Of a stretch of DNA of 64,000 bases, positions 1 through 64,000 are shown piece after piece. This DNA comes from Pomacea canaliculata (Eukaryota; Mollusca; Gastropoda; Architaenioglossa; Ampullariidae): positions 13,710,735-13,774,734 of the forward strand of contig NC_037593.1 of assembly GCF_003073045.1 (NCBI RefSeq), given 5' to 3'. Both the position numbers and the translations under genes were made by a program. The notes beneath the pieces were generated by a model, which worked only from the letters and a program-made list of their open reading frames with translations, had not been told where the DNA came from and ran no database searches. The number at the start of each line of letters is the position of its first letter. Position 1 is the stretch's first letter.

Positions 1-1314
1 ATGGGGTAGGTAAAGGGAATCAAAAACCAGTGAGATAATTCTGTACACAATATAATTAGCTTTTTATGACAACTGGTCAAAAGATCAGATACATGTTCAT
101 CTGCCTCACATTAATCTATTGAAATAATTTGCTACTTTTTATCTGCCTGTATATCTCTACCTATTTGTTCACTTTTAGGTAAAGGCATTTGTCATCACCT
201 TATCCCAGTAAGTCAACCCACAGAGTTAATGCCAAAAAAAACCATCGAAACTCCTAAGCCATAAGTTAGGAAGCCATCAGTGAACATTAATTATTCATTA
301 CTATGATACAACATGGTCACTGTCAGAGTAATACATGATTACTAAATGTGTTTTATGTGAAACTGTTGACATTATGTCTTCCAATTTAATGTTCTTAATG
401 CGTCTAGCTTCAACATTCTGCCTCTTGATGACTTTACATCCTTGCATGGTAAGATACTCATATATTTCATGTCAACTGGTTAAAAACATCTGCAGTAGCT
501 AAGCTAAAGCATTCATGTTAAGAGTAGACCTAATTGTTGCTTCAATAACAAGAGGTTTATTATAACCTTTGTTTACATTTTAAGACCCTTGACTGCAGCA
601 GATTTACACTTGACACATCTTTTATTAACTCCCGATAAAAAGTTGTGATTGTGCACTGCATGTTACATAAAAATTATAAGTTACCTCCCCAATTGTATCA
701 ATTAGTGGCTAATAATGAGGTACTATGTTCCTTTATAACAGACTCCTGTCTCTTGTTTTCTCTTGTTTCAGACCTTGACTGAAATACAGCAGAACAATAA
801 AAAAATACAGTTACTTAGGCAGTTATCTTTATTGAATTGAGTGTGCATAAATGTAAGTGCCAAAGTGATTAAAAGCCATGGAATAAATATTTAACATCAA
901 TTTTTATTATGTGCATTTATATATTAAGGAAAGATCGTCTACTTATATAATGTTTAAGATTACAATGCTTTTCGGATAATTAGGCTTGCCAAAATGTCCA
1001 CTCAGCTTTTATACAAATGTATTACATGTATGATGATAAACATTTCCTACATAAACCTATACTTTTGAATGCTTTACTTTTATAACTTTGACATTGACAC
1101 ATTAAGTATAATGTCTCTCTTAAAGCAGAAAGCATCATCAACCTGAGGTTGGGAGTGTGGTTTAAACACTATAACATCATGATCAATATTAATCTTGCAT
1201 AAAAGTTTTGTATTTACTTGAATTTATTTTTATTTATCTGTCATCTGTGTATTCGTATTCAAGCTTTGAATGGGTGAGATGTTGATTGTGTATAATTAAA
1301 ATTTCTTCATACCC
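1..1314. other. AT-rich spacer, no gene seen
   Basis: I see no open frame of useful length, no splice-framed exon and no recognisable repeat. The sequence is AT-rich and looks like ordinary intergenic or intronic DNA. Confidence 0.6.
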
Positions 1315-2222
1315 CTTGTTGTGGGGATATTGTTGCCCCTGTCTGTTGTTAGGCAGGCATTATCGCCCTTACACGTGCATTAGATAGAATGCATGGAAGT
1401 GAAGATGTCAAGAAAAAATAAACGTGTAAGTGAGGGAGCGAAAGGTTCACAAAATCTCAGGTATATGAAAAATACTGAGTTTGATTATTCCCCCGCCAGT
1501 CTTCAACGGAGAGAGACTAGAGAATTTTGAGCAGAAGAGGTTGGGGAATCGGTTTAATTCCTTGCTTACCTAAGCATTGCAGGAATTACCCAGGAGAGGA
1601 AGTAACTAGAAGAGGAATTACTCAGAGTGGAATCCCCTCGGAGAAGGAGAATACTTTAGAAACTATCGAAGAAGGAAGACGTTTGGAGTAGGATCGTGAG
1701 CAGTTGGGGTATATATCTCTACTCAACACCAGCTGTGTGTGGATATTGTGGATATTGTGATTATTGAAGTGGTCTCTTCACCAACCGGGTGTTTAGGCCG
1801 AATCAGCATTTGCTGTACGGGGACTTGGAAAGTGTAAGATATTCGAGGAAGATTATTGGAGGAGGATTATGTGTGGATGATTATGTGCTGATGATTATCC
1901 AAGGAATAGTAGTAGTGTGTTTGATAGTGAACGTCTCAGCGACATCATCCAAACAGGGAGTTGAACTATTTTGTTAAACAGTTGGAGAAGCTTGGGTCTA
2001 ATTAAAAGGAACTTCAGAAAGGTAGGAAGTTATTCGTGACATTAATGTGATATGTATGGTTCATAAAATTGTGTATGTATAAATGTTGAGTTGTATAAAT
2101 TAAGTTACCTTTCCCTACCCCTGACAATAAATACAAGCTCCCACCTAATAGAGGAGTAAGCCCACGTCAAATCTTTGTGGTATGTGGTACGAAAGGACAC
2201 GTGTGGGACGGAGTGTGTGACA
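1315..2222 (+). repeat. possible solo LTR relic (Ty3/gypsy-like)
   Basis: The stretch opens near TGTTGTGG and closes with GTGTGTGACA. Its last 80 bases follow the same pattern as the end of the 36 kb LTR: a polyadenylation-like AATAAA, then a 'cccacgtcaa' segment, then a G/T-rich run to TGACA. No matching target-site duplication was found, so the 5' boundary is uncertain. The short open frame inside (1789-1977) is not considered a gene. Confidence 0.3.
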
Positions 2223-2379
2223 GTGCAGTCAGTAACCTTGTGACCTTGTGTATCCGTCCTTGACACCCCTCATAGGGTCAATGAATAAAAAAGGCAAATG
2301 GCAAATTAACGACTTAGGAACAATTCACGTTATGACCGCTTTTAGGAACGTAACTCGTTCATACGTAGGGTGGCGTCTG

Positions 2380-2413
2380 CACACACACACACATACACAC
2401 ACACATACACACA
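2380..2413. repeat. (CA)n microsatellite
   Basis: Imperfect CA repeat interrupted by two CATA steps. Confidence 0.9.
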
Positions 2414-2566
2414 GAGATACTAGAACAGTTGATATACGGTCACACTACCCGACTAATGGACAAGCAAAAAATTATCCGGGTCACAGTTACCCGACAACAT
2501 TAGATGGAAAAAAATTCATTGTGCGGGTGTGAGGGTCCTGAACAGCCTCCTGTCTGACACGTGACA

Positions 2567-2830
2567 CATTCCAAAGGAGTAACAGATTGTAAATCACAGC
2601 CAGCAACCCTGGAGGTGATTAAACATCATGTTAGAGCTGGTATTTGTCCTCAGTGGTGTCGCTGTTACACCAGGTAATGAGGGAGACACAAATGACAGAA
2701 TGATTCAAATTCTCCAAGTCCCAACAGCACAGTTACCGTTGACATTTCTTCACGACTGATGACGGGCTCATGTATCAGCTCAGATCATTTGGGATTGCCA
2801 TTCGTAAAATTTTGGAGGAGACATGTTTCA
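2567..2830 (+). pseudogene. relic of the 5' flank of a gene-6-like copy
   Basis: The stretch around 2590-2612 (aaatcacagccagcaaccct) is nearly identical to 30038-30060, just upstream of gene 6 (30250-31407). Similarity continues through 'ggaggtgatt..aacat' and a later 'ctcagaccatt.ggcat' block. No coding part follows here; instead the tandem array begins about 130 bp downstream. It is probably the leftover 5' end of a lost paralogue. Confidence 0.45.
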
Positions 2831-3231
2831 CAGACTCATTATTGATGACGAGAGGAAGGAATGGAAATTTTTTTATTAGTATTTAATTGACTAACCCCTT
2901 TGAGCCATTTTGGTCAACAAACGAAGACAGTAAGTATCTGTGAATAGAATATCTGTAGAATATTTGAACCGACGGATCTACCGAAGTAGGAGAAAGAACA
3001 CACCCCTTAGAAGCACTAGTAATCGGGTTTCTAGAGGCAGACACCTTTCTACCATTCATTCCAGTTGACTTATAGAAAAGACTACGGTACGGAATCGGTA
3101 TTTCTAAAAGTTGTAAACAATCTACTCCATTGAGGTTCATCAGCATATTTTTCATGTCTACAGAGGTGCTTACCTTCAACTTCGTAGGATCAGAAATATT
3201 TGTCATTATCTCACCACTAATGCAAATTAAA

Positions 3232-3385
3232 CTCTAATCTGCGTCTTTGTGCTGTCGAGGATGGACTATTGTAATTCTCTTTTAGCTGGTATCTTCTTGA
3301 CAGACTTTAAAGGATTCAGAATAATGCTGCTCGCCTCATCTGTAGACCATCTACATGTGAACATATATCAACTACCTATAAATGT
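3232..3385 (+). repeat. LINE reverse-transcriptase remnant (CR1/L2/Jockey-like)
   Basis: One frame gives SRMDYCNSLLAG and an adjacent frame gives RIQNNAARLICRPSTCEHI. Both are hallmarks of the C-terminal end of non-LTR reverse transcriptases (SRLDYCNSLL..LQR.QN.AAR). Frames are broken and only about 50 residues remain. The same remnant recurs in units B, C and D, so it was present before amplification. Confidence 0.75.
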
Positions 3386-3466
3386 AAGCAAATAAAAAAT
3401 GCGTTCAAGCTTGTTTTAGATGTAAGTGATTTTAAATGTTAATAAAAAGCATAACTGTGGTCAGAC

Positions 3467-3788
3467 CTTGTCTATTCTGTCCAAAACGAGTTTATTTATT
3501 TTATTTTATTTGTTTTTTACGGCCCAGCATAGCAGGTTTTATTTCAGAAATATCTTGACATTTTCACAGTTCTTTTCACAGAATTAACTTTACTCACGCA
3601 TTGCCGACATCAGTGTTAACAGGTGAGCAGTGTCACGTGTCGCATGCTGGCTCAGCGCGAGCCTGGGTTCTAGAGGAGAGGAGGGGGTTGCTGCGTCACT
3701 GTAATCTGACGCAATTTTGTTTTTGTTTTGTTTTTGACGTTTTTGGCACGGTGGGAGAAAGAAAAGGAAGAAAAGAGCGGTCATCAAG
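3467..3788 (+). promoter_or_regulatory. gene A promoter region and 5' noncoding exon
   Basis: Conserved in all five units. It ends in a donor, CATCAAG|GTGAGT at 3788/3789, which pairs with an acceptor TTCTTTCAG ending at 4324, 10 bp before the start codon. The predicted intron is 536 bp. A CACGTG E-box lies at 3634-3639. Where units B-E have TGACGTCATTGG, unit A reads TGACGTTTTTGG, so the palindromic CRE is lost here. The transcription start is not visible. Confidence 0.5.
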
Positions 3789-3969
3789 GTGAGTAGCTGA
3801 AAAGGGAATCTGTTGTGAGTACATCGGAGTAACATCTATCTGTGGGGATATTGCGGGATACGAACGGAGTAGGGAGAAAGGGGCGCTTAGTGGATGTAGG
3901 TGTCCCTTTCTGTCCCCGAGCCATTGTTTTCTTTTGTGTTTATTCCCTTGTTCCTTTTATTTCATTTAT

Positions 3970-3974
3970 TGTTG

Positions 3975-4073
<99 letters not shown>
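3970..4073. repeat. (TTA)n(GTA)n compound microsatellite
   Basis: About 100 bp of trinucleotide repeats inside the gene A intron, absent from the matching introns of B-E. The polyserine/polyvaline open frames over it are artefacts. Confidence 0.95.
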
Positions 4074-4334
4074 TCAAACGTGTATTTGTAGCGTTCTCAC
4101 GTGTCCGTGTCGTTTGTTCTGCACTAGAGAGTGATTGGATTCGTTGCTACACGTGACAAGTAGCAATGTTTATTTATTTTGCCTTCTTAGAAAGACTGAT
4201 TGAGCTGGTACGGATTGTCTGTATTTACAGTGTTGATTCATTTACCATGGTGGGTGTCTGATCTGTTTGTATTGTGTAAGTCTATGGATAGGTACGGGTG
4301 ATTGTTGATTGCTTCTTCTTTCAGATCCTCTCTG

Positions 4335-5507
4335 ATGGCTCGCAGGCTGCTAGCAACAATCTTTGTAACCCTGTGCACCGCAACCCTGCTGACGATGCTT
4401 TATGTCAGCCAGTCACGTGACCCTGTCATTCTAGTTCATCCAGGTCCAGTCGATGTCCAGGTTAAACAACGCAGCACTAATCCGTGTCTGACATTGGGTA
4501 CTCACTCTTGGAGTGATAATATACCATACGGGCGGCCAGGGCTGCTGATAAACCCTTCAAACGGCTCTGACGTGTTGAGAGGGAGCACCACAGACATCGT
4601 CAACAGGATCTACAACAACATGTGTCCTGGTAACCAGACCCTGTCTAACGTACAATTCACTTTCCCAGACATACTGCTGATTGTCGACTTTAACTATCCT
4701 TCACAATACAATATCATTACCTACCTTGAACTTCTGTACAGGAGATATTTTCCTAATATTCTCTATTGTGGTCTGGAACCTGAAACTCTAAAGAAACAGA
4801 TTGTGGCTGAGAAACTGGGGTTCCCTATCTACTATTTGCATGCTCTGAGGGACACCTGGCAAACAAAGTACGAGTGTATTCAGCACGCCATGAAAATGTG
4901 TGACAACTACACCGGCTACCTGCTGATCGGCGACGACACTCTCATCAACATGACGAACTTTCAAAGAACTCCGAAACATAAAGCGATGGTGGGTGATCAG
5001 TTTGTCAAAACCGGACAACACGTGAACACCACACTTCACAAGTACTCGTGGCCATTTTGGGGTCTGGAAGGCGGGAGAAGTGCCATGCTGGGTGTGCTTA
5101 ACGAGCTCGCCTTTAAAGCGAACCGTGACAATGATCATCTTGCACAACAATTCCTTAGAAATTATTATTCCTTTGTCAACAACAGCACTATCTTTCACAT
5201 TATGCCGATCGACTTCCTGTACGTCCCCAAACGGCTGTCGTCCATTTTCCTCTACATGACGTCATTGTTTCGGAAATACAAGGCCATCGTAGAACTGGCG
5301 ATTCCGTTTTTTGTGTGTGGCCTGGAACACCCCGGGGACGTGTACTTTGTTAGAATGTGCAGTGTAAGAGGCAAGGACAGAGATAATTCACAGATACGTT
5401 TTGATAAGGACCTCGTGTACCTGCACCCTTTTAAGTACTATGCCAATTTTAAGAGCAAAACTCAAGGGAAGGACTTTATCTGTCAGAACTATTTATTAAA
5501 CAAGTAA
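4335..5507 (+). CDS. gene A: type II membrane protein, glycosyltransferase-like, 390 aa
   Basis: The start is the ATG 10 bp inside the exon that follows the acceptor at 4324; upstream in-frame sequence is intronic. Residues 5-24 form a hydrophobic signal anchor after a basic MARR start. Motifs: CLTLG..SW (51-59), GRPGLLIN (66-73), TFPDILLIVDFN (109-120), YLELLYRRYFPNILYCG (130-146), GYLLIGDDTLIN (194-205, a DxD-type acidic motif expected to bind metal and nucleotide sugar), EGGRSAMLGVLNEL (245-258), and C-terminal YLHPFKYY and FICQNYLL. Several N-glycosylation sequons (for example NQT, NYT, NMT, NTT, NST) fit a lumenal domain. The layout resembles Golgi glycosyltransferases, but the family is not recognised, so the function is inference. 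It differs from its paralogues near the end (CSVRGKDRD in place of LSLWGNDRD). Confidence 0.85.
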   Translation: MARRLLATIFVTLCTATLLTMLYVSQSRDPVILVHPGPVDVQVKQRSTNPCLTLGTHSWSDNIPYGRPGLLINPSNGSDVLRGSTTDIVNRIYNNMCPGNQTLSNVQFTFPDILLIVDFNYPSQYNIITYLELLYRRYFPNILYCGLEPETLKKQIVAEKLGFPIYYLHALRDTWQTKYECIQHAMKMCDNYTGYLLIGDDTLINMTNFQRTPKHKAMVGDQFVKTGQHVNTTLHKYSWPFWGLEGGRSAMLGVLNELAFKANRDNDHLAQQFLRNYYSFVNNSTIFHIMPIDFLYVPKRLSSIFLYMTSLFRKYKAIVELAIPFFVCGLEHPGDVYFVRMCSVRGKDRDNSQIRFDKDLVYLHPFKYYANFKSKTQGKDFICQNYLLNK

Positions 5508-5994
5508 CTATCGGCATGCGTGAGCATTTTACAACAACGTCTGCACAGTAATACTGATATCCCTACTACATTTTGCAAGTATGTTGTGCATATTTTCTGT
5601 CGTGTAGTGAATCCTTTATTAACCGAATGATAAATTAGAATAAAAATTTAAAGTACGCACTTAATCGCCATTGTTTTCTCTTCACCTGTATGGTCTGATG
5701 TTTAATTAAAAATTACAATTTACATCCCAAATCTAGTTATTTTATAAAATTCAGGTGAAGATGTTAGGAAATATTTTGACAATAGTGACACGAATAAAAC
5801 ACACCGCACCTAACTAACAGACGAATAACATAAAAAAGACTGTTCTGCAGTAACTTAGTTTAGGAGTTTCATAAGATGGCCTGTGCTTTTTCAAGCAATA
5901 TTTAGAAGTTTTCTTGAATTGAAAAATACCGCCTTGAAAGTTATATGCTTACCTTAAATGGGCACAAATCCAGAACCGTATTAAAAAGCTCAAA
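5508..5994 (+). other. gene A 3' flank
   Basis: Homologous to the flank 0.8-1.3 kb downstream of genes B-E, here fused directly behind the stop codon. It contains AATAAAAATTT near 5639, a plausible polyadenylation signal that is conserved in every unit. Confidence 0.55.
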
Positions 5995-6091
5995 ATTAAA
6001 CAATGTTGACAATGACAACCAGGACCGGGTCCGATGGCTGCGTGTGGTTGCGGCCCTATGCTCCACTGGGGACGAATAGGACAAAAGAAGA
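5995..6091 (+). repeat. SINE fragment at A/B junction
   Basis: Carries the 3'-tail-like gcggccctatgctccactgg and ends acaaaagaag, followed by AGTCGGATCTT (6092-6102). The upstream copy of that target duplication is missing because the unit A deletion ends inside or at the edge of the SINE. Related to the copies at 11981 and 17880 and to the tail at 42127. Confidence 0.65.
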
Positions 6092-6097
6092 AGTCGG

Positions 6098-6417
6098 ATC
6101 TTGTCTATTCTGTCCAAAACGAGTTTATTTATTTTATTTATTTATTTTTTACTGCCCAGCATACCAGGGTTTATTTTAGAAATATCTTAACATTTTCGCA
6201 GTTCTTTTCACAGAATTAACTTTACTCATGCATTGCCGAAAACAGTGTTAACAGGTGAGCAGTGTCACCTGTCGCATGCTAGCTCAGCGCGAGCCTGGGT
6301 TCTAGAGGGGAGGAGGGGGTTGCTGCGTCACTGTAATCTGACGCAATTTTGTTTTTGTTGTTTTTGACGTCATTGGCACGGTGGAGAAGGAAAGGAAAGT
6401 AGAGAGCGGCCATCAGG
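6098..6417 (+). promoter_or_regulatory. gene B promoter region and 5' noncoding exon
   Basis: The donor is CATCAGG|GTGAGT at 6417/6418 and the acceptor TTTTTCAG ends at 6838, giving a 421-bp intron. A full palindromic CRE, TGACGTCA, at 6365-6372 overlaps an inverted CCAAT (ATTGG). The E-box seen in A (CACGTG) reads CACCTG here. Confidence 0.5.
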
Positions 6418-6848
6418 GTGAGTAGCTGGAAAAGGAATCTGTTCTGAGTACATCGGAGTAACATCTGTCTGTGGGGATATTTTAGAGTCCAAAAGGAGAA
6501 GTGAGAGAGTGGCGCTTGGTAAATGTAGGTGTCCCCTTCTGTCCCAGACCCATTGTTTTGTTTTGTGTTTCCTACCTTGTTCCTTTTATTTCATTTGTTT
6601 GTTTTTATTAAACGTGTATTTGTAGCGTTCTTGCGTGTCCGTGTCGTTTGTTCTGCACTGGAGAGAGATTGGATTCGTTGCTACACGCGACAAGTAGCAA
6701 TGTTTATTTACTTTGTCTTCTTAGAAAGACTGATTGAACTGCTACGGATTGTCTGTATTTACAGTGTTGATTCATTTACCATGGTGGGTGTCTGATCTGT
6801 TTCTATTGTGTAAGTCTATGGACTGCTTGGTTTTTCAGATCCACTCTG

Positions 6849-8021
6849 ATGGCGCTCAGGCTGCTAGCAACAATCTTTCTAACCCTGTGCACCGCAACCC
6901 TGCTGACGATGCTGTATGTCAGCAAGTCACGTGACCCTGTCATCCTAGTTCAGCCCGATCCACTCGATGTCCAGGATGAACTACGCGGCACTAATCAGTG
7001 TCTGACATTGGGTAAACACTCTTGGAAATATAATGTAAAATACGGGCGGCCAGGGCTGCTGATAAACCCTTCAAAAGACTCTGACGTGTTGAGAGGGAGC
7101 ACCACAGACATCGTCAACAGGATCTACAACAACATGTGTCCTGGTTACCAGACCCTGCCTAACGTACAATTCACTTTCCCAGACATACTGCTGATTGTCG
7201 ACTTTAACCATCCTGCATACTACAATGTCATTCCCTACCTTGAACTTCTGTACAGGAGATATTTTCCTAATATTCTCTATTGTGGTCTGGAACCTGAAAC
7301 TCTAAAGGAACAGATTGTGGCTGAGAAACTGGGGTTCCCTATCTACTATTTGCAAGCACTGAAAGACAACTGGCAAACAAAGTACGAGTGTATTCAGCAT
7401 GCCATGAAAATGTGCGACAGCTTCAGCGGCTACCTACTGATCGGTGACGACACTCTCATCAACATGACGAACTTTCAAAGAACTCCGAAATATAAAGCGA
7501 TGGTGGGTGATGAGTTTGTCAAATCCGGACAATTCGTGACCACTACTTACTTCCAGTACTCGTGGCAATGGTGGGGTGTGGAAGGCGGGAGAAGTGCCAT
7601 GTTGGGTGTGCTTAACGAGCTCGCCTTTAAAGCGAACCGTGACAATGACCATCTTGCACAAGAATTCCTTAGAAATTATTATTCCTTTGTCAAATACAGA
7701 AACATCTTTTACTTTATGCCGATCGACTTCCTGTACGTCCCCAAACGGCTGTCGTCCATTTTCCTCTACATGACGTCATTGTTTCGGAAATACAAGGCCA
7801 ACGTGGAAGTGGCGATTCCGTTTTTTGTGTGTGGCCTGCAAAACCAAGTGGACGTGCACTTTGTTAGAATGCTCAGTCTATGGGGCAACGACAGAGATAT
7901 TTCGCAGAAACGTTTTGAGAAGGACCTCGTGTACCTGCACCCTTTTAAGTACCATGCCAATTTTAAGAGCACACCTCAAGCGAAGGACTTTATCTGTCAG
8001 AAGTATTTACGAAGTAAGTAA
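6849..8021 (+). CDS. gene B: type II membrane protein, glycosyltransferase-like, 390 aa
   Basis: Intact single coding exon starting at the ATG 10 bp after the acceptor (6838). The signal anchor is at residues 5-24. LLIVDFN (114-120), GDDTLIN (199-205) and EGGRSAMLGVLNEL (245-258) are all kept, as is the C-terminus YLHPFKYHANF...FICQKYLRSK. It keeps the VDFN form shared with A and genes 6 and 7, whereas C-E read VEFTEP. The patch at 223-246 (VKSG..VTTTYFQYSWQWWGV) and 276-284 (KYRNIFYFM) differ from A, and the latter loses the NxST sequon found in A and E. Probably a Golgi-resident glycan-modifying enzyme by layout; substrate unknown. Confidence 0.85.
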   Translation: MALRLLATIFLTLCTATLLTMLYVSKSRDPVILVQPDPLDVQDELRGTNQCLTLGKHSWKYNVKYGRPGLLINPSKDSDVLRGSTTDIVNRIYNNMCPGYQTLPNVQFTFPDILLIVDFNHPAYYNVIPYLELLYRRYFPNILYCGLEPETLKEQIVAEKLGFPIYYLQALKDNWQTKYECIQHAMKMCDSFSGYLLIGDDTLINMTNFQRTPKYKAMVGDEFVKSGQFVTTTYFQYSWQWWGVEGGRSAMLGVLNELAFKANRDNDHLAQEFLRNYYSFVKYRNIFYFMPIDFLYVPKRLSSIFLYMTSLFRKYKANVEVAIPFFVCGLQNQVDVHFVRMLSLWGNDRDISQKRFEKDLVYLHPFKYHANFKSTPQAKDFICQKYLRSK

Positions 8022-8131
8022 CTATCGGCATGCATGAACATTTCTTGGTCAACATCTGTGAAGCAAATAGTACTCAACGTCTAAGACTCTTATCTCCCTT
8101 TATTTTTGCATTTGACAAAGGGACATCTGTG

Positions 8132-8260
8132 ATGAGCCGCGCTTACACCATACAGCAGAAAAAAAGGAGTTTAAACCTGTGCAGAAAATTGGGGGACTTG
8201 ACGGGCCAGATGGAAGCAATCAAGAATGATCTCGATGGCTGCCAATCTGCGTACTTCTAA
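8132..8260 (+). CDS. conserved small ORF downstream of gene B (shortened copy)
   Basis: Begins MSRAYTIQQKKRSLNLCRKL and is shared with units C, D and E, where it runs on to CTSNLSA...LHSLTPTGFKD. In B a 2-bp loss near 8250 ends it early. It lies about 110 bp after the stop of the main gene. No domain is recognised. It could be 3' UTR, an exon or a repeat remnant. Confidence 0.2.
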   Translation: MSRAYTIQQKKRSLNLCRKLGDLTGQMEAIKNDLDGCQSAYF

Positions 8261-8440
8261 TCTTTCTGCCTCCGTTTCAATAATTATTTCCCTTCACAGT
8301 CTAACACCTACGGGCTTTAAAGACCTGCCCTCGACTGGTCCGAATTTAAGTCGATTGTGGTAATATAGCAGAAATATATTCTGTAATTTTCAACGACTTT
8401 AACACAACAGTTTATCTATTATCTAATTTCAAAGTTGGTA

Positions 8441-8589
8441 ATTTGCACCCATAGTTAGCAAGTCCTGCAAAATCTCGCCCCTACCCGCGAATAACGTGTG
8501 ACGTCACTGGACACCACCGGCTGTGACGTCACACGTTATTCGCGGGTAGGGGCGAGATTTTGCAGGACTTGCTAACTATGGGTGCAAAT
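8441..8589. repeat. perfect 67-bp inverted repeat with 15-bp spacer
   Basis: The left arm is 8441-8507, the spacer 8508-8522 (tggacaccaccggct) and the right arm 8523-8589. The arms match 67/67 by eye. Each arm ends in the palindrome GTGACGTCAC next to the spacer. Units C, D and E have only one arm, followed by the spacer in reverse orientation (agccggtggtgtcca in C and D). It is either a fold-back duplication unique to B or the last complete copy of a hairpin element. Confidence 0.95.
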
Positions 8590-8644
8590 TGTCACTGTAG
8601 GCGTGTAATGACCTAAAGGTGAAGGGTTACATCAGGCTTGTCAG

Positions 8645-8783
8645 ATGATCTTTATTTATTTTGCTCTAGTAGCGAAGACGAGTTTAACAGGTTGTATTCC
8701 GACATTGAAAGTATTAAAACTCACGTGTTTGAGTCTGAGTTTCACAATACTCAGGTTAGAATCACCAAAGACACAATCTTTAG
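8645..8783 (+). other. exon-like conserved open segment, unit B
   Basis: An open frame runs SDDLYLFCSSSEDEF...ESEFHNTQVRITKDTIF and ends at a good donor TTTAG|GTAAGAAA. A possible acceptor CTTGTCAG precedes it. Repeated at 14542, 20732 and 26569, and in divergent form at 27486-27684. The role is unknown; no acceptor/donor partner could be assigned. Confidence 0.35.
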
Positions 8784-9574
8784 GTAAGAAACGACAAAGA
8801 ACGACTTCACAAATACCATGTGGTAAGCAATTATGTTGTGCATATGTTCTGTCGTGTAGCGAATCCATGTATCAACCGAATGATAAATTAGAATAAAAAT
8901 TTAAAGTACGAACTTATTCACCATTGTTTTCTCTTCACCTGTATGGTCTGACTGAAGTTCAAGTGAAAATTACAATGTTCATCGCAAATCTAATCATTTT
9001 ATAAAATTCAGGTGAGGATTTTAGGAAATATTTCGACAATAGTGACACGTATAAAACACACCCCACTTAACTAACAGACGAATGACACAAAAAAAACTGC
9101 TCGGCAGTCACTTATTTTACAAGTTTCATGAGATGGCCTGTGCTTTTTCAATTAATATGAGAATATTTAGTAGTTTTCTTGAATTGATCAATACCGCCTT
9201 AAAAGTTATATGCTTACCTTAAAGGCGCACAAATCCAGGACCGTATTAAAAAGCTCAAAATTAAACAATGTTGACAATGACAACGGGATCACTTGATCGT
9301 CTGGCGCAACCAATACAGGATGATGCTATGGAAATGAATACTCAAATCTTCCGTCTGTCTAATCAATGTGCCGCACAACATCAGTAAACATCCAGAATAT
9401 TTATCATCACCTTCCTCAAACAAATCATCATTATGTCCAACAATATGTCCACTTGTCGAGTTAATAAGCTATCACACTCACCCACTCCCACCCACCCACT
9501 GAAAGCCCCTCCCACTCACTCAACTATTCACTTACTCACCCACCCATCCACTACAAAAGAACTCGCTGGATGAT

Positions 9575-9967
9575 TTGAAGAAAAAAGCAGAGAGTGTATT
9601 ACATCATCAACGCTTTGTCGTCTTGTGGCATGACCAAATGACAGTTACATGTGACTTAGTTTTTGATAAACTTTCTGGGGAACTTGTTGGGTTTGTTGGT
9701 AGTCAGGATGAACAGGCATCAACCCCTGCCACCCATGCATTAGTTTTTTACATTGTAGGCTTAACTACAAATATCAGCAGAAGCATTGGTTTCTTTGGCA
9801 CACAATCAGTTACTGCAGATGCTTTGTTTACACTTTTCTCACAGCCTTTGGTCTTGTTGAGGAAGCAGGGTTTAAAATGGTATGATCCACAAGTGATAAG
9901 GCCTCACCAAATAAAAGGCTCTATGAAATGCATGGCAGTGGTGCAGATATTTGTTATAAAACAATAA
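9575..9967 (+). pseudogene. P-element-like transposase fragment (RNase H-like part), unit B
   Basis: The open stretch reads LWHDQMTV...LVFDKLSGELVGFVGS, then ATHALVFYIVGL and SVTADALFTLF. This follows the P-element/THAP9 RNase H-like domain pattern (D.M.....YD...GELVGF.D, then ATH.LVF and .GVTAD.L). The first acidic residue (D in HDQM) is retained. About 130 residues remain of a protein normally several times longer, with no THAP domain or terminal repeats beside it, so it is a fragment. Absent from units A and E. Confidence 0.65.
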
Positions 9968-10820
9968 ATCTGTCTGCCAGTGAGATATATATTTTTTTCT
10001 GACGTTCCTCACTTACTCAAAACAGTGAGAAACAATTTATATAATTCTGGATTAGGTCGGCAGACGCGCTATCTTTGGTTAAATGGCCAACATCTGCTTT
10101 AGGCAAGTGTCATTGATATCTTTAACAGAGATGCATCTAGTCAGCTGTACAGAACTAAACTTACGATCATGTATATCTGACACCTACTTCTATCGTGAAT
10201 GTTAGATTGGCAAGCCAGGTGTTTAGGGGGACAATAAAATTACCATCTTCATACCTTTAATTCCCATTATACCAAATATGCTTGCGAATGCCATTTTCCA
10301 ATCCAAGCAAAGTAGTATGAAAAGGAAGTAGCACATAAAAAACATGGGCAGTCAATAACATAAATCAGTAATCAGTTGATGTCTTTGCAAAAAACTATTA
10401 AAGTGACCTCATTTAAAAATAGTGTAGAGATTATTGACCAATATTCTGAAAATTACACCCCATTTACACATTTGAACTAGTTGCCTTCAAACCTTTTCTA
10501 AGTCCCTTTAGTTTTTTGGTTGAAGTATGTCTTGACAGTTTAAAATTTTCCATAAACTTCTTGCACTTGTGGTGTGCCCGAACCATAGAATAGGATTTAA
10601 CAATCAGAAATAAAATATTTTCTTTTATTTTCTGTGATGCTAAGATGCTATACATTTGATCATATAAGCAAGTCCTACCTGACTATGCTTGGCAACAATT
10701 AGCATAATATAAATCGAAGGACAAAGTATGCATCAGTCTTCGTATTGTAAAAACAGAGTTTGGAGTAAGAAAAGCGGCTATTGTCTTCCCTTATCTATTA
10801 GGCGATGCTTTTTTTTTTGA
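9968..10820. other. unit spacer, nothing recognised
   Basis: Conserved between units B, C and D but without a frame, motif or repeat I can identify. The short antisense frame at 10464-10655 is conserved only because the DNA is recently duplicated. Confidence 0.5.
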
Positions 10821-10821
10821 C

Positions 10822-10939
10822 TTACACTTGGAGACAAATTTTGAGTAAATATAATTTGTTTCGTAAGGTCTGCTTGGAGACCTTGCAAGAGTCCTGCAAT
10901 GTTTTGCGGTCAGATGACTTCATATCCGTAATATAGATG
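10822..10939 (+). other. exon-like segment 1, unit B
   Basis: Equivalent to 22917-23062 of unit D, which reads TYTWRQILSKYNLFRKVCLE...RSDDFISD and ends in a donor GATG|GTAAGT. Unit B lacks about 22 bp near 10928, which breaks the frame. Unrecognised. Confidence 0.3.
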
Positions 10940-11250
10940 GTAAGTACAGGCAGTAAAGTGCTACACTCTTTTGCGTACAGTATTAACATATATTTATATT
11001 TAGAAAATATCAGCAGTTTGAAGCAAATACTAAATGTGTGCGGGAGCAATATTTTTCTTATGTATCGTCATAGTGCTTTTTTATCTAGAAAATGATATAT
11101 GATGTGAATTCAGCTAAGCTTAGTTCCAATTTATTTTTGTCTTTTAAATGCACTCTTCATATATTACTCATGCGGTTGCAGTAAACTGTTCTGAATTTTG
11201 TTCTGAATTTATGTCAAATGAGATCACATTGTATATTGCTACTTTTTCAG

Positions 11251-11490
11251 GACCATCACTTCTTCAGGACTTACAATTCTCATACTGAGAAAAAAGACAT
11301 TTTATTATGCATAAAAGAACTAATACCTGAACATGACACAGCTTCTGAACCTTCTGATAGATCATTGACTCAAATTCTGCACAGAGGGGACCTTATAAAA
11401 TTGAAACCTACTGTACTTGAGATTTTTCTAAGACTGGAGTCTATATTTAGACAATGCTTTGATGGACAGATCCTGAAGTTCCTGAAGTAA
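11251..11490 (+). other. exon-like segment 2 (terminal exon form), unit B
   Basis: After a strong acceptor CTACTTTTTCAG, 79 codons are open: DHHFFRTYNSHTEKKDILLC...LIPEHDTASEPSD...FLRLESIFRQCFDG, ending LKFLK and a stop. Kept open in C and D. It may be the 3' exon of an old gene or of the P-like transposon whose RNase H part lies 1.3 kb upstream. The splice phase with segment 1 does not obviously keep this frame, so I do not link them. Confidence 0.35.
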
Positions 11491-11741
11491 AACAAAAGAC
11501 GAGAAAGAACACACCCATTAGGATCACCAGTAATCGGTTTTCTAGAAACAGACACATTTCTGCCATTCATTCCAGTTGACTTATAGAAAAGGCCACGGTA
11601 CGGAATCGGTACTTCTAAAAGTTGTAAACGATCTACTCCATTGAGGTTCATCAGCATATTTCTCATGTCTACAGAGGTGCTTACCTTCAACTTCATAGGA
11701 TCAGTAACTATTGTCATCATCTCACCACCGATTCAACTAAA

Positions 11742-11892
11742 ACTCTCATCTGCGCCTTTGTGCTGTCGAGGATGGACTATCGCAATTCTCTTTTTGCTGG
11801 TATCTTCTTGACAGACTTTAAAGGATCCAGAGTAATGCTGCTCGCCTCATCTGTAGACCATCTACATGTGAACATATATCAACTACCTATAA
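11742..11892 (+). repeat. LINE reverse-transcriptase remnant, unit B
   Basis: Copy of the 3232-3385 remnant (SRMDYRNSLFAG here, followed by the N.AARLICR...CEHI block in another frame). Confidence 0.7.
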
Positions 11893-11980
11893 ATGTAAGC
11901 AAATAAAAAATGCGTTCAAGCTTGTTTTAGATGTAAGTGATTTTAAATGTTAATAAAAAGCATAACTGTAGTCGGACCTT

Positions 11981-12065
11981 AGAAAGGGATGCACAGGACC
12001 GGATCCGATGGCGGCGGGTGGTTGCGGCCCTATGCTCCACTGGGGGCGAATAGGACAAAAGAAGA
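11981..12065 (+). repeat. SINE fragment with 11-bp target duplications, B/C junction
   Basis: An 85-bp insert flanked by AGTCGGACCTT at 11970-11980 and 12066-12076. Units A and E have the empty site. The insert contains gcggccctatgctccactgg and ends acaaaagaaga. Confidence 0.8.
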
Positions 12066-12073
12066 AGTCGGAC

Positions 12074-12390
12074 CTTGTCTATTCTGTCCAAAACGAGTTA
12101 ATTTATTTTATTTATTTATTTTTTACTGCCCAGCATACCAGGGTTTATTTTAGAAATCTTAACATTTTCACAGTTCTTTTCACAGAATTAACTTTACTCA
12201 TGCATTGCCGAAAACAGTGTTAACAGGTGAGCAGTGTCACGTGTCGCATGCTGGTTCAGCGCGAGCCGGGGTTCTAGATGGGAGGAGGGGGTTGCTGCGT
12301 CACTGTCATCTGACGCAATTTTGTTTTTGTTGTTTTTGACGTCATTGGCACGGTGGGAGAAGGAAAGGAAAGTAGAGAGCGGCCATCAGG
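12074..12390 (+). promoter_or_regulatory. gene C promoter region and 5' noncoding exon
   Basis: Donor CATCAGG|GTGAGT at 12390/12391; acceptor GTCTTTCAG ends at 12811; the intron is 421 bp. CRE TGACGTCA at 12337-12344 next to ATTGG. E-box CACGTG near 12239. Confidence 0.5.
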
Positions 12391-12821
12391 GTGAGTAGCT
12401 GGAAAAGGAATCTGTTCTGAGTACATCGGAGTAACATCTGTCTGTCGGGATATTTTAGAGTCCAAAAGGAGAAGTGAGGGAGTGGCGCTTGGTATATGTA
12501 GGTGTCCCCTTCTGTCCCAGACCCATTGTTTTGTTTTGTGTTTCCTACCTTGTTCCTTTTATTTCATTTGTTTGTTTTTATTAAACGTGTATTTGTAGCG
12601 TTCTCGCGTGTGCTTGTCGTTTGTTCTGCACTGGAGAGAGATTGGATTCGTTGTTACACGCGACAAGTAGCAATGTCTATTTACTTTGCCTTCTTAGAAA
12701 GACTGATTGAACTGCTACGGATTGTCTGTATTTACAGTGTTGATTCATTTACCATGGTTGGACTCTGATCTGTTTCTATTGTGTGAGTCTATGGACTGCT
12801 TGGTCTTTCAGATCCACTCTG

Positions 12822-13994
12822 ATGGCGCTCAGGCTGCTAACAACAATCTTTCTAACCCTGTGCACCGCAACCCTGCTGACGATGCTGTATGTCAGCCAGT
12901 CACGTGACGCTGTCATCCTAGTTCAGCCCGATCCACTCGATGTCCAGGATGAACTACGCAGCACTAATCAGTGTCTGACATTGGGTACTCACTCTTGGAA
13001 AAATAATGTAAAATACGGGCGACCAGGGCTGCTGATAAACCCTTCAAAAGACTCTGACGTGTTGAGAGGGAGTACCACAGACATCGTCAACAGGATCTAC
13101 AACAACATGTGTCCTGGTCACCAGACCCTGCCTAACGTACAATTCACTTTCCCATACATACTGCTGATTGTCGAATTTACAGAACCTGCATACTACAATG
13201 CCATTCCCTACCTTGAACTTCTGTACAGGAGATATTTTCCTAATATTCTCTATTGCGGTCTCGAACCTGAAACTCTAAAGGAACAGATTGTGGCTGAGAA
13301 ACTGGGGTTCCCTATCTACTATTTGCAAGCTCTGAATGACACCTGGCAAACAAAGTACGAGTGTATTCAGCATGCCATGAAAATGTGCGACAACTTCACC
13401 GGCTACCTGCTGATCGGCGACGACACTCTCATCAACATGACAAACTTTGAAAGAACTCCGAAATATAAAGCGATGGTGGGTGATGAGTTTGTCAGATCCA
13501 GACTATTCGTGATCACTACTCACTTCCAGTACTCGTGGCCGTGCTGGGGTTTGGAAGGCGGGAGGAGTGCCATGCTGGGTGTGCTTAACGAGCTCGCCTT
13601 TAAAGCGAACCGTGACAATGATCATCTTGCACAACAATTCCTTAGAAATTATTATTCCTTTGTCAACCACAGCAACATCTTTTACTTTATGGCGATCGAC
13701 TTCCTGTACGTCCCCAAACGGCTGTCGTCCATTTTCCTCTACATGACGTCATTGTTTCGGAAATACAAGGCCAGCGTGGAAGTGGCGATTCCGTTTTTTG
13801 TGTGTGGCCTGCAACACCCAGAGGACGTGCACTTTGTTAGAATGCTCAGTCTATGGGGCAACGACAGAGATAATTCGCAGAAACGTTTTGAGAAGGACCT
13901 CGTGTACCTGCACCCTTTTAAGTACCATGCCAATTTTAAGAGCACACCTCAAGGGAAGGACTTTATCTGTCAGAAGTATTTACGAAGTAAGTAA
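12822..13994 (+). CDS. gene C: type II membrane protein, glycosyltransferase-like, 390 aa
   Basis: Intact. The start is the ATG 10 bp after the acceptor; the in-frame extension upstream is intronic and has no ATG. GDDTLIN (199-205) and EGGRSAMLGVLNEL (245-258) are kept. The strand before the acidic motif reads YILLIVEFTEPAYY in place of DILLIVDFN.P, so the VDF aspartate (residue 118) is a glutamate, as in D and E. The variable patch reads VRSRLFVITTHFQYSWPCWG, with a cysteine where the paralogues have a tryptophan or phenylalanine; D shares this. Otherwise the layout is as in gene A. Confidence 0.85.
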   Translation: MALRLLTTIFLTLCTATLLTMLYVSQSRDAVILVQPDPLDVQDELRSTNQCLTLGTHSWKNNVKYGRPGLLINPSKDSDVLRGSTTDIVNRIYNNMCPGHQTLPNVQFTFPYILLIVEFTEPAYYNAIPYLELLYRRYFPNILYCGLEPETLKEQIVAEKLGFPIYYLQALNDTWQTKYECIQHAMKMCDNFTGYLLIGDDTLINMTNFERTPKYKAMVGDEFVRSRLFVITTHFQYSWPCWGLEGGRSAMLGVLNELAFKANRDNDHLAQQFLRNYYSFVNHSNIFYFMAIDFLYVPKRLSSIFLYMTSLFRKYKASVEVAIPFFVCGLQHPEDVHFVRMLSLWGNDRDNSQKRFEKDLVYLHPFKYHANFKSTPQGKDFICQKYLRSK

Positions 13995-14103
13995 CTATCG
14001 GCATGGATGTACATTTCTTGGTCAACATCTGTGAAGCAACTAGTACTCAACGTCTAAGACTCTTATCTCCCTTTATTTTTGCATTTGACAAAGGGACATC
14101 TGT

Positions 14104-14323
14104 GATGAGCCGGGCTTACACCATACAGCAGAAAAAAAGGAGTTTAAACCTGTGCAGAAAATTGGGGGACTTGACGGGCCAGATGGAAGCAATCAAGAAT
14201 GATCTCGATGTCTGCCAATCTGCGTGTACTTCTAATCTTTCTGCCTACGTTCCAGTAATTATTTCCCTTCACAGTCTAACACCTACTGGCTTTAAAGACC
14301 TCCTCCGACTGGTCCGAATTTAA
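14104..14323 (+). CDS. conserved small ORF downstream of gene C
   Basis: 73 codons, MSRAYTIQQ...RKLGDLTGQMEAIKNDLDVC...LHSLTPTGFKDLL. Lysine-rich start, no signal peptide, no known domain. The full-length form is also seen in E (26119-26337). Conservation may only reflect recent duplication. Confidence 0.3.
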
Positions 14324-14541
14324 GTAGATTCTGGTAATATAGTAGAAATATATTCTGTAAGTTTCAGCGACTTTAACACAACAGTTTATCTACTATCTAA
14401 TTTCAAGGTTGGCGATTTGCACCCATAGCAAAATCTCGCCCCTACCCGCGATTAACGTGTGACGTCACAGCCGGTGGTGTCCACCCTGTCACTGTAGGCG
14501 TGTAATGACCTAAAGGTGACGGGTTACATCAGGCTTGTCAG

Positions 14542-14680
14542 ATGATCTTTATTTATTTTGCTCTAGTAGCGAAGACGAGTTTAACAGGTTGTCTTCCGAC
14601 ATTGAAAGTATTAAAACTCACGTGTTTGAGTCTGAGTTTCACAATACTCAGGTTAGAATCACCAAAGACACAATCTTTAG
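14542..14680 (+). other. exon-like conserved open segment, unit C
   Basis: Near-identical to 8645-8783, with the same TTTAG|GTAAGAAA donor. Confidence 0.35.
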
Positions 14681-15471
14681 GTAAGAAACGACAAAGAACG
14701 ACTTCACAAATACCATGTGGTAAGCAATTATGTTGTGCATATGTTCTGTCGTGTAGCGAATCCATGTATCAACCGAATGATAAATTAGAATAAAAATTTA
14801 AAGTACGAACTTATTCACCATTGTTTTCTCTTCACCTGTATGGTCTGACTGAAGTTCAAGTGAAAATTACAATGTTCATCGCAAATCTAATCATTTTATA
14901 AAATTCAGGTGAGGATTTTAGGAAATATTTCGACAATAGTGACACGTATAAAACACACCCCACTTAACTAACAGACGAATGACACAAAAAAAACTGCTCG
15001 GCAGTCACTTATTTTACAAGTTTCATGAGATGGCCTGTGCTTTTTCAATTAATATGAGAATATTTAGCAGTTTTCTTGAATTGATCAATACCACCTTGAA
15101 AGTTATATGCTTACCTTAAAGGCGCACAAATCCAGGACCGTATTAAAAAGCTCAAAATTAAACAATGTTGACAATGACAACGGGATCACTTGATCGTCTG
15201 GCGCAACCAATACAGGATGATGCTATGGAAATGAATCCTCCCATCTTCCGTCTGTCTAATCAATGTGCCGCACAACATCAGTAAACATCCAGAATATTTA
15301 TCATCACCTTCCTCAAACAAATCATCATTATGTCCAACAATATGTCCACTTGTCGAGTTAATAAGCTATCACACTCACCCACTCCCACCCACCCACTGAA
15401 AGCCCCTCCCACTCACTCAACTATTCACTTACTCACCCACCCATCCACTACAAAAGAACTCGCTGGATGAT

Positions 15472-15849
15472 TTGAAGAAAAAAGCAGAGAGTGTATTAGA
15501 TCATCAACGCTTTGTCATCTTGTGGCATTACGAAATGACAGTTACATGTGACTTAGTTTTTGATAAACTTTCTGGGGAACTTGTTGGGTTTGTTGGTAGT
15601 CAGGATGAACAGGCATCAACCCCTGCCACCCATGCATTAGTTTTTTTACATTGTAGGCTTAACTACAAATATCAGCAGAAGCATTGGTTTCTTTGGCACA
15701 CAATCAGTTACTGCAGATGCTTTGTTTACACTTTTCTCGCAGCCTTTGGTCTTGTTGAGGAAGCAGGGTTTAAAGTGGTATGATCCACAAGTGATAAGGC
15801 CTCACCAAATAAAAGGCTCTATGAAATGCATAGCAGTGGTGCAGATATT
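15472..15849 (+). pseudogene. P-element-like transposase fragment, unit C
   Basis: Copy of the unit B fragment. A one-base gain near 15645 breaks the frame after ATHALVF, and the conserved acidic residue reads Y (LWHYEMTV). Clearly not functional. Confidence 0.6.
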
Positions 15850-16715
15850 TGTTATAAAACAATAAATCTGTCTGCCAGTGAGATATATATTTTTTTCTGA
15901 CGTTCCTCACTTACTCAAAACAGTGAGAAACAATTTATATAATTCTGGATCAGGTCGGCAGACGCGCTATCTTTGGTTAAATGGCCAACATCTGCTTTAG
16001 GCAAGTGTCATTGATATCTTTAACAGAGATACATCTAGTCAGCTGTACAGAACTAAACTTACGATCATGTATATCTGACACCTACTTCTATCGTGAATGT
16101 TAGATTGGCAAGCCAGGTGTTTAGGGGGACAATAAAATTACCATCTTCATACCTTTAATTCCCATTATACCAAATATGCTTGCGAATGCCATTTTCCAAT
16201 CCAAGCAAAGTAGTATGAAAAGAAAGTAGCACATAAAATACATGGGCAGTCAATAACATAAATCAATAATCAGTTGATGTCTTTGCAAAAAACTATTAAA
16301 GTGACCTCATTTAAAAATAGTGTAGAGATTATTGAATAATATTCTGAAAATTACACCCCATTTACACATTTGAACTAGTTGCCTTCAAATCGTTTCTAAG
16401 TCCCTTTAGTTTTTTGGTTGAAGTATGTCTTGACAGTTTAAAATTTTCCATAAACTTCTTGCACTTGTGGTGTGCCCGAACAATAGAATAGGATTTAACG
16501 ATCCGAAATAAAATATTCTCTTTTATTTTCTGTGATGCTAAGATGCTATACATTTGATCATGTAAGCAAGTCCTAACTGACTCTGCTTAGCAACAATTAG
16601 CATAATATAAATCGAAGGACAAAGTATGCATCAGTCTTCGTATTGTAAAAACAGAGTTTGGAGTTAGAAAAGCGGCTATTGTCTTCCCTTATCTATTAGG
16701 CGATGCTTTTTTTTT
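15850..16715. other. unit spacer, nothing recognised
   Basis: Counterpart of 9968-10820. Confidence 0.5.
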
Positions 16716-17149
16716 TTGACTTACACTTGGAGACAAATTTTGTGTAAATATAATTTGTTTAGTAAGGTCTGCTTGGAGACCTTGCAAGAGTCCTGCAATG
16801 CTTTGCGGTCAGATGACTTCATATCCGTAATATAGATGGTAAGTACAGGCAGTAAAGTGCTACACTCTTTTGAGTACTGTATTAACATATATTTATATTT
16901 AGAAAATATCAGCAGTTTGAAGCAAATACTAAATGTGTGCGGGAGCAATATTTTTCTTATGTATCGTCATAGTGCTTTTTTATCTAGAAAATGATATATG
17001 ATGTGAATTCAGCTAAGCTTAGTTCAAATTTATTTTTGTCTTTTAAATGCACTCTTCATATATTACTCATGCGGTTGCAGTAAACTGTTCTGAATTTTGT
17101 TCTGAATTTATGTCAAATGAGATCACATTGTATATTGCTACTTTTTCAG

Positions 17150-17389
17150 GACCATCACTTCTTCAGGACTTACAATTCTCATACTGAGAAAAAAGACATT
17201 TTATTATGCATAAAAGAACTAATACCTGAACATGACACAGCTTCTGAACCTTCTGATAGATCATTGACTCAAATTCTGCACAGAGGGGGCCTTACAAATT
17301 TAAAACCTACTGTACTTGAGATTTTTCTAAGACTGGAGTCTATATTTAGACAATGCTTTGATGGACAGATCCTGAAGTTCCTGAAGTAA
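17150..17389 (+). other. exon-like segment 2, unit C
   Basis: Same acceptor and 79 open codons as 11251-11490, with a few substitutions (HRGGLTNLKPT). Segment 1 precedes it at about 16720-16838 with the same 22-bp loss as in B. Confidence 0.35.
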
Positions 17390-17639
17390 AACAAAAGACG
17401 AGAAAGAACACACCCATTAGGATCACCAGTAATCGGTTTTCTAGAAACAGACACATTTCTGCCATTCATTCCAGTTGACTTTTAGAAAAGGCCACGGTAC
17501 GGAATCGGTACTTCTAAAAGTTGTAAACGATCTACTCCATTGAGGTTCATCAGCATATTTCTCATGTCTACAGAGGTGCTTACCTTCAACTTCATAGGAT
17601 CAGTAACTATTGTCATCATCTCACCACCGATTCAACTAA

Positions 17640-17787
17640 AACTCTCATCTGCGCCTTTGTGCTGTCGAGGATGGACTATCGCAATTCTCTTTTTGCTGGT
17701 ATCTTCTTGACAGACTTTACAGGATCCAGAGTAATGCTGCTCGCCTCATCTGTAGACCATCTACATGTGAACATATATCAACTACCT
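17640..17787 (+). repeat. LINE reverse-transcriptase remnant, unit C
   Basis: Copy of the remnant at 11742-11892. Confidence 0.7.
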
Positions 17788-17879
17788 ATAAATGTAAGCA
17801 AATAAAAAATGCGTTCAAGCTTGTTTTAGATGTAAGTGATTTTAAATGTTAATAAAAAGCATAACTGTAGTCGGACCTT

Positions 17880-17964
17880 AGAAAGGGATGCACAGGACCG
17901 GGTCCGATGGCGGCGGGTAGTTGCGGCCCTATGCTCCACTGGGGGCGAATAGGACAAAAGAAGA
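17880..17964 (+). repeat. SINE fragment with 11-bp target duplications, C/D junction
   Basis: AGTCGGACCTT at 17869-17879 and 17965-17975. Same insertion site as at the B/C junction, hence the same ancestral insertion copied by duplication. Confidence 0.8.
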
Positions 17965-18098
17965 AGTCGGACCTTGTCTATTCTGTCCAAAACGAGTTAA
18001 TTTATTTTATTTATTTATTTTTTACTGCCCAGCATACCAGGGTTTATTTTAGAAATCTTAACATTTTCACAGTTCTTTTCACAGAATTAACTTTACTC

Positions 18099-18390
18099 TT
18101 TTCTCTATGTACTAATCTTCTTCTCTATGTACTAATCTTCTGTCGTGGGCTTCTGCCCGTGATGAACAAATGTTTCTTTTTGTTAAGCAGTGCTTTTAGG
18201 CCCTTGGTCACCCAAGGTTTGTTGTTAGGATAAACATACACTGCTTTGATGGACTGGTGCAATCAACACTATTTTACTCCTCACTTTTACTTCTAACTGT
18301 GTGTTAAATGTCTGTATGGGTATGTGAGCAAAGACAAATTTCTGTCCTCCTGGGCAGACAATAAAGTCTGTTTTGATTTTTGATTTTTGA
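18099..18390 (+). mobile_element. 5'-inverted (twin-primed) LINE insertion
   Basis: Flanked by TTACTC at 18093-18098 and 18391-18396; the empty site is seen in units A, B, C and E. The right half ends in a LINE-type tail (gacaataaagtctgttttga followed by repeats of tgatttt). The left half reads on the minus strand as VYVYPNNKPWVTKGLKALL, the linker between endonuclease and reverse transcriptase in L2/Rex1/CR1-like LINEs. Opposite orientations in one insertion fit twin priming. A 20-bp direct repeat (ttctctatgtactaatctt) opens the insert. Confidence 0.75.
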
Positions 18391-18397
18391 TTACTCA

Positions 18398-18597
18398 TGC
18401 ATTGCCGAAAACAGTGTTAACAGGTGAGCAGTGTCACGTGTCGCATGCTGGTTCAGCGCGAGCCTGGGTTCTAGAGGGGAGGAGGGGGTTGCTGCGTCAC
18501 TGTAATCTGACGCAATTTTGTTTTTGTTGTTTTTGACGTCATTGGCACGGTGGGAGAAGGAAAGGAAAGTAGAGAGCGGCCATCAGGGTGAGTAGCT
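18398..18597 (+). promoter_or_regulatory. gene D promoter region and 5' noncoding exon
   Basis: Donor CATCAGG|GTGAGT at 18597/18598; acceptor ends at 19008. CRE TGACGTCA at 18534-18541 followed by TTGG. The LINE insertion lies just upstream and separates these elements from the T-rich block that precedes them in the other units. Confidence 0.45.
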
Positions 18598-19018
18598 GGA
18601 AAAGGAATCTGTTCTGAGTACATCGGAGTAACATCTGTCTGTCGGGATATTTCAGGGTACAAACGGAGAAGTGAGAGAGTGGCGCTTGGTATATGTATGT
18701 GTCCCCTTCTGTCCCAGACCCATTGTTTTGTTTTGTGTTTCCTACCTTGTTCCTTTTATTTCATTTGTTTGTTTTTATTAAACGTGTATTTGTAGCGTTC
18801 TCGCGTGTGCTTGTCGTTTGTTCTGCACTGGAGAGAGATTGGATTCGTTGCTACACGCGACAAGTAGCAATGTTTATTTACTTTGTCTTCTTAGAAAGAC
18901 TGATTGAACTGCTACGGATTGTCTGTATTTACAGTGTTGATTCATTTACCATGGTTGGACTCTGATCTGTTTCTATTGTGTGAGTCTATGGACTGCTTGG
19001 TCTTTCAGATCCACTCTG

Positions 19019-20189
19019 ATGGCGCTCAGGCTGCTAACAACAATCTTTCTAACCCTGTGCACCGCAACCCTGCTGACGATGCTGTATGTCAGCCAGTCAC
19101 GTGACGCTGTCATCCTAGTTCAGCCCGATCCACTCGATGTCCAGGATGAACTACGCAGCACTAATCAGTGTCTGACATTGGGTAAGCACTCTTGGAAATA
19201 TAATGTAAAATACGGGCGGCCAGGGCTGCTGATAAACCCTTCAAAAGACTCTGACGTGTTGAGAGGGAGCACCACAGACATCGTCAACAGGATCTACCAC
19301 AACATGTGTCCTGGTCACCAGACCCTGCCTAACGTACAATTCACTTTCCCAGACATACTGCTCATTGTCGAATTTACAGAACCTGCATACTACAATGCCA
19401 TTCCCTACCTTGAACTTCTGTACAGGAGATATTTTCCTAATATTCTCTATTGCGGTCTCGAACCTGAAACTCTAAAGGAACAGATTGTGGCTGAGAAACT
19501 GGGGTTCCCTATCTACTATTTGCAAGCTCTGAATGACACCTGGCAAACAAAGTACGAGTGTATTCAGCACGCCATGAAAATGTGCGACAACTTCACCGGC
19601 TACCTGCTGATCGGCGACGACACTCTCATCAACATGACAAACTTTGAAAGAACTCCGAAATATAAAGCGATGGTGGGTGATGAGTTTGTCAGATCCAGAC
19701 TATTCGTGATCACTACTCACTTCCAGTACTCGTGGCCGTGCTGGGGTTTGGAAGGCGGGAGGAGTGCCATGCTGGGTGTGCTTAACGAGCTCGCCTTTAA
19801 AGCGAACCGTGACAATGATCATCTTGCACAACAATTCCTTAGAAATTATTATTCCTTTGTCAACCACAGCAACATCTTTTACTTTATGGCGATCGACTTC
19901 CTGTACGTCCCCAAACGGCTGTCGTCCATTTTCCTCTACATGACGTCATTGTTTCTGAAATACAAGGCCAGCGTGGAAGTGGCGATTCCGTTTTTTGTGT
20001 GTGCCTGCAACACCCAGAGGACGTGCACTTTGTTAGAATGATCAGTCTATGGGGCAACGACAGAGATAATTCGCAGAAACGTTTTGAGAAGGACCTCGTG
20101 TACCTGCACCCTTTAAGTACCATGCCAATTTTAAGAGCGCACCACAAGGGAAGGACTTTATCTGTCAGAAGTATTTACGAAGTAAGTAA
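19019..20189 (+). pseudogene. gene D: glycosyltransferase-like paralogue, frame disrupted
   Basis: Opens like gene C and is almost identical to it through residue 325 (TM anchor, VEFTEP, GDDTLIN, EGGRSAMLG). A lost G near 19998-20004 (FFVC then ACNTQ) ends the frame at 20041. The homologous tail continues to 20189 with another lost T near 20113. Because the whole following 2 kb is dense in tiny indels relative to B and C, the breaks may be consensus errors in a repetitive region rather than real mutations. If real, the product lacks the last 50 residues, including YLHPFKY and FIC.KYL. Confidence 0.75.
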
Positions 20190-20295
20190 CTATCGCATGG
20201 ATGAATTCTTGGTCAACATCTGTGAAGCAAATAGTACTCAACGTCTAAGACTCTTATCTCCCTTTATTTTTGCATTTGACAAAGGGACATCTGTG

Positions 20296-20529
20296 ATGAG
20301 CCGCGCTTACACCATACAGCAGAAAAAAAGGAGTTTAAACCTGTGCAGAAAATTGGGTGACTTGACGGGCCAGATGGAAGCAATCAAGAATGATCTCGAT
20401 GGCTGCCAATCTGCGTGTACTTCTAATCTTTCTGCCTACGTTCCAGTAATTATTTCCCTTCACAGTCTAACACCTACTGGCTTTAAAGACCTGCCCTCGA
20501 CTGGTCCGAATTTAAGTAGATTCTGGTAA
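20296..20529 (+). CDS. conserved small ORF downstream of gene D
   Basis: Copy of the MSRAYTIQQ ORF, with its end altered to LPSTGPNLSRFW by an indel. Confidence 0.2.
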   Translation: MSRAYTIQQKKRSLNLCRKLGDLTGQMEAIKNDLDGCQSACTSNLSAYVPVIISLHSLTPTGFKDLPSTGPNLSRFW

Positions 20530-20731
20530 TATAGTAGAAATATATTCTGTAAGTTTCAGCGACTTTAACACAACAGTTTATCTACTATCTAATTTCAAGG
20601 TTGGCGATTTGCACCCATAGCAAAATCTCGCCCCTACCCGCGATTAACGTGTGACGTCAAGCCGGTGGTGTCCACCCTGTCATGTAGGCGTGTAATGACC
20701 TAAAGGTGACGGGTTACATCAGGCTTGTCAG

Positions 20732-20872
20732 ATGATCTTTATTTATTTTGCTCTAGTAGCGAAGACGAGTTTAACAGGTTGTCTTCCGACATTGAAAGTA
20801 TTAAAACTCACGTGTTTGAGTCTGAGTTTCACAATACTCAGGTTAGAATCACCAAAGACACAATCTTTAGGT
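20732..20872 (+). other. exon-like conserved open segment, unit D
   Basis: Counterpart of 8645-8783, with the same donor near 20871 and one extra A just after it. Confidence 0.3.
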
Positions 20873-21654
20873 AAGAAAACGACAAAGAACGACTTCACAA
20901 ATACCATGTGGTAAGCAATTATGTTGTGCATATGTTCTGTCGTGTAGCGAATCCATGTATCAACCGAATGATAAATTAGAATAAAAATTTAAAGTACGAA
21001 CTTATTCACCATTGTTTTCTCTTCACCTGTAGGTCTGACTGAAGTTCAAAGTGAAAATTACAATGTTCATCGCAAATCTAATCATTTTTATAAAATTCAG
21101 GTGAGGATTTTAGGAAATATTTCGACAATAGTGACACGTATAAACACACCCCACTTAACTAACAGACGAATGACACAAAAAAAACTGCTCGGCAGTCACT
21201 TATTTTACAAGTTTCATGAGATGGCCTGTGCTTTTTCAATTAATATGAGAATATTTAGTAGTTTTCTTGAATTGATCAATACCGCCTTAAAAGTTATATG
21301 CTTACCTTAAAGGCGCACAAATCCAGGACCGTATTAAAAAGCTCAAAATTAAACAATGTTGACAATGACAACGGGATCACTTGATCGTCTGGCGCAACCA
21401 ATACAGGATGATGCTATGGAAATGAATCCTCCCATCTTCCGTCTGTCTAATCAATGTGCCGCACAACATCAGTAAACATCCAGAATATTTATCATCACCT
21501 TCCTCAAACAAATCATCATTATGTCCAACAATATGTCCACTTGTCGAGTTAATAAGCTATCACACTCACCACTCCCACCCACCACTGAAAGCCCTCCCAC
21601 TCACTCACCTATTCACTTACTCACCACCCATCCACTACAAAAGAACTCGCTGGA

Positions 21655-22048
21655 TGATTTGAAGAAAAAAGCAGAGAGTGTATTACATCATCAACGCTTT
21701 GTCGTCTTGTGGCATGACGAAATGACAGTTACATGTGACTTAGTTTTTGATAAACTTTCTGGGAACTTGTTGGGTTTGTTGGTAGTCAGGATGAACAGGC
21801 ATCAACCCCTGCCACCATGCATTAGTTTTTTACATTGTAGGCTTAACTACAATATCAGCAGAAGCATTGGTTTCTTTGGCACACAATCAGTTACTGCAGA
21901 TGCTTTGTTTACACTTTTCTCGCAGCCTTTGGTCTTGTTGAGGAAGCAGGGTTTAAAGTGGTATGATCCACAAGTGATAAGGCCTCACCAAATAAAAGGC
22001 TCTATGAAATGCATGGCAGTGGTGCAGATATTTGTTATAAAACAATAA
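21655..22048 (+). pseudogene. P-element-like transposase fragment, unit D
   Basis: Has the most ancestral-looking motif of the three (LWHDEMTV), but its frame is broken by small indels that B lacks (near 21764, 21813 and 21851). Confidence 0.6.
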
Positions 22049-22916
22049 TCTGTCTGCCAGTGAGATATATATTTTTTTCTGACGTTCCTCACTTACTCAA
22101 AACAGTGAGAAAGCAATTTATATAATTCTGGATCAGGTCGGCAGACGCGCTATCTTTGGTTAAATGGTCAACATCTGCTTTAGGCAAGTGTCATTGATAT
22201 CTTTAACAGAGATACATCTAGTCAGCTGTACAGAACTAAACTTATGATCATGTATATCTGACACCTACTTCTATCGTGAATGTTAGATTGGCAAGCCAGG
22301 TGCTTAGGGGGACAATAAAATTACCATCTTCATACCTTTAATTCCCATTATACCAAATATGCTTGCAAATGCCATTTTCCAATCCAAGCAAAGTAGTATG
22401 AAAAGGAAGTAGCACATAAAAAACATGGGCAGTCAATAACATAAATCAGTAATCAGTTGATGTCTTTGCAAAAAACTATTAAAGTGACCTCATTTAAAAA
22501 TAGTGTAGAGATCATTGACCAATATTCTGAAAATTACACCCCAGTTACACATTTGAACTAGTTGCCTTCAAACCTTTTTAAGTCCCTTTAGTTTTTTGGT
22601 TGAAGTATGTCTTGACAGTTTAAAATTTTCCATAAACTTCTTGCACTTGTGGTGTGCCCGAACCATAGAATAGGATTTAACAATCAGAAATAAAATATTC
22701 TCTTTTAATTTCTGTGATGCTAAGATGCTATACATTAGATCATATAAGCAAGTCCTAACTGACTTTGCTTGGCAACAATTAGTATAATATAAATCGAAGG
22801 ACAAAGTCTGCATCTGTCTTCGTATTGTAAAAACAGAGTTTGGAGTTAGAAAAGTGGCTATTGTCTTCCCTTATCTATTAGGCGATGCTTTGTTTTTTTT
22901 TTTTTTTTGTTTTTTT

Positions 22917-23062
22917 TTTGACTTACACTTGGAGACAAATTTTGAGTAAATATAATTTGTTTCGTAAGGTCTGCTTGGAGACCTTGCAAGAGTCCTGCAA
23001 TGCTTTGCGGTCAGATGACTTCATATCTGATAGCGTAAAGGAGATAATCCGTAATATAGATG
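22917..23062 (+). other. exon-like segment 1, unit D (most complete)
   Basis: Open as TYTWRQILSKYNLFRKVCLE, then TLQESCNALRSDDFISDSVK and EIIRNID, to a donor GATG|GTAAGT at 23062/23063. Keeps the 22 bp missing in B and C. Unrecognised. It is preceded by a poly-T tract that lengthened in this unit. Confidence 0.35.
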
Positions 23063-23359
23063 GTAAGTACAGGCTGTAAAGTGTTACACTCTTTTGAGTA
23101 CAGTATTAACATATATATATTTAGAAAATATCAGCAGTTTGAAGCAAATACTAAATGTGTGCGGGAGCAATATTTTTCTTATGTATCGCCATAGTGCATT
23201 TTTATCTAGAAAATGATATATGATGTGAATTCAGTTATGCTTAGTTCAACTTTATTTTTGTCTTTTAAATGCACTCTTCATATATTACTAATGCGGTTGC
23301 AGTAAACTGTTCTGAATTTATGTCAAATGAGATCACATTGTATATTGGTACTTTTTCAG

Positions 23360-23599
23360 GACCATCACTTCTTCAGGACTTACAATTCTCATACTGAGAA
23401 AAAAGACATTTTATTATGCATAAAAGAACTAATACCTGAACATGACACAGGTTCTGAACCTTCTGATAGATCATTGACTCAAATTCTGCACAGAGGGGAC
23501 CTTACAAAATTGAAACCTACTGTGCTTGAGATTTTTCTAAGACTGGAGTCTATTTTTAGACAATGCTTTGATGGACAGATCCTGAAGTTCCTGAAGTAA
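23360..23599 (+). other. exon-like segment 2, unit D
   Basis: Same acceptor and 79 open codons as in B and C (HDTGSEPSD here). Confidence 0.35.
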
Positions 23600-23851
23600 A
23601 ACAAAATAGGAGAAAGAACACACCCCTTAGGATCACCAGTAATCGGTTTTCTAGAAGCAGACACATTTCTGCCATTCATTCCAGTTGACTTATAGAAAAG
23701 GCCACGGTACGGAATCGGTACTTCTAAAAGTTGTAAACAATCTACTCCATTGAGGTTCATCAGCATATTTCTCATGTCTACAGAGGTGCTTACCTTCAAC
23801 TTCGCAGGATCAGTAACTATTGTCATTATCTCACCACCAATGACACTAAAA

Positions 23852-24000
23852 CTCTCATCTGCGCCTTTGTGCTGTCGAGGATGGACTATTGTAATTCTCT
23901 TTTAGCTGGTATCTTCTTGACAGACTTTAAAGGATTCAGAATAATGTTGCTCGCCTCATCTGTAGACCATCTACATGTGAACATATATCAACTACCTATA
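23852..24000 (+). repeat. LINE reverse-transcriptase remnant, unit D
   Basis: SRMDYCNSLLAG plus a second-frame RIQNNVARLICR-type block. Closer to the unit A copy than to B and C. Confidence 0.7.
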
Positions 24001-24089
24001 AATGTAAGCAAATAAAAAATGCGTTCAAGCTTGTTTTACATGTAAGTGATTTTAAATGTTAATAGAAAGCATAACTGTGGTCGGATCTT

Positions 24090-24394
24090 GTCTATTCTGT
24101 CCAAAACGAGTTTATTTATTTATTTACTTTTTTACTGCCCAGCATAGCAGGGTTTATTTCAGAAATATCTTGACATTTTCACAGTTCTTTTCACAGAATT
24201 AACTTTACTCATGCATTGCCGACATCAGTGTTAACAGGTGAGCAGTGTCACATGCTGGCTCAGCGCGAGCCTGGGTTGTAGAGGGGAGGAGGGGGTTGCT
24301 GCGTCACTGTAATCTGACGCAATTTTGTTTTTGTTGTTTTTGACGTCATTGGCACGGTGGGAGAAGGAAAGGAAAGTAGAGAGCGGCCATCAGG
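24090..24394 (+). promoter_or_regulatory. gene E promoter region and 5' noncoding exon
   Basis: Donor at 24394/24395 (CATCAGG|GTGAGT); acceptor GTCTTTCAG ends at 24819. CRE TGACGTCA at 24341-24348 with TTGG. The E-box block is deleted here (gtgtcacatgctgg). Confidence 0.5.
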
Positions 24395-24829
24395 GTGAGT
24401 AGCTGGAAAAGGAATCTGTTCTGAGTACATCGGAGTAACATCTGTCTGTGGGGATATTGTAGGGTCCAAAAGGAGAAGTGAGGGAGTGGCGCTTGGTATA
24501 TGTATGTGTCCCCTTCTGTCCCAGACCCATTGTTTTGTTTTGTGTTTCCTACCTTGCTCCTTTTATTTCATTTGTTTGTTTGTTTTTATTAAACGTGTAT
24601 TTGTAGCGTTCTCGCGTGTGCTTGTCGTTTGTTCTGCACTGGAGAGAGATTGGATTTGTTGTTGCACGCGACAAGTAGCAATGTTTATTTATTTTGCCTT
24701 CTTAGAAAGACTGATTGAACTGCTACGGATTTTCTGTATTTACAGTGTTGATTCATTTACCATGGTTGGTCTCTGATCTGTTTCTATTGTGTAAGTCTAT
24801 GGATTGCTTCGTCTTTCAGATCCACTCTG

Positions 24830-26002
24830 ATGGCGCTCAGCCTGCTAACAAGAATCTTTCTAACTCTGTGCACCGCAACCCTGCTGACGATGCTGTATGT
24901 CAGCCAGTCACGTGACGCTGTCATCCTAGTTCAGCCCGATCCACTCGATGTCCAGGATGAACTACGCGGCACTAATCAGTGTCTGACATTGGGTAAGCAC
25001 TCTTGGAAATACAATGTAAAATACGGGCGGCCAGGGCTGCTGATAAACCCTTCAAAAGACTCTCACGTGTTGAGAGGGAGCACCACAGACATCGTCAACA
25101 GGATCTACAACAACATGTGTCACGGTCACCAGACCCTGCCTAACGTACAATTCACTTTCCCAGACGTACTGCTCATTGTCGAATTTACAGAACCTGCACA
25201 CTACAATGCCATTCCCTACCTTGAACTTCTGTACAGGAGATATTTTCCTAATATTCTCTATTGCGGTCTGGAACCTGAAACTCTCAAGAAACAGATTGTG
25301 GCTAAGAAACTCTGGTTCCCTATCTACTATTTGTATGCTCTGAAGGACAACTGGCAAACAAAGTACGAGTGTATTCAGCATGCCATGAAAATGTGTGACA
25401 GCTACATCGGCTACCTGCTGATCGGCGACGACACTCTCATCAACATGACGAACTTTGAAAGAACTCCGAAAAATAAAGTGATGGTGGGTGATGAGTTTGT
25501 CAGAACCGGAGAACACATGAACACCACTCAGTTCAAGTATTCGTGGCCGTGGTGGGGTGCGGAAGGCGGGAGGAGTGCCTTGCTAGGTGTGCTTAACGAG
25601 CTCGCCTTTAAAGCGAACCGTGACAATGATCATCTTGCACAAGAATTCCTTCGAAATTATTATTCCTTTGTCAACCACAGCACCATCTTTCACTTTATGC
25701 CGACCGACTTCCTGTACGTCCCCAAACGGCTGTCGTCCATTTTCCTCTACATGACGTCATTGTTTCTGAAATACAAGGCCAACGTGGAAGTGGCGATTCC
25801 GTTTTTTGTGTGTGGTCTGGAACACCCAGGGGACGTGTACTTTGTTAGAATGCTCAGTCTATGGGGCAACGACAGAGATAATTCACAGAAACGTTTTGAT
25901 AAGGACCTCGTGTACCTGCACCCTTTTAAGTACTATGCCAATTTTAAGAGCACACCTCAAGGGAAGGACTTTATCTGTCAGAAGTATTTACGAAGTAAGT
26001 AA
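24830..26002 (+). CDS. gene E: type II membrane protein, glycosyltransferase-like, 390 aa
   Basis: Intact. Signal anchor at residues 5-24 (MALSLLTRIFLTLCTATLLT), VEFTEPAHY at 117-125, GDDTLIN at 199-205, EGGRSALLGVLNEL at 245-258. Distinguishing features: KLWFP in place of KLGFP (near 160-164), CHGHQT in place of CPGHQT, and patch VRTGEHMNTTQFKYSWPWWG, which resembles A more than C or D. The C-terminus is complete (YLHPFKYYANF...FICQKYLRSK). The mix of C/D-like and A-like stretches suggests gene conversion. Confidence 0.85.
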   Translation: MALSLLTRIFLTLCTATLLTMLYVSQSRDAVILVQPDPLDVQDELRGTNQCLTLGKHSWKYNVKYGRPGLLINPSKDSHVLRGSTTDIVNRIYNNMCHGHQTLPNVQFTFPDVLLIVEFTEPAHYNAIPYLELLYRRYFPNILYCGLEPETLKKQIVAKKLWFPIYYLYALKDNWQTKYECIQHAMKMCDSYIGYLLIGDDTLINMTNFERTPKNKVMVGDEFVRTGEHMNTTQFKYSWPWWGAEGGRSALLGVLNELAFKANRDNDHLAQEFLRNYYSFVNHSTIFHFMPTDFLYVPKRLSSIFLYMTSLFLKYKANVEVAIPFFVCGLEHPGDVYFVRMLSLWGNDRDNSQKRFDKDLVYLHPFKYYANFKSTPQGKDFICQKYLRSK

Positions 26003-26118
26003 TTATCGGCATGCATGACCATTTCTTGGTTAACATCTGTGAAACAACTAGTACTCAACGTCTAAGACTCTTATCTCCCTTTTATCTTTATCTTTGCATT
26101 TGACAAAGGGTATCTGTG

Positions 26119-26337
26119 ATGAGCCGCGCTTACACCATACAGCAGAAAAAAAGGAGTTTAAACCTGTGCAGAAAATTGGGGGACTTGACGGGCCAGATGG
26201 AAGCAATCAAGAATGATCTCGATGGCTGCCAATCTGCGTGTACTTCTAATCTTTCTGCCTCCGTTCCAATAATTATTTCCCTTCACAGTCTAACACCTAC
26301 GGGCTTTAAAGACCTCCTCCGACTGTTCCGAATTTAA
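26119..26337 (+). CDS. conserved small ORF downstream of gene E
   Basis: 72-73 codons, MSRAYTIQQ...CTSNLSASVPIIISLHSLTP. Same position relative to the gene as in B-D. Function unknown. Confidence 0.3.
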   Translation: MSRAYTIQQKKRSLNLCRKLGDLTGQMEAIKNDLDGCQSACTSNLSASVPIIISLHSLTPTGFKDLLRLFRI

Positions 26338-26568
26338 GTAGATTCTGGTAATATAGCAGAAATATATTCTGTAAGTTTCAGCGACTTTAACACAACAGTT
26401 TATCTATTATCTAATTTCAAGGTTGGCGATTTGCACCCATAGTCAGCAAGTCTTGCAAAATCTCGCCCCTACCCGCGAATAACGTGTGACGTCACAGTGG
26501 GTGGTGTCCACCCTGTCACTGTAGGCGTGTAATGACCTAAAGGTGAAGGGTTACATCAGGCTTGTCAG

Positions 26569-26707
26569 ATGATCTTTATTTATTTTGCTCTAGTAGCGAA
26601 GACGAGTTTAAAAGGTTGTCTTCCGACATTGAAAGTATTAAAACTCACGTGTTTGAGTCTGAGTTTCACAATACTCAGGTTAGAATCACCAAAGACAAAA
26701 TCTTTAG
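26569..26707 (+). other. exon-like conserved open segment, unit E
   Basis: DDLYLFCSSSEDEFKRLSSD and onward to a TTTAG|GTAAGAAA donor. Confidence 0.35.
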
Positions 26708-27065
26708 GTAAGAAACGACAAAGAACGACTTCACAATACCACGTGGTAAGCAACTATGTTGTGCATATGTTCTGTCGTGTAGTGAATCCTTTATCAACCG
26801 AATGATAAATTAGAATAAAAATTTAAAGTACCCACTTAATCACCATTGTTTTCTCTTCACCTGTATGGTCTGACTGAAGTTCAATTAACAATTACAATGT
26901 ACATCGCAAATCTAATTACTTTATAAAATTCAGGTGAAGGTTTTAGGAAATATTTTGACAATAGTGACACGAATAAAACACACCGCACTTAACAAACAGA
27001 CGAGTTAATAAGTTATCACACTCACTCACCCACTCAAAGCCTCTCCCACTCACTCACCCACTACA

Positions 27066-27480
27066 CTGTAGGACCTCCAGCCGAATTGTTTACCAGACTA
27101 TTTATTTTCTGTGCGCATTCGCACTCCTGCGGGGACACCGGAAGTCCCGACCAGATACAAAGACGTATTCTCCTGAAGCTTGTTCAGGTCTCAGGTATGT
27201 AAGTGAATGTCTGTCGCAACAGAGGTTCTTTTTGTGGCAATGCAAGGAAAGTGCTTCCGAGGGTTCGATTGATCACCTTGAAAAATAATGTCCAAAGGGG
27301 TCAGAAAGGCAGGAGTTCAAACATGTGACAACAGATTACAACTTGTGGATGTTTTATTATGATAATTTTATTATACCGACAAGAAATTCTGTCTCCTTCC
27401 TATGCACATGTTCTGTCACCGCCAGTATTGAAGAATACTTCCTGACAATTTTGATCATCAGAGTAGCATGCGATGGTAAG
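27066..27480. other. spacer, nothing recognised
   Basis: Non-repeated sequence after the array. No gene or known repeat seen. Confidence 0.5.
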
Positions 27481-27485
27481 CTTTA

Positions 27486-27684
27486 ATGGAAAGAAGTTTA
27501 TTTGGCTTAGCAGACGATCCTTATTTAATTTCCGTTAGTAGCAAATGTGTAACACTGTTTTTTTTCTTGCTTGAAAGTATGAAGCCTCACACGTTTGAAC
27601 CTGAGGATTGTGAAGGTTACAAACAACAAACACAATATTTTCAGGCAGCAGACGGCGAAGAACGACTTCACAATTCCACGTGGT
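27486..27684 (+). other. divergent copy of the exon-like segment
   Basis: Aligns with 26560-26750: DDPYLISVSS, ESMKPHTFEPEDCEG, then the shared 'gaagaacgacttcacaa.. ccacgtggtaagca'. Here the frame stays open for 66 codons to a CACGTG|GTAAGC donor, while the array copies stop after TTTAGGTAA. Probably the remnant of an older unit that lost its gene. Confidence 0.4.
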
Positions 27685-27699
27685 AAGCATTGATGATTT

Positions 27700-29890
27700 T
27701 CGTCACCAAACATCGTAACAATAACTTAGTTTTTATATATTGGAAAAAATGGGTATAACTCTACTCGGGTACAATAATAACAATAAATGTCACACTCATC
27801 CTACTTCAGAACAGAAGAGAATGGCTTGAAGACTTCTTCAACATTTGGGTCTTTCAGCTTCAGCTTGAGGTTGTTAGAACAAGATCAGGGTCGCTACCCA
27901 TGTCATCGTCTGGGTACGTCCTTCTGAGGTCAGCAGCCAGAGAAGGAGAACTTATCAGTCTGTGCGGCGCTGCTGTCTCATGGAGTAGAACGTGAAAAGA
28001 AAATTGCACCAGTTATTTTTTTCTAAAGGAAAAGGTGCATTGAATTAAAGCCTGTTGTGGAGGGGCAGGAGCGGAATTTTGTATTCACCTTTCTCATTGT
28101 CACCTCCACCTCGTATTTCCTCTAATGCTTCTCTCTCTTGTCGTCATGGATTTCATGGATTTCACAGGCTTTCCTCGTTCAGAACACACCTGGACACTTC
28201 TACCTGTTCTCTCTTCCCCTTACCGATCGGTAAGACGTGACGTGTTCAGTTGGAAAAATACTTTTGGGTCATGTTACCTTGATGCCTGGGGATAACGCTG
28301 ATAAAAACAGTAAGTCATGCGGATTGATCCAATTCAGTTTTTGATGATCATGTGACGCCCGTTTGGTTGTTGAAATGATTTTTTATGAATCAAGCCGCCT
28401 TAGGTGTTCGTGTTAATGGACGACAAGAAGAAGAGCTGGCCAATCAGCGAGCGATAAAGTCTCAACATGGATGTGACACCAGCTTCACCTTCGGCAAATT
28501 TGTCCTTGCGACGAGGGTCACCGATGTCTCTCTAAAAACTTGAGAAGTTATTTTACCGTCTGATGAACATTTCTTTCACACCTTCCAAGAAACTGGTTCG
28601 TACAGGTAAGGCTGTTACAACATACAGTCGCATCTTTTATTTTTCCCATGTCAACAAATGACGATTGGGCTTGGGCACCGACATGCACATAAGGTAAAAA
28701 TACACTTACATTAATTGGAAAACACAGAGACAACCATAAGAGTATCAAGCGAAATCATGATTTTTTTAATTTTATGAACTTGATAACATTCTAAATAACA
28801 ATGTGGATGAACATGATTTTGTACGCTGTGTAACATCACTTTTTATGTTTTCTGAAGTTTTAACTACAATGGGATTTTACTCAGAAGCTGGTTGACGACT
28901 TATTTTCTATGTAACAGGTTTTATCTAAGCTAGAAGATTCATATTTCACTGCTATTCTAATCATTGTTGTTGTCGTCGCTATAATCGACACCAAAAATGA
29001 GAGTATCTTTTGCATAAAATAGTGATAATATTTAATTAGTTGTGAGAAGAATGTATCACAGACATATAATCCCAACGTGAACAAAATAATCAATTGCTAA
29101 TTGTCACTTTTCATTGACGATGAAATTGTTGAGATCTTAATGGTGAATCGTGACTGGTTGAGGGCTCAGGATCAGAACTGTAGGGTGATAATAATTCTCT
29201 AAAAAGAACATAATAATTCTGTGTGATTAATAATTTTAATTTTTGCAACTCGTGGTTTTAAAGGGACTGGGTATAGTTTTGAGAAAATTTATTCTTCAAC
29301 TAATAAAAGGAGAAAAGCACCAGAAGTAACTTTTGTATTTTCTTTTGAGTACGATTAACGTGTTAAAGTAGCTGTTGAGGTGTGGTCGGATTAAATCATA
29401 AAATATGAATTCCAGCTAGATGTGAATGTAGGGGTACCACAGAAACTACAGGCGTCTGTTGATTTCTAAAGGCCAGGGGAGGGCAAACAACAAATAGTGG
29501 AAGCAAACATCCTTTCAAAGAAAAATTTTCAGTGGCATTAAGTTTGTAAATGTATTGTTTGATAAAGGAAATGTATGAGGTGCAGAATAGTGTTCATTGA
29601 TTGAGTAAGGAATACTTGTTCAGTCAGTCAGTGAGTAAGTAAAGTGAGAAGCTAAGCAGCTGCTGCAGTCTCTGCCCCGGGAAACACAGCAAAATCGTCA
29701 GCATTATAAAAAATAAAAAAACACACATAAAAAGCCCTAAACAATCAATGCATAGGAATATTTTATAAAAATAAATCAACAAACAAGTTTTCTTTCATGA
29801 TTCGGCAATATCAGCCGAGGGAAGGAAAAAGCATATTGAAAAGTATTAACCTGAACTAGACAGAAAAATGGCATTACTTTAAATAAGTTA
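27700..29890. other. 2.2 kb spacer upstream of gene 6
   Basis: No gene recognised. Open frames here (for example 28055-28240) lack any domain or splice support. Confidence 0.5.
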
Positions 29891-29894
29891 TGTG

Positions 29895-30249
29895 AATTTA
29901 TTTTTCAAGTATTTTGGCTTCATGTGTCACAGTTCCCTGACAACAGAAGCGGAAAAAGATCGTTGGATGAGTGTGGAGGTCATGAACCGTCTTACCAGCT
30001 TTTTTTGTGAAGGGATATTAAACAAAGAAGTAACCGATTTAAAATCACAGCCAGCAACCCTGGAGGGTGACTGAACATTACGTTGCTGATATTGATCCTG
30101 AGCGGGGGGAGCTGTTGAACCAGGAAAAAGATCTGTTAACCTCATTCATATGAACTCAGACCATTAAGTTGGCATCATTCGCACACCTTTGTTCCAAGAC
30201 AGTTGCCGCTGTGAACAATATTATTAATTAATGAAATACCGTAGCTGCC
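29895..30249 (+). promoter_or_regulatory. gene 6 5' flank / untranslated region
   Basis: Contains the 'aaatcacagccagcaaccct' block shared with 2590-2612. Directly before the ATG is gctgccATGG, a strong Kozak context. A possible acceptor (ataccgtag) ends 6 bp before it but is weak. Confidence 0.35.
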
Positions 30250-31407
30250 ATGGCTACCAGACCTCATGTCCTCGGTTTCATAAGCGTGTGCTGCATGTCT
30301 GTGCTGATAGTGCTGTACATGCTCTGGAGACACTACGATGTCACACCTGTCCTGTTAGCCTCCACTGCATCGCTTCTGTCCTTCCGCGATGACGCTCCAA
30401 CCTGCCTCCCGGTTGCAACTCATCCCTGGAATAAGGAAGTACCGAAGGGCATTCCGGGACTGCTCGTAAAACAACACAACTCCTCCAAACTAACCAACAG
30501 GACGGAAATGGTCAATAGACTTCTTAGAATCATGTGCCCCAAGTTCCCTGACTTACCGGAAATCGAGGTCACCTTTCCAGAAATCTTGTTGATTGTTGAT
30601 TTTAACACTCCCGAAATGTACCACGTGATCCCCTACCTGGAGCTTCTTTACCGCAGACACTTTGCGGATATCCTGTACTGCGGCGCCCAGCCGGAGACTT
30701 TAAAGCAGCTCATGGAGAACGTAAGTGTCATAAGTTCTATCTACTTCGTGGACATCCCGCACCACTCCTGGACTCAGAAGTACCGCTGCGTGGAGCTGGC
30801 CATGAAGATGTGCGACAAAGTGGCCGGATACGCTCTCATCGGCGATGACACGCTCATCAACATCAAGGTCCTGCGGTCCCTGCCGCGGGAGAAGCTGTTG
30901 TTTGGAGACAACTTCGGCAGGATCAACACCTCGCTTAAAACTGGCTGGTACTGGTGGAACACAGATGGCGGTCGTCCCGCCATGTTGGGCATGCTGAATG
31001 AGTTGATCTTCAGGGCCAAGCAGCAACACGACCCATTCTCCGACAGCTTCCTTCGCAGTTACTACGCCTACATCAACTCTAGTACCTTGATCTTCCACAT
31101 GGCAACGGACTTCATGTACGTTCCCAAGAGACTGACAGCCAACTTCCTCTACATGGTGGAGCTCTTCCTGAAGTACAATGCTAACGTGGAGGTGGCCATG
31201 CCTTTCTTTGTGAGTGGTCTGGAGCACCCAAGTGACGTGCTGCTTGTCAAGATGCATAGCCTGTGGAACGATGACAGGAACAACCCTGAGAAGTTTTTCC
31301 ACCCCGACGACCTTTACTTGCATCCTTTTAAATATGGATTTAATTTTAAGAAGCCCACCGGACACTCCTTCATCTGTGACACCTATCTACGGGCATCTAT
31401 CGTTTGA
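30250..31407 (+). CDS. gene 6: divergent glycosyltransferase-like paralogue, 385 aa
   Basis: Intact single coding exon with ATG in good Kozak context. Signal anchor at about residues 8-25 (LGFISVCCMSVLIVLYML), CLPVATHPW (52-60), GIPGLLV (67-73), VTFPEILLIVDFNTP (107-121), IPYLELLYRRHFADILYCG (127-145), GYALIGDDTLIN (193-204), DGGRPAMLGMLNELIF, TDFMYVPKRL and C-terminal YLHPFKYGFNF...FICDTYLR. G+C in the coding exon is clearly higher than in the array genes. It keeps the VDFN form and the HFADILYCG form shared with gene 7, so it is probably closer to the family's ancestral state. Same predicted cell role: single-pass Golgi/ER lumenal enzyme; substrate unknown. Confidence 0.85.
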   Translation: MATRPHVLGFISVCCMSVLIVLYMLWRHYDVTPVLLASTASLLSFRDDAPTCLPVATHPWNKEVPKGIPGLLVKQHNSSKLTNRTEMVNRLLRIMCPKFPDLPEIEVTFPEILLIVDFNTPEMYHVIPYLELLYRRHFADILYCGAQPETLKQLMENVSVISSIYFVDIPHHSWTQKYRCVELAMKMCDKVAGYALIGDDTLINIKVLRSLPREKLLFGDNFGRINTSLKTGWYWWNTDGGRPAMLGMLNELIFRAKQQHDPFSDSFLRSYYAYINSSTLIFHMATDFMYVPKRLTANFLYMVELFLKYNANVEVAMPFFVSGLEHPSDVLLVKMHSLWNDDRNNPEKFFHPDDLYLHPFKYGFNFKKPTGHSFICDTYLRASIV

Positions 31408-31501
31408 ATTTTTTGGTAAAGTAACATGTTTATATGGCTTGCATTGAAATGATATTACATAACATACATGTAGAATGTCACACATCTATTGGAAGAGGGC
31501 T

Positions 31502-31507
31502 AATAAA
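31502..31507 (+). terminator. gene 6 polyadenylation signal
   Basis: AATAAA 95 bp after the stop codon. Confidence 0.6.
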
Positions 31508-31678
31508 GTCATAAAAGCTAGGAACTAAACTGAACATGTTTAACTTTTAATCAAGAACAGGTACATTCTTTTTTGCTGTATTTTTATTTTACTTTTAGAC
31601 GACTGCATTCTGCTCAATAGAATATTAAAAATTGTTAACTCGGAGAAACTGAGTCCCGTGTGTTAATGAGATACAAAC

Positions 31679-31978
31679 TCAATTGTGACTGCCACCGGAT
31701 GTTACTTGTAGACCAGAAGGTGTAGAAAGTGTCGATGCTGCATATCTGATGTTTGATCTTTGATTAAGCTCTTTACCAGCAGTCGTAGTTGGTTTTAACA
31801 GCTCTTGCTTTTGTATAGTTGGTACTGCTGTTAGAAGACTTGCTTGCTCTGTATAAGTGACTAGACAACAATCCATTTTGAAATGTTTTGAGCAAATTCT
31901 TGAGTGCAGTGTGGGGACGAAGTTCGCACGGAACGTTTGTACAAAGCGGTGATCTGTATAATACACATCTCTGAACAA
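31679..31978 (-). pseudogene. THAP-domain remnant (gene or P-like transposon)
   Basis: Reads FVPTLHSRICSKHF followed by LLTAVPTI. This is the second half of a C2CH THAP zinc finger (C-x2-H then the AVPT box). The first C..C pair and the W are not seen, so only part of the domain remains; the frame extends open upstream to about 32012 with an acceptor-like TTATTTAG. THAP domains head P-element-type transposases, whose RNase H remnants occur in the array. Host THAP gene exon is the alternative. Confidence 0.55.
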
Positions 31979-32078
31979 AGTTAATTCACTAGCGTTTGTA
32001 GCCGTTATTTTTAGGATCTCCTAAATAAATACAAACAACTCCATCTGAGTGTCCAAAAGATCGTTCATCAACAGCACG

Positions 32079-32092
32079 TTGTTGTTGTTGTT

Positions 32093-32176
<84 letters not shown>
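32079..32176. repeat. (TTG)n(TAA)n microsatellite
   Basis: Short TTG run followed by about 28 AAT/TAA repeats. Confidence 0.95.
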
Positions 32177-33580
32177 GGAAATGTTATCATCTGAAACTGC
32201 AAAAGGATGATCATCTTTTCAGTTTATTCAATGCAGCTCCACGTCACTGCCGAAGCGAGTGGAGCCGATCCCTTCAGCCTGTTAAAGGGACACAACTCTC
32301 ATCTTCATTGTGTCTTGATCCGTTGATTCTTTTTCCAAGAATGGCATCTTTCCTTTTCTAATTCAGCTCATGCAGAAGACGCTATTTTTAGAAATACTAT
32401 CCTTTCGTCACTTCCTGTTTTCTTGACAATTACAATATTTTTAGTGCCTCTACGTCATAAAATATCACAGAATATGTTCTGTGAACAGACGACGCGTGAC
32501 GTAAAAGAGGAATGACGTCAAGCGCCGTCGGCTTCGAGCCAGAAAGTTGAGCAAAGTGCGAGAAAGGGTTCTATCTCTCGCAAGCCGGCTGAGAATACTC
32601 TTAGACAAATGACGTGAACTGTCGTCTGCTATGCGCTGCCTTTCTTGTCTCTGCTCGTCCATCGAAGGAATCTGAGGTGAGAAGATGCAAAATAGAAAAA
32701 AAAATGTCTGGCAAGCGAATATTAGTTTATTTGTTGGTCATTTGCTTGGTACTTTTGACACTGTGTGACTGCTGACTCATAAAGGACAGGGTCACATTTG
32801 ATCGTCTGTAGTGCCGCATGTCTACGGGTACTCCCTTGCTGGGACACAATCAAAGGTTAGTGTAAAAAGATAAGAGCCCACAGGACTGTTATCTCATGAT
32901 AGACATCAAAACTAAAGCAAAAGGAGCCACACCTACTGCCTATGAGAATACGCATTATGATGTTTGCCAGAATCCTAAAAGAATTCAATAAAACATTTAA
33001 TTAACACATTGATAAGACTATTTGAGGTTAGATGCTTTGTTATAATTCATAGATGAAAAAATCAAGGACGTGAACCAAGATGAAATACTAAACAGAACAA
33101 CGTTCATAAGGGAAGATACCGAGATTTAATGTTGCTTAATATGTTTGATCCAAGGTGATGCCTATGAAAATTACAAGAAACAAATTCAGTCGCAGAGGGG
33201 GTGATAGCAAGCAGTTAAGTCAAGTCGCTGGCATGATTCGGTCGGATAGGTCGGGCAGTAGGAGGCACAAAGAGAAAAACGAATCGTTAATGTGTACAAA
33301 GTCTTATCTTATTTCTTCCTCATTTTTCCCATCTTTTGTCTTTCCCAATTGCAATTTGAAGTGTGAAAGTACATTGGCGCCATTTTTGGAAAAGAACAAG
33401 TTCAAAGATTAGCGTCGAGGTGGCCGACCAGATTTGTTTACTCTTAAACTTGTTTGTCACGTATGTGTACTCTTAACTGCATCAGATCCGTTGAAATCCT
33501 TCCCTAAGCCTTCTTTAAGATCAATTTATCAATTCATCACCGAGTTCATAATCTCCCCTGTATTATGCAGCGTCGCGGAT
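32177..33580. other. spacer, nothing recognised
   Basis: Two palindrome-like CRE-type words (gacgtca) near 32515. No gene seen; the short frames lack domains. Confidence 0.45.
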
Positions 33581-35030
33581 CGCCCCCAGCGTGACCCCAG
33601 CGTGACCCCAGCGTTGCCGGATGCACGCTCACAACCGCTGACACAGCCGGCACGAACACACACCCAATCCCTCACCCAGAGGCTGGACACGACCTACCAA
33701 TCGAACCTTTGATGAACGTAAACCACAACAAGACAAAATGAACGGTATAAATTACAACTTTAATCTCAGCTAAATAAAATACTAAAACAAATGTATAAAC
33801 ACACACACACACCTTCAGTTTCTGTGGCCTTGCACGACGCTCTCCATCTGACCACCATTACCTGGTCCATCGGCGCACACACAGACCCTCTACTGGTCCA
33901 CAGTCCGACATGCCTCGTTGATCACACACGCAAGCTTGCGCGCTCCACACGCTATGCGATGAAAGGGAGGAGGACGAAGGCGACGGATAGAAGAAACGAA
34001 AGGGTGGACGAAATGTAGAAAAGCCGTGACTCAGCACACACGGGGGCGTAAAGGTGCGAAGAAGAATCGGAAGAAAAAGATGGAGACCTAGAAGAACAGC
34101 AACGACGACAACAAGGACAAGAACAATGTCAATGTCAATGAGTGTTCCAAGTGAAGTGTCCGGCAGTTACCCGAAAAAGCACCGTTAGCTCACTCACATC
34201 TTAACACAGACCAACCAGGTAATGAATCCAGTTCCATGCACCAGCCCAGCAGCTTCCCACTATGTCACGTGGTCTCCACTGGATGCTCACAGTACCAGCC
34301 TTCCAGTCCTCCCCTAGCTTGTAGTCGTTCTTGGCTGCTGTGTAAACACACGGCACCTTGTCTTCCCGGTCTCTCACCACCTTCAAAGACAACTGTCTTC
34401 ACTCAGGGTCTGAGGAATATGCCCGGTGGGACTCTACGCTCTGAGGTTCGCCACATTGTCTTCCATGGGCTGGAACCAACGGCCGCGACCACAACACCCG
34501 AAAGACTTTTTCCGCGCCAAAGATGCGAACGAGGATGGGGCACAGAATGAACACCCCCTATTGCCAGAACACAGCCTGGTTAAAGCATAGCAAAAATCAA
34601 GAGACACACACACATGCGCGTATACCCATATGCCGCCACCCCGCTCCTTCTGAGACGGAGAACCACGACCCTTCCCTAGGCACTCATTGCATGCCCTGCA
34701 ATACCCGGATGCTTCCGCACGTGCCAGGTCAGTAATACCCGAACACACCTTGCTGCACGTCTTCCGTGACCCTACGTACTCGCCTGAAGCTGCAACTACC
34801 TGCACCTTAGGGGCTCTGGAACAACCATTTGTCTGCTCACGTTGCTTTCTCGAAATGTCATCGTTGGTTTGAACATCACTTGGACTTTTCGTCGATAGAC
34901 GTTCGTGCTTGCACTAAGAAAAACGCAGACAGAAAAATGACTGACACTCGACATGCATGGCTGAGTTAAGAGCCGCTACCCGGCTCCACCCTTCTAAACC
35001 ACAGACAGTAACATCACATGCTGTGATGAA
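33581..35030. other. GC-richer, repeat-like block
   Basis: Starts with three imperfect copies of gcgtgacccca (33586-33612), includes a CA run near 33800, and is C/A-skewed throughout. It may be part of an unrecognised repeat on the minus strand, but I found no terminal repeats, target duplication or domain. Confidence 0.35.
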
Positions 35031-35092
35031 TAAAACCACTCATGCTGTGTTATCAACTATATGATCTGACACATGTCACCTTAGATCGACCT

Positions 35093-35118
35093 CACCCCCC
35101 CTTCCCCCCCCCCCCCGG
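35093..35118. repeat. C-rich tract
   Basis: A run of seven C, two T, then about fourteen C. The minus strand is a G-run able to form quadruplex structure. Confidence 0.85.
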
Positions 35119-35495
35119 CTGAGCAGCAAGCAGGTCCGCTATGAGAGAATAAGAAACTCGAGTGGTGAAAAAAACAACAACAAACAAACGTAGAAATATT
35201 TTACACTTGGATGATGATCTTTCTTGGCGCCAGGTAGAGAACTAAAAGGCACACGCTGCCGTTCTTTTTCCCGTTAAGTTTTTTTTTTCCTCAGCTACGA
35301 ATTCCTGTTTTTTTCTTTTCCGTTCACTGATTAGGCTAAAAGATTAAGATATATTGACTTTCAAAAGTCTGTGCAAATAAACTCCACATCCTCTGTTTTG
35401 AAGCAGACGTCAGGGTAGAGCAACGTGTACAGATTGAAGTAAAACAATAAGAAGTGAACGCCAGGGCTCTTTAATATTTGGAATCTAATCAGAGG

Positions 35496-35496
<1 letters not shown>

Positions 35497-35527
<31 letters not shown>

Positions 35528-35537
35528 CCAACAACAA
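35497..35537. repeat. (AAC)n microsatellite
   Basis: About 13 imperfect AAC units. Confidence 0.9.
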
Positions 35538-35830
35538 AAAATTCTTTGACGTACATAAAGGTTTTACATTCAGAGTTTTTCCGAAGTAACTTCACAGTTC
35601 AATCCTTTTTCTAAGCCTCTTTGCTTCCCTTCACAAAACTTTTAGTTGTTCTTGGAAGAACAAACTTAAATAAATTAAGCAGATATTGTGTAGTTTCAAT
35701 CATGTCTCCTGGAATCACCCATTAGCGTTGTTTCGAATAATGGACTGTATTGTTCCACAACAATAACGATATGCACCTCGGACTGCACTATCTTGTGACT
35801 ACCAAACCATTTCTCACTTTATTGTGTTAT

Positions 35831-36884
35831 TGTAACGGACAAGTACTTAGTAGAGGGGGTTAGGAGGGAAGATCGACAACCGTGGTTGATCTGATCTAGC
35901 GTAGTGGGCTGGAAGTTGTTTGCCCTTGAGCAAATGACGTAAACTGTGATGTCAAAACTAGGTGACGAAAAAGATAGAGGAAAATAACGTTAGAGAAAGA
36001 AAACGGTGGGCAGAGAGCTAACGGCGGAACCGAAGTGAGAGCTGGTGGATTTTTCTCGGGACTTTCTCGCTACTGCTGCGACAGCGGAATAAGTATTACG
36101 GAAAGTAATACCGTGGTTAAACTACAGGTGGATGTACTTCACAGGTCGTGAGTCACTGTAGTCCGTGTCCGCACCGTGGGGGAGCTCTGTGGCTTGGGCA
36201 TCCCGCAGTACAGTTTCTTGGTGGGGCCAAGAAACCACACACTGGCGTAAGCGAGAAAACAACGGTCCCAGAACGGAAAACTTGGTGCAAGACTGGTGCA
36301 CCGACCTCCATCTGTCGCCTGGAAGGGACAGTTCTTAACAGCCTGAGAGTAAGCGCCGGTGGAGGAAAGGTTTCCTCCCGGCCTTCAGCTAATCTAACAT
36401 CATCCTGCCAAACACCTAGGAGGCGGCCGCATGCGCAAGACCGAGACGTCTGCTTGTAAACTGTTGGTACCGTAAAAACCATTTATTTTTAATAATAAAT
36501 AGACTTCGTGGAAAGAAGATCAGTGGGACTAATTAGAATAGAGGACTTGGGAGGGTCTCAGAGACTTTAATATAAAAGGTTAATGTTTCATTAAGAACGA
36601 ACATTTCTTTTTTTTTATTCTTCATCAGTGACAATATTTATGAGAGTCGATTTTATTGTTAACTTTAGTAGTACGTTGGATGAACGATAATATATTGGTA
36701 ATATATCTTGTGTGGCGAATGAAGGAGTGAATCTATGAGTGTTGATACTTTGCCTTTGTTTCATTTGACATTGTATTTGAATTGAATAATTATTCGTGCC
36801 TCTAAGAAGGTACGCCCACCGTCAAGCGATCAGGATATTTTGGTTTGTGGAAAGAATGCGCGTGTCTGTGGATGGTCCATGACA
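35831..36884 (+). repeat. 5' LTR
   Basis: Begins TGTAACGGACAAG and ends GGTCCATGACA. Pairs with 40253-41305. The open frame inside (near 36148-36459), present in both LTRs, is not considered coding. Confidence 0.95.
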
Positions 36885-36886
36885 TT

Positions 36887-36905
36887 TGGTGACCCCCAAC
36901 GTGAT
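36887..36905 (+). other. primer-binding site, tRNA-Trp-like
   Basis: TGGTGACCCCCAACGTGAT lies two bases after the LTR. It differs only slightly from the complement of the 3' end of tRNA-Trp (TGGTGACCCCGACGTGAT in animals), so tRNA-Trp is the probable primer. Confidence 0.7.
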
Positions 36906-37001
36906 CGCTTTAGGGTGAGGCGATACTAGGCGAGGCAGGTTTACATACATTGTACAAAAGGTATTATTAGTACTGTATCTGGTGGATTATTTTGACTACT
37001 C

Positions 37002-40000
37002 TTGTTTTGCCATCGTAGGGTACATTTCTTTAAATTGTTCTTGAGAGACATGGAATTCCCGGATATAGATAGCTTTATAGCCCAGGGACTGAAAATGGGC
37101 TATACTGATAGTGCCCTGGAAAAGTACGTCCAACAGTGCATAGAACGTTTTGATAGATATAAAGAAAGAGAACGAGAAAGACAAGAAAGAGAAAGACAAG
37201 AAAGAGAAAGAGAGATAGAAAGAGAAAGAGAACGAGAAAGACAAGAAAGAGAAAGACAAGAAAGAGAAAGACAAGAAAGAGAAAGACAAGAAAGAGAGAT
37301 AGAAAGGGAGTTTGAGTTAGAAAAACTTAGGCTCCAAGCAGGACGCAGGACTGAAGGGGAAGAAATTCAGGCCGCGGGAGGTACGCGTGGTGGTAACCTT
37401 CCTAAAATTCCCATTTTTAGAGAAGATAAAGATGATATAGATTCTTTCATTTATAGATTCGAAGCGCATGCAGTTGCTCTCAGGTGGGAGGAGAAGCGAC
37501 GGCCTTTACATCTATCAGCTCTTTTACAAGGTGAAGCTTTAACCCTGTACCATGCACTTTGTGCAAGGGGGATAGTTGACTATGAAACACTCAAGAGGGA
37601 ATTACTTCAAAAGTACCAGTGTACAGCGGAGGGATTTCGGGAACGATTTCGATCCGTCCGACCCGAACCGCATGAATCTATGGCGGCATTTTTCTCTAGG
37701 TTGTCCGGTTTAGCAAACCGTTGGATAACTTTAGCCGAGGCGGACAAAACGTATGAGGGTCTTCTGGACCTCATGTTTCAGGAACAGATTCTCCAGAGCG
37801 TGTCAAAGGAATTAGCTGTCTTTTTGCAAGAACGAGATTTTAAGTCCGCAACCGAGATGATAGCAAGCGCGGAGAAGTACCGGCAGGCGCATGCCAACAA
37901 AAGTATGGCAAGAAGAACCGAGTTGTATCGGGTTGCCAACACCGGGGTGAATTGGCGTCCTCGGTCACCCAAATTTAGGCTACCCAATAGACCAACTAGT
38001 CCCCGGAAATCAAGCCCTAACAAAACCTATCCCAATGGAAGTAGCGGGCCGAGAAAGCAAGGAGATGAGGTACTGCGAAGAACTAAGAGAGAGCTCACTT
38101 GCTTCGCTTGTAACGAAATTGGACATTTTGCCCGTGAATGCCCTTATGTTAGATGGAGAGATAACACAGAAGTATCCACTCCGGTGGTAACCAGCGTTTC
38201 CATCCTGTGTAGTACTCTTAATAGTGAAGAGATGGATCGACTTCCTCTCTATCCAGGTTATATTATAGATAAACCTATAACTGTGTTAAGAGATACGGGA
38301 GCCACAACAGCGGGCATAAGAGCTTCCCTGGTTAGGCAGTCAGAATACACTGGACAGTCCCAGTCCTGTATTACGTTTGGGGGTAATACGGAAGTCTTTC
38401 CAGTCGCTGGGGTACAGGTAGAGACCCCTTTCTATGCGGGTAAACTACGCTGTTGCGTAATAGACGAACCAATAACAGATTTAATTTTGGGTAATATAGA
38501 CGGGGTAGAGGGAGGGTTGGTGACAAAACCAAAAGCAGCCTTAGACACCACCAAAATGGCTAACTGTGGACAGACCACTGACGATAAATCCATGGCTTTT
38601 TCGGATCTTATCTCGGAAGAGATGTGCCCCCAAAGATTTATCATGCCGTCAGGAGTATCCGAGAAGAAATCAAATGGACACCTGGCAAATGTGACCTTAT
38701 TGATAGCCGATACCGATGATGATTCCGTGGAAATACCAGTCCTTCCTGGGGAGATGGAAGAGGACATAAACAGCATTAAAATGGGGGCCGACTTGACTGA
38801 ACCCCGGACCACACAATCGAGGAATATTCTAAAGAATTATCAACACATACTGACTGTGATGCCAGGACAGTTTAACGGTGAAATTGAGCACCGAATTAGA
38901 CTGACTTCTCCAGAGGTAGTGCGCTTAAGGCCCTATCCACTTCCTTTTGCTCTACAGCAAACCATGGAAAAGGAAGTGATTAAAATGTTACAAATGGGAG
39001 TGATTGAACCATCATCCTCACCTTATGCATCACCAGCGTTGTTGGTCAGAAAGAAGGACGGTTCAGTACGCTTTTGTATCGACTACCGAGGCCTAAATAA
39101 AATAACAGAGTTCGACTCAGAACCCATTCCGGATCCCGAAACTGTATATAGTCAATTGGGCCGAGCCCAATTTTTCACTAAAATAGATTTGGCCAAAGGA
39201 TATTGACAAATCAGAGTTAAAGAAGAAGATAGGCCAAAAACAGCCTTTCAAACAACCAAAGGCTTATTTCAATGGACCCGAATGCCATTTGGATTGGCTA
39301 CAGCTCCTGCAACGTTTGCGAGAGCTATGAGAGCGCTCAATATGGAAAGGTTTTCAGCACATACCTTCTTTGATGATTTACTGGTTGCTAGCGAAACGTG
39401 GGACGAGCATCTGACTCATGTAGAAGGGGTGTTAAGAACCTTAGCCCATTATCAACTCACTGTAAGGCCTTCGAAAATTCAGATGGGATTTCGGAGCTTA
39501 GAATTCTTAGGACACATAGTGGGGGAGGGGCATCTGCGTCCCAGTCCTGATAAAGTACAGAAAATTCTAAGACTTCCTACTCCTAGCAGTAAAAAGCAAG
39601 TGAGAGCACTCTTAGGTCTGATCAGCTACTACCGACGCTATGTTCCTAACTTTGCTACGGTGGTTGCACCCATTACTGAGTTGACAAAAGGAAACAGCCC
39701 AAAACATATTCAATGGTCGAATGAATGTGTCCAAGCATTAACTCACATCCAAACCGTTCTGTCATCCCAACCCATACTAGCGCTGCCCAAGTTTGACAAG
39801 CCGTTCATAGTTCAAACTGACGCGAGTGGGGTGGGATTAGGAGCAGTACTCTTGCAGGAATACGGAGGAGATCGTTTTCCAGTGGCCTACGTCAGCCGCA
39901 AACTGACAGGTCCTGAAACACGATACAGCACCATAGAACGAGAGTGCCTGGCAATAATATGGGGAATTTCGAAACTCTCTCGTTATCTCTACGGAAGAAA

Positions 40001-40187
40001 GTTCATTTTACAGACAGATCACAAACCCCTTGTGTTTTTAAAAACATCTGTATATCATAATTCTCGAATTATGAGATGGATGCTAGCTCTTCAAGAGTTT
40101 CAGTTTTCAGTTGAGACGATTAAGGGAACAGAGAATCTTCTCGCTGACAATCTATCCCGGGTCGAGTGGGACCAATTTATCCCGTAG
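37002..40187 (+). mobile_element. gag-pol region of the Ty3/gypsy-like element (broken)
   Basis: In order: a charged low-complexity stretch rich in E, R and Q (about 37155-37310, coiled-coil-like), a retrotransposon gag domain (about 37400-37950), a CCHC zinc knuckle CFACNEIGHFAREC (about 38100-38141), an aspartic protease start RDTGATTAG (about 38290), reverse transcriptase (about 38850-39560, with RKKDGSVRFCIDYRGLN and a F-DD active site) and RNase H (about 39800-40160, TDASGVGLGAVL, ending DNLSRVEW). It ends there without an integrase part. The coding region is not intact. Confidence 0.9.
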
Positions 40188-40239
40188 AAGTGAAAGAAAG
40201 ATAAACTCTTAAATTGATTTTTTTTTCATTCTTTATTTC

Positions 40240-40252
40240 AGGGGGGGAGGAA
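40240..40252 (+). other. polypurine tract
   Basis: AGGGGGGGAGGAA immediately before the 3' LTR. Confidence 0.85.
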
Positions 40253-41305
40253 TGTAACGGACAAGTACTTAGTAGAGGGGGTTAGGAGGGAAGATCGACA
40301 ACCGTGGTTGATCTGATCTAGCGTAGTGGGCTGGAAGTTGTTTGCCCTTGAGCAAATGACGTAAACTGTGATGTCAAAACTAGGTGACGAAAAAGATAGA
40401 GGAAAATAACGTTAGAGAAAGAAAACGGTGGGCAGAGAGCTAACGGCGGAACCGAAGTGAGAGCTGGTGGATTTTCTCGGGACTTTCTCGCTACTGCTGC
40501 GACAGCGGAATAAGTATTACGGAAAGTAATACCGTGGTTAAACTACAGGTGGATGTACTTCACAGGTCGTGAGTCACTGTAGTCCGTGTCCGCACCGTGG
40601 GGGAGCTCTGTGGCTTGGGCATCCCGCAGTACAGTTTCTTGGTGGGGCCAAGAAACCACACACTGGCGTAAGCGAGAAAACAACGGTCCCAGAACGGAAA
40701 ACTTGGTGCAAGACTGGTGCACCGACCTCCATCTGTCGCCTGGAAGGGACAGTTCTTAACAGCCTGAGAGTAAGCGCCGGTGGAGGAAAGGTTTCCTCCC
40801 GGCCTTCAGCTAATCTAACATCATCCTGCCAAACACCTAGGAGGCGGCCGCATGCGCAAGACCGAGACATTCTGCTTGTAAACTGTTGGTACCGTAAAAA
40901 AACCATTTATTTTTAATAATAAATAGACTTCGTGGAAAGAAGATCAGTGGGACTAATTAGAATAGAGGACTTGGGAGGGTCTCAAAGACTTTAATATAAA
41001 AAGGTTAATGTTTCATTAAGAACGAACATTTTGTTTTATTCTTCATCAGTGACAATATTTATGAGAGTCGATTTTATTGTTAACTTTAGTAGTACGTTGG
41101 ATGAATGATAATATATTGGTAATATATCTTGTGTGGCGAATGAAGGAGTGAATCTATGAGTGTTGATACTTTGCCTTTGTTTCATTTGACATTGTATTTG
41201 AATTGAATAATTATTCGTGCCTCTAAGAAGGTACGCCCACCGTCAAGCGATCAGGATATTTTGGTTTGTGGGAAGAATGCGCGTGTCTGTGGATGGTCCA
41301 TGACA
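40253..41305 (+). repeat. 3' LTR
   Basis: Near-identical to the 5' LTR, with only about ten differences, mostly length changes in base runs. Confidence 0.95.
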
Positions 41306-41617
41306 GTTATGGAGGTGTTTATACTAGAAGTCAATCACGGTAGGATATTATCTTTTGCTTTCCGATGACGTGTTCTCGGTTGACAGCAAAATGATTAAAA
41401 ATTGTGTTGTTGCTTTTGCTATTGATGTTGTTATCATATTCTGTGTGCTTGCGTTTTCCTTGTCTGTTCTCTTGATTTTTTTGTCCATCAACTCATGAAG
41501 GCTTTGATGGAGTATAGTCCCCCCCGCAAAAAAAAAAAGTTTATGTTACGCTTGCCTTTTGTGCTTACTGCCAAAGTTCAAAGTTCAATCAAAGTGAACT
41601 CATAATTCTCAAGAGGC

Positions 41618-41970
41618 TGTGGAGTTGTTCACATCAGACATCCTGTACCTACATTCTTTTAAGTATGGTTCAGATTTTAAGACACCTGTGGGGCAAGCGT
41701 TTATATGTGAGACATACCTGCGTGACGTGTAAGTGTGAAAAGAGCAAACGTGAGTGTTAAGGCATGTGTGAGATGTTGGTGAAGGTGCACATAAATTCCA
41801 GTATGTTCTTAATCATTGGTGTTAAAGTCAACGTACCGCCATTTGTGTGCACGGGTGGACAGTGTAGTAAAAATCATGCGAACACCTTTATTTGGCTTTT
41901 TTTTTTCTATTTGTAATGGAATTTATTACACTCCGATTGAATATACTTTGTTTTATTTAGAAACCATCCA
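41618..41970 (+). pseudogene. 3'-end fragment of a gene-7-like paralogue
   Basis: Translates to AVELFTSDILYLHSFKYG, then SDFKTPVGQAFICETYLRDV and a stop at 41730. Matches the last 37 residues of gene 7. The following 200 bp match the gene 7 3' flank (gcaaacgtgagtgttaaggc and onward), so genomic duplication, not retrocopying, made it. No 5' part precedes it. Confidence 0.8.
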
Positions 41971-42126
41971 GCTAATGTTTAAAATTTGAGTTAGGGAGAA
42001 TTTTGAATTACTCAAGGTCGACTTCCACTTAAATAATTTGTGCTCCAGTGACGAAAAAAGCCCAAAGTGTATAAAAATATATTACTTATATTAATTCTAA
42101 CAATAAAGAAATATTATAAATAATAA

Positions 42127-42170
42127 AGCGGCCCTATGCTCCTCAGAGGAGCAACAAGGAATAAACTAAA
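42127..42170 (+). repeat. SINE 3' tail
   Basis: gcggccctatgctcctcaga and a rehearsed ggagcaacaaggaataaact. Shares the core gcggccctatgctcc with the SINE fragments in the array. Confidence 0.5.
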
Positions 42171-42279
42171 CTAATAAATAATAAAATTAATACGAATTAC
42201 AGTAAACAGCGCGTGGATTTACTCGAGAAACGAGAACCAGGATCGCTTGCCTGAGACGCCACGCGCCTACTCACAGTCG

Positions 42280-42390
42280 TAAACACCCGATTGGTTGGTT
42301 GCTAGAGAAGAGACCAATCAGAGTACGGCGCTGTATCCCAGCCCCCGATTGGCTCAGTACAGCGGCGCGTTGTGTACTTTTTCGTACCGG
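42280..42390. promoter_or_regulatory. CCAAT-box cluster in a GC-rich island
   Basis: Three CCAAT boxes within 70 bp: gattggttgg (42291-42300), gaccaatcag (42311-42320) and gattggctca (42347-42356), in a CpG-rich stretch that stands out from AT-rich surroundings. Could be a promoter or the body of a repeat. No gene start was identified beside it. Confidence 0.35.
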
Positions 42391-43900
42391 GTTACAGCTA
42401 TGACTTCTATTACTATTTTATTGTTTTAGATGGTATTGATGGTTCTTTGAGTTCCATTTGCGATAAAAAAGATGATAATTGAATTCTTACCACTATATCT
42501 TTCATTGATTTATTTAAAACAATGTAAGATCAAATATAAGACTAATTACGGGTGTTTTATTATTTCACATTGTGAATCTGTGGTCCTTAGCATTAGCATT
42601 TTGAGAAATGCAGGTCGTTGTACAGACAATACTAGAGCGACAACTACAAAATTGTCTAGGTTACACAGGGAGAGGCAGGGTAGATTGTGACAATGAATAA
42701 TTCGCCCTCAAACGATACCACTGGAATCTAATTATGTTATTTCTTTCAGAAAAAATATGTAGTCCATGTGTACCATATGTATGCAGAATTGAGAAACAAT
42801 AAATTAAAATAGTACCTTTATAAGGGACTATGTTGTTAGATGGGATGCGCGGCTGGATGTGTGTCTCTGAAAGCCAACCACAGCTTTTGATTTCCTGTTG
42901 TGTTCTATATATTTTACCGCTGAGTTCCCACAACAGCTAACATCAGTTTGTTTTTGTATACAAGTAATTACCACCACAATTTTGGATATTATTCACTTTA
43001 TACAATAATGACAGATGAAAAGCGTTTCCTACTAAATGTCCCCCAAAACCTACATCAGAGTGCCTCATGTGAGTAGATCCTCCATATTTAGCTTTTCAAG
43101 TGCACAAATTCTTATAAGTGTTATAGCTCTGTTGCCAGCGGAAAATGTACAGGACATAGTAATATCCAGACGATCCGCTTAGTACAGCGCTATCTTCCAT
43201 GACAGATGTTTCCTGCTGACCCTCGTTTGCGACGGTTTTGAGGAAGTGAAAGGCCTCACTGTTCCCCCCTAAGCCCCTCTTTCCTCTGTCTTATGGCATC
43301 TCGCTTCAGTTCCTGTTTTCCTGCCTTCATCCCTGTTCTGATGTTGCTGTTGACCTCTCGATACTGACCGGGCCCTGCGGGGTCTTCCTCTCATTCGTTA
43401 TACCCCACCTGTGGTCACAAAAGTCGAGAAACTCATTTGTGACCGAGGTCTGTTTGTTTTCGGGGACCTTAGTTCCTCTTCTGCTGTGGACAGGAATTTC
43501 TCATTGACGTTGTCAAAACAGGTTTACACAGGGGCTTGGATTGGTTCGTTTTTGGTTTTTTTTAAGTTTAAAAAGCTGTAAAACTGTTCTGCACTACGTT
43601 TAAGAACATTCTATAATATTGTTTTTACTTAATATACTAAAGATCTAAATGGGGCTAAAATTGTAAATGTTTTATGAATATGGCCTCGGATTATTTGGAG
43701 GAGGAAGGAAAGAAAGGTTCAGGCAGGTGCCTCGCTAGACATGGGAGAGGAGAAAGAGAGCGAATCGTGGATGGGGTCAGCCTCAGTGAGCACCTTCACA
43801 TCGCATCAGTAATTTATTCTTCTCCTAGTCAAACCATAACATGTAAGGATATTTTTTCAGTTTCTCTGAAACTTAAACGTACTGAAGCTTATTGTGTCCT
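42391..43900. other. spacer, nothing recognised
   Basis: AT-rich. No domain-bearing frame. Confidence 0.5.
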
Positions 43901-43904
43901 TTCA

Positions 43905-44045
43905 TACTGTAACATCTCCGCAGTACAGCATGAAGGCGAAGTGCCGCTCATAGAGGAGGTCGAAATAGGTGGTCACGTGGTACAGACTGGGCGAGATGAC
44001 GTCGATGATTAGCAAGGTGAGAGGAATTTCCAGCATGTTAACAGG
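43905..44045 (-). pseudogene. gene-family fragment 1
   Basis: The minus strand reads LEIPLTLLIIDVISPSLYHV, then TTYFDLLYERHFAFMLYCGD, clearly the LLIVDFNSP..YRVIPYLELLYRRHFADILYCGD block of gene 7. Only this block remains. Confidence 0.8.
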
Positions 44046-44429
44046 CTTCTTGATATGACTTAGGCAGGTAAGACAAACACAAAAAGTTATCGTGTGTATA
44101 ACCGCAAAAGGGTTAAAGTAGGCGACGGAGCGTCTTTTATTCATTATTCCCCGTGTAAGGTTAACTTCACCTGTCGTCTCGCCGGTGTATTTTGTCGTCT
44201 AGCGTGTGCGCTTTCACTAAAATGACCACCCGGACTCAGTAATCGATCCGATGAGAATAATATTTACGACTCACTTGAACTAGCGCACGAAATTGATGAT
44301 GGCTTTCGATTAAGCAAATACTGCAGCATCGTACAGAGAAGCAATGGCAGTTGCGGCGTCATAAATGTCGTGGCGGACATACTTCCAAGTAATACGAAAA
44401 GCTTCTTGTCGTACAATTCGGGCTTTGAC

Positions 44430-44690
44430 TATGCACTAAGTGGTACTTCATCTGCCAGGCATAACTGGAGATACAGAGGAAGTGGCGAAGATAGACCAGC
44501 GTTTCTGGACCCTTTCCGCAGGATGTCAACGAAGTGCCGCCGATAGAGCAACTCGAGCTAGGGGGTCACTCAGTACAAATTGGGAGAGTTGAAGTCGATT
44601 ATGAGCAGGATGTCCAGAAAGGTGAGCGGAGCTTTGGGTATATCAGATGAGTCTGGACTTATCTCACTGTGCAGACGACAGGTCTTATCC
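44430..44690 (-). pseudogene. gene-family fragment 2
   Basis: The minus strand reads APLTFLDILLIIDFNSPNLY and, past stop codons, LELLYRRHFVDIL. Further upstream there are remains of the SSWTKEG...HSKMCPESS region. Closest to gene 7 (49240-49560). A degraded tandem neighbour of fragment 1. Confidence 0.8.
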
Positions 44691-44699
44691 CTCCTTTCA

Positions 44700-47600
44700 T
44701 CCACGAGTAGTTGGCAAGACTGATGATAACCCTAACCCTAGAAGCAGCACCATAGTGACGTCACAAATGTACATGAAAACACCTAATCAAAGATAGTCTC
44801 AACTTTCTCCATGATCTGTAGCCAAGAAGAGAAAATCGTATCCATTATGTTTTCTGCATAAAAATATGAGTCAGAATGACATTAAACTTGATTTTGACTT
44901 TTTAGGACACATTGTGTGACTTCTTTGTCGACAAAAAGACATTTTCAACCTGTTGCCTGTAGACCACAAGGTATTGATCATTGGAAGCTATTTACTTGCT
45001 CGCTGCGTCAGCAGCCAATCAGACAGTTTAGTGTACTCACCACTTTGAAGTTTGGATTTTTTTTTCGCTCGAATCAAAGGCTTGCATCTTGACACCACGC
45101 AGAGAGTTTTATTGAAAAGATTTATGCTCCCATTATTTGTGTATTGCTTTGCTAGCGTAGCAACCGCTGAACCCATCAACGCACAGGTAGCAAGTGTTTC
45201 AAGCTGTGAAATGCAGCAGCCGTTATTCTGAGTGTTGAACGCAAACAAACACTCAGCTTTATCTAAATTATGCCGAGGTGTGAGTTACGTGGAAATAAAT
45301 TTGTTTGTCACGCAAATGCAGCAGGTTTTCAGAGAATGCACTGTTCTTTTTATAGTTTGCCAATATTGAAAGGAAAATACTCTAAAAATATTGTCATAAC
45401 TGCGGGTGGAACTTTTATGTATTATACACTGCTGTTTTCGGGTGTTGATGACCAGTCATCTCGTATTAATGACCGCTGATGTCTCTTATTGCGGGATATC
45501 TGACACCAATGTCTTTAAGAGGCTGAAACACGCTCCATTTTCAATCTCCAACATATGGAAATATTACTCGATCCTCTAATTAATTTGAAACCCTAGAAAA
45601 AAAAACACAATTTCGTTTCCCATAATGCTGCGTGATGTGTGCCTAATTTTCAAAGTTACTGAGCTGTACATTCATTTTATCTCTTTCAGGTACTACTTAC
45701 ATTGATACAAAAAGACTGTGTTGGTATTCAGATGAAGTGGTAGACATAAAATTTTAGTTCACCGGTCTCAGCGCTAATCGACTTTAGCGGACTTTTCACC
45801 TGAACATCCGGATTGCCACTTAGGACCTTAATAGAAGTTAAGACAAAACTAAGTCAGACTTAGGACCTAGCATGTAAACCAGGCCTGTGGTATTAGTCAC
45901 CTCTAAGGTCGGCGTCCATTGTATATAGCAAATTTTGCGATTGTAATGTTCATCTTGAAATACATGCACTGTGAGACTATGTCGTACAAATATAAACCAC
46001 GAAGCTGTGGTTAAAGTGGTTTCATCAAAAGAGCCAAAGAAACTGCAAGTGTATACAATGTACAGGTTTTGCGACAGGTAAAATATTTCATTCGTACAGT
46101 AAATAGAGCGAATCTATAAGCAAGTTGGTCACAAACTTTTTGAGTTGTGTGACAATTTATTTTCAGACACGTGAACTGGCCTTTCAATGGTTAATTCTTT
46201 TTCTTCTTTCTAATCATCCCCAGTGCAGCATATGGCTTCAATGGTTAATAGGTTGATAAAATGTCAACATTAATGTCTGCATAATTAGCTTCAAAAATCA
46301 AGGATATATATATATGGCCTATAATATCACAAATATGGTGAAGTAATTATACTTACAACTATTGCACATCCAGCTCTCCAAATTAGAAAAAAATGTATTC
46401 TAAGTGTCGGGTTTTTCACAGAACATTTAATTTTACAGTATTTATCATGGTAATTAATTAAATTTGTTTTTTCAACATAATTATACACACCCATGCAAAC
46501 ACTGACACTGTCACACGACGTAAGTTACCTCCGTGTGAGAGAGAGAAAGAATGAGTGCGTGTGTGTTGGGAGGAGGGCTGGATGGATCGATAGAAGTGTT
46601 CCTGAAATCAGATTAATTTTAAAATTAAAAAATGATGATGATGATGATGATGATGATAATAAAAACTGGAGTTTTGTTCCTTACTTAGATTACTCTGCAA
46701 CTGTCAAAAGTTATATCAGCAATTTCGTTTAAAATAGCATATCCCATCTATGTCTCTGTTGTTATGTGACACTTTTTGACATTAATAAAGTTTAAGAAAG
46801 TTCCTAGCATGTATTAGTCAACTCTGCCACGTGTTTGCGATAGAGTGCTCCGTTATAATGTCAAAAATATATATGTCAAAAATGTCAATCATATCACATT
46901 CACACTCCTGAACATCGCCGCTACCTTCACCTGTTTTGCACTCAGTTGACCTCAGATCTCAGGGCCTCAACTTTTATCTGAAACTTTGCGCCACTCAGTC
47001 TCCTGGTTATGTCCCTTTGCTTCCCATTTTGTTATTTGGACTCCTAAAACAGTTGAAGGTACTATTTACCTCATTAAACGACGTTGAAGTCTATCACGGT
47101 CAGGTGACACAGTGTATGTGGGTTGGTGCGAGTTGTGTGGATACGTCACCACGTTACGAACAGGGCGGGGCGCACGTGCCGAACGAGTGACTGCAAAAAC
47201 CTGCGTGTATAGGTCATGTAAACCTATATGTCGATGAACCTGTATATATTATAGAAGGTTATAGAGGAGATATATAAATATCAAAGGCTGATAAGATCTG
47301 AATTTTTCTGTAAGGTAGATATATTTGCGAACGAGCAGCTGTTACTGAAACATTTGAACCCATGCAAACGTTATTTTTTACCTGTTATCTCTAATGTATT
47401 ATCTCACATCTTAAGTGTTTCGTCGATATAATGGAAAATCCTTCTATTTTTCCAACCTCTTCTTTATATCTCATGCATTCGCCGAACGCCTCTACACGAG
47501 TATGACTGTGCAAGATATATACAGCATCTCTATTTAATATAAAATTAAATGAAACTAGTTTTCAAACACAGCTGCTAAAACATCACCGAGCACAAATAGG

Positions 47601-48090
47601 TCTACATTTGCCTCACGTTATTACATGGTGTTAATACATAGAAAATAGGTTATGAAAATATATTCAAAAAACAATTTATTAAACAATCATAATTTTAATC
47701 CGTGATGTGTACACATTATCTTCAATGTTTCATAAAATTAAGCTGTTTCAGACAGCTCCTAAAACAGCACACTGACACCCTGTATTGTATAAGTCTGCTA
47801 TCTACCTCAAATTGCAAAACCTCAATTTACCGGAAATAAATAAATTACATACTTACCATACAACCTTAGAGAAAAAACGCAGAGGGAAAAATAAGTATTC
47901 AAATAAAAGGATTACGTGACACATTTTTAAAAAGTAGATATAAAAGTCATCTACAGGAGCCCCTGTGGTTTTCCCTAAGAATGGATGGGTGCTGATTTGT
48001 ACGGCAATTATGTAGTGTTGCCAACATTGCCGGAATAATGTGCACCTCGACTAGCAGTACACTTGACTGACGCTCAACGATTGCTCTACT
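44700..48090. other. 3.4 kb spacer with short repeats
   Basis: AT-rich. Holds a (GAT)n run at 46633-46658 and an AATAAA-bearing stretch near 46785. No gene recognised. Confidence 0.5.
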
Positions 48091-48091
48091 C

Positions 48092-48290
48092 ACACTTACG
48101 TCACGCAGGTAAATCTTATATATAAATGTCTACCCTACAGGTGTCTTCAAATCTGAGCTATATTTAAAAGGTTGCAGGTACAGGATGTCTGACGTGGACA
48201 ACTGCACAGCCTTGCCCCTGTTGCCTCCCCTTAACACACACGCACAGATCTTGCACCTTGGCCAGGATGACCTCACCCGTTGCACGAGAT
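48092..48290 (-). pseudogene. 3'-end fragment of gene 7, tandem copy
   Basis: The minus strand carries EVILAKVQDL, then a short disrupted insertion, then AVQLSTSDILYLQPFKYSSD and a broken tail ending IYLRDVS. It lies 0.3 kb downstream of gene 7 in the same orientation. Confidence 0.75.
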
Positions 48291-48607
48291 TGAATTGTCT
48301 TAGGTAACATTCAAAAACAATACAGCAACATCGTTATAACCTACAGAAAACCAAATTTAGTAAACCTAATATCTATGGAGGTAGACAAACCATACAGTTA
48401 CACATAACCTTAGAGAAAAACTTCATTTGAAATAAATTCCATCACAACTAGTAAAAAATGAAGGGGTTCGCATGATTTTTTGCTGCACACAAATGGAAGA
48501 TACGTTGACTTTAACACCAATGATTAAGAGTTGCAGACATACTGGAATTTCTGGGCACCTTGACCAGCAACACTTCACACATGCCTTAACACTCACGTTT
48601 GCTTTTT

Positions 48608-49780
48608 TCACAATGACGCGTCACGCAGGTAAGTCTCACATATAAACTCTTGCCCCGCAGGTGTCTTAAAATCTGTACCATACTTAAAAGGATGCAGGTA
48701 CAAGATGTCTGATGTGAACAACTGCACAGCCTTGTCCCTGTTGCCCCACAGATCCTGCACCTTGGCCAGGATGACGTCTTTTGGATGCGCGAGGCCGCAC
48801 GCGAAGAAGGGCATGGCCAGTTCGATGTTGGTCCCATACTTCCGGAACAGTGACGTCATGTAGAGAAAGAAGGGGGCCAGCCTGGTGGGCACGTACACGA
48901 AGTCTGTGGCCACGCGGTAGAAGATGGTGCTGGAGTTGACGAAGGTGTAGTAGCGGTGCAAAAACTGCTTCGCGAAGACGTCATGCTCGTGCAGCGCCCG
49001 GTACACCAGCTCGTTCAGCACGCCCAGCATGGCGTTTCTTCCGCCTTCCAGCTCCCACCACATCCAGTCTTCATTGAAATGCGTGGTGTTGACGACCCAG
49101 CGCAAGAAATCCTTGCCTACCAGGACCCTGTCCTTGCCGAGAGCCTTCAGGGTCTTGACGTTGACCAGCGTGTCGTCGCCGATCAGGAGGTAGCCCTTGT
49201 AGTCGCCGCACATCTTCATGGCGTACTCCAGACACCGGTACTTCATCTGCCAGGCGTAGTCGGGGATGTAGAGAAAATACACGGGAAAAGTGATGTTCTT
49301 CTGGACAATGATGTCTTTGAGAGTCTCCGGATCGTCTCCGCAGTACAGGATGTCGGCGAAGTGCCGCCTATAGAGAAGCTCCAGGTAGGGTATAACTCGG
49401 TACAAATTTGGCGAGTTGAAATCAACTATCAGCAAGATGTCCGGAAAAGTTAGCGGAACCTTGGGCAGGGCAGATGATTCTGGACACATCTTGCTGTGCA
49501 GATGGCCAACCACGTCCATTGCGTTTCCTTCTTTTGTCCAGGACGAGTAGACGGTTGAGTTGATGAACAAGCCGGGAACCTCGGGCTGCACTTTCCCGTG
49601 CCATGGATGCCTGCGCACTGGAAGGCACACGAAAGGGTCACCGACAGGGTTTATCGTTTGCTCCTCGGAGCGATGGACTGTGAAAAACATTCCAGTAGTG
49701 GTCCAGACTGACAGCAGTATGGTGAGAACCGTCGCACAGCACAGGACAAGGTAGACCACCAAGGCTTTTTTGTGCCCCAT
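48608..49780 (-). CDS. gene 7: divergent glycosyltransferase-like paralogue, 390 aa
   Basis: Intact. The start chosen is the ATG at 49780 (MGHKKALVVYL), which gives 390 aa as in A-E. The frame runs 5 codons further up without an ATG, and an acceptor TTTTCCCAG ends near 49797. Signal anchor at residues 6-25, CLPVRRHPW (52-60), EVPGLFIN (67-74), LTFPDILLIVDFNSP (110-124), IPYLELLYRRHFADILYCG (130-148), GYLLIGDDTLVN (196-207), LEGGRNAMLGVLNELVY, TDFVYVPTRLAPFFLYM and YLHPFKYGTDF...FICETYLRDASL. Coding G+C is high, as in gene 6. It is the only intact gene of the second cluster, and its pieces recur at 41.6, 43.9, 44.5 and 48.1 kb. Confidence 0.85.
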   Translation of the reverse strand: MGHKKALVVYLVLCCATVLTILLSVWTTTGMFFTVHRSEEQTINPVGDPFVCLPVRRHPWHGKVQPEVPGLFINSTVYSSWTKEGNAMDVVGHLHSKMCPESSALPKVPLTFPDILLIVDFNSPNLYRVIPYLELLYRRHFADILYCGDDPETLKDIIVQKNITFPVYFLYIPDYAWQMKYRCLEYAMKMCGDYKGYLLIGDDTLVNVKTLKALGKDRVLVGKDFLRWVVNTTHFNEDWMWWELEGGRNAMLGVLNELVYRALHEHDVFAKQFLHRYYTFVNSSTIFYRVATDFVYVPTRLAPFFLYMTSLFRKYGTNIELAMPFFACGLAHPKDVILAKVQDLWGNRDKAVQLFTSDILYLHPFKYGTDFKTPAGQEFICETYLRDASL

Positions 49781-49795
49781 CCGAAGAGCTCTCAA

Positions 49796-51580
49796 TCTGG
49801 GAAAACAAACACAGAAAGAAAAGTCAAATCCGTGTTTGCTTTAATAGTGGCGTCAGGCGTGTCCCCGATATGCCGAGTAGAGGTAGAAGAACAACAGCAA
49901 GTGCGATAACAACTGCAGCTGTGCTATAAAGAATTTTGTCAACAACTCCTAAACGCACACACGATCACTAGCTGCCGTGGTTGGCTCTGCCCGAGAGTGC
50001 AACAGATTGTAACAACACCACAGGCACTTTGTTGGTAGCCGGATGTTGCATAGAGAATGAGTTCAGTCAGTGGGTCTGGACACTGAGTAAACAGATGCAA
50101 CCGTCTCAAAATGTTCTCGATATAAAGAAAAAAAAAATATGATCGCGACGTCAGCAGTCTATTTAAATAAGCTAATGAAAATGGTGTCAGATTCCTGTTG
50201 TAATCAAGGCAATGTAATCGATCCGTCAGATTCCGCAAATCAGATAAGACAGTGATAGTGACAAGCATACATACAAACAATTAGTTCTCTGTGTGTGTAC
50301 ATTTGTTTTTGTGTGTGTTTGCATCCTTAGTCAATGCACATGCGTTGTACACACTCTATTTTAACTTTTGTTTGTCTTTGTTTCGGACATATTTCTGTAA
50401 TTTCATTTACTTCCTTTAATCCTTCTGTGCTTGCATGTTTGAAAACGGAGGGTTATATTTGCTTTAAAAAAGCGGCAGTTATTATTTAGCTTAGTACAAT
50501 CATTTCAAAAAAATAGAAGAAAAGGTTATTTTTGCAATTGTAGTGGGATTTTCAATCCATGAAGAAACCTGATCGCCACAAGGTGAGAAGATGTTCGGCT
50601 CTCGTTGCCAGGGCTGTGTACTGTTCATCAGTCTTAAGTGTTTACTTGTGAGCACATCCGTCAGTCGCTGCACATACATGTGCGCAGGTGTATAATGGGC
50701 AAATGAATCTCTAGGCAACTATGTTAAAGCTTGTTCCGAAGTCGATTATAACAGACTGGCGACAACACTCAAAATGTCAGGCATCGTAAAAATAAAATAA
50801 CCTGAACATATTTCCTTTGTGATTTTTAGAAAGAATGTTACACAAAGCCCAAAGCTATTTGCGCAGTCTAATCTGTTTACATATAATTTGTGCTACTTCT
50901 ATTTTTCAGCTTAGCAAGGGTCTCGTTGGAGCACTCTTTCAACCGGAACACATGCCCGCCCCGCCCCGCCCCACCGATGCCCTCTCCCAAAACACTGAGC
51001 TAACTTTAGACTTTTCATGTGACTGGAGGAAGATACCCCAGCAGTGAGTAGTGGGGTCGGGCAAAGGGCACGACACAATAAGACATAAAATATCGTACAA
51101 CCCCTGTAACCGTCCTACCGACTGAGCCGATGGCTTGCAAGGTGACCCGTGAGGTCAGGGGCAGGAGGATGAGGCCGATGTCACGCTCATCTCCCGTAAG
51201 TCAAATGCAAGATGAATTCGACAGCATTCTGATTGTGTTAAAATGTAGGTTTACTCATGTCATTGTGGCTTATAGTTCCAATCACTGTTTTACTAATTTT
51301 ACTAAAATCCTTATTAGTCTACAGTAATGATAATACAAAGTGTGATGAACGAGGCGGGGAGAAGGGTGGGCCTAACTCGCCCGAGGGAAAGGGGACACCT
51401 GCTGGCTCGCTCCATCCGACTTTAGCCCTCTGGCACCCACTCACCCGCCTATTCGCACGTCCACACGCGTACGCACTGACAATCACACTCACCCGCGTGT
51501 GCAAACACAACAGACAAGACAGTTGTACAACGTATACAATTATTATTAAAACAAGGAAAGCAAAAATTAGGTTGATATGA
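49796..51580. other. gene 7 upstream region and spacer
   Basis: The first exon of gene 7 should lie here on the minus strand by analogy with the array, but no conserved exon was identified. GC-richer patch at 51340-51500. Confidence 0.4.
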
Positions 51581-51589
51581 AATCAGATA

Positions 51590-52646
51590 TGAAATTGAAA
51601 ATAATAGATTATTTCGGTAAACTTGACCCTGCAGTTTGCCACTTTATAAATGCAAACAGCTTCCGGGCGGATGTATTAAAAGCTTACAGAAGAAATTTTG
51701 TCAGAACCTATCTTTTGTAATGACAGAATTACGATTGGGAATAAGCCAGTTCTATATAGGAGATGGGAGAGCAGATGTATACTTAGTTTAAACACTTATT
51801 AGATGAAAGAGGAAACTTTTTGCTATATCAAGCTGTTAAAAATAAATATGATGTTAACACTAACTTTGTCTCTTTTAATGCTTGCTAAAGACCATAAAAA
51901 CATATACAAACTTAAATAGAATGAATAAAACAGATTTATCTTCTTCTACATATGACACAAACAAAACTAAGAATAATTCGATCACTACAGAAAGGAGCAA
52001 GACTATATTGTGATAACATGAGATATAACGCTTGTATGCCAAACTGTTGTTTAAAATAGGATGAAACGATAAACAGACATGTTGATTGGCATGTTATATT
52101 TAAAGCAATGGCTAATATAAAAGATATTAAATTAAAATGGCTTCAAATCAGAGTGCTACATTTAATTCTGGGGACAAAAGTAATATTTAGTCCATATGGG
52201 ACTAAAAGATGATGATCTCTGCAGCGATGAAAAAAATATTTAGCATATATTTTGGAATTGTAAATATGTTAATGATTTTGGTAGAAACTTACAAAATTGC
52301 ATATTAGACAAATGTATAAAAGCTCCAAAGATAACTATTAGTGAACATCCTGTCCTATTAGGATGCATTAATAACTTTGAGACAGATGTTGTACTTGATT
52401 TAATTTTACTGCTCGCAAAAAACATACTGATATTCTTGTAGATTTTAAAAAAGCCATCTCCCAGCTAGAACCCTTTATTGGAATATTGAAACACAAATTG
52501 TTCTAGTCATCACGGCTACCCGATATTTACTAGATATTACGGATGCCCTAGCCTTGAACTTTTGCTCTACTAAGCTTCACCAGAGGTCGTAAACAGTATC
52601 AAAATAAATACTTCCTGTTATTCAACTTCTCAAAAAAAAAAAAAAA
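51590..52646 (+). mobile_element. LINE relic (L1/Tx1-like 3' part) with poly-A tail
   Basis: Scattered frames include YRRWESRCI, IKLKWLQIRVLHLIL and HIFWNCKYV, which match the C-terminal reverse-transcriptase region of L1/Tx1-like LINEs (KL.WLQ.R.LH.IL, then H.FW.C..V). Frames are broken in several places. It ends with AATAAATA and a 14-bp poly-A near 52632-52646. Confidence 0.7.
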
Positions 52647-54196
52647 GGAACGGAAAAGAAACACAATCACAAAGAGTCAGAGAGAGGGGTCAAAAAATAA
52701 GAACATGCTGCAACAAATACCAATTATCAGAGTCTGGCGGCGGGCAAGTTGACATAAACCTTGAATACAAAGACAAAGAACACAAATGATGGCCCACAAA
52801 ATAAAACAAGTGACACCCAAAGCTTTCTTTACACCCTATAGTTGGCAGGATTTCTATAAAGCGAAAAGTTAGTAACAATAAATCTGTTCACTCAAAGGCT
52901 ACACAATACAGTTTTCTTACTTACCCTATAGAACTACTGCCTCGTCATTTAGTCTTTGTTTTCTCAGTTGTTTGTCTCGTACCAACGGCCTATTATTGAC
53001 CTCGATTTGTTAGGAAGACCTGACAGGTTACATCGCATCTCAGCAGGCTGCCAGGTCGAGCTAAGATTACTTATACACGCAGAGATGTAAGCTTTTAACA
53101 AAACCAACCAACCTGTCATGTGGCTAATCTTCCAACTCTGGGGAAGTGGCTTAACAATTGACATTCGAACCCGAAGGCTCAGAAGTTTAACTGCCTGTCC
53201 TCACGGAAGATGACATCGGTAGGAGTATCACTGTTGCAACTTAATGAAACTTTCCCCAGTCCCCAGAAGGTTAGTGGGGGACAGGAGACGGGCTCCGACC
53301 ACACAACACATAAATGTTGGCCCTGAGAAAATTGTTCTCGAAAACACTTCTCCCTCAATAACAAAATTAAACAAATTAAGGGAACGGCCTTTTTCTTTTT
53401 AAAAACTCAGTGAAGATGGAGGTACAACTGCACTGACATGATGGACCGATAAAGGTTATCTGTCAGTGGAAAAAACTAGAGTTTGTGATATCGAACGAAA
53501 GATTCCTCCATCGGAGAAATTGTTCCATACTAGAGACCTGAAAAGATCTATACATCTCTGTTTTCAGAGGCAATTTGAATTTTATCAGTCTTTTCATCAT
53601 TTTTTCTTGATCTTATTCACAGATACCACATCCAAATTTACATAGAATAGTAAATAAAATCATAACACGGAAACAAAATGATTGAGAGCAAGTATATTGA
53701 AAACAACCCACCGTCATTATGGCCCTCGACACTGTCGGCGTTCGACTGAGATCAGTGTCACGCTTGCAAGGACACCTATGCTATAGTGTGTCGTGATGTC
53801 ACATGACACACATTGCAGCTTTTGTGCACTTTATTTTCCTCATTCAAATACTGAAAAGATGTTGCTGTGTGATACGCTGAGCACTTGCGTAATCCCACAA
53901 GAAATGTCATCGAGTCGCAATGGTGATCTGCTGTGTTTACTTGAAATGTTTTGTACTGAAAATCATTATTTTCTGCGTGACCGATAGTTTTTTTTTCTGT
54001 TTGTTTTTTTTTATTTATGAATAGTACTTTGTTGTGTTTATTGACGAAATGATATGTTATTACCATTCAGCTCAGCGCACTATAAATTAATAATGTGACG
54101 TCACACATAGCAACAAGGAGCGAGAGACGTCAGGTGTCGGTGTGAGGACGTTGCTATGTAAACAAAATTAGAAATTATTACGTCATTGCTGCGACT
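52647..54196. other. spacer, nothing recognised
   Basis: No gene or clear repeat seen. Short frames lack domains. Confidence 0.45.
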
Positions 54197-54204
54197 GTCT
54201 AGAC

Positions 54205-54402
54205 CAGGGGTGGGCAATTAATTTTCCCAAGGGGCCGCATGAGAAATTGGGGTGGTTTTAGAGGGCCGGACTAATATAGTTAACTCAGTTTTACCCAGTA
54301 CTGTATGTATAGTATATATACTATCCTTCGCCAGCGGGCGGGCCGGTCAGAGACAGGAGGCGGGCCGGATCCGGCCCGCGGGCCGGCCTTTGCCCAGGTC
54401 TG
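54205..54402. mobile_element. hAT-type MITE, 198 bp
   Basis: Begins CAGGGGTGGGCAA and ends TTTGCCCAGGTCTG (imperfect terminal inverted repeats). Flanked by an exact 8-bp duplication GTCTAGAC at 54197-54204 and 54403-54410. The length of the duplication and the CAGNGGTGGGCAA terminus fit the hAT superfamily. Non-coding; GGCCGG-rich subterminal region. Confidence 0.9.
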
Positions 54403-54502
54403 GTCTAGACTGTTCTAGAACATTGGAGTTACGTCTACTTCCTGCTGGAACCTTCTACTTAACTGTGCGCCTAGTATAGAAGTCTTGTGTGACAGTGAGG
54501 TT

Positions 54503-55320
54503 CGTACTAACGATACAGTTGTAGCAGTGACTAACGATACAGTCGTGCTAGTGACTATATAGCGATACAGTCGTTGTAGTGACTAGCGATACAGTCGTGC
54601 TAGTGACTATACAGCGATACAGTCATAGTAGTGACTAGCGATACAGTCGTGCTAATGACTATACAGCGATACAGTCATAGTAGTGACTAGCGATACAGTC
54701 GTGCTAGTGACTATACAGCGATACAGTCATAGTAGTGACTAGCGATACAGTCGGGCTTGTGACTATATAGCGATACAGTCGTGCTAGTGACTATACAGCG
54801 ATAGTCATGCTAGTGACTAGCGATACAGTCCTAGTAGTGACTATAGCGATACAGTCGTTGTAGTGACTAGCGATACAGTCGTGCTAGTGACTATACAGCG
54901 ATACAGTCATGCTAGTGACTAGCGATACAGTCGTTGTAGTGACTAGCGATACAGTCGTGCTAGTGACTATATAGCGATACAGTCATGCTAGTGACTAGCG
55001 ATACAGTCGTTGTAGTGACTAGCGATACAGTCGTTGTAGTGACTAGCGATACAGTCGTTGTAGGGACTAGCGATACAGTCGTGCTAGTGACTATACAGCG
55101 ATAGTCATGCTAGTGACTAGCGATACAGTCCTAGTAGTGACTATAGCGATACAGTCCTAGTAGTGACTAGCGATACAGTCGTGCTAGTGACTATACAGCG
55201 ATACAGTCTTGCTAGTGACTAGCGATACAGTCCTAGTAGTGACTAGCGATACAGTCGTTGTAGTGACTAGCGATACAGTCGTTGTAGTGACTATACAGCT
55301 ATACAGTCGTTGTAGTGAGG
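54503..55320. repeat. 818-bp minisatellite, 24/28-bp units
   Basis: About thirty units of (a/t)gtgactagcgatacagtc plus gttgta or gtgcta. A longer variant has 'atacag' or 'atatag' inserted (gtgactatacagcgatac). Long and short variants alternate in places, forming an approximate 50-bp higher-order unit. Confidence 0.95.
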
Positions 55321-55779
55321 CATGAAGTGACATAAAGTAACTGAATAGGACAGTGAGATACACATATAGTAGACGAATAGAACGACAACACAGCTATGAA
55401 CACTGGGCAATACATCTGTTAGACAGAGCTTCACACTGGTCGCCCTTTAAACGGGTTTATTTAATGTCCTATTGGAAATGAATGAGCTATTTGTGCATCA
55501 TTCCCACTTTCTGCAGATGGACTTCGACTCATTGCCGACAATGATCCTTTTCCGTAAAATGAAGTCAGCGAACTTTAATAATGACCAATCCTTCCTGTAC
55601 ACAATGATCGCAGCTATTACAAGGGGAAGTATCAGTGACGATTGACTGCAGGAAAAGCCTGGACCCATGTCGATGGCCAGATGACTCACAACTGCTTGCA
55701 GGATATGTCGGCTGTATGTGGCAACAGTGTAACCAACTGACGAACTGTATTCCCTGAAAAACTTTATTGTCTGTTTGCT

Positions 55780-56260
55780 ATAGACCTACATGGTTTAACA
55801 TCAAGTGTCGCCCTAGATGCACTGATGGACCAAAGCATTTGCTTCAACAAATTAAAGCAACAGAGTTTGTTATCATCGGCCTGCAGGAATATAACATGGC
55901 CCGTAGTGTAACGGAACGCATGCTGGGCCCATCGGGAAAGTGTTCTGTTGATGCTTGGAGATGACGATGAAGTCAATAGAAAGGCAGCAGTGGACATAAT
56001 AAAGACCACTCGCCAAGCAGCTGGTGGGTCTCAACAAAAAGTCAGAAAATGTCGACCTCCCAAACTATGCTCGAAGGTTGCAAGACTTACTGGCCATCAA
56101 TCTCAGGGAGTCGAACGCTTGTGTCAGGGCGAGTAAGGCATCAAAATCAGTCTATGAGATGGATGCAAAGGATAGTTACAGTCGAGCTGTCATCAAATCA
56201 AGAGACTTTGAGCCGTCATTTCACACTAAGCAAGGTTTTCGTTTACCACGTGACTAGAAA
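55780..56260 (+). pseudogene. degenerate ORF, transposon-associated family (uncertain)
   Basis: Frames read PTWFNIKCRPRCTDGPKHLL, then MLGDDDEVNRKAAVDII. From memory this resembles a repeat-associated invertebrate protein family with WF.IK..P...GP+H and MLGD.D...R..AV..I, but I cannot name it. At least two frame changes are needed between the pieces. No catalytic motif. Confidence 0.3.
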
Positions 56261-59200
56261 TGAAAACCGGTGCCTGTACTGTTTATATTGTCTGACTGTG
56301 CAAATATTATCAGAAACTCATCTTCTCTTGCACTTATTAAATATAGAACTTTTAACACACAAGAAAACATTTAGTTTAAAAAAAATATGATTTTTGCATT
56401 TAAGGGGGCAGAAAAAAGCAGGTGTTCTGCTAATTGCAGATTTCTTTGCTAAACATTTTTTTTAAACAGCTTAGCTGGTTGTACAAAACCCCAAATGTAT
56501 CTGTGGATCTGTTGCAATTTATTGCATGATGCTATCGTGCAGCCATCATGACGGTTGTTAAAATGAATCGTCTGCTTTAGATAACAAAACTCAAGCAGAA
56601 AATAATAAAAAAGAAAGAAAAATTCAGCCGCAAGCATATCTTTCTTCTGTCAGAAGTAAGGCGAAAACTTTTAATTTTTTTTTTTTTAGGAAATCTTTAT
56701 GTTTGCATTTTTATGTTTAAAGTAAGTGACATGAAAGATTAGTGAAATAGATATCTTTCCATGTGCTGACATGGGTCAAGTCTAAATAAGAGTTGTTCTG
56801 TACGTTCATTTCCTTTACTTCAGCAGACTACAACCGACACATTTAAAAAAAAATTAAGTACTTATATCAATCAAGGCATCCAATGATAATGATAATTCAG
56901 AGTACTGTATTATCAAAAAGTGAGAGAATTTTGTATAGAAATTGCTGCCAGCAGACCCTAGAGCGCGCGAAAGATGCGAGAACCTGTCAGCAGTTTGTCC
57001 GGTTTATTTATTTTATCTCAGTAGACAAATATGCTTATGCAGAAACTTCATTATGATATGACGAAAAAGTGCAGTCATGTATTAAATACATAGCAGGAGA
57101 ATCATATTTAACAAACACCAGCTTTTCTAAATAAAGTTAAATTAAACATTTGTACCACTCCCCATACCTACACCAAACAGGTTGCACTTTCTGCACGGTT
57201 CAACAAATAATAAAAAACAAGAAAATGAAATATAAAACACTAACAATGGCATCATTGATTTACAAATCACTGCCATGAAGATATTATCAACAAGCTTAAA
57301 AATATTTTTTTCAAATTTACACATGCTTCTCACTGACAAAATAATATTCTAAGAAAAAGCTGACAAGTTACCACTCTTCTGTCGGTTTTGCCTGCGGTAG
57401 GTCCCAAGTCCCACACCGTTGTGTGACGATGTTGATCATTACACTGAGCCAGCCTGTTGATATGTCTTGAAGTTACACGGTCAAGGTACGGTTGTGCCCA
57501 AGTAACAGCCGTTAGACTTCACAGAGTGCAGGCGGCGAGTTCTTGAAGTTGTGAATGGTGACAGCTGCTAGTTTCAACATTGAAAGGTTTCTAAATGCCA
57601 GTCATAAACCTTTCGAGCAACCAGTTAGGGTCATAAAACGTTGTAGTATCGCAAAATACTGAGGATCATCAGCTATCATGTTAGGGGAAAACTATTCTTT
57701 AGTGCACAGAAGTAGCAGGCTGTTCACAGTAACCTGGTGCTGAAGGGAAATCCAGTTATCCTACAACAACCTGAGCAATCACTGAGTGAACTTTTGTGTG
57801 TGATATTGGACTCTGGTGGTCCTTGGTGGCCCCTGGTGTTGACTATTCAATATTGGTGGTCTATAGTGTCCCCTGGTGTTTGGATAACCTGACACTGACC
57901 CTTGAGAGGCTGAAACACCTGATTTTCAGGCGTAGAAATCCAAAAATGTTGCTTGATCCTTTCATAAACACACATTGCCGTGTTTTATCTCTCTTACAGA
58001 CAATACCTGTACTAAGTGGACACAAATTAGCCTGGGCCGGCATGCATGGGAAATCTTGAACTCGATCTCAAATGCAGGTCAACTTCGGAGACAGTTTAGT
58101 CTGAACGGCCGACTTTCCATGTAAGACCGGTGACTTCAGACCAGGTTTGGCAGGTAAACAGGAAGGCCAAACGACGACCTCGCATTCAACTAGGCAATTA
58201 ACCTAATATAACCGTTGGTTCTTTGAATATTTTGCTTGAAACGAATCTTGCGAGGCTCCACAAGAAGCATTTAACGTGTTCACTCAGTGGAGTTCGCTTG
58301 GAAGCTAATGACTATGTGATTACCGACAGGAAATAAGAATTTTTTTAAATGTGGAGGACTATGTCGCCAGGGATAGGGGTGGAAGTTTACCGGAGACCAC
58401 TCGCCACATAGCGCACAAAAACTTCGAGAACAGGTGTTTCGTTTTGTTTTTTGTTTTTTGTTTTTTTTATGGCATGTTATCTGTGTGAGGTCTTGCTTGT
58501 CTGATCTGGGCTGTTTTGTTTGTCTCATAAAAAGGCATGTTAAGGACACTTACGACGCTATAATCTGCAGCCGCCTCTCTATTTGCATATCGCCATTGTC
58601 ACAAATTACAGAAAAAAAAGTAACAGCTGTAAATCATTCACCAGATACCGCGAGTCGTTGTCGTGGAAAGAACATGCGTTACTTGAAGGCCAAAGTACCC
58701 CGAATACTCATATCAGTCCACTTGATGTCCCCTGTGGTTCGTTCTGGGTGTGAGTGTAGCAAGTCCTTAGCGCTACCCGGGGTAGGCAAGAAGAAGAAAC
58801 AGCCGTTACAGTCCGCTCGTCAGACGATGAGTGTTGACACGGAGAGAGGTGCACAAACTGTGGGAGAGGGTTGAATGTTAGCTCAGTGGCATACCCAAGT
58901 GGCGAGCCAGGGTGGACGGTATCCCCAGTTACACAGAGACAAATTTTTTACAGGTTCGGCGGCTGTCAGACAACCACGAAATGTCCCTTCACAAACGTTC
59001 GTGCTGCTGGTGCTCCACTGAACCTCCTTTTGTGTGCGGACGTGTTCTTAATTTTAATCAAATCCTGTCGTATTTAATTAAGTCAGTAACAGCTTTCAAC
59101 TGGACTGGTCAACTAAGTCGTTTAACCGAATTGTTTCTTTAAATAAAGTCTTTTGTCTAAAATGACATCTTTGATGCAAGACACCATTCATAAAAGAAAC

Positions 59201-60230
59201 AATACAAGACCTGTCACAACTCACTACCCAAGCGACCAGACAAATAAATATTTTTCTGTAGTGGGTTTCAAATGCAATCAATTTAAATAAATTTAAATGT
59301 AAAACTTTGACAAAAAATGCCATTTAAGAACAGTCTAAAAAAGAGTGAAACATTTTATTAACTGTAAACAAAGATTTGGATCATGACTGAAAATTGTTTC
59401 CCATCTGTTTCCTCGCATAATTTTGTTTTTAAATTAATGATATTTTGTAATGATGTCAATAATACTGCTCATTTTTTTTAAATTACAGTCTTAAGGTTGT
59501 TATTTATGTATTAGAACATACTGTCCACATAAAGTCATCATTAGGCAGTGTTGTGGGTTTAGAAAAGAAGGTGTTTGCATACATACATACTGTCTGCAAC
59601 AAACGGGACAGCAAACACACGTACAACGCCATCCCAATAAGAATGAGCTTCTTCTTGTTTTCTAGATGCATCAGTGTATTCTCTTCTTTGAAACGATAAC
59701 TCACTACTTGGAAAAATGTGCGCAACACACAATCAACAAAATTGGTTAGACTGACCTGTTACAGAACATCAGTCTTGACCGGAGAACCAACAGAGACACG
59801 TCGGCAGGCTAGTGTGACATTGTGCATGAATCGTTCTCACACAACATGCAGTCAGGTTGCAGCTTCGAATGTCCATATCTGATAAAACAAGTGTCCGGAT
59901 ATGTGTGATGAGCTGATTGTAGCCAAACACTTATTCAAAAAAATGGCTTAGTCACCACGGACACTGGACGATCTCCCTTTGACACATCACACGCAGTAGG
60001 AGTAAAATTTGATGGTGCCATTGCCTTAACATCTAAAGCTGAGGAAGTCTTTGTATCGTCTACAGTTTTATCTAGCAATAGATGAATAGATGTTGACACA
60101 TCTTGTGGAGGGAAAAAAAGGAAGCTAGATGTTGAAATGCTCTTCTTATATAATTTGTTCAGCTCGATGGATTAGAATAGATGAAAAAGAAAATCACCAG
60201 TTGACTGTTGCGTTCATAAATTCCGTCTGA
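56261..60230. other. 4 kb gene-poor spacer
   Basis: No gene recognised on either strand. The 146-codon frame at 58434-58874 is low in complexity at its start and lacks any domain. Confidence 0.45.
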
Positions 60231-60233
60231 GAA

Positions 60234-60282
60234 TGCTGCTGCTGCTGCTGCTGATGATGATGATGATGATTGATGATGATGT
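60234..60282. repeat. (CTG)n(ATG)n microsatellite
   Basis: Five CTG units followed by ATG units with one interruption. Confidence 0.9.
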
Positions 60283-60643
60283 GCAATTTACATAGCGCAG
60301 AATCACTCTCACACGGAAGCATGCTCTAAGCGCTTGATACAAAAGCTAGCACATGAATGAACAGAACGATAGCCAACGATGAGGAGGAAGTACAAAAGAT
60401 AGTAACGACACAAAAATAACAGACAGCAACAATAAAGAGATAGCTAAAACTAATAATCAACAAAGGGATCTTGGCAGGACAAAGAGAAATAAAACGAGGA
60501 GAATGGGGGGGGGAAGAGAGAGAGAGAAAAGTGAGTAGTGAACTGTGCTACAGCGACCCTGGCTGGAGTAATGCTAATGAGAGATCGTTTTACTACACAT
60601 TTAAAAGTTGAATAATGGGTTTTGGTAGATATAAAAGGATAGG

Positions 60644-61421
60644 TGTCACAAACCTGCTGCGGTATATTTAATTTTTTTTTTTTTTTTTATCATCTAGGAA
60701 GGGGATAGGGAAAAGTAATTGAAAGGGGAGGTTGAAAGACACCAATTACCGCGGCTGTCAGTGTCAACAGCCTGAGGCGTGCCGCGCCATGATGGGATGG
60801 TCGGCCGGTCTTTGTATTAATTAAGTTGGTGTTGATAGGGTTGTGTTCGAACAAAGGAAAGAGTATTGTAGTGTTTTTGATGTTTGTGGTGTGAGTGGGG
60901 TTTTACTTCCTTGACGGGAGCGGGGAGAAGGAACAGTCTCCTCTGTGTTGTCAGTGCGTCCGGAGCGGACGTTTTTCTATTGTAAACAAGTCTTGAACGG
61001 ACTTGGTGGTGTAGTCCTGACAGATTTGTATCTTTAATACTTTATGTAACATTGAACCTGTTGAGGTTTTTGTGTTTTTGTGTTTTCTCTTTTGTTTTTG
61101 TTTTTTTACTCTTCTTCTTTGTATCCACCTGGGGTTCGCCAGTGGAAACTTCGTATTAAATACCAGAGGATACTTTGTGCTACTTCAAGTGTGGATTTTG
61201 TGCTGTTTCAGGTAGAGACTTTGTGGGGAATTGAATAGTGGGAAGGAACATTAAATGTTTTGTGACAGTGGAAGTGTTCGGACTGTGGGTTGGGAAATTT
61301 GGATTTGTTTTGTGTTTTCTTTTAATTTCAAATTATATTATTTTTTAAAATTTAAATCGTTGTCTGTGTTTTGATTTATTTATCTTCCTCGTCTGAAAGG
61401 CACTGTAGAGTGCAGGTGACA
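60644..61421 (+). repeat. solo LTR, 778 bp
   Basis: Begins TGTCACAAACC, ends GCAGGTGACA, and is flanked by ATAGG at 60639-60643 and 61422-61426. The TG...CA ends and 5-bp duplications support a solo LTR. No internal region remains. The family cannot be assigned beyond LTR retrotransposon. Confidence 0.75.
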
Positions 61422-61426
61422 ATAGG

Positions 61427-63650
61427 AGATTTCACTTCTTTGCCTGGACCGTTAGCTATACATTATTATTTTATTGAGAAGAGTACATAGAATTAAAAAA
61501 AAACTGCGTTTGTCGAGAGTCAAGCCAAGACCAGAGTCAAGACTGATATTATCGTAGAATAACAGAATATTTATTGGGATTGTCAGTTGTCAAAAAAGGT
61601 AGCTGATGTGTCCTTTTTCAACATTTATCGTGCATTTTTATTAGTTAAATTTAGTTAATATCATTAATTAATACAGGCCTGCAAAAGAGGCAGAGATGAT
61701 TTATGAAGAAAAGAAAGCTCAAATGTCCAGGTCTCTACTGTTTGGGGCGCACATGTGACTGTCACGGAGGTCGCATCAACACAAAGGTAGTGAAAAAAAT
61801 GAACGAAGCAGCAGGCAGGATTGTAGATAAGATATCAGAGGATCAAGTCACGCTTGTTGACACATTGATTCACACAGCAGGTAAAATGTTGCGAGGCAAA
61901 TAGACCGTAGAGCAGGAAGCATAAATCACCCGCAGGGAAGTGGAAATCAATCCAGCAAGCTAGACACCAGAGTCGAGATGGAGCGGATATGACATTTGAC
62001 ACCGTTAGACGATAAAGAAGACAGCAACGTGGCTCAAACTAAAAAAAAAAACAGTCAATACTAATGATAGTGAACTCAACAAAAATTATATATCAACAGT
62101 ATTTAGCAGACACCAAACAGGATGAAAACCTTAAGGCACTACAAGGGGAAAAAAAAGAAAAAGAAAGAACAGGGTGAGCTAGTCCTTTAAGCAGGTAAGG
62201 AAAATGGACATCACTCATATCGCTCCAGCCTATAATTGTCACAAAAAAACAGAAAAAAATTGTGTTTCAATATTTACGCATTGTTGTTTTTAGAAACCTT
62301 ATGCAAGACAACCATTTGTATAATTTGGAAAAAGATCCGTCACTCATACCACACCGTTCTCTCTGAACACCAAACACAATTTTTCTGAACCCACGGAAAA
62401 AGGAAAGGAAGGTAAATACCCGGAAGAGAGAGAGAGAAAGAAAAAGAAATGGGGGAGAAATGAACATCGTTATGATATATATCTGATATCTATCCTGATG
62501 GTATACTTAGCAATAAAGTATTTCATATTATTGAAAAAGGATTTGAAAGATTTGTTTTATTGGAAATTAATAGGAATGTGCTTTTGAACACACCACACTG
62601 TTGATTAGACGGTGCAAGGTGCCCGTTATAAGGTCCGTCTGCATAATTTTAACGACTCTACGTTTAGATGTGCAAACAGGTCATCAACAGATTTTATGCA
62701 GCTATCATAAAAAAAAATCCCGTAAAAGGTAAAAATCTTCTCCTAACCTCTTCGTCGTTGGGAGATGAAGTGCTAAAGCCTTTTTCTTGTCAGTTTGAAT
62801 GGGTTTTCACCTTCTCTTCTTTTCTCTGGCAAAACTTGTATGTCCTGTTCCGCTATTGTATGTTTTGCTTTGGTTGCGACCTTTTGTACACAGTGGTGTG
62901 CTTTTAAATTCACCCCCAACACTCCTTACACACACACACACAAAACCTTCACCATTTCTTTTTCCTTCCAAAGGCTTTCTCGCAAAAAGCTGCACAATCT
63001 CAATAACTGTAAACTGCCACCACCTGTTCAGGAACCCAGCAAGTGCAGTTCAATCAACAGTTTCACTCCTGTACAGACGTAGAGTGATGTATGTTCTACT
63101 CGAGGGTGATTGCTCGCTGCCTTTGATCTTATCCTTTATCTTTATTATTGCCGTTGATTGTGATGTCAACTGTTTACCTGTGCCTCTTCCGTGTGCATGC
63201 CAAATATGGACAACTATGTATCTGCTTGTCTTCGTGTCTGTTTGGCCATGAATTAAATGCCAACACAAGTGCGACATTTTTGTTTTATGATCGGGTTAAC
63301 ATCTTTTTAAAATAATAATTCCCAAAATAATGTTCATAATAATGCAGTGAACGTGGCTCAGTTCAGCAAATGTGTGCATGTCTTGCAGTCAAATGAAGAA
63401 ACATCGCTTAGGGCCTTCGGTTGTCGTGTTCAAGAAGAGATTGTCCTGCCCATAAAATGAAACGGCTGATTTTGAAATAGAGGCCTGCAGATTTGAACTT
63501 TATTTAGAAACTTTGAAGTTAAAAAAAATAATAAAAAGGTCAAAACCCAATTCACTCGACAGACTGGTAAGTAAGTCTCCGGATTAAAATTTAATGGGCA
63601 ACAATGATGGTCATTGCAGTCTATGTTGTAATACTTTTGATTCTGTTACC
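61427..63650. other. spacer, nothing recognised
   Basis: A 66-codon frame (61703-61903) contains four cysteines (CPGLYCLGRTCDC) but no known motif and no splice support. CA run near 62925-62942. Confidence 0.4.
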
Positions 63651-63654
63651 AGGT

Positions 63655-63760
63655 GGACGCATTTGAGTTAACTTTTCCAGATGTACTATTGTTAATAAAA
63701 TATAAACACATTTCACACGTTTTTCATAGATTGTTAAGTTCCGACATTTTTAATATAATT
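63655..63760 (+). pseudogene. possible gene-family fragment
   Basis: Reads FELTFPDVLLLIKYKHISHV, similar to VPLTFPDILLIVDFNSPNLY of gene 7, then loses similarity. Too short to be sure. Confidence 0.3.
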
Positions 63761-64000
63761 ATTAATTAGTATGTTTAAATCTGTTGCATTTACAAAGAGT
63801 CATATGCGCAGTCAAAGGTTACAAATCTATCGATGTGTCTCTTTGTCAAGATTCGTAAAAATGACACATTTATGAGTGTTAAATATTAAAGAGCAAGGGA
63901 TGAGATGGCCTGCCTACACCTATGATCTACAAGTTTAAGCACGTGCAGTATTTTATCATACCATCTGTTACCAAGCTCTAAAACGAAGGCCGGTCTTTGC

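What the first reader, a model, noticed from the sequence alone, without database searches (positions are those of the whole stretch)
4335..49780. Local expansion of an unnamed type II glycosyltransferase-like family
Seven gene copies (six intact, one disrupted) and at least four fragments of one family lie within 46 kb. The sequence shows a signal anchor, sequons and a GDDTL(I/V)N acidic motif in all copies. Glycosyltransferase function is inferred from layout and the acidic motif; no known family was recognised. A tandem, recently amplified set suggests selection for dosage or diversity in a glycan or secretory pathway.
Basis: partly seen in the sequence, partly recalled or inferred. Interest (0 to 1): 0.8.

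Follow-up and report, generated by a model that had tools for sequence, protein, structure and literature searches.

The report
Fast-evolving apple-snail Golgi sugar-transferase array
An apple-snail chromosome carries a row of thirteen related genes for probable sugar-adding Golgi enzymes of a family known from plants as STELLO, reduced to one part of the plant protein and changing quickly, which makes them candidates for making a snail-specific sugar structure whose purpose is not yet known.

The parts
4335..5507 (+). Copy c7 (clade A), 390 aa, intact; Pfam STELLO 33.1 bits over cut-off 27.8
6849..8021 (+). Copy c8 (clade A), 390 aa, intact; one sequon only
12822..13994 (+). Copy c9 (clade A), 390 aa, intact
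19019..20186 (+). Copy c10 (clade A), frameshifted near codon 329; up to there 98.5% identical in protein to c9
24830..26002 (+). Copy c11 (clade A), 390 aa, intact
30250..31407 (+). Copy c12 (clade C), 385 aa, intact; structure predicted; Pfam STELLO 33.4 bits. Acidic pair D199 D200, further invariant D287 and E314; H358
48608..49780 (-). Copy c13 (clade B), 390 aa, intact; Pfam STELLO 23.0-23.2 bits, below the cut-off
41580..41726 (+). Fragment of the C-terminal end, nearest to c13
43914..44033 (-). Fragment, middle of the domain
44440..44725 (-). Fragment in two frames, middle of the domain, nearest to c13
48091..48225 (-). Fragment of the C-terminal end, nearest to c13
6020..27003 (+). Tandem segmental repeat, spacing 5.8-6.2 kb, carrying c8 to c11 (the last unit is partial)

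Best explanation
The array encodes Golgi type II glycosyltransferases made of the C-terminal GT-A domain of the STELLO/DUF288 family alone. An intron-less founder lacking the N-terminal STELLO region started the family (inferred); duplication of a roughly 6-kb unit and recombination between copies multiplied clade A (shown in sequence). The lumenal domain would bind a nucleotide sugar and metal through the last aspartate of the xDD motif and a C-terminal histidine, use E314 as the base, and transfer the sugar to an acceptor held by variable loops (inferred from fold, spacing and conservation). Positive selection on about a fifth of the codons, with the xDD motif and about 55% of codons frozen, points to diversification of what the enzymes act on, not to decay.
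Against: No activity, expression or localisation was measured. Zhang 2016 (passages): DD591-592AA in an Arabidopsis STELLO still complemented, while DXD residues of the GT75-like region, absent here, were required. The first letter of DxD is G in the array and the presumed base is Glu, not Asp. No solved glycosyltransferase matches by sequence. Foldseek TM-scores of the c12 hits are low (0.31 or less on the query), and below the top the Foldseek lists mix in methyltransferases and dehydrogenases. Recombination is detected (PHI, 0 of 1000 permutations as low) and synonymous-rate variation was not modelled. The raised divergence between units is not confined to coding sequence: flanking stretches reach 5.0% upstream and 9.8% downstream in unit 8 against 9. 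Candidate selected sites are only modestly enriched in possible acceptor loops, in regions chosen after the fact (17 of 70 against 18 of 214, p=0.001), and a second loop test was negative.
Confidence: 0.6

Rival explanations
1. A non-catalytic GT-A-like Golgi factor that, as plant STELLO does for cellulose synthase, assists assembly or traffic of another glycan synthase or secreted protein; the diversification follows its partners.
For: STELLO's documented role is in assembly and traffic of cellulose synthase complexes, of the truncated forms only the C-terminal one restored seedling growth on isoxaben (its exact extent was not in the passage), and DD591-592AA was tolerated (passages). The array lacks the N-terminal region with the required DXD residues.
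Against: D199, D200 and E314 are invariant in 34 of 34 aligned proteins, and codons 181-210 around xDD are the most constrained 30-codon window in clade A (ratio 0.22) while about a fifth of codons change fast, as expected of a working active site.
Confidence: 0.25
2. A recently amplified array under relaxed constraint: copies drift and are lost, and conversion plus drift mimic selection.
For: Clade-A dN/dS is 0.71 over 36 pairs; one frameshifted copy, fragments nearby, and a broken relative on C8; recombination detected.
Against: 12 of 13 copies open. Drift gives no class with omega near 3: 0 of 40 no-selection mosaic simulations reached the observed statistic. 54-56% of codons have omega near 0.
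Confidence: 0.13
3. The copies are partly an assembly artefact (haplotypes or repeats misplaced in tandem).
For: Parts of units 8, 9 and 10 between the genes differ by only 0-2.5% per 200 bases over 1.8 kb (14503-16298 in unit 9).
Against: Coding regions of units 8 and 9 differ by 2.5-8.5%; apart from c9-c10 (98.5%) clade-A pairs are 81.8-91.5% identical in protein and copies of different clades 44-50%, too diverged for haplotypes of one locus as a rule.
Confidence: 0.02

Closest known systems
Plant STELLO1/2 (PF03385, formerly DUF288), Arabidopsis
   Same: Same Pfam family by score for part of the copies; single N-terminal transmembrane segment, C-terminus predicted lumenal.
   Different: Array proteins are about 390 aa and match only profile positions 205-305 of 387; the N-terminal region with the DXD residues that matter in STELLO is absent; no partner is known here (not tested).
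Longer gastropod relatives: Lottia P0010 (658 aa), Patella P0033 (590 aa), and the intron-bearing gene on C3 of this genome
   Same: Same C-terminal domain with the xDD motif (for P0010 also the D and E columns).
   Different: P0010 and P0033 are 205-273 residues longer, on the N-terminal side; the C3 gene has a GT-AG intron just before the xDD motif where the array has none.
GT31 beta-1,3-glycosyltransferases (B3GalT5, B3GNT2, CHSY3/CHPF)
   Same: Best structural matches of the Lottia homologue; spacing from G-loop to base to C-His agrees with B3GNT2.
   Different: No sequence match to a Pfam GT31 model at E<=1; Glu for Asp at the presumed base; Ser, Gly or Ala at the first DxD position.

Membership tests
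PF03385 STELLO (DUF288) | Score above the curated Pfam cut-off | tested here: met
   c7 33.1 and c12 33.4 against 27.8, c13 23.0; P0003 30.0 and P0004 30.7. The genome search finds 7 places, 4 of 7 over the cut-off. So met for part of the copies only.
PF03385 STELLO (DUF288) | Full-length domain, profile 1-387, including the part before position 200 | tested here: not met
   Matches of the array copies run 205-305 only; alignment A1 has gaps in them where relatives carry that part.
Plant STELLO proteins | GT75-like region with required DXD residues DD205-206, DVD297-299 (Zhang 2016, passages) | tested here: not met
   Array proteins have about 80 residues between the anchor and the domain; no room for such a region.
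Plant STELLO proteins | Golgi location with lumenal C-terminus; interaction with cellulose synthase | not testable with these tools
   Only the N-terminal hydrophobic segment could be checked: strongest hydrophobic stretch in 13 of 13 copies.
GT-A fold glycosyltransferases | GT-A fold | tested here: met
GT-A fold glycosyltransferases | DxD motif for metal and donor | tested here: inconclusive
   Second and third positions D199 D200 in 34 of 34; first position S 20, G 12, A 2. B3GNT2 coordinates metal through the last Asp (passages).
GT-A fold glycosyltransferases | xED base and C-His | tested here: inconclusive
   E314 in 34 of 34; the H358 column has H in 17, gap in 9, other letters in 8 of 34 (in A1 10 of 14 rows have H and the other four end early or have a different tail). 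Placement rests on spacing, not on coordinates.
CAZy GT31 (Pfam Galactosyl_T, Fringe, CHGN) | Sequence match to the family models | tested here: not met
   hmmscan at E<=1 lists only STELLO for c12, c13, c7, and no GT31 model among the 11 families listed for 34 members. Fold similarity alone is not membership.

The most novel reading that the evidence does not exclude
The C-terminal part of the STELLO family, whose acidic pair was dispensable in plants, is a self-sufficient glycosyltransferase in snails, and in apple snails it has become a tandem family that diversifies by recombination and positive selection, producing individual- or species-specific glycans, for instance on mucus, blood cells or egg fluid. 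One bold sub-case: since the fold is nearest to beta-1,3-galactosyltransferases, some members build galactogen, the egg galactan of snails, whose synthase I recall as unidentified.
Probability: 0.3. Interest if true: 0.75.

Novelty: new variant of a known kind. Interest (0 to 1): 0.5.

Why it matters
It makes a family studied mainly in plant cell walls testable in an animal, in a minimal one-domain form that separates its parts. It also gives a glycosyltransferase array with a strong signal of diversifying selection on the enzyme itself, which could link glycan variation to conflict with parasites, predators or mates. The species is a major invasive pest, and the family offers lineage-specific candidates for its mucus or egg glycans.

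Tried and rejected
Sequence search of solved structures with c12 alone and with two alignments gave no glycosyltransferase: one weak THUMP-domain hit, none, six unrelated weak hits. NCBIfam gave nothing for 5 proteins. Rfam gave nothing in the window. A third protein search with a longer first sequence, meant to reach plant STELLO and fix the numbering of DD591-592, found only Lottia and Patella, so the equivalence of DD591-592 with GDDT stays an inference. Loops at the C-terminal ends of the core strands were tested as the place of the selected sites and rejected (6 of 35 against 29 of 249, p=0.41); only the loop after xDD (9 of 35, p=0.02) and the stretch before the C-terminal histidine (8 of 35, p=0.05) stand out. 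An M2a fit failed once for numerical overflow and was repeated with clipped parameters. Papers: five gene identifiers of the cluster are in no paper of the held library; no paper there holds Pomacea, glycosyltransferase, positive selection and tandem duplication together; the main texts of the 2026 Pila/Pomacea paper and the egg capsule paper hold neither 'glycosyltransferase' nor 'STELLO' (term searches). The galactogen idea found no support in the passages read.

Rows dropped or left out: c10 was cut before its frameshift for pairwise and tree work and left out of the codon-model set. Alignment A1 holds 11 of the 21 proteins plus three window copies. Alignment A2 leaves out P0002, P0005, P0007, P0008 (the first two are c13 and c11; the last two are annotated models that end in other sequence). 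Pfam was run on 10 of 21 proteins. The family tree used the 13 copies and 6 of 33 proteins.

Full report
What is there. The window is C4:13710735-13774734 of a 440-Mb genome. Cluster proteins in public databases on a contig of the same length as C4 (34,737,321 bases) carry NCBI names from Pomacea canaliculata. Seven copies lie in the window, six open and one frameshifted, with four fragment sites. Their motif GGNGAYGAYACNYT occurs seven times against 0.06 expected by chance. The array is larger than the window: six more open copies lie upstream, so 13 copies span C4:13664599-13760514, 96 kb, 12 of 13 open. Relatives found elsewhere in the genome are few (the tool calls its counts lower bounds): a single-exon gene on C1 with one frame break near its end (an intact relative, P0009, is 456 aa), a broken clade-B-like copy on C8, and a distant intron-bearing gene on C3.

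Family. Pfam names it: PF03385, STELLO, formerly DUF288. c7 and c12 pass the curated cut-off, c13 does not; c6 and c5 pass through their database models P0003 and P0004. At E<=1, 32 of 34 aligned relatives match. In the array copies the match covers profile positions 205-305 of 387 only. Longer relatives carry a further part N-terminal to the shared domain (alignment; P0022 and P0029 match profile 51-120 and 54-125). In the C3 gene a GT-AG intron lies just before the xDD motif (read by eye); the array copies run through this place without an intron. The simplest reading is an intron-less, N-terminally reduced founder copy that was then duplicated. This is inference; retroposition was not shown.

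Tree and duplication. A protein tree (19 sequences, 379 columns) gives clade A (c1-c5, c7-c11; support 100), clade B (c6, c13; 100) and clade C (c12 with P0001; 100), with P0009 outside the array (support 82). Within the window c8 to c11 sit in direct repeats spaced 5.8-6.2 kb. Between units 8 and 9 the stretch 14503-16298 (unit 9 coordinates) differs by 0-1.5% per 200 bases, the coding region by 2.5-8.5%; the nearer flanks are also raised, to 5.0% upstream and 9.8% downstream. Since synonymous sites are affected too (c8 against c9 dS 0.053), this looks like a mosaic from conversion or unequal exchange, not selection alone. A PHI test finds recombination in the coding region of clade A (0 of 1000 permutations as low, 125 informative sites).

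Selection. Over the 36 pairs of the nine intact clade-A copies dN/dS is 0.71; it is 0.44 for c6-c13, and 0.14-0.31 for those pairs between clades where it could be computed, near saturation at synonymous sites. A codon-model script gives M1a to M2a improvements of 2dlnL 51.4 (one tree) and 44.8 (three segment trees), with 54-56% of codons at omega near 0 and 22-24% at omega near 3. To guard against recombination I simulated 40 data sets without positive selection, each with ten different window trees, and fitted them with one tree: the largest statistic was 25.4, against 68.2 for the real data handled the same way (18% of codons at omega 3.8 in that fit). The surroundings of xDD are the most constrained window (181-210: ratio 0.22). 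Candidate sites are enriched in the loop after xDD and in the stretch before the C-terminal histidine taken together (17 of 70 against 18 of 214, p=0.001), but these regions were chosen after looking, and the test of the strand-end loops was negative. Synonymous-rate variation was not modelled, and the code is my own script, not codeml.

Active site. Passages of PMC7948508 and PMC7185993 name four GT-A landmarks: DxD, glycine-rich loop, xED base, C-His. In B3GNT2 these are D247 (last of DxD), 305-307, D333, H376. In c12 the candidates are D200, D287, E314, H358. From the middle of the loop to the base is 27 residues in both; base to histidine 43 and 44; DxD to base is 28 residues longer in c12. 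D199, D200, D287 and E314 are invariant in 34 of 34; the histidine column has H in 17, gaps in 9 and other letters in 8; in alignment A1 10 of 14 rows have H and the other four end early or have a different tail. Glu instead of Asp as base and Gly instead of Asp as first DxD letter depart from the common pattern. I had no coordinates, so a shared pocket is inferred.

What speaks against activity. Passages of Zhang et al. 2016 (PMC4906169): DXD residues in the GT75-like region of STELLO are needed; DD591-592AA is tolerated; of the truncated forms only the C-terminal one restored seedling growth on isoxaben; relatives in nematodes, fungi and molluscs are noted as distinct. The snail array keeps only the part where DD591-592 should lie (my inference; I could not align the plant sequence). 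So either the snail domain works as an enzyme on its own, or it keeps a non-catalytic helper function. The constrained motif amid fast change favours the first.

Function. Commitment: Golgi glycosyltransferases, diversified in acceptor or donor use, 0.6. Glycan and tissue are open. No expression data could be examined; the NCBI name 'isoform X2' for the c6 protein suggests that the annotation pipeline modelled two transcripts, no more. The egg galactan galactogen is mentioned as a bold sub-case on fold similarity alone.

Verdict. The library searches named in Tried and rejected found no paper describing this array.

Noticed in passing
35831-41308: Gypsy-type LTR retrotransposon between c12 and c13: LTRs of about 1.06 kb, 98.6% identical, gag with a SCAN-like domain and zinc knuckle, reverse transcriptase and RNase H. 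The open frame is interrupted by one in-frame stop ending at 39206, and no integrase was listed for the two frames scanned.
   Followed up: partly
9503-9967, 15400-15783, 21476-22048: The 6-kb units carry a transposase remnant; PF21787 (TNP-like RNase H) was matched in the first and third, and the second, not scanned, is similar by eye.
   Followed up: partly
L017:3484-8091 (minus strand): Distant intron-bearing STELLO-like gene on C3 (weak Pfam match, 15.5 bits, in one piece); an upstream frame holds 'DSD' where Lottia and Patella have no acidic pair, which suggests that the N-terminal DXD decays in limpets. The correspondence is by eye.
   Followed up: partly
L015:3791-5213: Single-exon relative on C1 with a frame change near its C-terminal end; P0009 from an unnamed source is intact over the same region.
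   Followed up: no
L016:4253-5132: Broken clade-B-like copy on C8 (67-76% identical to c13 in pieces), so members have also moved off the array.
   Followed up: no
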